DNA of 35,217 nt, taken from positions 1 through 35,217 of IMG/VR virus record IMGVR_UViG_3300028400_000020, one strand, 5' to 3'. Each line of letters begins with the position of its first letter. Within the stretch, counting starts at the first letter, position 1. The notes under the pieces were generated by a model. That model searched no databases. It was not told the DNA's origin and saw only the letters and a program-made list of their open reading frames with translations. A program made the translations under genes and the position numbers. The stretch comes from a virus. Of this stretch, positions 1-35,217 are shown piece by piece.

Positions 1-167
1 TATGCTTACCACATACCACAACCGTATCTGGTTTTCCACCATTTTCCCATGCTGCCTGGATAGCATCGTTAAGAAGCTCTTCTGTAAGGTCTCTGGCGGC
101 TCCAGCATTATCCAGAACATTACTAGTAACAAATGCCTGCACACCCCCCATTTGCCTTGCGGTGGTT
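1..167. repeat. left copy of 167-base end redundancy
   Basis: Bases 1-167 match 35051-35217 at every position except 128 (A) versus 35178 (C). Both copies lie inside the capsid coding sequence, and the difference is a silent third-position change in a valine codon (GTT or GTG on the coding strand). The simplest reading is the overlap of a circular assembly rather than a true terminal repeat, because the capsid gene is only intact when the ends are joined. Confidence 0.93.
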
Positions 168-568
168 GCATTTCCTGCGTTCATGGCAGTATTGCGGATA
201 ATGGCATATTCAACATCAGTGCCAATTTCTCGCATAGCTAAAACCATTGAACGAGCAATTACACTTTTGGTACCAGGCTTATCCACAACTTCCTGGGTCT
301 CAGATACTCCATAACCACGAGAAATTATCTGGGTATAATTACCCTTCCTTTGTGGCGTATGAGCATCCTCAAAGGTGTAATCTGCTCCCTCAAGCTTGGC
401 ATTTGCCTGTGGCGGATTCAGTTCTTCTTCTGGCCACTCATGGTAAGTAGATTTTGCAACACCCCTACCAAACATACTGTAAAGAGGGGTATCATAGGGG
501 GAAATGTTGGTAATTATATCCGACAAATCCTCTTTATTTGCTGGTGCGTTATATGTCAAAAGTGCCAC
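1..568 (-). CDS. major capsid protein, SU10-like (DUF5309), N-terminal part; gene cut by the window edge
   Basis: This is the shell-forming capsid protein of a podovirus. It starts at a GTG at 568, preceded by a strong AAAGGAGGTG site, and is open to base 1. It continues in frame at the other end of the window (35217-34740) once the 167-base redundancy is removed, giving a 292-residue protein, a usual size for the SU10/DUF5309 capsid family. The N-terminus reads NKEDLSDIITNISPYDTPL, then GRG and an HEW motif, and NYTQIISRGYGVSETQ about 50 residues later. This is the recognisable start of that family. It lies directly after the scaffold gene, as expected. Because the start is GTG, an ATG-only search would miss this half of the gene. 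Confidence 0.9.
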   Translation of the reverse strand, partial: MALLTYNAPANKEDLSDIITNISPYDTPLYSMFGRGVAKSTYHEWPEEELNPPQANAKLEGADYTFEDAHTPQRKGNYTQIISRGYGVSETQEVVDKPGTKSVIARSMVLAMREIGTDVEYAIIRNTAMNAGNATTARQMGGVQAFVTSNVLDNAGAARDLTEELLNDAIQAAWENGGKPDTVVVCGKH

Positions 569-586
569 TTAAACACCTCCTTTTAA

Positions 587-1414
587 CTAATCAACCAAGC
601 CCATTTTCACCAACAAGCTAGCCTGGTCATCTACACCAAGTCCAGCTAAATCCCCTGGACTTGGCATGTCACCCGTTGCATGACTTCCAGTAGAAGGCTC
701 TATTACTTGTGGGGCCTTGTTCTGCCTGTTATCAACCTCAGTTTGAACGGCCTCTTTCACAAACCTTGTTTTTAGCCGCTCATACAAAGGATAAAGCACC
801 GTTATATCAGCCTCATCCCATGCTCTTGCAATAACAGGGTCTTTCGCAGCCTCCTGCTGGATAGCCTGGATAGTCTTATCAAAGACTTCTCCGTCCTCTT
901 GCTTGAGCCTACTAATAAGACCATACGCCCGAACAATATTATCGGCCAACCTTTCCCCATGCATTACCGCTTGATTAACAAGCGCAACATGCTCTGGATT
1001 CATTGGGTCAAAATCACCATACTGCTGCCTTATATGCTGTATGGCTTCAACCCGTGCAGCCTCCTTTATTTGCTCGGCATACTGCCTTATCTGCTCACCC
1101 TGAGCCACCTGCCCTTGACCTGAAACCCGCTTGATAGTAGCGGAAACCACTGGCCTTATATTTTCAGGCACTCGCTCAAGGTCTATTTCGTTTATTTTTT
1201 CATCATCAGCAAGAAGCTGTTCTAGCTCCTCACTGGTATATTCCTTCTTTTCGGTGGCCTGTTTTTGTTCAACAGATTGCCCACCCTGTCCTTCTACCTG
1301 TTGGCCTGATTGTACCTCCGAACCATCTTGCTTGTCAACCTGCTGTTTTTCCTCAGTTTTTTCTCCCAAATCTTCTGCAACTAAACCTTCTGCCAAATTT
1401 AGAAATTCATCCAT
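587..1414 (-). CDS. scaffolding protein
   Basis: The product is a 275-residue, strongly charged, glutamine-rich protein placed between portal and major capsid, the usual position of a podovirus scaffold. Residues about 15-75 are low-complexity and rich in E, Q, K and G; residues about 75-230 look alpha-helical with several long charged segments; the C-terminus is short and mixed. No enzymatic motif is visible. Scaffolds direct procapsid assembly and leave or are cleaved before DNA packaging. The start has AAGGGGTAAGTA before the ATG, and the upstream gene ends only three bases earlier. The assignment rests on position and composition, since scaffolds diverge too fast for motif recognition. 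Confidence 0.75.
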   Translation of the reverse strand: MDEFLNLAEGLVAEDLGEKTEEKQQVDKQDGSEVQSGQQVEGQGGQSVEQKQATEKKEYTSEELEQLLADDEKINEIDLERVPENIRPVVSATIKRVSGQGQVAQGEQIRQYAEQIKEAARVEAIQHIRQQYGDFDPMNPEHVALVNQAVMHGERLADNIVRAYGLISRLKQEDGEVFDKTIQAIQQEAAKDPVIARAWDEADITVLYPLYERLKTRFVKEAVQTEVDNRQNKAPQVIEPSTGSHATGDMPSPGDLAGLGVDDQASLLVKMGLVD

Positions 1415-1417
1415 TAC

Positions 1418-1720
1418 TTACCCCTTATTGTCTTCTATTTGCTTATCAATATCATCCAGAGCTTGCTTTGTCAATTTAACTCCCTGGGAAAGAGATTTTA
1501 TATATTCCCACAAATCAGATAAAGCATCATGCTTAATCCTAAGCCTTATCATCTTCTCGCCCGCTCCTGGTTCATTAATATCCAATGTTTTCCATTCCTG
1601 CCTGATTTGTGCCTTGACCTCCTTGATATAATCCTTGAGTGCTGATACCAAATCCCTGGCCTTCAATTCCTTGGCCAACCGTTCCGCTAACTCTTTCCTG
1701 ACTTCCCATAATGTTGCCAT
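1418..1720 (-). CDS. small helical protein overlapping the portal 3' end
   Basis: The product is a 100-residue, highly charged, probably all-helical protein (N-terminus MATLWEVRKELAERLAKELK). Its start at 1720 has a very good GGAGG site ten bases upstream. The first 146 bases lie inside the 3' end of the portal gene in another frame, so the two proteins are encoded by the same DNA. It sits between portal and scaffold, where phages often carry small head-assembly or head-maturation factors, but I recognise no family. The strong ribosome binding site and ordinary amino-acid make-up argue that this frame is real; the matching portal tail is low-complexity. Confidence 0.75.
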   Translation of the reverse strand: MATLWEVRKELAERLAKELKARDLVSALKDYIKEVKAQIRQEWKTLDINEPGAGEKMIRLRIKHDALSDLWEYIKSLSQGVKLTKQALDDIDKQIEDNKG

Positions 1721-3470
1721 TTTGTTGTGCCTCCGCTGGATTCTGATCTATATATTTTTCAACTGCCTTTAATCCAAGAGTCTCATAATACCTAACAAGC
1801 AAATTGTAAAAACCCTCCCTGCTCATATACCCCTGTTGTATCAAGACAGGAGCCATTTCAACAGCCCTTTCCATTGCGGCAATTTCTTTCTCCTTGCCAC
1901 CAAGTAAAGCCGAAGGCTCTACTACAAAATGAAACTTGCCCTGTAAGTCATCAGGCATTATCTGCAAAGGTCTGCTGGCCACTCTAATTACTTGCTCTTG
2001 CCTGATAAATCTCTGATTAAGGCCCACCATAAAACGAAACAAATTACGAATACCTGTTTCCGCAAACAAAAGGGCTATCAAAGCAAGTCTCTGTTGACTT
2101 GCCTGCATTATTTTCATAATGCCCGTTGCAGTTTTATTGAGGGCCTGTGCATCCAACCCCTGGCTATACCTGGTAACACCAGTCCGATTTTCCTTATCCA
2201 CCTCCAACATTTCCATGACATTAAATGTCCATGGGGCCAATGGTGGCGTCTCCATGGGCTCAACAGACCTTAAATCTCCCACACGAATTAACTGCCTATT
2301 GGTAATTATATCAGATACATTTACCCCTGCCCCTTCTAGAATTTTCATCCTAGGATTATTTACAAGAGACAAATTCAAAAGAACCTGTCTCATTATTCCA
2401 GTTTTTGCTTTTTGAATATCATCAATGATATTGGCATAAGACTTACCCTCTGGCTGATATGGCTCAACCATTGGAGACAAGGCAAAGAAAGGTTTGCCTC
2501 CAAAATTATTTTCTTCAACCCTCAACAACTGCCCATTACATGTGGTAACAATAACAGACTCAAGTAATCCATCACCATTGATGTCAAAATCAAAATAACT
2601 TTCATAAAGAACAGTTTTTGCACCTGGTGTCCCCCTTTTATCTGGCTCATCATACTGAATAATCTTAGCTTGAACTTCTGACTTTAAAACATCATCAGTA
2701 ATCTCATCTTCTTGAATCTGCCTTATAGCCTCTGCCGTTGCCATGGCATCAAAAATTCCATTGCGAGCTTGCTTTCTGAGAAAATCAACCGTTACTTCTT
2801 TTCTATGGCAAATAAAAGAACTTTCATGTAAATCAAGACATTTAGGGTTATATAAACACTCCCACGGGGGCAATGGAGCTATTTTGGGAAAAGAAGCGTA
2901 AGAACGATTAACCAAAACAGTAACCCTCACCAAGCCATTTTCTTGGAGATATTCTACATTGGCAACAGTTACATTTGGATTGCTATTCACAAGAGATAAA
3001 TATTCTTGTGGAGATAAAACCAAAACCCTCTTTTCATTCCTGGAATCTTCATACCACCATGCCTTAACAATGCCAAGAGAAGCAATTAGAGCATCCTTAA
3101 ACCACCGATAAAAAAGAATAGTGCTATTATTAAGAGTCTGTAACTGAAAATCCAATAGTTTTTGATTAACCTCTGCTGCCTTCTCACTAGAAGCATCATA
3201 AGGCACTATTGATACAACAGAAGACGTGTTGCCAAAAACATTCATCAAAGAAGGCAGGGCCCACTCAACTGCATTGGCAACATCCTTTGAAACATAATCG
3301 GATAACTTGCCTAAGCGTTTGAAAATAGATTGATAATATTTGGGATCAGCCTCATAAATCTGAAAAGCTTCCAAAATAGCTGGTGCTCTTACGTCATCGA
3401 AATACTTTTTCGCTGCTGTTATTTCAGCATCTACAATATCTAAAAGTTCTTTTTTCTTTTTAGCATCCAT
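1575..3470 (-). CDS. portal protein
   Basis: This 631-residue protein should form the twelve-subunit ring through which DNA enters and leaves the head. It lies after the large terminase and before scaffold and capsid. Recognisable features are an acidic helical start, the central beta-rich stem region and the motif run VEPYQPEGKSYANIIDDIQK at about residue 336, followed by a long helix with LNLSLVNNPR. This matches the SU10/P22-type portal pattern. The last 48 or so residues are glycine- and glutamine-rich (GQGIEGQGFG and similar) and are overprinted by the next gene. The start has AAGGAGAAAGT before ATG. Length is near the usual 600-700 of podovirus portals. Confidence 0.85.
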   Translation of the reverse strand: MDAKKKKELLDIVDAEITAAKKYFDDVRAPAILEAFQIYEADPKYYQSIFKRLGKLSDYVSKDVANAVEWALPSLMNVFGNTSSVVSIVPYDASSEKAAEVNQKLLDFQLQTLNNSTILFYRWFKDALIASLGIVKAWWYEDSRNEKRVLVLSPQEYLSLVNSNPNVTVANVEYLQENGLVRVTVLVNRSYASFPKIAPLPPWECLYNPKCLDLHESSFICHRKEVTVDFLRKQARNGIFDAMATAEAIRQIQEDEITDDVLKSEVQAKIIQYDEPDKRGTPGAKTVLYESYFDFDINGDGLLESVIVTTCNGQLLRVEENNFGGKPFFALSPMVEPYQPEGKSYANIIDDIQKAKTGIMRQVLLNLSLVNNPRMKILEGAGVNVSDIITNRQLIRVGDLRSVEPMETPPLAPWTFNVMEMLEVDKENRTGVTRYSQGLDAQALNKTATGIMKIMQASQQRLALIALLFAETGIRNLFRFMVGLNQRFIRQEQVIRVASRPLQIMPDDLQGKFHFVVEPSALLGGKEKEIAAMERAVEMAPVLIQQGYMSREGFYNLLVRYYETLGLKAVEKYIDQNPAEAQQNGNIMGSQERVSGTVGQGIEGQGFGISTQGLYQGGQGTNQAGMENIGY

Positions 3471-3479
3471 ACTTTCTCC

Positions 3480-3782
3480 TTAAAAGAACTTGCCAGCTAT
3501 GAAACCCAACACACCACCAATAACCGTATAAACACCAAGCAAATACATTATCTTTTTTTCAAGCTTGGCAAGCCTGTCTTCCAAAACCTCAAAACCCCTT
3601 TCCAGGCCATCAATTCTCTCTTCTAATCCCTTTACCAACATATTGCAGGATACCGAACAAACATCTAGTTTTCCCAAAACATCCAAAACCCTTTTGTCAA
3701 TCGCATCAACCCTTTCTGTAAGTTCCTTACCAAAACCACAACCACCTCTATCAAGCAATTTAATTACTTCTGTATTTGCCAT
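3480..3782 (-). CDS. coiled-coil protein with C-terminal membrane anchor (XhlA-like)
   Basis: The product is 100 residues long. Residues about 18-75 have a heptad-like pattern (ERVDAIDKRV, LEERIDGLERGF, LEDRLAKLEKKI), predicting a coiled coil. Residues about 78-98 form one hydrophobic segment (YLLGVYTVIGGVLGFIAGKFF), so the protein should sit in the inner membrane with the coiled coil on one side. This plan is the one seen in XhlA-type haemolysin or lysis-accessory proteins of phages. Its place between terminase and portal is odd for a lysis gene, and a role in docking the packaging complex to the membrane cannot be excluded. Family membership is inferred from architecture only. Confidence 0.6.
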   Translation of the reverse strand: MANTEVIKLLDRGGCGFGKELTERVDAIDKRVLDVLGKLDVCSVSCNMLVKGLEERIDGLERGFEVLEDRLAKLEKKIMYLLGVYTVIGGVLGFIAGKFF

Positions 3783-3835
3783 GATACTCTCCCGTTTTCT
3801 CTTTTTAATATCCTACAAATACAATCATGGCAAGT

Positions 3836-5143
3836 TTACCATGTACCAATAGAGGGAATATCATAAGCAGATTCATTGCCTCCTGCATAGAAATTGCCAG
3901 CAAAAGTTAAAGAACAAGCATCAACCCTATTAGGGCTTTCTCCCTCGGTATCTCCCTTTGAAATAATTTTTAATCTACCCCTAGAATCTGGCTCAATCAG
4001 AACAGAACAAAGCTCCTTAGCCAAATTGCTATCATCTGGCAAAACACCACCACGCTCAATAAATTGCCTTAAAGCATCATACATTTCAGCCTTCTTGTTT
4101 GCGTACTTATCTGGGTCTTGAGCCTTAGAGCCAAAAAAAACACCAACCACATTAAACCCCATATCACGCAAATAAGATACTATTCCCGTTCCCCAACCAT
4201 AATCCACAAAAACTATTTTAGGCTTAATGTGATAAAGATGTTGAGCAATCTTCTGTGCCATTGCCATGTCATCCCTTACAGGCACAATAGGAATTAACGG
4301 CAAAATCTGTTGCCCTTGCCTGGTAGCAATAACAGTTAAATCATTTGCCCAACCAACATCAATGCCAGTAATCTTAACATGATTACTGGGCTGGGCTTCT
4401 CTTGCCATGGCCTCATGTACCGTATCACAATCAAACATGGTGGCCTCTAAGACGTCTATAAACTCACCATAAATCTCCTGCCTTACAACAGATTTTGGCA
4501 TTGTTTTAATGAATTCATCAATAGATTCTTTAGTATTAAGCGGGTTATCATAGGTAGTAAAATGAAAATGCTTCCATAAACCAGTTTTATCAGTCTTGGC
4601 CATTTCGCAAATCTGATAAAACTTATGTAAATCACCACGCCATCTTTTACCCTTTGGCGTCCCGCCCACTATCAGCAAAGAATTAGGATTATCCAAGAGC
4701 ATAGGAGCTACAGCGTTTTCATAAAGATAGGTATCCCTTAAAATAATACCAGCTTCATTGAGAATGATAATGGGATAACCAAACCCCTCCCAATTCATCG
4801 GCCTATCAGCAGAACGAAAATCAATAACAGTTCCGTTAATTTCTAATTCAGATGCTTGCTTTCTATACTCCCACCTAACACCAAAATCCCTTTCAAGCCA
4901 CTTTAAAATTGGCTTAAAATACCTCTCCACATACCTGATGTTATTAGACGCAATAGTATCCCCCCAAAGCACTTGGTCAATATCTCTATTTGTTATAGCC
5001 TCTATAATCAAAAAAAGGGCAAGGCCGTAAGTATATCCTAATCGCCTGCCCTTTTGAATAGCTATACGCCTATATTTCTTGGAAGCCTCTAAAAAAACCT
5101 TAGCTTGCCAAGGCAAAATACCTAAAACACTATTCTTCTTCAA
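3836..5143 (-). CDS. terL: terminase large subunit
   Basis: This is the 435-residue ATP-driven DNA packaging motor with nuclease. The N-terminal ATPase has a deviant Walker A, KGRRLGYT (31-38), in which the lysine stands at the front of the loop. Its Walker B is IIILNE (125-130) with Asn in the usual Asp position, and GTPKG (161-165) is the coupling motif. The C-terminal RNase H-like nuclease shows D262 (GIDVGW), D314 (VFVDYGW) and D408 (RVDAC). The best start is a TTG, overlapping the preceding gene by 14 bases; no ATG or GTG lies upstream in frame. The deviant ATPase motifs are also found in other terminases of the K-x-R-Q-x-G type, so it is probably active. Confidence 0.92.
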   Translation of the reverse strand: MKKNSVLGILPWQAKVFLEASKKYRRIAIQKGRRLGYTYGLALFLIIEAITNRDIDQVLWGDTIASNNIRYVERYFKPILKWLERDFGVRWEYRKQASELEINGTVIDFRSADRPMNWEGFGYPIIILNEAGIILRDTYLYENAVAPMLLDNPNSLLIVGGTPKGKRWRGDLHKFYQICEMAKTDKTGLWKHFHFTTYDNPLNTKESIDEFIKTMPKSVVRQEIYGEFIDVLEATMFDCDTVHEAMAREAQPSNHVKITGIDVGWANDLTVIATRQGQQILPLIPIVPVRDDMAMAQKIAQHLYHIKPKIVFVDYGWGTGIVSYLRDMGFNVVGVFFGSKAQDPDKYANKKAEMYDALRQFIERGGVLPDDSNLAKELCSVLIEPDSRGRLKIISKGDTEGESPNRVDACSLTFAGNFYAGGNESAYDIPSIGTW

Positions 5144-5549
5144 AAAGCTCTGACCTATCGCCTATAATTTTTAATTCGAGAACCTTCTTTTTATTCCTTT
5201 CTTCATCCTGCAACTTCTCGCCACCTCTCGATGAAATCCTATTAAACTCATTAATAGACAAAAAGGCAACAGCCTTAAAATCCAGCATTTTCTTAGAGGC
5301 CCTATCAAGATTAATATAATCTGCTGTTGCTTTAAACCAATCAAACAATTTCGGGGCCTCGCTTTTCCATTTTGACATTTCTGCATCAGAATATGACACA
5401 TAAGACTGTAAGCCACCCAAAGAAAGTAACGCCCCCGCACTAATAGCTCTAAGCATATAATCCATAACCATCTTAGATTTTACTTCGTGTGGAATAGCAT
5501 AAATTAACTGCTCATAAAAAGTCGGCTCTAAAGCTTCATTCTTGCCCAT
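5130..5549 (-). CDS. probable terminase small subunit
   Basis: This 139-residue protein is encoded directly before the large terminase and overlaps it by 14 bases. The start chosen is the ATG at 5549, six bases after GGAGGTAAGT. The product is helical in the N-terminal two thirds, has a basic stretch around residues 110-125 and ends in an acidic tail (SELFEEE), a common plan for small terminases that bind the packaging site and then the motor. I do not see a clear helix-turn-helix and do not recognise the family by sequence. The call rests on gene order, size and translational coupling to terL. Confidence 0.55.
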   Translation of the reverse strand: MGKNEALEPTFYEQLIYAIPHEVKSKMVMDYMLRAISAGALLSLGGLQSYVSYSDAEMSKWKSEAPKLFDWFKATADYINLDRASKKMLDFKAVAFLSINEFNRISSRGGEKLQDEERNKKKVLELKIIGDRSELFEEE

Positions 5550-5605
5550 ACTTACCTCCAGCACAAATCAGTATAAATACTAACCCCATCATTACCAAAC
5601 CAATT

Positions 5606-5686
5606 TCACAACCCCACCAACATTGCACTCACAATCAAAAGAGCAAACAAAAAGAAAAGCCTTAAAAAAGCATGTTTACAATCCAT
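5606..5686 (-). CDS. possible 26-residue membrane peptide
   Basis: In the gap between the zinc-binding protein gene and the small terminase there is a 26-codon frame, MDCKHAFLRLFFLFALLIV and so on, that is almost entirely one hydrophobic segment. The nearest upstream purine run (AGGG) is about ten bases from the ATG, so initiation would be weak. It may be a small membrane peptide or chance coding in T-rich DNA. Nothing else is visible in this 150-base gap apart from the ribosome binding site of the next gene. Confidence 0.3.
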   Translation of the reverse strand: MDCKHAFLRLFFLFALLIVSAMLVGL

Positions 5687-5702
5687 TTGAGATAAACCCT
5701 AT

Positions 5703-6128
5703 CTACCATTCATTTCCATTTACTTCCCTATAATAATTCTGCATACACATAGGACAAAACATATATTTTCTATGCCCACCTCTCACACTTCTTGAAAGAT
5801 GGGCATTAGTAGCACTTGCACACCTAATGCAAAATTTTTGCCCGCATCTCTTACAAGACACAGGATCATAATCATGTTTACCATACTCCATCTCACACCA
5901 CGATGCTGTGCCACCATGCTCCACAAAATCAATCATACTATCCCAACAACCACCAATAACAACAATAGCATCACGCCAATCTTTATTATCAAACCTATAA
6001 ATATATCCAGCTAGTATTGACGTTCTTTCAAGGGCCTGCTCTTCCATTGCCTTCAAAAATCCATCGGGAAAAACAGTTCCATCTGCTGTATTACCAAAAA
6101 ATTTCTTAATAATTTTATCCTTTATCAT
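5703..6128 (-). CDS. zinc-binding protein of unknown function
   Basis: The start is the ATG at 6128, directly after GGAGGTAAC; frames upstream of it run through a structured non-coding segment. The 141-residue product has an N-terminal part of mixed helix and strand (1-75) and a cysteine-rich C-terminal part: C92-x2-C95-x4-C100-x2-C103, H110, then C125-x2-C128. This can hold two zinc ions, in a RING- or FYVE-like spacing, but I cannot place it in a family. It lies just upstream of the terminase genes in the late operon. Possible roles are DNA or RNA binding during packaging or host takeover; none is shown by the sequence. Confidence 0.7.
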   Translation of the reverse strand: MIKDKIIKKFFGNTADGTVFPDGFLKAMEEQALERTSILAGYIYRFDNKDWRDAIVVIGGCWDSMIDFVEHGGTASWCEMEYGKHDYDPVSCKRCGQKFCIRCASATNAHLSRSVRGGHRKYMFCPMCMQNYYREVNGNEW

Positions 6129-6142
6129 GTTACCTCCATAAC

Positions 6143-6235
6143 GGCGGGGCCAAAGTCTGTTGCTGGAATCTTTATTTAGCATACGCACCGCAAAGCAAGT
6201 GCCAAATGTATGCCTTATGTTTGCATGGCCCCGCC
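6143..6235 (-). ncRNA. candidate structured RNA between speD and the zinc-binding gene
   Basis: Read on the minus strand, a 93-base segment is closed by a perfect 9-bp stem, GGCGGGGCC (6235-6227) with GGCCCCGCC (6151-6143), very GC-rich for this genome. Inside it, GCATAC pairs with GTATGC, and within that GCAC pairs with GTGC around a ten-base loop. A 27-base unpaired A-rich arm leads back to the closing stem. It begins five bases after the speD stop and ends 15 bases before the next start codon. There is no T-run after the stem, so it is not an ordinary terminator, and no gene fits. It could be a cis-regulatory RNA, a processing site or a free small RNA. It matches no riboswitch class I know. 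Confidence 0.55.
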
Positions 6236-6240
6236 TAAAA

Positions 6241-6630
6241 TTATTGCCATAACATATTCGTAACCCTTACCACGGCTTCTGGTTGAAAAAGCACACTTAA
6301 ATATTCAATAGCTCTCTTAACATCCTCAACATCTATCCGCTTGCAACTAGAAACCTCAATTCTTATATATCGTTTTTCGGGCCATGTATGCACACAGCAA
6401 TGACTTTCCAAAAGACCAATCATACCAGTATGCCCCACAAGGCCTGTACCGTTAACAGGAACAGTAAAAATTCCCATACTACCACCTATTGGCTTTAAAC
6501 CTAAGATTTTAGGCACATTCTCCAAAAGCCCTCTTACAATAGAATATCCAGTGGCTTCACGCTCTAATATATTTTCAGATAAATAAACATCGAAACCAAT
6601 CGTTTCCCCATTAATTCTATTCTCTGACAT
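6241..6630 (-). CDS. speD: S-adenosylmethionine decarboxylase proenzyme (SpeD-like)
   Basis: This 129-residue protein has the core of the bacterial pyruvoyl-dependent AdoMet decarboxylase family, whose usual length is about 115-140. The self-cleavage site is present as E75-S76 in LLESHCCVHTWPE: S76 would become the pyruvoyl group. H81 and C96 (in EVSSCK) occupy the places of the processing histidine and the catalytic cysteine. Active enzyme makes decarboxylated AdoMet, the aminopropyl donor for spermidine. A spermidine synthase homologue lies further along the same late operon. Some SpeD homologues have changed into ornithine or arginine decarboxylases, and that cannot be excluded here. The start has GGAGGTATATTT before ATG and overlaps the upstream gene by 14 bases. 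Confidence 0.88.
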   Translation of the reverse strand: MSENRINGETIGFDVYLSENILEREATGYSIVRGLLENVPKILGLKPIGGSMGIFTVPVNGTGLVGHTGMIGLLESHCCVHTWPEKRYIRIEVSSCKRIDVEDVKRAIEYLSVLFQPEAVVRVTNMLWQ

Positions 6631-6781
6631 AAATATACCTCCTTTTTGCTTTTATAAAAACTAACACCTGGTAACAAGAACCAGTAATACAATACAAACG
6701 ATTGCCCCTTATTAATAATTCTTTTTTACAAGTAGGACACCTTTTCACTGATTTCAAAACACCTTCACTTATTTTTGCCAC
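6617..6781 (-). CDS. small zinc-ribbon protein
   Basis: A 54-residue frame is most likely read from a GTG at 6781, with GGGGGAAG just upstream; longer forms would run through the previous gene in another frame. The middle has C15-x2-C18-x12-C31-x4-C36 (CPTCKKELLIRGNRLYCITG, then SC), a classic zinc ribbon, followed by a basic strand-rich tail. It overlaps the upstream gene by 17 bases and speD by 14, so it is translationally coupled to both. The exact start is uncertain (a GTG further in is possible). The cysteine spacing equals that of two early-operon proteins at 16.5-16.9 kb, although the rest of the sequence differs. Confidence 0.65.
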   Translation of the reverse strand: MAKISEGVLKSVKRCPTCKKELLIRGNRLYCITGSCYQVLVFIKAKRRYIYVRE

Positions 6782-7238
6782 CTTCCCCCTGCACAAATAA
6801 CGGTACCACCTTTTTATCAAAATAAACTGGGGGCAAAAGCTGTTGCTTCTGTTCATCAGTCCAATACTCATCCCTGGGGCATAAATACTGATGCCAAAGT
6901 GGAGTAACCACACCTCCATATCTATCCCAACAAAAAAAACATTGCCCCACCCTTACCATATTAGGGCAAGCAGAACATTTTTTCCATCCAACCATTTTGC
7001 CTTTCGCCCTAAGGGGCAGGCCATCATCATCAAATTGAACGCTAAAAATAAAAGCAATAGTAAACAATATCCCCTTTGCTCTCACGGCCCTTCCTCTTGC
7101 TAATAAGTCAGCACCAATTCTCATTAAAAGTCCCTCACCCCCCTGAGTAAGAAACTCTTCTCTCCAATTAAATTTTTCACTCCATGGCATATATTCATTG
7201 ATAATTGTAGCAACATCAATATTACTTGCCTTAATCAT
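6765..7238 (-). CDS. unknown protein with rubredoxin-like zinc knuckle
   Basis: The 157-residue product has an N-terminal half of mixed helix (1-70) and a cysteine motif C88-x2-C91-x8-C100-x2-C103 that should bind one metal ion, followed by a tryptophan-rich segment. No family is recognised. It starts at an ATG behind AGAGGAGAAAATTT, overlaps the end of the first gene of the late operon by eight bases, and is followed by the small zinc ribbon. It is one of four metal-binding proteins encoded around speD. Confidence 0.7.
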   Translation of the reverse strand: MIKASNIDVATIINEYMPWSEKFNWREEFLTQGGEGLLMRIGADLLARGRAVRAKGILFTIAFIFSVQFDDDGLPLRAKGKMVGWKKCSACPNMVRVGQCFFCWDRYGGVVTPLWHQYLCPRDEYWTDEQKQQLLPPVYFDKKVVPLFVQGEGGKNK

Positions 7239-7728
7239 AAATTTTCTCCTCTATTTCTTTTTTTATGGCATCAGAAACATTTAAACATACCACATAAAAA
7301 GCAAACGGAATATTTGGTTGAGCCTTGTCTTTAAAATAGCAAATCTTCATGTTGTTATTGCAAATAAACGACTCTAAATAAAAGGGCCTATATTTCTTTC
7401 CTATGGAATTAACAGAAGGTAGGTACACATCATAAACAAAAACCCATTCATTTGGCTCTGAAAAAATATCAGGAGCAAAAACACCAACACCACAACCATT
7501 TACATATACCCTGCCTAGAAAAATAACAGGTAGAGCATCAGAAATGGCATCAGCTATTGTAATTACACACTTACTAATTTCTTCGTCTCTTATTTCTCCA
7601 AATCCAGAAACATCTAAACCCCTTTTAGGCGGAAAGCCCTTCCATGCTTTATGAAAAACAATTCTGCCATCAGTGTAATAAGGTGTACCAACAATATTGT
7701 TAATCTTGAAAAATTGCTTGTATTTCAT
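7231..7728 (-). CDS. unknown protein, first gene of the late operon
   Basis: This 165-residue protein shows no motif I recognise. The composition is soluble and globular, rich in aromatic residues and beta-prone (for example VIFLGRVYVNGCGVGVFAP in the middle), with a charged helical C-terminus. The start has a very strong GCAGGAGGTAAAAG site and lies about 19 bases downstream of a perfect consensus promoter, so it should be among the most strongly expressed proteins. Being promoter-proximal and next to a cluster of zinc proteins, a role in takeover of the host or in late regulation is possible, but this is only inference. Confidence 0.7.
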   Translation of the reverse strand: MKYKQFFKINNIVGTPYYTDGRIVFHKAWKGFPPKRGLDVSGFGEIRDEEISKCVITIADAISDALPVIFLGRVYVNGCGVGVFAPDIFSEPNEWVFVYDVYLPSVNSIGKKYRPFYLESFICNNNMKICYFKDKAQPNIPFAFYVVCLNVSDAIKKEIEEKIYD

Positions 7729-7746
7729 CTTTTACCTCCTGCCCCT

Positions 7747-7775
7747 ATTATAAGACAAGACATTAATAATGTCAA
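7747..7775 (-). promoter_or_regulatory. consensus sigma70-type promoter of the late operon
   Basis: On the minus strand, TTGACA (7775-7770) is followed after exactly 17 bases by TATAAT (7752-7747), a perfect match to the bacterial housekeeping promoter. The start codon of the first gene lies at 7728. It faces the terminase, portal and capsid genes and is the only good promoter I see for them. A perfect promoter without control would fire early, so repression through the palindrome in its spacer is plausible. Confidence 0.85.
7759..7773. promoter_or_regulatory. 15-bp palindrome in the late promoter (operator candidate)
   Basis: GACATTATTAATGTC is a perfect palindrome around a single central base. 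It covers the last four bases of the -35 box and most of the spacer of the late promoter. A dimeric repressor bound here would block RNA polymerase. No repressor gene is recognisable in the genome; the protein could come from one of the unknown early genes or from the host. Confidence 0.55.
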
Positions 7776-7924
7776 CTCAGAGTATGGCTTAAATTAACAA
7801 GGTTTTTAATCATAAACTCAAAATTCTTATAAAAAATGAGCAGGAAGAAAGGGAAAAATAGGGGGGAATTACGAGAAACATAATATGTAACTACCTGAAA
7901 TAATTGATACTTTTTTATTGATAT

Positions 7925-7998
7925 TTGTAAGTTATTGAAATTATTAAAGAATTACTAAGAAAAAAAAATGGCTTGTAAGTTATTGAAATCATTAAAGA
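7925..7998 (+). repeat. pair of 26-bp direct repeats (iteron candidates)
   Basis: Bases 7925-7950 and 7973-7998 are identical over 26 positions apart from one T/C change. The consensus begins TTGTAAGTTATTGAAAT and ends ATTAAAGA. The starts are 48 bases apart, a spacing between four and five helical turns. Initiator proteins typically bind such iterons. The core TTGAAATTATTAA also occurs in inverted orientation at 8113-8125 and at 19863-19875. Confidence 0.75.
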
Positions 7999-8001
7999 TT
8001 A

Positions 8002-8049
8002 GAGCGTCAACCTTTATTATATTATATATATATATAAGGGGTGACGCTC
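8002..8049. other. AT-rich hairpin with GC-rich foot
   Basis: GAGCGTCA (8002-8009) pairs perfectly with TGACGCTC (8042-8049). After one mismatch the stem can go on with CC/GG and then a long alternating AT tract (8013-8036). As DNA this is a cruciform or melting element, placed four bases after the second iteron. As minus-strand RNA it could also be a weak terminator for the helicase operon, though no good T-run follows. Confidence 0.65.
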
Positions 8050-8112
8050 ATTTATCTAATAAAATCAGATACTTACAAACCAAATTTTAATTTTGGTACA
8101 TTTATGGTTTTC

Positions 8113-8166
8113 TTAATAATTTCAAATACTTATTAAAAATTGCTCTATTTTTTTTAATAATTTCGC
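8113..8166 (-). repeat. inverted partial iteron copies
   Basis: On the minus strand, TTGAAATTATTAA occurs at 8125-8113, preceded by TAAGTA. A more divergent copy, GCGAAATTATTAA preceded by TAAGTAA, lies at 8166-8154. Both resemble the iteron core in the opposite orientation, so the hairpin at 8002-8049 is flanked by two forward and two reverse copies. Confidence 0.55.
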
Positions 8167-8227
8167 TTACTTAGGAATGTTACACTTAGAAAAGAAAGAA
8201 TAATATTTTACTCTATGGTGTCATTAT

Positions 8228-10282
8228 TTATTGCTTTTTAAATTCTGTTTTTAGCACTTCTTTAATTTCATCAAGATTCATTTCCTCAAGCCAAGGATAC
8301 CTCTCCCTTATTTCCTGCCTATTTGCTAAGAGCATGGGATATTCCTGGATTATGTTTTTTAAGCCAGATAATGCCGTAGAGCCATTATAATTTTCGTTAT
8401 ACCCACAAAGGGATATAAACCCTATGTTCCTTTGCGTGCTGTGCCTAGAATTATGCAGGTGGCAATTATACAGCCAAAAATGGGAAAATGAGAGGTGTTT
8501 ACTTGTCTTAATTAAATCTTTGATTTTCACATTTGGGCAACCTTCCAATATCCATGCCCTTGTTATATCTAGACCAAGAGCGGTTTTAATGGTTTGCATG
8601 GCTAATTGGTTGCCTTGATATTTATCAATGTTTAATATTTTTTTATTCATACATCCTTCAATGAAGGCTTTTATATGCAAGGGTGAAATTAGTTCCACTT
8701 GTTTTTGTTCATCATGTGCTTGAAAAATAAACCTTATCCTACCAAGGGCTTGGATTATTTCTGCATGATCTAGCATTAAGGCCATATATTTTTGGGAAAA
8801 TTTTAAAAATATATCTTTGGCAGTTTCATCTTTTATCGCTTTGGCAATCTCAAAGCCTCTTAGCCTTGCCATGTTATTATAGATTAGGGCCATGCTTACT
8901 TTGGGGCCTATGTAGTGTCCAAGAACAAGGATACAACCCTTACAATTTTTATACTTATCAAGTCCTCTAATATCTCCGTAATGTCTAAGGAATATTTCTG
9001 TATCTTTGGGCATGTTTCTTTTGGATGTTATGGCCCTGGCAAGCTCTGGATTATCTGCAAGGATTTTTTTTGTAATTACAAGCACTTTTCCACCATTGTT
9101 AGCAATATTTCTTGCTCCTGTTCTAATGCATTTTATAAGCTTCTTTTTTTTGCGCTTGTCTCTTAATATCTTTTCCGCCTCTGCTTTCCCCCCTTCCCAT
9201 TGTGTGTAATTGATGTTTAATTCTTGTTGCACCGTAATATTTTTGCTCACTAGAATTTTTCTTTTTCTTGCCATAAATGGTGCTGTTGCATCCAAGATAA
9301 TTGAGGGGTGGTGAATTTCTCTAGTGATCCCGTAAGGAATATAAATTTGGTTTTGATATTTTCCTTTTTGTCCGAAAAAAATCGTTCCATTTACAGGGCT
9401 TGCCTTAACAACAGACCAAATCTCTGATGGAATCAGGAATTTCATTTTAAGTTTCTTTTTTAGTAAGTTCTTATGGTGAAATATTCCTGCTTCTTTTAGT
9501 TCTTTTTGTCCTCTTATTATATAGACAGGAGTATCCCCCCATGTAATAAAGTCATTAAAAGTAGATATGTTATTGTTTGTTTCAGAGGCTATAATAGTTT
9601 CTTTATATGTTTTTAATTTTGCTTCAATAACTTGAAGCATTTCTTTTGTCTTTGGAAGTTTAAGTAAGCAAGTTTGTTCTACTTGTTGTATGATGTTTTG
9701 CAAGTCATCAAAGTTTATACCCTTTATTTGCACTTGTGGTAGTTCGTCATATATTAATGTTGCTCTGAATTTTTTAACTTTCATCATGGTCTTAGCAAGG
9801 GCATGAGTAGTAAAAACAACTGGTTTATCTTTGGCTTGCTCTATTCGTTCTTTGAAGGGACATTTTTCTTTACAGTTTGGACACAAGAAGTCTGAGGGGT
9901 TAATCCCGTTTTCTATTAGGTGACTAAAGAAAAAGGGGTCATGCTTGCACTCTTTTGGCTCCCTGCCAAAAACTATAATGCCTTCTGTTTTTTTTAGGCC
10001 CATATTCAAGGCCCTTTCGTAAATATCCGTAGCCAGTTCTTTTGTTGGGCAGGCCATTATTACGTCATAGGCAGTGGTGTCATCAATGATAGCTTCCAGG
10101 ATTGCGTGTGTTTTACCCAGTCCAGTGGGCATGGAAAGAATATATGATTCTTTTAGCGGAGCGGATTTGATTAGTAATTTTGCTATTCTGGATGCCTCTG
10201 CCCTTGCTTTTGTTAGATCAAATGCTTTAAAGGGCTTGACATTGAATAGGTGTGTGTTTATCTTCTTTTTCAAAGAAAACAA
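8228..10282 (-). CDS. superfamily 2 helicase, DinG/XPD-like with four-cysteine cluster
   Basis: The 684-residue protein has Walker A MPTGLGKT (51-58), motif II YDELP (178-182, a DEAH-box variant), and the motif VI run IIQALGRIRF near residue 490. Between Walker A and motif II stand C112, C134, C137 and C141, where XPD, DinG and relatives hold a 4Fe-4S cluster, and VFTTHAL matches the motif after that cluster in the same group. It should unwind DNA at the phage fork or origin. It is the last gene of the replication operon and reads towards the origin-like region. The start is a TTG, six bases after AGGAGGTAACGA. The C-terminal 150 residues are not recognised. Confidence 0.82.
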   Translation of the reverse strand: MFSLKKKINTHLFNVKPFKAFDLTKARAEASRIAKLLIKSAPLKESYILSMPTGLGKTHAILEAIIDDTTAYDVIMACPTKELATDIYERALNMGLKKTEGIIVFGREPKECKHDPFFFSHLIENGINPSDFLCPNCKEKCPFKERIEQAKDKPVVFTTHALAKTMMKVKKFRATLIYDELPQVQIKGINFDDLQNIIQQVEQTCLLKLPKTKEMLQVIEAKLKTYKETIIASETNNNISTFNDFITWGDTPVYIIRGQKELKEAGIFHHKNLLKKKLKMKFLIPSEIWSVVKASPVNGTIFFGQKGKYQNQIYIPYGITREIHHPSIILDATAPFMARKRKILVSKNITVQQELNINYTQWEGGKAEAEKILRDKRKKKKLIKCIRTGARNIANNGGKVLVITKKILADNPELARAITSKRNMPKDTEIFLRHYGDIRGLDKYKNCKGCILVLGHYIGPKVSMALIYNNMARLRGFEIAKAIKDETAKDIFLKFSQKYMALMLDHAEIIQALGRIRFIFQAHDEQKQVELISPLHIKAFIEGCMNKKILNIDKYQGNQLAMQTIKTALGLDITRAWILEGCPNVKIKDLIKTSKHLSFSHFWLYNCHLHNSRHSTQRNIGFISLCGYNENYNGSTALSGLKNIIQEYPMLLANRQEIRERYPWLEEMNLDEIKEVLKTEFKKQ

Positions 10283-10285
10283 TCG

Positions 10286-11881
10286 TTACCTCCTTTCTTG
10301 ATTATTTTCTTTGGAGGGGAAAATCTTCCCCTCCTTCCCTTTTTTAACATTCCTGCAAACCCAATTTATAACATTTCTCCTGTAATTGTCGTTATCATAA
10401 TTCGCTCTCCATTCTCCAGGGGATTTTCCCATTCTATCGCAATTTTTCATAACTTCTCTTAATTCTTGCATCATTTCCTTACGGCTGTATCCATATTTTC
10501 TCATTGCAATAGCAAAATCAAGTATTTGCTTGTGGTGGCCTTCTGCTCCTATTTTTTCACGTTTTTCTTTAAGAATTTTTTCTATCATCCTATTATTTTG
10601 TTGTTTTTTGGGTATGATTGAACCGTCCTTGTTTTTATGCCATAAGCCTTTTTGGGTGAAAATTTTTTCTCTATTTTTGATATATGGCAAGTGGGGTCTT
10701 AGGTAGGAAAAATCAAGGTCTTGTCTTTCAGATAATTTTTCTTCTTTGCCATAAGGTGAGTATTCAGGTGGCACACATCCATGTCTGATCCAATGGATAA
10801 GGTAGATATTATCTAAGTCTTTTTGGGTTACCCATGACCATTCATTGCTATATTTTTTTTGAAATGTCTTAATGTTAAAATTTGTTTCCCATGCCAGTTT
10901 TTCTAGCTTTCTGTCCTTTTCCCACGCTATTTGCCACCATGTTTTGGGTTTTGGTGGATTTTCATAGACATTCCTTTGCCAGCTAATTTCACTAACATCA
11001 AGGGAATATCTATTTAAAATGCAAGCAGGATATTTTCTTTCTATGATAAAGGCTCTTTGGATTTTGTTTTTTTGTGATCTTAGGTCTTTTGGCGGACTTA
11101 TTGCTATGGGGTGGCAGTGTTTATAGATGTTTGTGTCTATTTCTGGGAATCTGTTTTTACACGCCATAGCTGTTCCTATGATTTTATTTAGGTGTACCCC
11201 TGGTATTAGCTCCCACCAAAGACGAAAATAATACTTACCTTCTTTACCAGGAAGGCCCTGGCTTGCTGTAAACTGTACTAGGCACCTACTTTCTGTTAGT
11301 GTTTTTATGGGTAGCCTTTCAAGAAGTTCCATGGGCGATAGTTCGGAACCATCCACATCCATTACAAGTAGGGTTTGCAAATCAAAACTATGGATGATAT
11401 TGCGTATAACCCATGTTTCTTCATCTGTTATCTGGACATCCTCTCCCCTGATAAACCAATCAACAAGTCCCATTTGCTTGTTTAAAAGTGGGGGCCATTC
11501 TGGATGCTCTTCTATGGGATATTTAATTCTTCTTAATTTTCCCGTTGTGTACCAGAGAGGCCACCCATAAATAAAAATCAAATCTCCTGGATTATTCATT
11601 AAGAGTAAAAGGGTATCTAGGTCAAGGTAGGTAATTTCCCAATCATAGAGCACTGGAAATTTTGGTTTTTGTGTTGTTCCATCTGGCAAGATTATTTTGT
11701 TGGCGTTTTCTGGTTTGCCTGCTCTTAGTAAAATATGATCTCCATATCTGGGTATAGCCCATCTTTTAAATTTAGGGTCTTGTATTTTATCGAATATTTT
11801 CAGAATGTTACTATGCGTTACAGAGTCGATCAGTTCATCATAGGGGTTAGGACGGCTTAGGATTTGGTTGATTAAACTCAT
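10286..11881 (-). CDS. probable primase or primase-polymerase (AEP-like)
   Basis: This 531-residue protein is encoded immediately upstream of the helicase, four bases apart. Around residues 171-180 it reads LLVMDVDGSE, which resembles the catalytic hhhDhD motif of archaeo-eukaryotic-type primases. About 30 residues on, FTASQGLPG followed by YYFRLWWEL resembles the second motif (SxSxG then a basic residue and strand). The C-terminal 120 residues are helical and basic and may be an accessory DNA-binding domain. No DNA polymerase gene is visible, so this may prime for host polymerase. The start at 11881 follows AGAGGATGCA. A strong hairpin terminator stands just before it. Confidence 0.55.
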   Translation of the reverse strand: MSLINQILSRPNPYDELIDSVTHSNILKIFDKIQDPKFKRWAIPRYGDHILLRAGKPENANKIILPDGTTQKPKFPVLYDWEITYLDLDTLLLLMNNPGDLIFIYGWPLWYTTGKLRRIKYPIEEHPEWPPLLNKQMGLVDWFIRGEDVQITDEETWVIRNIIHSFDLQTLLVMDVDGSELSPMELLERLPIKTLTESRCLVQFTASQGLPGKEGKYYFRLWWELIPGVHLNKIIGTAMACKNRFPEIDTNIYKHCHPIAISPPKDLRSQKNKIQRAFIIERKYPACILNRYSLDVSEISWQRNVYENPPKPKTWWQIAWEKDRKLEKLAWETNFNIKTFQKKYSNEWSWVTQKDLDNIYLIHWIRHGCVPPEYSPYGKEEKLSERQDLDFSYLRPHLPYIKNREKIFTQKGLWHKNKDGSIIPKKQQNNRMIEKILKEKREKIGAEGHHKQILDFAIAMRKYGYSRKEMMQELREVMKNCDRMGKSPGEWRANYDNDNYRRNVINWVCRNVKKGKEGKIFPSKENNQERR

Positions 11882-11900
11882 TGCATCCTCTTTACACATA

Positions 11901-11936
11901 AAAAAAGGCAGCATCCAAAAGAATACTGCCTTTTAA
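11901..11936 (-). terminator. intrinsic terminator before the primase gene
   Basis: As minus-strand RNA, AAAAGGCAG (11934-11926) pairs with CTGCCTTTT (11911-11903). The inner bases TATTC and GGATG also pair with wobbles, around a TTTT loop, and seven T residues follow. It lies between the stop of the small protein gene and the primase start, so it should lower primase and helicase expression relative to the recombination genes. Confidence 0.85.
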
Positions 11937-11953
11937 TTGTTTGGCTATATTTT

Positions 11954-12346
11954 TTATTTACCAGAAATAAAGCCTGTTTCCTTTTTTTCAACTGTAAAAA
12001 CATTGGGGCTCTGCCCGCTTTTTTGCATTTCATCAAGCTCTTTTTGGGCTTTTGCGGTAAGCTCTTTTTCATCTGGGCTCAGAAAGGCAAGGGCATTTAT
12101 GAGCCCCTTTAAGAGCTTAATTTGGTCATCTTCTTTGCTTCCTTGTATTATTTGCCTGAAAACATCTTCTGGCAAATTACTAAAGGCTAGGCATATCATG
12201 CCATTATCTGTTAGGGATACAATTTCAACCTTTAAAAAGGTTTTTTGTGCATCAAAAAATTCTTTTGCCAATACTTTGATTGCGTCGCCTGCGTTACGAA
12301 CAAATTCATCTTTTGATTTTTGGTCTCTGATCCTGTCTTTGCTCAT
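11954..12346 (-). CDS. unknown small early protein
   Basis: The 130-residue product starts at the ATG at 12346 behind GGGAGGTAACACT; the A of this ATG overlaps the resolvase stop (ATGA), so translation is coupled. It is mostly helical and charged, with a central strand-rich part (about 38-55) and a lysine- and glutamate-rich tail. No motif is recognised. Its place between resolvase and primase and upstream of a terminator suggests a replication or recombination accessory. Confidence 0.65.
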   Translation of the reverse strand: MSKDRIRDQKSKDEFVRNAGDAIKVLAKEFFDAQKTFLKVEIVSLTDNGMICLAFSNLPEDVFRQIIQGSKEDDQIKLLKGLINALAFLSPDEKELTAKAQKELDEMQKSGQSPNVFTVEKKETGFISGK

Positions 12347-12831
12347 AGTGTTACCTCCCATGTTTTTTGTAAGTGTATCAGACCAAGGCAAATGGCGTCT
12401 GCAGCATCAAATGGCATTTCTTTTTTCTTGGTCTGTATGTTAAATATTGTCATTATTTCATCTCTTGTCAATCTTTTTTTCTTGTTACGCTTAATTTTGT
12501 CTTTAGTGCCTATTCTCTCCTTAATCCATTTTGTTATTTCTTTTACATCAAAGATGACAAGCTCTATATCTTTGCAAGCACAATAGCCTTCCACGAAGCC
12601 ATAAAGTCCGTGTAAGAAGGTTAATATGGGGCTTTGTAGCTTAAAACTGCCTGATGCTGGTTTTTCGATTATGATTATATCGGGTTCTTTTTGATCTATT
12701 AATTCTTTGATTTCATTTGGTTTTTTAAGCCTTTTTACTCCCCACTTCATAAGGTGCGGGCCATCAAATATGGCCCACCCCATATTTTTCCCTGGATCAA
12801 TACATAGCCTTCTTTTAAAAGGGTAGTTCAT
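12343..12831 (-). CDS. RuvC-like Holliday junction resolvase
   Basis: The 162-residue protein has the RNase H-like fold of RuvC nucleases: D12 in CIDPGKNMGWAIF, E56 in IIIIEKP, and D142 and D145 in PFDAADAICLG. These four acidic residues would bind two magnesium ions and cut branched DNA. Phages use such enzymes to resolve recombination intermediates and clear branches before packaging. The length is close to RuvC (about 170). The start overlaps the SSB gene by 17 bases and has no separate ribosome binding site, so it depends on SSB translation. A basic segment (about 108-121) fits DNA binding. Confidence 0.85.
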   Translation of the reverse strand: MNYPFKRRLCIDPGKNMGWAIFDGPHLMKWGVKRLKKPNEIKELIDQKEPDIIIIEKPASGSFKLQSPILTFLHGLYGFVEGYCACKDIELVIFDVKEITKWIKERIGTKDKIKRNKKKRLTRDEIMTIFNIQTKKKEMPFDAADAICLGLIHLQKTWEVTL

Positions 12832-13219
12832 CGTCGTCCATTTCTGGGTCTGCTTGTGCTCCTGGGTCTAGTGGTACGTCATCGCCAATGGCTCCATGTT
12901 TTAGGCCATGGGTAAAGGTAATGATTTCCCTGGCATATAGGGTTACATAGTATTTACCTTCCCACTCTCTGCCTATCGGCTCATATTCAACGCAAATCGC
13001 CATGCCACTTTGGATGAAATCTTCTACTTCCTCTTTAAGATTTCCCCAAACCTGTATGGGAACAAGAATGTCTTCATATTCTACTTTTCCACCTTTTTTG
13101 TAATACGGTTTTGTTGTGGACAGAATTACATTTAAATAACTGGTTTTACCTAATTGGTTTTCTTCTATCTTTTCTATTCTCCCCACAAGAAAACCTTTGT
13201 TCAGGTATGCAAAACTCAT
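12815..13219 (-). CDS. ssb: single-stranded DNA-binding protein
   Basis: This 134-residue protein has an OB-fold pattern from residue 8 to about 108 (GFLVGRIEKIEE, then alternating strands). It ends in an acidic tail finishing DDDELPF, like the tail by which bacterial SSB proteins recruit partners. It protects single strands during replication and recombination. It overlaps the annealase gene by four bases (ATGA) and the resolvase gene by 17, so annealase, SSB and resolvase form one coupled recombination cassette. The start has GGAGGAAAAGAA before ATG. Confidence 0.85.
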   Translation of the reverse strand: MSFAYLNKGFLVGRIEKIEENQLGKTSYLNVILSTTKPYYKKGGKVEYEDILVPIQVWGNLKEEVEDFIQSGMAICVEYEPIGREWEGKYYVTLYAREIITFTHGLKHGAIGDDVPLDPGAQADPEMDDDELPF

Positions 13220-13842
13220 TTCTTTTCCTCCAGTGTTCTTAGTTTTTCTTTTGCCTTCTTTTTAACGGCAAGATATATTTCTTTGTCATTTTTCCTTAGG
13301 TTTAACATTAGTTTGGTTAGGTCTTCTTCTGTTTTGCATTGCTCTATTTCTTTTTCCGTTTTCTTTATTTTTTCTTGAAGTTTTTCTTCTTTACTTTTTT
13401 TCCAGTTTTCATCTTTGTTTAGGCTATCACTATCTTCTCCATCGTCTAGTAATAGCAGGTTTTCTAGTGCATATTTTGCACTATATGATTTGGCTGTTCC
13501 TGTTGCCTGGGCTTCATCCATTTTTTTGCGAGAACAATCGGGGATTTCCGCCCATGCTTCTGTTGTGGTATTGCCGTATGGGGTGTGTAGGCAGGCAATG
13601 CTCCTTACAAAAACTTTGCCTCCAACCTCTTTTACTTGGCTATCAATGGTAATCAGACAATTTTCAGGTAGGATCGGTTTTACTGCTTCTAATATATCCT
13701 CACAAGAACGATAATAAAAGCCTCCAAATTTATTGTATCGTCCCTTTTTTACGGCAATGTTTTTTTGGATTTCTTTTAATATGCCGTACTTTCTGGCTTC
13801 TCTTTCCAGGGTGTCCATCTTTTTTATTGCAGATAAATCCAT
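13216..13842 (-). CDS. erf: ERF-family single-strand annealing protein
   Basis: The 208-residue protein carries the ERF signature: YYRSCEDILEAVKPIL in the N-terminal third, and at about 113-140 AQATGTAKSYSAKYALENLL followed by an acidic DDGEDSDS run. ERF proteins anneal complementary strands and circularise or concatenate phage DNA. A highly charged, lysine- and glutamate-rich helical C-terminus follows. The start chosen is the ATG at 13842, six bases after GGGAGG; the GTG two codons upstream lies inside that site. SSB follows directly, a usual pairing. Confidence 0.88.
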   Translation of the reverse strand: MDLSAIKKMDTLEREARKYGILKEIQKNIAVKKGRYNKFGGFYYRSCEDILEAVKPILPENCLITIDSQVKEVGGKVFVRSIACLHTPYGNTTTEAWAEIPDCSRKKMDEAQATGTAKSYSAKYALENLLLLDDGEDSDSLNKDENWKKSKEEKLQEKIKKTEKEIEQCKTEEDLTKLMLNLRKNDKEIYLAVKKKAKEKLRTLEEKK

Positions 13843-13883
13843 ATTCACCTCCCAAAAGAGGGGCTTATTAACCCTTCTTGTTG

Positions 13884-14324
13884 TTAGTGTATTTCTTGTC
13901 CTTGTAATTTTGGAGCAATAGGGCTGTCATTTACGATATAGTCATTAAGCCCCTTCCAGGCTTTTTCAATGGCTGGGCCTATTCTCTCCAAAAGTGGCCT
14001 TGGTAGGTCTTTGTTGAGTCTGGCAATTTCCAGTGCACCAATCATTAAGCTATAAACTTGCTCTTGATGTGAATGGGTGCTAATATGGGTAAATATTAAG
14101 TCTTTGGCGCTTGTTACTGGCTTGCAGTTTTTTAAGTCGCCTAAAATAGTAGTTTCTGCCTCCATGCCTATAAATTTTAAAGCTTCCATGGCTATTATAA
14201 TGGCTTCTTTTGCAAGGTTTGCCAATTCTTTTTTGTCTTCCTCAAAAATTGGCAGGTTTTTTAATCTTTCTTTTCTGGTTTCCAAGATTTTCTTGGCGTT
14301 TTTTTCGATTTTTTTGGCATCCAT
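13884..14324 (-). CDS. unknown helical protein, first gene of the recombination operon
   Basis: This 146-residue protein starts behind GGAGGCAACAAAA and is promoter-proximal. The first 40 residues are lysine-rich and charged; the rest is predicted helical, without cysteines in a metal-binding pattern apart from a single one. In phages with ERF or RecT genes, the leading gene is often a nuclease or a Gam-like inhibitor, but I see no such motif here, so the function is left open. Confidence 0.65.
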   Translation of the reverse strand: MDAKKIEKNAKKILETRKERLKNLPIFEEDKKELANLAKEAIIIAMEALKFIGMEAETTILGDLKNCKPVTSAKDLIFTHISTHSHQEQVYSLMIGALEIARLNKDLPRPLLERIGPAIEKAWKGLNDYIVNDSPIAPKLQGQEIH

Positions 14325-14348
14325 TTTTGTTGCCTCCTTTCGTTTTTT

Positions 14349-14376
14349 TTGTTATATTCACCATAATAATAATAAT
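14349..14376 (+). promoter_or_regulatory. weak promoter candidate for the lysis cassette
   Basis: TTGTTA (14349-14354) is followed after 16 bases by AATAAT (14371-14376), 36 bases before the endolysin start. It overlaps the stronger minus-strand promoter at 14388-14360, so the two would compete for polymerase. The match is modest and in AT-rich DNA, where chance matches are common. Confidence 0.35.
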
Positions 14377-14388
14377 CTGTGTTGTCAA
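14360..14388 (-). promoter_or_regulatory. promoter of the replication and recombination operon
   Basis: On the minus strand a perfect TTGACA (14388-14383) is followed after 17 bases by TATGGT (14365-14360), which matches four of six consensus positions including TA at the start and the final T. It lies 36 bases upstream of the first gene start of the operon. Confidence 0.75.
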
Positions 14389-14411
14389 GATTAAAATTTA
14401 GGAGGCAGAAT

Positions 14412-14924
14412 ATGAGTAATATCAGAGAGATTTATAATCCAAATGACAAAAGGTTGAGGCAAAAACGGTTTTTGACCAAGTGGGATTATTTACAGTATTT
14501 CCATGAGGGTGAAAAATGGGGGAACCCTGATGCAATGGAAGCATTTCTTTTGACTTCTTTAGATAGGATGAGGGATAAGGTGGGCTATCCCTTTATTGTT
14601 CTTTGTGGTTATGCTACTAAGGGCCATGTTGAACATAGCCAGCATTATTTGGGCAGGGCTGTTGATTTTTATATCAAGACATCTGATTTGTCTTATACAA
14701 CACAAATAAATAAGATAAGACACTTTCTCCGTAATACCTATGTTGCAACTACATGGGGCAGAATACCGTTGCAGTATTTTTGTGGTTTTGGCATATATCC
14801 GCAGTGGAAAAAGCCTGGATTCCATTTTGATACTAGAGGCCATAAGGCAAGGTGGAGCTATTTAAATGGTAAATATCGCTCTTTTCAGGCAGGAATGAGA
14901 TACGTTAGAGAAATGGGCTTATGA
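14412..14924 (+). CDS. M15-family peptidase, endolysin
   Basis: The 170-residue protein has the zinc-peptidase signature of the M15 family: H78-x6-D85 in SQHYLGRAVDF and H138 in GFHFDTRG, followed by ARW, plus GFGIYPQW before the last histidine. Such enzymes cleave peptide crosslinks in peptidoglycan and release progeny at the end of infection. It has no signal peptide, so it would need a holin. The start at 14412 follows GGAGG directly upstream; an ATG 33 bases earlier lacks such a site. It leads the only plus-strand operon, which fits a separately timed lysis block. Confidence 0.88.
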   Translation: MSNIREIYNPNDKRLRQKRFLTKWDYLQYFHEGEKWGNPDAMEAFLLTSLDRMRDKVGYPFIVLCGYATKGHVEHSQHYLGRAVDFYIKTSDLSYTTQINKIRHFLRNTYVATTWGRIPLQYFCGFGIYPQWKKPGFHFDTRGHKARWSYLNGKYRSFQAGMRYVREMGL

Positions 14925-15115
14925 TTAATCGCCATAAGAGTAAGCAGGCATATTTAAAGTGGCTTGCTTTTAAACGCTTAACGGCAAAAGAAGCTATGTA
15001 TGCCAAGTGTTATACTTGCAGGATGAAAGAAACCATTTGCAGGTTTTCTTGCCCGATAGGTGTATATTTGATAAAATGGGGAAATGAAAAGGATAAGCGA
15101 AACAGTTCTGATTAA
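14921..15115 (+). CDS. small cysteine-rich protein of the lysis cassette
   Basis: A 64-residue basic protein whose ATG overlaps the endolysin stop (ATGA). Residues 30-44 read C30-x2-C33-x6-C40-x3-C44, then PIG. This resembles a shortened version of the zinc ribbons at 16.5-16.9 kb, which share AKCY, and a CP motif at the last cysteine. In many phages a short zinc ribbon of this type follows structural or lysis genes, but its function is unknown. It has no strong ribosome binding site of its own. Confidence 0.65.
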   Translation: MINRHKSKQAYLKWLAFKRLTAKEAMYAKCYTCRMKETICRFSCPIGVYLIKWGNEKDKRNSSD

Positions 15116-15194
15116 ATATACGTTACCAAAGGTTAAGGATTGGGATACTTTTCAGTTTTTGATGAGAAAAAAATTAAAAAGGAAGGGAAAATGA
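15084..15194 (+). CDS. possible 36-residue basic protein
   Basis: The frame overlaps the end of the cysteine-rich gene by 32 bases and ends in ATGA shared with the next gene start, so it fills what would otherwise be a gap in a tightly packed operon. The product is basic (KVKDWDTFQFLMRKKLKRKG near the C-terminus) and has no membrane segment. The GGGGA site is only two bases from the ATG, which is poor. I consider it possible but unproven. Confidence 0.35.
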   Translation: MKRISETVLIKYTLPKVKDWDTFQFLMRKKLKRKGK

Positions 15195-15358
15195 AATACT
15201 TTAATTGGACTGTATTGTTTGGTGTATTTGGTGTGTTTTCGGAACAGCTAAAAGAAATTGCCTCTGATCGTATTATCACGGTAGATGAGGCAATCAATTT
15301 ACTTAAAAGCGTTGTGGATAAGTTGGGCTTTGGTGATAAGCCTCTCATAAAGCTATGA
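15191..15358 (+). CDS. small holin-like protein
   Basis: The 55-residue product has one short hydrophobic stretch at residues 4-18 (FNWTVLFGVFGVF), then an acidic-basic amphipathic region with DRIITVDEAINLLKSVVDKL, a pattern found in small phage proteins encoded near endolysins. GGAAGGG stands just before this ATG, which is why I prefer it to an earlier in-frame ATG at 15140. Its position in the lysis cassette suggests a holin or holin modulator. The single short hydrophobic stretch makes this uncertain. Confidence 0.6.
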   Translation: MKYFNWTVLFGVFGVFSEQLKEIASDRIITVDEAINLLKSVVDKLGFGDKPLIKL

Positions 15359-15459
15359 AAAAATGGTTACTTGAAGCTGCGATAAAATCCCTGCTTTGGA
15401 TAGCCTGGAAGGTGTTGACATCCAAAGCAGGGCAAAAACATTTAGGCAAGGTTGATTAA
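15355..15459 (+). CDS. 34-residue amphipathic peptide at the end of the lysis cassette
   Basis: The ATG overlaps the previous stop (ATGA). The peptide begins MKKWLLEAAIKSLLWIAWKV and is an amphipathic, tryptophan-containing helix with a basic tail, as expected for a small membrane-active or holin-type peptide. The coding sequence contains a perfect 12-bp inverted repeat that looks like the terminator of the facing minus-strand operon, so selection on that hairpin could also explain some of the sequence. Its stop overlaps the convergent gene by four bases. Confidence 0.5.
   Translation: MKKWLLEAAIKSLLWIAWKVLTSKAGQKHLGKVD
15384..15432 (-). terminator. terminator of the first early operon, inside the convergent small ORF
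   Basis: CCCTGCTTTGGA (15389-15400) and TCCAAAGCAGGG (15421-15432) form a perfect 12-bp stem with a 20-base loop. On the minus strand it lies 24 bases after the stop of the last gene and is followed by ATTTTAT, a short U-rich tail. On the plus strand the following bases are A-rich, so it should act on the minus strand only. Confidence 0.65.
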
Positions 15460-15803
15460 TAGGACATTGCTTCTATTAGCTTGATTTCATCCAATTCCTT
15501 AAGTGGTAAATCTGCGTAATCTCCTATCCCAAGGTTTCTTTCGATAGCATCTTCAATTTCAGGGATTATGTCATCATCCGTAACTTCCCACTCATCTACT
15601 GGCCTTCCTGCCTCATCCATTACCTGTTCAATCTCGATGTTTTTGATATAGGGTATTTCTTGGATGTTAGGATCAAGGCTCAAACTGGTGGTGGGCCCTC
15701 TTTTTTGTTTGGTATCAATTTCATAGGTGCCAGTTACCCATAACCTTTTGGCCTTTTTCCCATGCATAACAGTAATATCCAAATCAAATTCATATTTGCT
15801 CAT
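15456..15803 (-). CDS. unknown acidic early protein
   Basis: The 115-residue protein has a strand-rich N-terminal half (YEFDLDITVMHG, LWVTGTYEI) and an acidic C-terminal half containing DEWEVTDDDIIPEIEDAIER. Small acidic phage proteins with a similar DEWE-helix ending are common near replication genes and some mimic DNA, but nothing here proves that. The start has AGGAGGTAACAAAA. It is the last gene of the first early operon and converges on the lysis cassette with a four-base overlap. Confidence 0.65.
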   Translation of the reverse strand: MSKYEFDLDITVMHGKKAKRLWVTGTYEIDTKQKRGPTTSLSLDPNIQEIPYIKNIEIEQVMDEAGRPVDEWEVTDDDIIPEIEDAIERNLGIGDYADLPLKELDEIKLIEAMSY

Positions 15804-15857
15804 TTTTGTTACCTCCTTTTTATTTTACTTTAAATGTAAGCATTATTGATTTGAGTT

Positions 15858-16346
15858 TCAAATCTTTGCGGGTTCAGGATTATGGAAAATACTTGGTTGG
15901 GTTATTGATTGAAGTTTTTTGATGATTATTTTGTACTTTTTCTTTTTTTCTCCAGCTTTTAAAACTCTTTCTCTTATTTCTTGCATTTTTCTTGCATATT
16001 CTTTTAAATACTCCATGAGCCTGTCTATATTGTCTTGATTCCAGGCTGTGCACTCCAGGTATAGTTCCAACATCTTGTTTTTATTGGTCAAGAAATCAAC
16101 AATTTCCTGGTAATCCACTTTTGCTTGTCCATGTCCGCCTATTGCTGTCATCTCTGTTTGTGCATCTGCAATAGCCCTTTCTATAATAGACCATATGAGT
16201 AAGTGTTCCCCTCTTTCTTTGGGCCTTATTTCGTCCATTGGTAACAGTGCATTTAGTGTTTTGAGCATGGCGTTTTTTAATGGCAGGGCCTCTTTCTTAA
16301 TTATTTCTCTCTGTTCCTTGCTCCTACTAAATTTAGCGGTTGCCAT
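15858..16346 (-). CDS. unknown early helical protein
   Basis: The start at 16346 follows AGGAGGCAAAAAC and overlaps the small membrane protein gene by 14 bases. The 162-residue product is helical. Residues about 50-65 read LLIWSIIERAIADAQ, and about 88-112 read FLTNKNKMLELYLECTAW followed by a short helix. This combination recurs in small phage proteins I have seen described only as hypothetical. The C-terminal 50 residues are lysine-rich. No enzyme motif is visible; a DNA-associated role is possible. Confidence 0.65.
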   Translation of the reverse strand: MATAKFSRSKEQREIIKKEALPLKNAMLKTLNALLPMDEIRPKERGEHLLIWSIIERAIADAQTEMTAIGGHGQAKVDYQEIVDFLTNKNKMLELYLECTAWNQDNIDRLMEYLKEYARKMQEIRERVLKAGEKKKKYKIIIKKLQSITQPSIFHNPEPAKI

Positions 16347-16494
16347 GTTTTTGCCTCCTTGCGCCAATAAAAAACAAGAAAAAGATTACTAGGTTATAAA
16401 AGGCCAGTTTCCAGTCATGCCAGTTATAACAGTGGAAAGAAAGAATAAAAAAGATTATTGCCCATAAGCTTATAATATAAATCCAGTCCAACAT
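16333..16494 (-). CDS. 53-residue protein with two membrane helices (holin candidate)
   Basis: This short gene starts at an ATG preceded by GGAGGTAATC, two bases after the upstream stop. Residues 3-20 (DWIYIISLWAIIFFILSF) and 31-44 (AFYNLVIFFLFFIG) are hydrophobic, separated by a tryptophan-rich turn, and the C-terminus is basic (ARRQKHGNR). This is the plan of a small class II type holin, though it lies in an early operon and away from the endolysin. A superinfection-exclusion or membrane-modulating protein is the other reading. Confidence 0.65.
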   Translation of the reverse strand: MLDWIYIISLWAIIFFILSFHCYNWHDWKLAFYNLVIFFLFFIGARRQKHGNR

Positions 16495-16496
16495 GA

Positions 16497-16688
16497 TTAC
16501 CTCCTTTTATTTTTGCCATAAGGACATACCTCCCAAAGTGCACAAGAAGATAATTGGCAATCGCCTATTCTGTTTCTTATCCTGTTTGGGCCTATGCACT
16601 CACGGCAATTTGGATTAACAGTGCATAGCGTGTGAATTGAGTTTTTATTTTTGGTTTTATTATGCACTCTGGTAGTTTTTGCAATCAT
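16497..16688 (-). CDS. zinc-ribbon microprotein A
   Basis: The 63-residue basic protein has C28-x2-C31-x12-C44-x4-C49 followed by ALW, with extra cysteines at 22 and 55. The next gene upstream encodes the same core, so the two are tandem paralogues, overlapping by 29 bases. The pattern (C-x2-C, about a dozen residues, then DC-x4-CPLW) belongs to a widespread but uncharacterised phage zinc-ribbon type. The start has AAGGGGATCACGAAAA before ATG. Confidence 0.72.
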   Translation of the reverse strand: MIAKTTRVHNKTKNKNSIHTLCTVNPNCRECIGPNRIRNRIGDCQLSSCALWEVCPYGKNKRR

Positions 16689-16902
16689 TTTTCGTGATCC
16701 CCTTACTGTGTGGTCTTACATGCCACAGGGGGCAGTCGAACACTTGGCAGTATTTTGTCCTTTTTGTCCAGTTCTCCCTACCGTTGCACTCATAACATTT
16801 AGCATTAATTGCAAGACGCAAGGAATAGGGATTCTTTTTCAATTTTTCCAGTGGGTTTTGTTTTTTGGCTCTTTTCTTTTGGGCCTTGCTTTTATTTTTC
16901 AT
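16660..16902 (-). CDS. zinc-ribbon microprotein B
   Basis: The 80-residue protein begins with a very basic segment (first 24 residues rich in K and R) and then has AINAKCYEC, with C36-x2-C39-x12-C52-x4-C57 ending FDCPLWHVRP. This is the canonical form of the phage zinc-ribbon type also found in the neighbouring gene and, shortened, at 14.9 kb. The basic arm suggests nucleic-acid binding. The start follows GGAGGAAGAA. About 140 bases without a gene separate it from the dUTPase stop. Confidence 0.75.
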   Translation of the reverse strand: MKNKSKAQKKRAKKQNPLEKLKKNPYSLRLAINAKCYECNGRENWTKRTKYCQVFDCPLWHVRPHSKGITKNDCKNYQSA

Positions 16903-17041
16903 TTCTTCCTCCAGGAAATAAGTCTGTGCTGTTATTTTTTAGAGCTTATTTAAACAAGGGTAAAATCCTATATCTATTGGCATATCCGTTTAAAATAATA
17001 GCTCTACAGCATTAAAATTGGAACGCTTGGCATTTTCTTGT

Positions 17042-17611
17042 TTAGCCTGTGCTCCCAAAGCCGTTACTTCCTCTTTCGCTGTTTGGTAGATTCTGTACTC
17101 TTATCGGTTCTCCGAGCCAACAAGGTGAAATGACAAGCTGTGCTATTCTGTCACCTTTTTTTATGTACCAGGGACGATCAGATAAATTGTGTGCTATTAT
17201 CCATATTTCCCCACGATATCCAGCATCAATAGTGCCAAGTAGTACTGAGTATCCTTTAGCTGTTAACCCGCTTCTTGGCCTTACGGTAGCCTCGTATCCA
17301 TAGGGTAGGGCAATAGATACTCCAGTAGGTATTATGCCTATTTTTCCAGGATCAACAATAGCATCGCAAGAAGCTCGCAAGTCCAGCCCTGCATCATCAG
17401 CGTATTGTCTTTTGGGTAGCAGAGCATCATCAGAACAGCGAATAAATATCTTTGGGGCACATACCTTGGCTCTTACTTGCTCTATCAGTTTGCGTATAAA
17501 GGCAATGGAGCAGGCACATTCTATCTTGCCTACTCCTTCTATCCAATCGCCTACTTTAATGTTCAATGGTTTATCACTTAAAATGTCTTTCCAGTATATC
17601 TTATTTCCCAT
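17042..17611 (-). CDS. dut: dUTP diphosphatase with N-terminal extension
   Basis: The enzyme hydrolyses dUTP to dUMP and pyrophosphate, keeping uracil out of DNA and feeding thymidylate synthesis. All trimeric dUTPase motifs are present: ADDAGLDLRA (71-80), RPRSGL (111-116), GTIDAGYRGEI (126-136), GDRIAQLV (153-160) and RGSNGFGSTG at the end. At 189 residues it is about 40 longer than usual: residues 1-50 form an extra N-terminal part (with WIEGVGKIECACS) of unknown role. It overlaps the upstream gene by 11 bases. Confidence 0.95.
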   Translation of the reverse strand: MGNKIYWKDILSDKPLNIKVGDWIEGVGKIECACSIAFIRKLIEQVRAKVCAPKIFIRCSDDALLPKRQYADDAGLDLRASCDAIVDPGKIGIIPTGVSIALPYGYEATVRPRSGLTAKGYSVLLGTIDAGYRGEIWIIAHNLSDRPWYIKKGDRIAQLVISPCWLGEPIRVQNLPNSERGSNGFGSTG

Positions 17612-18020
17612 TTTTCTTTTGCCTCACTTTCCTTTTTCTGCCGTTTTTATCTACTGTCACCTCTATCACCCTTATTGGTGGTAATATCCAAATGCCACTA
17701 AATAAGGCATGAGATACATCTTCATGCCCTCTATATGCTTTTATTTCGCCTTTTTGTTTGGTTACTATCATATCCAAGGCCTCATCTGTTACTAGGTTTA
17801 GGGCCTTTACCCATGAATCCAGGCCCTTATGTTGCTTCATAATCCTTCTTGGCGGTACGAAAAATTGAAGTTTGTTTTTGACTTTTACCGCCATGATATA
17901 ACCATGCCACAAAAGCAAGGTCTCATTTGGCTTTTTTATGCTGATTAGGCCCCTGCCTCGCAAGGTCTTATCCTGCAAGAAGGCAAGGGCAACTTCCTTA
18001 TTCGTTGGATATACTTTCAT
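17601..18020 (-). CDS. unknown early protein
   Basis: The 139-residue basic product is read from the ATG at 18020, ten bases after GGAGG; a TTG at 18026 is an alternative. It begins KVYPTNKEVALAFLQ, has a strand-rich middle and ends in a lysine- and arginine-rich tail. No motif is recognised. It lies between a DnaJ-like zinc protein and the dUTPase, overlapping both by a few bases, in what looks like one nucleotide-metabolism and takeover operon. Confidence 0.65.
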   Translation of the reverse strand: MKVYPTNKEVALAFLQDKTLRGRGLISIKKPNETLLLWHGYIMAVKVKNKLQFFVPPRRIMKQHKGLDSWVKALNLVTDEALDMIVTKQKGEIKAYRGHEDVSHALFSGIWILPPIRVIEVTVDKNGRKRKVRQKKNGK

Positions 18021-18300
18021 CGTCAAGTCGCCTCCATTTCGTTATATATCTTTCTCCCGTACAATCTTGGCAAGCAATGTATTTTTGTGGGATTTTTTCT
18101 CCAAAACGCAAAAAGTAATCTCTTTGTTGTTCCTCTGTGTATGGGCCCTTATATCCTCTCCTTTTTCTCCACTTGAAAAAACCTTCCCAAAGCGGATGTT
18201 CTACTTCTCCTGTGCCCTGGCAAATAGGACACTTTTGGACTGCCAGTATATAGGTTCCTTCTTTTTTAGGCGCAAAAGGTAGTGGTCTTATTTTGTCCAT
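17998..18300 (-). CDS. small protein with DnaJ-type zinc motifs
   Basis: The 100-residue protein has two half sites of the DnaJ cysteine-rich kind: C24-x2-C27 in KCPICQGTG and C77-x2-C80 in CQDCTGE, separated by a basic helical stretch with a tryptophan. One zinc ion held by the four cysteines is likely. Such mini zinc fingers occur in many phages with unknown partners. The start follows GTGGAGGTGCAACA, just after a hairpin with a T-run. Confidence 0.7.
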   Translation of the reverse strand: MDKIRPLPFAPKKEGTYILAVQKCPICQGTGEVEHPLWEGFFKWRKRRGYKGPYTEEQQRDYFLRFGEKIPQKYIACQDCTGERYITKWRRLDDESISNE

Positions 18301-18314
18301 TGTTGCACCTCCAC

Positions 18315-18347
18315 AAAAATAAGGGGAAACAGCAACGCCATTTCCCT
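18315..18347 (-). terminator. weak terminator or attenuator hairpin
   Basis: On the minus strand GGGAAA (18346-18341) pairs with TTTCCC (18329-18324) across an 11-base loop, followed by a C-TTATTTTT tail. It lies just after the stop of one small gene and overlaps the upstream side of the next ribosome binding site. The six-pair stem is short, so only partial termination is expected. Confidence 0.42.
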
Positions 18348-18356
18348 CGTTAAATT

Positions 18357-18590
18357 TTATCTCCTACCTATTGGCGTTTCAAAGGTCATCCCAACGGGCT
18401 TGTAACCGCTAAGATTTGGCAGATAAGTTTTATAAGATTCTCCATTTGGCAGGCAGGTAAAAGTCTCATTCCATATCGGGTACATTTCCAGGCCTATTTC
18501 CATGTTACATTTTGCCAGGAATCTTGCACTTACATTAGTTGCTACGCCTCTTGCCTCAATTTCGATAGCCTTAAAATAATGTATTGCCAT
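18357..18590 (-). CDS. unknown small early protein
   Basis: The 77-residue product begins with a strand (HYFKAIEIEARGVATN), continues with a helix and ends with a mixed segment containing two glycine-rich turns. No motif or membrane segment is seen. It has AGGGGTAACGAA before its ATG, a form of the site stereotyped in this genome. It lies between two other small proteins under the 18.92-kb promoter. Confidence 0.6.
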   Translation of the reverse strand: MAIHYFKAIEIEARGVATNVSARFLAKCNMEIGLEMYPIWNETFTCLPNGESYKTYLPNLSGYKPVGMTFETPIGRR

Positions 18591-18619
18591 TTCGTTACCC
18601 CTTTTTGGTTAGTTTTTAA

Positions 18620-18862
18620 TTAGTATCTGCATATCCATTTTTGTTTTCCAGGTAAGACGGGCTTTTCCCAATAAGGCAAATCTCTCAAAGGCCGTTTTTC
18701 TTTTTCGTTTACCTCAACTAGCCTTAACGTATCCCCGACATAGGCAGATGGCTCCAGAAGTAAGGTTGCCTTTGCCTTGGCCTGTCTGAGTGTGTCTGCT
18801 TCAATAGGTTGCCAGCCGTGCAAATTGTTTGTTGACCAAATTGTTGCCATATACTTTTTCAT
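18620..18862 (-). CDS. unknown small early protein
   Basis: The 80-residue product (first segment KKYMATIWSTNNLHGWQ) has a strand, then a helix IEADTLRQAKAKATLLLE, then a strand GDTLRLVEV, a compact alpha-beta unit, and ends with tryptophan-rich tail residues. I do not recognise the family. I chose the second ATG (18862), eight bases after GGAGG; the first ATG is only two bases from it. It is the first gene after the promoter at 18920. Confidence 0.6.
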   Translation of the reverse strand: MKKYMATIWSTNNLHGWQPIEADTLRQAKAKATLLLEPSAYVGDTLRLVEVNEKEKRPLRDLPYWEKPVLPGKQKWICRY

Positions 18863-18891
18863 TTTCATTACCTCCCCTTTCTTTTGGTTAT

Positions 18892-18920
18892 AATGTAATC
18901 TCTATTATCACTATTGTCAA
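18892..18920 (-). promoter_or_regulatory. early promoter 2
   Basis: TTGACA (18920-18915) is perfect and followed after 17 bases by TACATT (18897-18892). The 13 bases from the -35 box onward, TTGACAATAGTGA, are the same as in early promoter 1 at 19810, which points to common ancestry or common control. It serves the small genes from 18862 leftwards. Confidence 0.75.
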
Positions 18921-19011
18921 GGTTTATTTCAAATTTTTTGGGGTATTTTAAAATTATGCTAAGGGAATTATGTTGGTAGCGTAATTTTTGGGTAATTGGT
19001 TGGAAATGCTC

Positions 19012-19048
19012 ATAAAATCAGGGAAACGGCCACCCACCGTTTCCCTGA
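19012..19048 (-). terminator. terminator after the first early gene
   Basis: TCAGGGAAACGG (19018-19029) and CCGTTTCCCTGA (19037-19048) form a perfect 12-bp stem with a seven-base loop. On the minus strand it is followed by TTTTAT and lies 37 bases after the stop of the gene at 19085. The next promoter lies just downstream, so the first early gene is probably a separate transcription unit. Confidence 0.75.
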
Positions 19049-19084
19049 AATTTTACATTTCGTGTTACGTTTCTAAGAATTGTG

Positions 19085-19747
19085 CTACCATATCTCCACT
19101 GTTTCCAAGGTGTGCTTTTTGGGATCAGGCTGGGCTGGGATTCCGTGAGTATAGGCATATCGTATGGCGTTCGCTTCGCTTCGTGTCTGATAGCACCTAA
19201 GTGGGCTTGTACCCCTTATCGGTATAGAGAGCCCATCCATATCAACGCTTACAAAATGCCAATTTCCACCCTGTCCAGGTACTAACCACTCTTGGACTCC
19301 AGTTTTACTTACATGTAAATAAATAGGTACAATATAAGGTAGTGCCCATATAGCTGACCATTCATTTTGAATCGCCTTGCTCCACTCTTTCCACGGTATC
19401 CAGAGACGGTCAATATGCACATACCATACCTGTTTGATTTGGCGTATCTCTATATCTTTATCTGTCAACCCATACTCATACAGCAAATGGAACAAACCGT
19501 TGAGTCTTTCCTTGGTTGTCTGTGTCCGCCAGCCCGCATCAGATAGCCAAATGTCATTATACTTGTTTAACGGTTTAGGGCCTTCGGTGCTTACTTTCTT
19601 CGCTTTAGCAATGGTATGTCCGTGCAAAATAAGCTCATGTATCCAGGCGTTTTCAGGGCCTTTTTTAATCTTTGCGACAGTATTGTCTCCCGCAAAGTGT
19701 TTGCCGAGGATAAAAGCTTTTACTGCTCTTCTGGTGATTTTCCTCAT
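19085..19747 (-). CDS. unknown early protein, first gene from the strongest early promoter
   Basis: The 220-residue protein starts at 19747 behind AAAAGGAGATAACGAAA. The first 85 residues (RRAVKAFILGKHFAGDNT, later LILHGHTIAK, then TTKERLNGLF) follow a pattern known to me from small uncharacterised phage proteins, with the typical basic start, LHG strand and T-x-E-R-L-N-x-L helix. Residues 85-220 form a second part rich in tryptophan and tyrosine that I do not recognise, so it may be a fusion. It is expressed first and may act in host takeover. Confidence 0.65.
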   Translation of the reverse strand: MRKITRRAVKAFILGKHFAGDNTVAKIKKGPENAWIHELILHGHTIAKAKKVSTEGPKPLNKYNDIWLSDAGWRTQTTKERLNGLFHLLYEYGLTDKDIEIRQIKQVWYVHIDRLWIPWKEWSKAIQNEWSAIWALPYIVPIYLHVSKTGVQEWLVPGQGGNWHFVSVDMDGLSIPIRGTSPLRCYQTRSEANAIRYAYTHGIPAQPDPKKHTLETVEIW

Positions 19748-19781
19748 TTTCGTTATCTCCTTTTCTCTTTCTTTTAACCTT

Positions 19782-19810
19782 ACTATAAACATCATTGTCA
19801 CTATTGTCAA
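19782..19810 (-). promoter_or_regulatory. early promoter 1
   Basis: TTGACA (19810-19805), 17 bases, then TATAGT (19787-19782): 11 of 12 consensus positions match. The -35 region contains two copies of TGACAAT nine bases apart (on the minus strand TTGACAATAGTGACAAT), repeated with one change at early promoter 2. This may be a binding site for a regulator of both early promoters. The gene start lies 35 bases downstream. Confidence 0.85.
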
Positions 19811-19862
19811 TATCTATTTTTCAAAGACTCAAGCTGTCCGAGTAGAGATAAAAAGAAAAAAG

Positions 19863-19875
19863 TTAATAATTTCAA
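19863..19875 (-). repeat. distant copy of the origin repeat core
   Basis: The 13 bases TTGAAATTATTAA, the core of the origin iterons at 7.9-8.1 kb, occur here on the minus strand, about 55 bases upstream of early promoter 1. A chance match in AT-rich DNA is possible, but the position next to a promoter makes joint control by the same protein conceivable. Otherwise the 19811-19970 stretch holds nothing I can name. Confidence 0.4.
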
Positions 19876-19970
19876 GTAGTTATGTAAAAATCAGGAAAAA
19901 GCTTGACTTTTGGCAGGTCTTTGTTAGGGTAGGACACGAGGTTTGTATTTCATTCCACCATACCACCCAC

Positions 19971-20003
19971 TAAAAAGGCAGCCCCGTTTCGGCTGCCTTT
20001 TGC
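19971..20003 (-). terminator. terminator of the late structural operon
   Basis: AAAAGGCAGCC and GGCTGCCTTTT form a perfect 11-bp stem with a seven-base loop, followed on the minus strand by TTTTT. It lies 26 bases after the stop of the last late gene. The plus strand also ends in four T residues, so some bidirectional action is possible. Confidence 0.9.
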
Positions 20004-20016
20004 ATTTAAATGCAAA
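19999..20016. promoter_or_regulatory. 18-bp perfect palindrome
   Basis: TTTGCATTTAAATGCAAA is a perfect palindrome between the last late gene and the terminator stem, overlapping the edge of the latter. It could be an operator, a resolution or pausing site, or a second hairpin that stabilises the mRNA end. Confidence 0.55.
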
Positions 20017-20028
20017 GCGTTCAGGTTT

Positions 20029-23000
20029 TTAGTAAGGATAAACCATTTTGCGCCTATCCAGGCCGATTTGTTTCAAAGCAGCCCTTAAAGCCTTAACGTT
20101 TATTGGCCTGAACCCATATTTCATTGCCCACTCATTATAAGCTACAATTTCTCGCACGGCCTTATCCACTTCCCCTGCTCTTAACGTTTCATATATCAAT
20201 TCCCGTTTCTTACGACTATATTCCCTCATATCTCTATAGCGCCGTTCATTTTCCCACATTTGGCTCTCCCTAGTGGGCACGAAACCAAGGGAACGTAAAA
20301 GAGCCTCTTTCTCTGTGTATTTAAAAGGCACAGGGCCCTGTTCACCGTAGTAATATCTTGGTACGCCTGTTCTTGTCCTTGCTCCGTAATCGTGCAAACG
20401 CACTGCCTTAATTACATTACGCACTACGGCAGGGCTTATTTTTTCTGCTCCCATGGCAATACGATATGGGTCTTTGGTTTCTGCTCCTGCCACTATATCC
20501 TTTAGTCCAGTTGCCATATTAAGAATAGTGCTACCAGTGGCCCCTAAAAGCTCATTCAACATATCCTTAGCACTTTCCACGTTGCTGAACGGAATATCTA
20601 TCTGCAATGAGGGGCTTAAATCTATGCCAACAGCAACAGGTAAACCTCTGTTTATTACCATAATTGCCTTGTCGCTTAATCCTGCCTTTTTCAACTCACT
20701 ATCAACATCAATCCCATAATCCTTACGCAAGTGGTGTTTTATGGCCTTGACGAACGGGTAAGCGGATAAACCACCCAATGTGCCTACCATTGCTATGGAT
20801 TCCAGGAGTGCCTTATATTCCTTTTCATCTAGTAACTGTTTCCACAATGATAATAAGTGCAAAGTGTATTGTCTGAGCGTAAGCCAAGTCTTACCTAGTG
20901 GCGTGCTTGCCCATAAGGGCAGGTTGGCCTTGCCATACAAAAATTGTGTCTTATTTACTGCATCTGCTGCAATGTTCCAGGCTTCATCAAATGATTTGCC
21001 CGCTTTCCTTGCAAGCCTAAAAGCAGAAAGGAAAGTGCTACCCCTATTAAGATACTCTGAGCTTGATATAGGCAAAGACAAGATTTTGCCTACTTCCCTG
21101 CCCATTTGTGCTGCCCCTGTTTCAGCAGCAAGCATCTCCTCTACAAAGGGATCATCAATAACCTTGCGCCTTAACGCAAGCATAAAGGCTTTTGCTTCAT
21201 CAGGCGCAAGATGCTTTACATCCTTCTTAATAAGGGCCTGGGCAGTATCTTTCATAGCCTTGAGCAAACCCCCTTGGATACCCTTTTCTACCCCCAATCT
21301 CTTGCCCAAAACCTTTAAGTAAGGATTGGCAGTTATAATATTCTGGGTTGCGTTCAAAACAGCAAAAGCAGGTTTGCCAGCAAGATAATATCCGTACGCA
21401 AGCTGTCTTAGCCCAGCAAAGGCTCTGTCTGTTTTGGTAGTATTTTCTAATATTCGCCTGGTATAGTCATTCAGGAATCTGAAAAGCTTAGGCTTCTTTA
21501 AGGCATCAAACTTAGACAACAGGTCTGCATAATCCTTGGCTGCCATTACTTTGTGCGTATAACCTGTAAGGCCACCAACGTATCTGGGTAACACCTTCAG
21601 GACATCATCCTCATAACCGCCTATCCAATAAGGGGAACGGTGCAATAAATGCCTGCCAAAGCCCCTAGACGCAAACAGCTCTCCAAGGCCCTCCCTAAAG
21701 GCTTGAGCCGATGCTTCATCTATTTTTCCTTTTTGCACAAGGCTATCCAATAATGCACCCACATTACTGGTGGCCGTTACTCGTTCAAACGGTGCACCCT
21801 CTGGCCACTCTCTTACAGGCTCTACTACAAAATCAATATTTTGTGCCCTTGTCCTAAAACCTGTCGGATTAAGGGCCTTATCCTTGCCAATAAGGGCCTC
21901 TAGTATTTTCTGCTTCTTGCCCTCCAATTCCCATGCTCTTGCAGGCTCACGCCACAAGGCCTTGCCATTAACTTTGTCTTTAGCAACTATCCAATATTTG
22001 CCCGCACTTTCTGGTCTTTGCCTTGGAAAGTAGCCCTTATTGCCAAACAGGATTCTTTTAATCGCCTGTCCAGCCTCATCTCTACTCATACCAAGGGTTT
22101 TGTAATGCTTGCCAATAAAAGCAGCCAAATAGTGGCCGCTAGTATCTACTACATTACGAATACGGTTATAAGCATCAATCACTCTATCTGACACATTCCA
22201 GGCTCTTAATTGCTCTTCTGGAATACGCCATGACACGGTTCCATCGGGCAAGATAACCTTCTTATTAAATCGTGAGTAAATATCACCCAACTTTATTACC
22301 TGGGCCAATATCTGTTTTTCATTTTTGTCCAGACCAGGCAGAGTAGAGCGGCCAAAGGCATCTATTACTCCCTTGCCTCCTGCATGAAGTATCCTAAAAC
22401 TGTCTTCATGTCTGCCAAACATCCTAGCAATTTCCCTATCTAAAAAGGGCTTTGCCTCTGGATGCTTAGTGCTAATATATTCCACATTCGTTAAGAGCCT
22501 ATCTACTTCTGATAAATCCTTGGCACCCTTGGCTATTTTCTTGGCCTCTTTCAGGCTTCTCCACAACCGCCTCAAGTATGCAAAGGTTTTATGCGTTCCA
22601 GCAACGGCAGCAGGGGCTTTTACACCAGCTATTTCCTTGGCAATTTTGCCGATTTTGTAAGCCTTACTTATATCACTGCCTGCTTTTCTAATAACACTGG
22701 TGCCAAGAGCATGGCCGAATAACCCTACAAGTAAGCCCGCTATTGGATGTCCACTTGCCGCAAGAGCCTCATCCCCTATTTCTGATGCCTCAATCAATCC
22801 TGCATCCTTTAAGCCTTCCAGTGCAGTTTTTGTTATCGCCCATATTGGCTTCCTGGCTAACAGTTCAGGAGCAATGACAAGCTCTGCTGCTGCCTCCGCT
22901 ATGGGCAATTCCATTTGCAAGAAACGGCCCTCTACTCCGCCTTTCCATTCATGCCTGATTTCTTCTGGAATCTTATGTTCCAAATATTCCTTACCGTGAT

Positions 23001-23220
23001 AAACATAGGGAATAAGCAGATCATTGCTTTTAACGCCTGCTATTTTCTTTAATACTTGAAGGCCCTTTTGTGGATTCTTTTTTACCTCATTTAAAAGGGC
23101 CTGCTTTCTATCTTCTGGCAGGCCCCTAAAATAAGGACTACTCTCCTCTAATCTTTTTCTTATGAGTGGCAGCGGAAAACCATATAGAGTGTTTTTCTTA
23201 TCAATCCAAGGTGCATCCAT
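20029..23220 (-). CDS. large internal virion (ejection) protein
   Basis: At 1063 residues this is the largest protein of the phage and the last of the late operon. The middle and C-terminal parts match the podovirus large polyvalent/internal core protein type: at about 770-800 KSFDEAWNIAADAVNKTQFL then YGKANLPLWASTPLGKTW followed by a leucine-rich segment, then VAVGIDLSPSLQIDIPF. The N-terminus (DAPWIDKKNTLYGFPLPLI) is typical of a virion-anchored start. These proteins are carried in the head and ejected with the DNA to build the channel across the cell envelope. No lytic transglycosylase motif is visible. Start follows GAGAGGTGAGTA. Confidence 0.8.
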   Translation of the reverse strand: MDAPWIDKKNTLYGFPLPLIRKRLEESSPYFRGLPEDRKQALLNEVKKNPQKGLQVLKKIAGVKSNDLLIPYVYHGKEYLEHKIPEEIRHEWKGGVEGRFLQMELPIAEAAAELVIAPELLARKPIWAITKTALEGLKDAGLIEASEIGDEALAASGHPIAGLLVGLFGHALGTSVIRKAGSDISKAYKIGKIAKEIAGVKAPAAVAGTHKTFAYLRRLWRSLKEAKKIAKGAKDLSEVDRLLTNVEYISTKHPEAKPFLDREIARMFGRHEDSFRILHAGGKGVIDAFGRSTLPGLDKNEKQILAQVIKLGDIYSRFNKKVILPDGTVSWRIPEEQLRAWNVSDRVIDAYNRIRNVVDTSGHYLAAFIGKHYKTLGMSRDEAGQAIKRILFGNKGYFPRQRPESAGKYWIVAKDKVNGKALWREPARAWELEGKKQKILEALIGKDKALNPTGFRTRAQNIDFVVEPVREWPEGAPFERVTATSNVGALLDSLVQKGKIDEASAQAFREGLGELFASRGFGRHLLHRSPYWIGGYEDDVLKVLPRYVGGLTGYTHKVMAAKDYADLLSKFDALKKPKLFRFLNDYTRRILENTTKTDRAFAGLRQLAYGYYLAGKPAFAVLNATQNIITANPYLKVLGKRLGVEKGIQGGLLKAMKDTAQALIKKDVKHLAPDEAKAFMLALRRKVIDDPFVEEMLAAETGAAQMGREVGKILSLPISSSEYLNRGSTFLSAFRLARKAGKSFDEAWNIAADAVNKTQFLYGKANLPLWASTPLGKTWLTLRQYTLHLLSLWKQLLDEKEYKALLESIAMVGTLGGLSAYPFVKAIKHHLRKDYGIDVDSELKKAGLSDKAIMVINRGLPVAVGIDLSPSLQIDIPFSNVESAKDMLNELLGATGSTILNMATGLKDIVAGAETKDPYRIAMGAEKISPAVVRNVIKAVRLHDYGARTRTGVPRYYYGEQGPVPFKYTEKEALLRSLGFVPTRESQMWENERRYRDMREYSRKKRELIYETLRAGEVDKAVREIVAYNEWAMKYGFRPINVKALRAALKQIGLDRRKMVYPY

Positions 23221-24341
23221 TACTCACCTCTCAAAATTCTATCTAAATCATCTTCTGGCCCATATTCAGGTGGAGGCAACTTTGCCCATGGTGGTACAAA
23301 GGTAGCATCACCACTTTCATTAAGATACGGCATCATTGGTTGTTGTGACGCTTGATTCTGTTCAGATTGCACCACATCCGCACCCTCCGTAAGACCAAGG
23401 GCTTCCTTAACTGCATCCCATGCAGGATGTTCTTGTTCTCTGCTTGCTTCTGGTTCTGGCATAGATGCATGCATTGGAGGGGAAGGTGCCCCCACATCTC
23501 CGCCTATAAACCTATTTGCCTCTTCTATTAAAGCTGGTGACGTATTTGGCTTCCAAATATAACTATCCCCCCACGGGATTAAATAAGGGGCAAATTTGGG
23601 ATTCATGCTCAATTCCCTGAGCTTGTTAAGCCTTTGCTTCTCTTTTATCTTTTCAAGATACCAAAGGCCGAGGGCCTGTCTATAAAAATCCTGGGTATTG
23701 TTTCCTGGTTTGTTAGGCCCTGGAATTATCTCCACCTCACCCGTCTGCTGGTTAATTTTTGCCAAAGCCCCACCACTACCTATGGTCTTAAAAAGATACT
23801 GGGCCTTATTAGGGTCTTGCGCTAATTTTCCTGCAAGGCTCATAGTTTTTGTGACCATATCAAGCTGTCCAGGGTCTATACCAGACTCAACGGCAGCACC
23901 AAGTAAAGCCCCCGCAAGCTGTTGTGGCCTTAGCTTATCAGAGTGCAAGATTACCTGGTTAAACATCTTCATAAAGTTTTCCCACTTTGCCTGCCTGGTA
24001 ACATCCTGTTCATGCTGTAAATAAGCCTGTGTCTGCATTTCCAGCATTTTAGCCAAGGTACTAGCAAAGAGATTCTTATGAACATTCTCCCTAGCCATCT
24101 CTTCTGCGTACATTCGCCCTGCATCCCATGCTCCTGCCTGGGCTATGCCACGACCTATTGCCTTAGCCCCTAAAGCATAAGGGATAGCTCCTATTACAGC
24201 AGAGCCTAATCCTCTGATAAGGCTTCTCTTGGCTGCTTTATCTAAATCAGACTTAGGGTAAATAGCAGAAACATATCTTTCTGCTCTTTGCCTAGTTTTA
24301 TTTAGGTTTTCTGGTTCAAGCACCAAATCCATTATACCCAT
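23220..24341 (-). CDS. internal virion protein
   Basis: The 373-residue protein overlaps the large ejection protein gene by one base (TAATG) and is co-translated with it. Residues about 40-72 are glycine- and alanine-rich and hydrophobic (LIRGLGSAVIGAIPYALG), able to insert in membrane; residues 75-200 are long helices; the C-terminal third is proline-rich and low-complexity. This is the general pattern of podovirus ejection proteins. No enzyme motif is seen. The start follows AGGAGAGATGTATT. Confidence 0.7.
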   Translation of the reverse strand: MGIMDLVLEPENLNKTRQRAERYVSAIYPKSDLDKAAKRSLIRGLGSAVIGAIPYALGAKAIGRGIAQAGAWDAGRMYAEEMARENVHKNLFASTLAKMLEMQTQAYLQHEQDVTRQAKWENFMKMFNQVILHSDKLRPQQLAGALLGAAVESGIDPGQLDMVTKTMSLAGKLAQDPNKAQYLFKTIGSGGALAKINQQTGEVEIIPGPNKPGNNTQDFYRQALGLWYLEKIKEKQRLNKLRELSMNPKFAPYLIPWGDSYIWKPNTSPALIEEANRFIGGDVGAPSPPMHASMPEPEASREQEHPAWDAVKEALGLTEGADVVQSEQNQASQQPMMPYLNESGDATFVPPWAKLPPPEYGPEDDLDRILRGE

Positions 24342-24353
24342 AATACATCTCTC

Positions 24354-25184
24354 CTATACACCAAGGGCAATAGTATCTTCTGCCCATGCAGTAAAAGCAT
24401 CTTGTATCCCATCTATGTTGACTTCTTTTATCCTTCTTGCCCAAAAAGAAGATATGGACAACGCACTCTTGATTCCTGCTTCATCCATATACTGAATATT
24501 GTTTTCTTTTGCCCATAACGCTCTACCTGGCAAGGCCCCCTCTTTCAAACAGGCAATCATAAATACCTGAACACCTCTCAAAACACCATCCGCCTTTATG
24601 GGCCTCACAGTCCTAAATCCAGCCTTAACAAGTTCCTTGGCTATGAATTTATGTAACTTGCTCATTAAAATACTGCCTGCCTGTACCACCAAAACACCAT
24701 TTGGCCTTAAAATTCTGGCCAACTCTTTATATATGGTATCTGCACTAAATAACTTAGCAAGAGTAATGGTGGAAGGGTCTGGAAAATCAGCAAAAACCAA
24801 ATCAAATTTGTTTTTCCTTGCCTTCTTAACCCATCTTTTTGCATCGTCACAATAGACCTTCACTCGTTCATCAAGCAAAGAACCACCATTAAGAGCCACT
24901 AAATCAGGATGTTGCTTCGCCATATCCAACATGGTCTCGTCTATATCTACCAGAGATATACTTGCCTGGGGTATTTTGAGGGCCTCCCTTGCAGCGCAGC
25001 CATCACCGCCACCTAAAATTAATGCTCGCTTAGGTACTTCATGCAGGAACAGCCCACCACCATGTATAGCAACTTCATGGTAAATCGGCTCTGTTATGCT
25101 ATCCAATTGCACATAACCGTTTATCTCCAAGAGTAACGCAAGCTCTCCGCCTAAATCATGCTTGCTAACCTCTATTCTTTGCAT
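24354..25184 (-). CDS. speE: spermidine synthase (aminopropyltransferase) homologue
   Basis: The 276-residue protein has the aminopropyltransferase fold: Y35-H36-E37 in SITEPIYHE, the AdoMet-binding GGGDG at 58-62, acidic VDID at 80-82, D113-D114, and catalytic-type D133 in ADFPDP, where most spermidine synthases have DSxDP. It should move the aminopropyl group of decarboxylated AdoMet to putrescine or a related amine. The other enzyme, SpeD, is at 6.2 kb in the same late operon. It stands between two ejection-protein genes, a strange place for an enzyme. The C-terminal 60 residues differ from standard SpeE. Strong start AAGGAGGTGAT. Confidence 0.85.
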   Translation of the reverse strand: MQRIEVSKHDLGGELALLLEINGYVQLDSITEPIYHEVAIHGGGLFLHEVPKRALILGGGDGCAAREALKIPQASISLVDIDETMLDMAKQHPDLVALNGGSLLDERVKVYCDDAKRWVKKARKNKFDLVFADFPDPSTITLAKLFSADTIYKELARILRPNGVLVVQAGSILMSKLHKFIAKELVKAGFRTVRPIKADGVLRGVQVFMIACLKEGALPGRALWAKENNIQYMDEAGIKSALSISSFWARRIKEVNIDGIQDAFTAWAEDTIALGV

Positions 25185-25193
25185 ATCACCTCC

Positions 25194-27275
25194 TTATAAC
25201 ATTGCCAAGCCAGCTAAAACACTGGCAGTAGTTCCGCCTATTCCCAATGAACCAAGTGTATCCGCTAGTAAGGTAGTCGCACCAGCAGTGCCCATGCCAG
25301 CAGCACCACTAGCCGCTGCTCCTGCGCCTATTCCAAGCATACCAAGAATTTTGTCCATTCCCCATTCCGCAACATTTCCCGCTGCCCTGCCAATAGCAGG
25401 AGCAAGAAACGAAATAAATGGAGAAGTGCCACCAGAATAAGTGGTGGTGGTAGTAGGTATCTGGTACCGTCCACTTATCATGTTACTCCAAAGACGGAAT
25501 AGCTCTTGATAGGCAGTAGCCCTATCCCTCTGAAAAAGGTCATCCAGGACACCATAAGAAGCAATCCGCCTTTGCCAATCCTTTTCATCCATGCCCATAA
25601 GGTCTTTTAGGGCACCCCACCTATCCAACCACTCTTGCCTGTTTACTGTCCAACCAAATCTGGCAGTGTTAAAGGCTTCATTGAATAGCTCTTCTCTTAT
25701 CCTCTCACCAAGGGCATCTCTTCTATATGCTTCATCAAGGTTCATTCCCTTGTTTCTAAGCCATGCGTTCAGGTCTCCAAGATACTTTTCAAGTGCTATC
25801 CTGGCTGCCAAGTTCTTGGCTGTAAGCCCCTGGGCTGCTGCTGCCCTCCTTAATTCCTCTGCACCAAGGATACCTCGTTCCTGCAGCTCTCTTGCCCTAT
25901 CAAGCCACACCTTGCCAAGCCTTTCCATTGCCCTGGACGTTATGGTGCTGTTCACTACCCCACGCCTGGCAAGAGAATTAAGAATAGAACCTAATTGTTC
26001 CCTATAAGGCTCTGTTGCAACATAAGGATTCATTAACTTTTCAATAGCCTCTTTACTTGGCTGATAGGTGTTTTGAAGCTGCAATAGATTCAAAATATCT
26101 GTCATGCCAACATTAAGAGGCTTTATAGTAGCGGGTAGTTTTCCACCACCCCCGCTACCTGGTTTATGATAAGGTGTACCATAATTCAAGCCGTTAGAAC
26201 CGCCAAATGTTGCGGGATAGGGGCCTCCTGTTACTGGTTGTCCAGGGCCCTGTGAACCAGCAAGAAATTCATCAACATTAAAATTTTTGCCGATAATTCC
26301 TTGGTTCATCAAGTCCTTAACCCTCTGCTTATAAAAGCCCTCAAAATCTCCCTGGAAATGCCTATATGGATAAGCCTCTGTTCTGGGGTCATTAGGAGCA
26401 TGTTTCCATATCTGGTTAAAGTAATACCAATCCTTTAAAACTGGGTCTATTACCTCGTCATTAAGGCCATGCTGTTCCAGATATTTCTTTCTTTCTGGCG
26501 TCCAGGTCTCTATCCTGTGTGAATAAGGGTCATTTTTATTAACGTTTTCCAGGTGTTGCCTGTATCCCTGCCAACCACCCCATGCCTGAACACCACTACC
26601 AGCTTCCTGCCTTACTCTTCTGGCATATTCATTTACATCATCCAGGGTTTGGAAACTTGTCCAATCTTTAAGCTTTATCAGCTTGTCAGCTTCTGGCACT
26701 TTAGGATCGAACAAATAAGACCGCTGTTCAGGGGTGAGGCTCTGCAACCTTTGGTGAAAATAACTCAACGCCCACTTGTTTGCATTAGGGGCTATGCTAT
26801 CTGGATGCAAACCATGGGCTTTCTTTAGCAGGGTATCAATATCATCCTGGGAATATTGCCTGCTGTGAACCCGGGTATTGCTCGTATTGCCAACAACCTC
26901 ATATCCAAGGTTCTGGTAATATTGTCTTGCAACATTCTTATTTTGGGTATGACTAATATTTACAGGGCCACCCCCACCAAAAAGACGATGAAACCTATCT
27001 CTTGCCTCCAAAGTTTCATAAGCCCGTTGTTCAGGAGCTTTAATGCCACTTATAGCCTCCCAAATATTGCTGGCCTTACCATAAGTCGGTTGTGGCTGTG
27101 ACTTAGGCTTAGGCACAATAACATTGTTGTCCATTGGCCTAAGCCCCGTTACATTTTTCTTTGGAACAGGGGCAGCAAATCCCTGTTGCATGGCCTTTTG
27201 CCACTTTTTACCAAAGGCATTTCTTTTCTTCTTATCTATTCCAATATAGTCGTTCTGTCCGAAAGCTCCGCCCAT
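25194..27275 (-). CDS. internal virion protein with hydrophobic C-terminus
   Basis: The 693-residue protein is a large structural protein, probably packaged in the head. The N-terminal part has KNVTGLRPMD (40-49) and a helical domain at 141-206 that recur in the next gene upstream, showing a gene duplication. The central part is long helical with a glycine-rich linker (about 330-385). The last 75 residues are rich in glycine and alanine and hydrophobic (MLGIGAGAAASGAAGMGT and similar), as in proteins that insert into the membrane on ejection. The start follows AAGGGGTATAAC. No enzymatic motif is visible. Confidence 0.7.
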   Translation of the reverse strand: MGGAFGQNDYIGIDKKKRNAFGKKWQKAMQQGFAAPVPKKNVTGLRPMDNNVIVPKPKSQPQPTYGKASNIWEAISGIKAPEQRAYETLEARDRFHRLFGGGGPVNISHTQNKNVARQYYQNLGYEVVGNTSNTRVHSRQYSQDDIDTLLKKAHGLHPDSIAPNANKWALSYFHQRLQSLTPEQRSYLFDPKVPEADKLIKLKDWTSFQTLDDVNEYARRVRQEAGSGVQAWGGWQGYRQHLENVNKNDPYSHRIETWTPERKKYLEQHGLNDEVIDPVLKDWYYFNQIWKHAPNDPRTEAYPYRHFQGDFEGFYKQRVKDLMNQGIIGKNFNVDEFLAGSQGPGQPVTGGPYPATFGGSNGLNYGTPYHKPGSGGGGKLPATIKPLNVGMTDILNLLQLQNTYQPSKEAIEKLMNPYVATEPYREQLGSILNSLARRGVVNSTITSRAMERLGKVWLDRARELQERGILGAEELRRAAAAQGLTAKNLAARIALEKYLGDLNAWLRNKGMNLDEAYRRDALGERIREELFNEAFNTARFGWTVNRQEWLDRWGALKDLMGMDEKDWQRRIASYGVLDDLFQRDRATAYQELFRLWSNMISGRYQIPTTTTTYSGGTSPFISFLAPAIGRAAGNVAEWGMDKILGMLGIGAGAAASGAAGMGTAGATTLLADTLGSLGIGGTTASVLAGLAML

Positions 27276-27285
27276 GTTATACCCC

Positions 27286-28197
27286 TTAAATCAATGGAGA
27301 AGCCACACTTCTCCCATATGCTTCTGGCAAGGCTCTATTCATATCATCTTCATCCAAATCTCCAAATGGAGAAAATACTCCACTTGCTTCTATTGGTCTC
27401 ACGGGCCTTCTCTGATGAACCTCTCTGGCAATTCCCTTTCCAAGATTAATAGCCTCATCCAACTTACGCCTCATCCATCTTTCCATGTGCATTTCTGGTT
27501 GGCTCCAATCTACAAGGCCCTTTAAAAATCCTATCTTCCGGTCTTCTGGAATAAACGGGTCTCGCAAAAACCCCCTTTCCCTTGGTTCAAGTTTTTGCAA
27601 TCTATCTTTTAACACACCAAGCATCCACCTTGCTTCGTTCGGATACCTGTCCAAATTAATACCATGTACCTTCATCAACATCTTATCTATATCATCAGAT
27701 GTTATCTCTTGCCTCTGCCTCATTTTCATTTGCACAACTGGTGGAGGCTGATATTCCTTAGGCACAGGAGGTTTAACAGCAGTGGTTCCCACCTTCATTT
27801 GTATCACTGGTGGGGGCTTATTTTCTGTTGCGCCCATAACTACATCCATGGGCCTTAAACCAGTAACATTCTTAGGTGGCGGGGCCACTCTTGGCGTCCC
27901 TGGTTTTGGCGTAGGATACTTTTGCACTAACTCCCCAAAGGTCTTTATTCCATATTTATTTTGTAAATCCTGCCTGCTTATACCAGTCACAGGGTCTTTT
28001 CCTGTAAAGGTAATAGCAAGAAAACGACCTAAATCGCCTCCAGGACTATTCCCTGTATCACCTATTTCCCCTGGTTGTACTATACCATCACCAAGCAAAG
28101 AACCCCCATTGCTCTGAGTCGAACCAGTATAAGGATCGTTTTGATAGGGCCAAGGTTGCCCACTCATTGCTTGCCATAATGCTGTACTAAAAGCCAT
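27286..28197 (-). CDS. virion protein paralogous to the next one
   Basis: Start at 28197 behind GGAGGTGATT, so that the stop of the previous gene overlaps by 11 bases. The 303-residue protein begins AFSTALWQAMSGQPW, has a low-complexity N-terminal part, KNVTGLRPMD (109-118), two copies of PPPVxQMK nearby, and the helical domain (about 165-231) shared with the 693-residue protein. It lacks the long helical and hydrophobic parts. It is probably a short, diverged duplicate that binds the same partner. The sequence does not tell what that partner is. Confidence 0.7.
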   Translation of the reverse strand: MAFSTALWQAMSGQPWPYQNDPYTGSTQSNGGSLLGDGIVQPGEIGDTGNSPGGDLGRFLAITFTGKDPVTGISRQDLQNKYGIKTFGELVQKYPTPKPGTPRVAPPPKNVTGLRPMDVVMGATENKPPPVIQMKVGTTAVKPPVPKEYQPPPVVQMKMRQRQEITSDDIDKMLMKVHGINLDRYPNEARWMLGVLKDRLQKLEPRERGFLRDPFIPEDRKIGFLKGLVDWSQPEMHMERWMRRKLDEAINLGKGIAREVHQRRPVRPIEASGVFSPFGDLDEDDMNRALPEAYGRSVASPLI

Positions 28198-28600
28198 AAT
28201 CACCTCCAAAATCATCAAGGCCATAATTTGCTATGGCCTCCCAAATATCACCGCCAAAACCAGCTCTTGCCGATTCTTGTCTCGGAACATATCCATAACG
28301 ATAAGTGCTACTTGGCAAATCATAACCAAGCCTTGCACCATACCGTAGCAATCTATTGAAGCCTGGTGGCCTTGCATAACCACTAAGAACTATTTCCATA
28401 AGCCTTAACCCTAAAGGACTATTAAGACTTTGGTATGGACTTTTCAGTTCATTAATAAGCCCTGGATAGTGTTCAATAGGTCTGTTGGTTATGTCCAAAA
28501 GCTTATTAAGCAGGTCTTGCTCCTCTTTTGTGGGCTTTGGAATTTCTCTTTTTACTTTTGTCTTACTGCTCCCGCCAAAAAGACCACTAAAGAGTCCCAT
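28187..28600 (-). CDS. small virion protein
   Basis: The 137-residue protein starts MGLFSGLFGGSSKTKVKREI, a glycine- and serine-rich hydrophobic start typical of small podovirus internal or tail proteins encoded before the ejection genes. The middle (25-70) is helical with EEQDLLNKLLDI; the C-terminus is rich in glycine and tyrosine. No enzyme motif. Start follows GGAGGTGAATATAA and overlaps the acetyltransferase-like gene by 14 bases. Confidence 0.65.
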   Translation of the reverse strand: MGLFSGLFGGSSKTKVKREIPKPTKEEQDLLNKLLDITNRPIEHYPGLINELKSPYQSLNSPLGLRLMEIVLSGYARPPGFNRLLRYGARLGYDLPSSTYRYGYVPRQESARAGFGGDIWEAIANYGLDDFGGDYGF

Positions 28601-29027
28601 TTATATTCACCTCCATTATATTGGCTCTCCTTTTAACTTCACTATCACCAAGGGCCTTGCCCCATATTTGTTCTTTGCCATTCTTTCTGTTAGTTATCCA
28701 TTGAATTTTAGTGTATTTGTTTTTCTTACAAAAATCAACCAAAGCCCTGTAAACTCTTTTTGCCTCACCAGACTTAATACTTGACTGAACAACACATAAA
28801 GAATCTGGTTCTAAACCACTAGAAAGCAATAGGTATCCCAAAATTATCTTTTGTTTTTCATCTATTGCAAGGTAAATCCCATTCTTACCACTTTTATCCA
28901 TTACACTAAAAACTAAGGTATCCAAATCCCCCTGCTCATCATCACTGCCCCGTCTCAAAAACTCATCTATAAAAGGACGAAGCAACCTAAAATGACAAGG
29001 ATTGCTAACTCTAAGTAACAAACACAT
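28587..29027 (-). CDS. GNAT-like acetyltransferase or T7 gp13-like protein
   Basis: The 146-residue protein is read from the ATG at 29027 (TGATG overlap with the fibre gene). It has strand-helix-strand order with KNGIYLAIDEKQKIILGYLL (a central GNAT-like strand pair), a helix with EAKRVYRALVDFCKKNKYTK and a strand IQWITNR. The acetyl-CoA loop (R/Q-x-x-G-x-G/A) is not clear, so activity is doubtful. T7-like phages have a GNAT-like internal virion protein in this position, and this may be its counterpart. Confidence 0.55.
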   Translation of the reverse strand: MCLLLRVSNPCHFRLLRPFIDEFLRRGSDDEQGDLDTLVFSVMDKSGKNGIYLAIDEKQKIILGYLLLSSGLEPDSLCVVQSSIKSGEAKRVYRALVDFCKKNKYTKIQWITNRKNGKEQIWGKALGDSEVKRRANIMEVNINGTL

Positions 29028-29965
29028 CACCACACCCTCTCAATTAAGGCTCTACCCTTCATATTTGAACCACCCTGGATAGAGCCAAAATATACAAAAT
29101 TTCTATATCTATGCTGGGCTAAGAAATAATTATAAACCTTTGTCGTATCTGTTCTTGCAGTAGCAGTTAATGTGTCCATAAAACGTGGATCAAAGCTTAT
29201 ATTGGCTATTGCTATTCCTTGCGCCCTGTATCCAAAAACAATTCTATCTGTTGTTCCATGACTATACCCTCTAGTCTCTCCTTGTGTCGCATAAAAACCA
29301 GCAATAGTAGCATAATCAAGTGTTGCAGGCACAAGATAGCAACCTGTACCTTCATCACTATCATACCACTCTATATACATATCAAAAAGCTGTGGTTCTC
29401 CCGTATTTACACTAATATAAATATCATTCTTATTTCCATTTAAATTCAAATAAGCCCTATCGCCTTTACATAAAGTAATTTTACTTGCTTCTGTATTATG
29501 TTGAGATAAGGGAATTGGATTAAATCGTGCAACCCATGACTTGTCTAAATTATCATGCGAGTCTGCAATAGGAATAGCATCTACATTTGCACTAACAGAT
29601 GTTGGGTATAACTCTGTCCAGGTAATTGCATCTCCATCCTTAACATAAAATCTTAGTTTGTTTGCAGTGGGATAATAATGAAGATGATAATTCTGGATTT
29701 CATTAAGATTTGGGTCTGCATCTCCTGTTGTTGTCGGAGTAACACATTTCCAAGCCCCACCACACTTTAAATACAACATTCCGCTATCCTGCATAATCTC
29801 CAAAGAGCCATCAGGATCATCGGAAAGGATGCTGTTTCCTGCCTTTCTAAGTGTGTTTAAATTTTCATAAATTTGTTCAATTTCTTCTATGTGATTATGA
29901 ATTACATCTTTTGTTTGTGCGCTGTTAGGGTCAATTACTGGATGTTTTCTCTGAAATTCAGCCAC
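29027..29965 (-). CDS. fibre-like virion protein 3 of a triplicated array
   Basis: The 312-residue protein (GTG start, TAGTG overlap) is the last of three paralogues. All three share an N-terminal anchor of about 40 residues: here FQRKHPVIDPNSAQTKD, then HIEEIEQIYENLNTLR. The rest is strand-rich and diverged. The C-terminus is ALIERVW, compared with VIERLL and VSVERLL in the two others. It is probably a receptor-binding or tail appendage protein attached to the tail by the common N-terminus. Start follows GAGAGG in the previous gene. Confidence 0.7.
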   Translation of the reverse strand: MAEFQRKHPVIDPNSAQTKDVIHNHIEEIEQIYENLNTLRKAGNSILSDDPDGSLEIMQDSGMLYLKCGGAWKCVTPTTTGDADPNLNEIQNYHLHYYPTANKLRFYVKDGDAITWTELYPTSVSANVDAIPIADSHDNLDKSWVARFNPIPLSQHNTEASKITLCKGDRAYLNLNGNKNDIYISVNTGEPQLFDMYIEWYDSDEGTGCYLVPATLDYATIAGFYATQGETRGYSHGTTDRIVFGYRAQGIAIANISFDPRFMDTLTATARTDTTKVYNYFLAQHRYRNFVYFGSIQGGSNMKGRALIERVW

Positions 29966-30960
29966 TATAATAACCTCTCTATAACAATAATGCTATTTTG
30001 TATAATATCACTACTCCAATAGGAAAGGCCCAAATAATCTTTAAGATCATCACCAGTATTTCGCCATCGGCCACCCACCATATAAGCAGTATATTTACCA
30101 CTGTTATTACTGGTACCGAAATTTGCAACCGTTCTTATTGAATGCTTTGGAGAATAAATAAATTCTCCCATGTGTAGCGTTCCATATGATAAATTAATCC
30201 TGTAAGTATTATAAAAAGCGTGCTCTGGAGACTCTGATAATGGATAATGGTATAGTGAACGACCACAATATATAGAATTGTCACTCTGATAATTCTGTAT
30301 ATAAAAATTCATCCAATCTGACTGGGATAATCTTACATAATATCTTATCCTAAATAATCGTGTACCAGTTTCGTTTGCTGCTCTATAATAAACCACATTT
30401 CCGCTATTTTTTGTATCAACCATCCTGAATGGATAAGGCAATACCACTGTTGCATTTACATTCTTGAAAATCCTTGTTAACGGCAAAGTACAAGAAGGTA
30501 ACAATTTAGCAGCAGTTAAAGAAACCTCTATTCCGCCACGCCTGGCAACATCTGGTGCAGGAATAGCGTAAGCTTCTGGACTGCTGGACACCTTGGCAAT
30601 CCTGATGTATCCACCTAATAAATCAGAACAAAAATTCAACACAGGAATACGACCAACATACTCATAGCCAAGGGTATTTACCCCTTCATTTGTATCGTTT
30701 TCAACGCTGCCGTCTTTGAGAATATTTATAATTATTTGCTTATTGTTCTTTTGAACAGTTAGCTTATATCCACCCTTAACTATTATTTCCCCTCGCTCTA
30801 AATCACTCGCACTATTCCAATCAGAATATCTCCTTGATAAAACCTTGTTTAACTTCTCATAAATAGCCGTCATTTCATTGTCTTGCTTTTGAACGGCCTG
30901 CCCTTGATTATCACCATGAGGCGAAAAATCTACTGGATATTCTTTTTGCCACTTACTCAT
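29965..30960 (-). CDS. fibre-like virion protein 2 of a triplicated array
   Basis: Start is the ATG at 30960 (ATGA overlap), giving 331 residues beginning SKWQKEYPVDFSPHGDN, with the anchor helix EMTAIYEKLNKVL. The middle is strand-rich with many tyrosines and no motif I recognise; the C-terminus ends IIVIERLL. The longer form starting at 30993 would lie in the preceding gene and lacks a ribosome binding site. Paralogous with the two neighbours in both ends, but the body is very different, as in receptor-binding modules. Confidence 0.72.
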   Translation of the reverse strand: MSKWQKEYPVDFSPHGDNQGQAVQKQDNEMTAIYEKLNKVLSRRYSDWNSASDLERGEIIVKGGYKLTVQKNNKQIIINILKDGSVENDTNEGVNTLGYEYVGRIPVLNFCSDLLGGYIRIAKVSSSPEAYAIPAPDVARRGGIEVSLTAAKLLPSCTLPLTRIFKNVNATVVLPYPFRMVDTKNSGNVVYYRAANETGTRLFRIRYYVRLSQSDWMNFYIQNYQSDNSIYCGRSLYHYPLSESPEHAFYNTYRINLSYGTLHMGEFIYSPKHSIRTVANFGTSNNSGKYTAYMVGGRWRNTGDDLKDYLGLSYWSSDIIQNSIIVIERLL

Positions 30961-31910
30961 AAAAGCCTCTCTACTGAAACCAAATAAGAACAACTACTCC
31001 TAAAATCTATCGTACCAAGTTTGGTAATTGTAACTGGTTGCACCATGTGCGAACCCAAAATCATCATGGCCCTATTTTTATCGCTTTGGTCTGCATGTCC
31101 ACGAAAGACAGCACAAATATTAGTGCTTCTGGTGTTTACAATACCTGTAAATATCCCTAACGTACCGTAGCCAATATATAAACTATCAGTACCGCTTCCA
31201 CTAAAATAATCGTTTGTTTCACCACTAGCTTCTGTATCTTTATTAGATAACAAAACAAACTTGCCATCATAAACGGTATCGTTAAGTTTTAATTTATGAT
31301 GAACATTATTAGCACTTCCACCAGATATAGCATAGGTTATTTTATACAAACCATCATTAGCGTTAATATGTAAATTAACATTTTGTGCCGTACCCCAATA
31401 ACGAGCAACCTCACCAATCTGTAAATCAATATCGGACGAAGGATTGTTGTACGCAAAATAATCATTAAATAAATCAACAGAAAGAACCCCATGTTGGGTC
31501 ATTTGTACCATTTTTCCGCTTGTACTAAAATCATACGGCGTTACATCAACCCATGCGCCATTATGATAAACCAAAAGCTTCCAGACATCGTTGGAATCTT
31601 TAGACACCCTTAACACGCCCTCCGCTGGTGGAGGGTCAGTAGGGTTTGAAATAGCAATAAATGAAAGCCTATGCCATTTACCATTCTTATACATTCTAAA
31701 AAAAATAGGCTTATCATCACCCCCATCAACAGCCCAAAGATGCCCTTCTACTGGATCAGCAGGCGGATTAGGCCCAAAATCAAAACGGCGCACTCTATGT
31801 AAAAGCTCATAAATATTGGTTATGTCAACATCATGCTTCTTGATTGCACTGGATGTTGTATCCCCATCAGGAGTAAAATCCACTGGCTGTGTAGTAATCC
31901 AATTACCCAT
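30957..31910 (-). CDS. fibre-like virion protein 1 of a triplicated array
   Basis: The 317-residue first copy begins GNWITTQPVDFTPDGDTTS, with the anchor helix DVDITNIYELLHRV. Residues 45-135 have two or three short strand units with W and G (for example GHLWAVDGGDDKPIFF, NGKWHRL, NGAWVDVTP), like carbohydrate-binding repeats of tail fibres. The C-terminal half is beta-rich and ends YLVSVERLL. It directly follows the nozzle gene and starts behind AGAGGGTATT. The order nozzle then fibres fits a tail-attached appendage. Confidence 0.72.
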   Translation of the reverse strand: MGNWITTQPVDFTPDGDTTSSAIKKHDVDITNIYELLHRVRRFDFGPNPPADPVEGHLWAVDGGDDKPIFFRMYKNGKWHRLSFIAISNPTDPPPAEGVLRVSKDSNDVWKLLVYHNGAWVDVTPYDFSTSGKMVQMTQHGVLSVDLFNDYFAYNNPSSDIDLQIGEVARYWGTAQNVNLHINANDGLYKITYAISGGSANNVHHKLKLNDTVYDGKFVLLSNKDTEASGETNDYFSGSGTDSLYIGYGTLGIFTGIVNTRSTNICAVFRGHADQSDKNRAMMILGSHMVQPVTITKLGTIDFRSSCSYLVSVERLL

Positions 31911-31918
31911 AATACCCT

Positions 31919-33334
31919 CTAAACATCCGCTATCTCGTTAGTTAAAGCTATAAGACCAACCCTACAACCATTGCAAGTAATCTTTGGTTCTAGATAATCA
32001 ATCCTTCTATTTGTCCTTTCGTTATATCGCACATGAGCAGATTGCACTAATGGATCAGTATCCTGGGCCACAATATCATCATCAGAATAAGCTATATCAT
32101 CACCTTGCACTACATTAAGAGTCCTAGAATAAGAACCAATAGTTAGCACCATTTGTCCACTACCATGAGCCTGATAAAGCAAAGAAACATATTTTAAAAG
32201 AAGCTCTCTGGCTCCACTCTTTCTTGGCAAGACAACAACACTTTCTATCGGCGTTCCATCGTCATCATCTTTGTAATCATCAAAACGATAAAGCTTACTA
32301 CCTAAAGCAACAATTGAACCATAAGGGCAAGACAAGGCCCCTCCAATTTCATCCTGAAAAATAAACCTTGTCCAAGCTCCTGTAAGATAGTGCAAAACAT
32401 AAACGATTTTACTCGTATTTGGCTTACACCATACTTGCCCCCTGGAAGGCACATGGAAAATCCTGCTGGCTCCAAAATCTAAGTTAGAAGCAAAATAGCT
32501 GTTTATCTTGTCCCCCACCTGCTTAAAAGCAAAATCTCCATACTCTACAGTAGGGGTTAATGCTACTACACCATCCATATCTATAAAAACAACAGAAGAG
32601 CCTATAATGGCAGAAGCATCTTTATTGACAGCCCCATGCCCCCTGGTTACTTCATTAACTTCCCAATCTGGATACCAGCCCGTTAGCCTATACGTTCTTC
32701 TATTGTCCTTGAAGATAATTAAATCATCGAAAAAGGGCCTTACACCAACAATGTCACCACCCTCCTTATAACCTACCTCAATTTGTTGAGCGTCTGAATC
32801 TGTTCCAGCAAAATTCCAATTCGTATAATCACCTATACCAGAAAAAGAAAGGTAATCAGAACCAGCCAGAGACACGCCAACCCTGCCATGCTTTACGAAT
32901 ACAAAATCACATAAGGGGCTATTTGTTATGGTTTCTAAGGTAGAGCCATCATAATGCTGCAGATAGGAGCCAGAAGCTATTAAAATATCATCTTCCCATT
33001 CCGTAAATACAGGAACCCTTGTTCCACTTAAATCTCCTATTTCAGCAGATTGTCCACTACTAAAATCGTAAAAATGAAGCTTATTACCACAAGCATAAAA
33101 GAGTTTATTCATACCATAAGCAAAGAATAAAGCTTGAATATCTTCTGTTTCAGTGTGCAGTAAAGACAAACCACTCCTGGTTTTTAAAATACCACTCCTG
33201 GTATCAAACTCGAAATTATCAGCCTTTTGCAATTCGTTAAGTTTTAACATATCTGGTGGCACAGATATATTTAAGCCACCAGAAAAATCTGCAAAAAGAA
33301 CAGTTTTTTGTCTATGTTTACTACTAACTCTCAT
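31919..33334 (-). CDS. tail nozzle / tail hub protein
   Basis: The 471-residue, strand-rich protein begins with DFSGGLNISVPPDMLKLNEL, then KADNFEFDTRSGILKTRSG, which is a common start of podovirus tail nozzle proteins. Repeated short strand units (LFFAYGMNKLFYACGNKLHFY, VFVKHGRVGVSLAGSDYLSF and so on, in part quoted) suggest a beta-propeller. The length agrees with P22 gp10 (472). It should form the hexameric tube end below the adaptor. The start overlaps the adaptor stop by one base (TAATG). Confidence 0.8.
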   Translation of the reverse strand: MRVSSKHRQKTVLFADFSGGLNISVPPDMLKLNELQKADNFEFDTRSGILKTRSGLSLLHTETEDIQALFFAYGMNKLFYACGNKLHFYDFSSGQSAEIGDLSGTRVPVFTEWEDDILIASGSYLQHYDGSTLETITNSPLCDFVFVKHGRVGVSLAGSDYLSFSGIGDYTNWNFAGTDSDAQQIEVGYKEGGDIVGVRPFFDDLIIFKDNRRTYRLTGWYPDWEVNEVTRGHGAVNKDASAIIGSSVVFIDMDGVVALTPTVEYGDFAFKQVGDKINSYFASNLDFGASRIFHVPSRGQVWCKPNTSKIVYVLHYLTGAWTRFIFQDEIGGALSCPYGSIVALGSKLYRFDDYKDDDDGTPIESVVVLPRKSGARELLLKYVSLLYQAHGSGQMVLTIGSYSRTLNVVQGDDIAYSDDDIVAQDTDPLVQSAHVRYNERTNRRIDYLEPKITCNGCRVGLIALTNEIADV

Positions 33335-33918
33335 TACCAGGCCATTCCTATATCTTCATCTTTTCCACCAACACCATAACCACCACTTACGCCTGCAATC
33401 TGCATTGCAGCATCTTTGACAAGTCTACTTTCTACATTGAGGGCAAACTCATTCCTGTTAAGCGCCAGAAAAACAACAATATTGTGCAAATATGGAACCA
33501 TCCAATCTAGAATAGGTAAGTTATCATCAACAGATATGGTGGAATAAGCATAAAAATATCTTAACAATATCTGTTCATTATCCTCTAAATTTACATATAG
33601 AGAGCGCCCAACAATAGAATAATATCCATCTTTAACCTCGCTCCCGTCATCACACCAGGTTAATTCTGGCTGACCAGAAACCTTAACAAATACTTCTTTA
33701 ATGAAATCTTCTGGAATAGACGTTGACTTATCCTGAACAACCAAAGACACCTCTTTTTGCTGGCCCCTCCAATATAAATTAGTCAAGGCCAAAGACAAAA
33801 GCTGCAATCCCCTGTTTATATAAGAAATAAGCTCAGTATCACTATACTCTGGATTAGCTGCATCTCTAAAGTCGTTTAATGGATACCTAACACCTGTAAT
33901 AAAATCTTGTACCGTCAT
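33334..33918 (-). CDS. tail adaptor protein (gp11-like)
   Basis: The 194-residue protein is close in length to T7 gp11 (196) and has the typical start VQDFITGVRYPLNDF, then YSDTELISYINRGLQLL, and a second half with strands, LRYFYAYSTI, and a helix region (MVPYLHNIVVFLALNRNEF). Adaptors make a dodecameric ring that connects portal and nozzle. The gene order adaptor then nozzle supports this. The start follows AGGTAAGGGGGTTAT and lies after an intrinsic terminator. Confidence 0.82.
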   Translation of the reverse strand: MTVQDFITGVRYPLNDFRDAANPEYSDTELISYINRGLQLLSLALTNLYWRGQQKEVSLVVQDKSTSIPEDFIKEVFVKVSGQPELTWCDDGSEVKDGYYSIVGRSLYVNLEDNEQILLRYFYAYSTISVDDNLPILDWMVPYLHNIVVFLALNRNEFALNVESRLVKDAAMQIAGVSGGYGVGGKDEDIGMAW

Positions 33919-33941
33919 ATAACCCCCTTACCTCTTTATAC

Positions 33942-33975
33942 AAAAAAGGCAACCAATCCACAAGGGAAGGTTGCC
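33942..33975 (-). terminator. internal terminator before the tail adaptor
   Basis: On the minus strand GGCAACC (33975-33969) pairs with GGTTGCC (33954-33948) with a 14-base loop, followed by six T residues. It lies 31 bases after the stop of the last head-completion gene. I see no promoter between it and the adaptor, so it must be leaky, letting tail genes be read at a lower level. Confidence 0.75.
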
Positions 33976-34005
33976 AAATCACAAAAGAGCAAAAACCAAA
34001 GCTTT

Positions 34006-34236
34006 CTATTTGCGCAATTTTTTCAGGGTTATAGCTGCATTTACCCGTTGCTTCAAAAGCCTTGTAACAAGAATAGTTTTCTTTTTGCCATTTACAGTAT
34101 AGACAATCTTATCTCCTATGTTCGCAAGGTCAATCTTTTGCAATAACCCCTCTGGAATCTTTTGACCCTCTGGGAACCCTAACTGTCTGTGTAGGACTCC
34201 CTTATCAAGTTTTTGTATCCATTTTCTTTGGGCCAT
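34006..34236 (-). CDS. small basic head-completion region protein
   Basis: The 76-residue basic protein (AQRKWIQKLDKGVLHRQLGF) has a strand-rich middle (GDKIVYTVNGKKKTI) and a basic tail ending KLRK. Its start overlaps the previous stop by one base. No family recognised. It lies between capsid and tail adaptor, the usual place for small capsid decoration or head-completion proteins, and ends just before an internal terminator. Confidence 0.6.
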   Translation of the reverse strand: MAQRKWIQKLDKGVLHRQLGFPEGQKIPEGLLQKIDLANIGDKIVYTVNGKKKTILVTRLLKQRVNAAITLKKLRK

Positions 34237-34415
34237 TACTTCTTGCCTCGTCCATCCACCCTAAAACCAAGAGCCTCAAAATCTGACACATAAGTCTTGG
34301 CAACTTCTATGGTTTTTTGTCCTGGCCCAATAGTATAACGGCCAAAAAAAGTTACATTCCCTTGCTGATATTCCCCGGGTACAATCATCTTTACGCTTGT
34401 TTTTTCTGTGCCCAT
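34236..34415 (-). CDS. small head-region protein
   Basis: The 59-residue product is strand-rich (SVKMIVPGEYQQGNVTFFGR) and begins with the ATG at 34415, eight bases after AAGGAG and overlapping the previous stop as TGATG. Compact beta proteins of this size after the capsid gene may decorate the capsid, but I do not recognise a family and size alone is a weak argument. Confidence 0.6.
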   Translation of the reverse strand: MGTEKTSVKMIVPGEYQQGNVTFFGRYTIGPGQKTIEVAKTYVSDFEALGFRVDGRGKK

Positions 34416-34696
34416 CAAAACACTCCTTTCGTTGCAAATACTGGATGCTTCTTAAGAAATCTCCTTAAAGCCTTTTTACTTCCACGTAACACGGCCCTTC
34501 TTTCATCTGGGGGCAAAAGCTGTAAGGCCTCCAAAGGAATAGAAGCAACCTTCCTTAAGGTCCTTTTCCTTGTCCAGCCCCCTGGGTTTTCAGCTCTCTC
34601 CGCCTGCATAGCCCTAACAAACGGAGACAAGTCACTCTTAACCCTTATGCCCTGGACGTTACCCTGATCATCCAGTTTCAGTTCTACTTTACGCAT
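34415..34696 (-). CDS. small basic protein after the capsid gene
   Basis: The start chosen is the ATG at 34696, behind GGTGGAAG. A frame nine codons longer would begin inside the terminator stem. The 93-residue product begins with a strand hairpin (RKVELKLDDQGNVQGIRV), then an arginine- and lysine-rich helical C-terminus (LRGSKKALRRFLKKHP). It is separated from the capsid gene by a strong terminator hairpin. Function not recognised; a DNA-binding head protein is conceivable from the charge. Confidence 0.6.
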   Translation of the reverse strand: MRKVELKLDDQGNVQGIRVKSDLSPFVRAMQAERAENPGGWTRKRTLRKVASIPLEALQLLPPDERRAVLRGSKKALRRFLKKHPVFATKGVF

Positions 34697-34708
34697 CGTA
34701 CTTCCACC

Positions 34709-34734
34709 AAAAAGCGGGGCCATAAGCCCCGCTT
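34709..34734 (-). terminator. intrinsic terminator after the capsid gene
   Basis: AAGCGGGGC and GCCCCGCTT form a perfect 9-bp GC-rich stem with a five-base loop, followed on the minus strand by a run of T. It lies six bases after the capsid stop. As genes for head and tail follow on the same strand without a visible promoter, the terminator must be partial, keeping capsid mRNA in excess and protecting its 3' end. Confidence 0.88.
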
Positions 34735-34739
34735 ATAAG

Positions 34740-35217
34740 TTAATTAAGGTCTCTGATAATGGCGTTGGCTGCTTCTGCCCTGGCCTCTAAGGTGAGCTCA
34801 CCAACTATCGTACCCGCCTTTTTATCGGCAATACCATCGGGATACGGCTTTTTCTTAAACGGCCTCAAATAAGCCGTTTTCCAACGACCTTTCTCAATAA
34901 CAAAAAGCCTGTCAGTAAGCATCCACCTGTCTGCTACGATACGCACAAGACCAAAGTCACTCTCGTAAATATCTATTACAGCTACAAGCTTTTTACTGGT
35001 AGCTTCAATAGTGCGCTGAGAAGCAGCAGAAAAAGAAGATATTTTCCGCTTATGCTTACCACATACCACAACCGTATCTGGTTTTCCACCATTTTCCCAT
35101 GCTGCCTGGATAGCATCGTTAAGAAGCTCTTCTGTAAGGTCTCTGGCGGCTCCAGCATTATCCAGAACATTACTAGTCACAAATGCCTGCACACCCCCCA
35201 TTTGCCTTGCGGTGGTT
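34740..35217 (-). CDS. major capsid protein, C-terminal part; gene cut by the window edge
   Basis: This is the 3' part of the capsid gene begun at 568. The shared 167 bases (35051-35217) code for the same residues as 167-1, and the frames agree exactly: M140 of the joined protein is the first Met of the visible part. Downstream are KRKISSFSAASQRTIEAT, VVAD-like strands, ESDFGLVRIVADRWM (receptor-free beta-core of the HK97-type fold) and a C-terminus ending IIRDLN. It is followed closely by a strong terminator, which suits the most abundant late protein. Confidence 0.9.
   Translation of the reverse strand, partial: TTARQMGGVQAFVTSNVLDNAGAARDLTEELLNDAIQAAWENGGKPDTVVVCGKHKRKISSFSAASQRTIEATSKKLVAVIDIYESDFGLVRIVADRWMLTDRLFVIEKGRWKTAYLRPFKKKPYPDGIADKKAGTIVGELTLEARAEAANAIIRDLN
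35051..35217. repeat. right copy of 167-base end redundancy
   Basis: Same as bases 1-167 except for C at 35178 instead of A at 128. Removing one copy gives a circular sequence of 35,050 bases with an unbroken capsid gene. Confidence 0.93.

Follow-up and report, generated by a model that had tools for sequence, protein, structure and literature searches.

A tailed-phage genome of 35,217 nucleotides (IMGVR_UViG_3300028400_000020; "the window" means this whole stretch) carries homologues of both SpeD, the S-adenosylmethionine (AdoMet) decarboxylase, and SpeE, the aminopropyltransferase. This raises the question of whether a podovirus of this size encodes two acting polyamine enzymes, and what they would use as substrates. 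The first-pass annotation had answered that the pair turns host putrescine into spermidine for neutralizing packaged DNA.

SpeD and SpeE lie in the late unit of a closed phage genome

The window closes as a circle: positions 1-167 repeat positions 35051-35217 with one mismatch, and this terminal overlap falls within the gene for the major capsid protein (34740..35217, the other part being 2-568, joined across the junction; phrog_1328, 6e-41). The terminase, portal and capsid genes are found together with SpeD and SpeE on one closed phage contig, whose host is probably a sulphate-reducing bacterium. SpeD and SpeE are both on the minus strand, as is every other feature located here. Read in this direction, a putative sigma-70-type promoter (7775-7747) stands ahead of the unit with SpeD and terminase; it matches TTGACA-17-TATAAT perfectly, where about 0.02 such matches would be expected in the window. 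The promoter is followed by an ORF with no Pfam match and no assigned function (7231..7728), SpeD (6241..6630, 129 aa), a probable terminase small subunit (5130..5564, called by position only, with no family match), the terminase large subunit (3836..5143; PF03237; phrog_2, 2e-38) and the portal protein (1575..3470; phrog_1216).

Across the junction, SpeE (24354..25184, 276 aa) lies directly downstream of a virion-block ORF (25194..27275, gap of 9 bases) and directly upstream of an ORF that is, by position, a putative ejection protein (23220..24341). The latter is followed by a putative internal or ejection protein of 1063 aa (20029..23220; phrog_11358, 4.5e-29; phrog_10089, 3e-17) that resembles very large phage proteins in their C-terminal regions, a DarB-like protein being among them. 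A terminator-like hairpin of 13 pairs with a T tail (19048-19018) comes after the late block. The promoter, the tightly packed genes and the hairpin fit the view that SpeD and SpeE, although separated by 17.7 kb of a 35-kb podovirus genome, form part of a single late unit once the circular junction is read through. The earlier placement of both genes on the same strand of one late unit, with SpeE amid virion and ejection genes, therefore stands. Each gene is preceded by a strong ribosome-binding site, which reads AAAGGAGGTATATTT-ATG in the case of SpeD and AAGGAGGTGAT-ATG in that of SpeE.

SpeD is a divergent homologue of class-1b AdoMet decarboxylases

SpeD scores above the gathering threshold of the Pfam family AdoMet_dc (PF02675; E=2.5e-11, 44.3 bits against 25) and below the cut-off of the NCBIfam equivalog TIGR03330 (4e-10, 40 bits against 75.65), so that the protein is homologous, yet has diverged too far for its function to be assigned automatically. 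Its catalytic residues can be read directly: the cleavage site E75-S76, H81 in HTWPE, and C96. Residues S76, H81 and C96 correspond to S63, H68 and C83 of the T. maritima enzyme, and the spacing (Ser to His, 5; Ser to Cys, 20) is that of T. maritima, Aquifex and four experimentally active phage SpeDs. Structure prediction, which had been suggested as a check, led to the same family: the AF2 model (pLDDT 91) has the Aquifex and T. maritima AdoMet decarboxylases (AdoMetDCs) as its best Foldseek matches (E ~1e-7).

The phage class-1b SpeDs of S-PM2, phiYS40, P2559S and phiN3 have the same catalytic Ser, His and Cys at the same spacing, whereas the window SpeD is otherwise very divergent. It has neither the N-terminal GxH nor the C-terminal Arg, both nearly invariant in phage SpeDs; the SpeD of Croceibacter phage P2559S, which is experimentally active, likewise has neither. 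The window protein forms the longest branch of a SpeD tree that is itself unresolved, with a top identity of 29% to any row. The rows nearest by path (LR756501, L019 and the second SpeD of MaAM05) include no known AdoMetDC.

AdoMet is the better call for the SpeD substrate

A shift of substrate to ornithine or arginine is on record for some phage SpeD homologues (including PMC9992855) and for bacterial SpeDs. If it applied here, SpeD would be a pyruvoyl-dependent ornithine/arginine decarboxylase supplying putrescine or agmatine, with SpeE working on decarboxylated AdoMet (dcAdoMet) from the host. The SpeDC and SpeDA ornithine/arginine decarboxylases (PMC10407285) share fold family and cofactor with the window SpeD, which was placed near the branch containing ornithine decarboxylases and has the SCK..D pattern of SpeDC and a loop as long as that in the branch with SpeDC-like proteins. 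However, at the positions of the SpeDC markers Gln, Thr, Phe and Tyr, which we inferred from text and sequences and not from the published figure, it has none of the four (I, E, T and R instead), compared with three of four in phiN3 and all four in MAG C592. The latter is a second SpeD encoded by the MAG in which the related phage contig described below was found. With these residues present, the C592 protein was dropped as a candidate degenerate SpeD.

Moreover, the window SpeD retains HTWPE and shares its genome with a SpeE, whereas the published substrate-shifted bacterial SpeDs had been chosen by the absence of SpeE or the presence of a second SpeD. A proline tells AdoMetDC from ADC (PMC10407285, Fig. 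8); the window SpeD has proline within HTWPE and in the preceding loop, where the alignment is uncertain. Since none of the inferred SpeDC markers is present, AdoMet decarboxylase is the better call, and we regard an ornithine/arginine decarboxylase as rather improbable.

SpeE is a conserved soluble aminopropyltransferase homologue

SpeE matches the Pfam family Spermine_synth (PF01564; 1.1e-26, 94 bits against a gathering score of 22.9) and NCBIfam PRK03612 (6e-50, profile positions 252-491 of 522). The residues Y35-H36-E37, GGGDG (58-62) and D133-F-P-D136-P are invariant or conserved in the alignment, providing the Y-H/Q-E, GGG(D/E)G and catalytic DxxDP motifs. The fold matches that of the Thermus aminopropyltransferase (E=6e-17), the C-terminal 56 residues being poorly modelled. 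For both genes, ORFs, profiles and alignments agree with the catalytic residues named at first pass.

SpeE starts at profile position 252 of PRK03612, and its open frame reaches only three codons further; the membrane N-terminal half of long-form SpeE is absent from the window protein. Its catalytic domain aligns end to end with long-form proteins (PRK03612/NF002956) at 33-44% identity, including DFPDP, whereas the membrane half of about 250 residues is missing and the phage protein starts at the YQRI position. The window SpeE amounts to the soluble catalytic half of a long membrane-fused SpeE.

A related phage contig (L110) from a Desulfobacteraceae MAG carries a syntenic SpeE with 90% identity. 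The comparison of the two copies (dS 0.94, dN 0.05, dN/dS 0.053, as low as in the virion neighbours) indicates that SpeE is under strong purifying selection. This bears on the idea that one gene, or each of the two, is an inactive passenger in decay, for which the very long SpeD branch and the lack of a SpeD relative for measuring selection can be cited. Given the ratio for SpeE, and given that each gene retains a full catalytic set and a strong ribosome-binding site, we consider decay very unlikely.

Single-protein scans of IMG/VR with SpeE, SpeD, TerL, the portal and a tail protein gave no relative, INPHARED yielded distant matches only, and a phylum-level SpeE search returned the same MAG contig only. 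For SpeD, no close relative came to light in any of the searches, a class-level one included. A second relative (G086:C469) shares only TerL (about 50% identical) and ends before the SpeD position; neither it nor the class-level SpeD search provided a second genome in which SpeD and SpeE are kept together. Several candidates were set aside. Adjacent SpeD-SpeE genes in L014, L022 and L025 were not used as phage evidence because the two of these contigs that were checked, L014 and L025, look bacterial: both contain FolE2, and in L014 there are PhoH, CsgG and a guanylate/adenylate cyclase as well. The speH-speH-speE-speB genes of MaAM05, a cellular-type cluster in a deposited jumbo genome, were not relied on, and the "spermidine synthase" of MAG C10 was rejected as a SpeE donor, having no GGGDG.

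The acceptor segment of SpeE is replaced

The segment PSFG(E/D)WGF is present in all four aligned long-form homologues, but both phage copies have GVLRGVQVF instead, and the segment before YQRI is also missing from the window SpeE. With PSFGEWGF replaced, putrescine is not to be assumed as the acceptor. The conversion of putrescine to spermidine, taken for granted at first pass, is further weakened by the use of ornithine or arginine by some phage SpeDs. SpeE may be an active aminopropyltransferase with another acceptor: agmatine, cadaverine, a longer polyamine or an unusual one. The motif was exchanged while the enzyme stayed under strong selection, acceptors differ among bacterial aminopropyltransferases, and motifs fail to separate spermidine from aminopropylagmatine synthases; on the other hand, the residues that bind dcAdoMet and those of catalysis are all retained, and sequence cannot give acceptor specificity. 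We consider a different acceptor unlikely, though worth serious attention. It is likewise doubtful that the phage SpeE is a freed catalytic half with a re-tooled acceptor site, which, supplied with the phage's own dcAdoMet, would lead to a non-standard polyamine or serve an unusual acceptor late in infection.

Proposed role in late infection

We infer that SpeD and SpeE are most likely both active and that, late in infection, they raise the level of spermidine or of a closely related polyamine. Self-cleavage at E75-S76 would turn SpeD into a pyruvoyl enzyme that decarboxylates AdoMet. SpeE, the soluble part left of an aminopropyltransferase that was once membrane-fused, would transfer the aminopropyl group to an amine of the host; putrescine is the likeliest one, and the product would then be spermidine. 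More spermidine could support phage translation, replication and possibly packaging. In its favour we counted what the sequence itself establishes (families, folds, catalytic residues, gene order, and the synteny of and selection on SpeE), the absence of all four inferred SpeDC markers, the active P2559S SpeD with its similar losses at both ends, and the published functional pair. Counted against it were the long SpeD branch and its nearest rows, the SpeE acceptor motif and pre-YQRI segment that are missing, the poorly modelled SpeE C-terminus, the unlinked genes with no second genome that keeps both, and the host's own enzymes, as the putative host already holds SpeD, a SpeDC-like protein and SpeE. 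On balance, the whole explanation, two acting polyamine enzymes expressed from a phage late unit, seems to us just probable.

The link to DNA packaging drawn at first pass is speculation; a general supply of spermidine is as likely, and published work ties phage spermidine needs partly to translation and replication. Alternatively, AdoMet decarboxylation could be the purpose in itself, the pair draining host AdoMet and so weakening methylation-based defences, like phage SAM lyases. SpeD would use up AdoMet and SpeE take away the product, and a phage SAM lyase occurs very low in the SpeD fold list (rank 50, TM 0.41). But this match is not significant, a drain would not need SpeE, and anti-restriction genes usually act early, in contrast to the late appearance of this unit. 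We consider this extremely improbable.

Comparison with known viral SpeD/SpeE pairs

The pair had been put forward as notable, and this is true only in part, since phage SpeD/SpeE pairs are already known. A functional clustered pair in an uncultured Caudovirales phage was published in 2023, along with pairs in two phycodnaviruses; the phage and Heterosigma virus enzymes were active in E. coli deletion strains (PMC9992855). That phage and the window have in common a class-1b SpeD and a SpeE in one virus genome, but the genes are clustered there, whereas in the 35-kb podovirus 17.7 kb lie between them and the SpeE belongs to the long-form type. In IMG/VR, the 41-kb contig IMGVR_UViG_3300041411_000403 (L006, G001), a siphophage judging from its tail tape measure and central fibre proteins, also has both genes on one small tailed-phage contig, but adjacent (SpeE-SpeD) and with a SpeE about 33% identical over the core. 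What is new here is the separation of the genes in a small podovirus, a SpeE reduced to the soluble catalytic half, and the replacement of PSFGEWGF by GVLRGVQVF. The phage-encoded spermidine pathway now extends to one of the smaller tailed phages, in a lineage found in Desulfobacterales genome bins, with its two steps as unlinked late genes, and the altered acceptor segment of this SpeE, an enzyme under strong conservation, offers a clean test between an ordinary polyamine and another.

SpeD and SpeE of the phage as enzyme homologues

The SpeD gene (6241-6630, minus strand) matched AdoMet_dc (2.5e-11) and the SpeE gene (24354-25184, minus strand) matched Spermine_synth (1.1e-26); both have strong ribosome-binding sites. 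The first-pass annotation had stated that SpeD keeps its catalytic residues, and indeed the spacing of the catalytic Ser, His and Cys is identical to that in the SpeDs of T. maritima, Aquifex and the phages S-PM2, P2559S, phiYS40 and phiN3, the four phage proteins being active (PMC9992855). The structure prediction that it had proposed as a check gave a concordant result: the AF2 model of SpeD was confident (pLDDT 91) and had bacterial AdoMet decarboxylases (AdoMetDCs) as top structural matches, and aminopropyltransferases ranked first in the search with the SpeE model, in which the final 56 residues had no confident prediction. Since the alignment behind the SpeD model was built from SpeD homologues, the model supports rather than proves an AdoMetDC-like fold.

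Li et al. reported that the substrate of certain phage SpeDs is arginine or ornithine (PMC9992855), and that these activities of SpeD are widespread among bacteria and archaea. In the SpeD tree, the window protein formed the longest branch and had no placement; the nearest rows by path belong to the SCK..D group. The four residues named for the SpeD-derived pyruvoyl ornithine decarboxylase (SpeDC) in PMC10407285 were scored at the inferred positions Ser-5, Ser-1, His+1 and Cys-6. None of them was found in the window SpeD, while phiN3 has three of the four and the second SpeD of a Desulfobacteraceae MAG has all four. Since phiN3 SpeD was reported to be active as AdoMetDC (PMC9992855), these markers are fallible and the substrate of the window SpeD would not be decidable from them. 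Like the active P2559S protein, the window SpeD lacks two near-invariant features, an N-terminal GxH and a C-terminal Arg. The second SpeD of the MAG (contig L113, 371-838, minus strand; QLIETS...HF...AYIDIFSCK) adjoins multihaem cytochrome-like ORFs, and a normal SpeD lies on another contig.

The best named family for SpeE was PRK03612, the long membrane-fused aminopropyltransferase, with the match confined to the catalytic half; no PHROG match was found. In an alignment with four long-form proteins, SpeE starts at the YQRI position and ends where they end, and on this basis we conclude that it is, judging from sequence, the soluble half of a long-form enzyme, set free. The decarboxylated AdoMet-binding and catalytic positions are retained. 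In contrast to the long forms, which carry PSFGEWGF, both phage SpeE copies (window and L110, a related contig) have GVLRGVQVF. We take PSFGEWGF to be the acceptor-side segment of this enzyme class, as in spermidine synthase structures.

Genome organization and the probable late unit

The ends of the window, an IMG/VR virus record, share 167 bases (1-167 and 35051-35217, one mismatch) within the major capsid gene, so the map closes at about 35.05 kb; the repeat is probably an overlap left by the assembly of a circular map and not a terminal repeat of the physical DNA. The minus strand carries essentially all of the main genes. Genes for portal (phrog_1216), terminase, capsid, SU10-type adaptor, Erf-like protein, RuvC-like resolvase and dUTPase identify the window as a tailed phage. 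Because no tape measure protein was recognised among the window genes and large proteins of internal/ejection-like type come after the fibre genes, a podovirus is our best call. The dUTPase (17042-17611) has an N-terminal extension of ~55 residues and is 95% conserved in the related phage.

A perfect sigma-70-type promoter (7775-7747, minus; ~0.02 expected per window) is followed by SpeD, terminase, portal, a scaffold-like ORF, capsid, the junction, tail/virion genes, SpeE and the large internal proteins, after which a terminator-like hairpin of 13 pairs (19048-19018) closes the run. SpeD and SpeE thus lie on one strand and apparently in one unit, as had been claimed, and the gene order points to its late expression. 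SpeE is separated from its neighbours by 9 and 12 bases. Two ORFs upstream of it (25194-28224) share a similar stretch (28-34% identity), which suggests a duplication within the virion block.

Relatives, putative host and possible role

The sole close SpeE relative (90% identity, full length) is encoded on the 17.6-kb contig JALVMZ010000140.1 (L110) of the Desulfobacteraceae MAG. Since this contig matches window 15403-33446 in order (aligned pieces 76-92% nucleotide identity), it is a piece of a phage genome, from a phage that infects the MAG organism or was binned with it. SpeE catalytic residues are identical in both, and dN/dS was 0.053 (dS 0.94, dN 0.05), as low as for adjacent virion genes. 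Three paralogous fibre-like proteins (29027-31910) diverge fastest (58-64% amino acid identity versus 81-98% for other matched genes). Another genome from the order of this MAG encodes a TerL about 50% identical to that of the window; both its contig and L110 end before the SpeD position. These relatives make a Desulfobacterales host plausible.

Normal phage replication requires spermidine in several hosts, partly via translation (PMC9992855). As the putative host MAG already encodes SpeD, a SpeDC-like protein and SpeE, the phage pair would add flux to a pathway that exists there. Neutralising the charge of packaged DNA is a possible purpose.

Comparison with other viruses

SpeE was present in 3 of the 50 SpeD-bearing virus records checked; two of these three contigs were examined as virus pairs and rejected, both looking bacterial. 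One SpeE and two SpeDs were found in each of two jumbo virus records, and SpeE and SpeD are adjacent in a 41-kb siphophage contig (L006). Together with the pairs published in 2023, these counts mark SpeE as rare among phages; the combination with SpeD is rarer still, yet already known. The jumbo records (L007/L010, L096/L097, L099/L100; IMG/VR, 372 and 497 kb) are apparently related; their two SpeD homologues differ and lie far apart, one having TSH instead of ESH at the cleavage site. In L006 (9146-11158), a QueC-like gene lies directly 5' of SpeE-SpeD; in E. coli, there is a link between spermidine and queuosine in translation (PMC9992855).

The pair, in a podovirus this small and with SpeE inside the ejection block, had been singled out as one that would be notable. 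However, clustered SpeD/SpeE were described in 2023 in one phage, whose pair was active in E. coli, and in two eukaryotic viruses (PMC9992855). What is new in the window phage is the origin of SpeE from a long form, its changed acceptor segment and the placement of the two genes, which are unlinked here, whereas they are clustered in the 2023 viruses.
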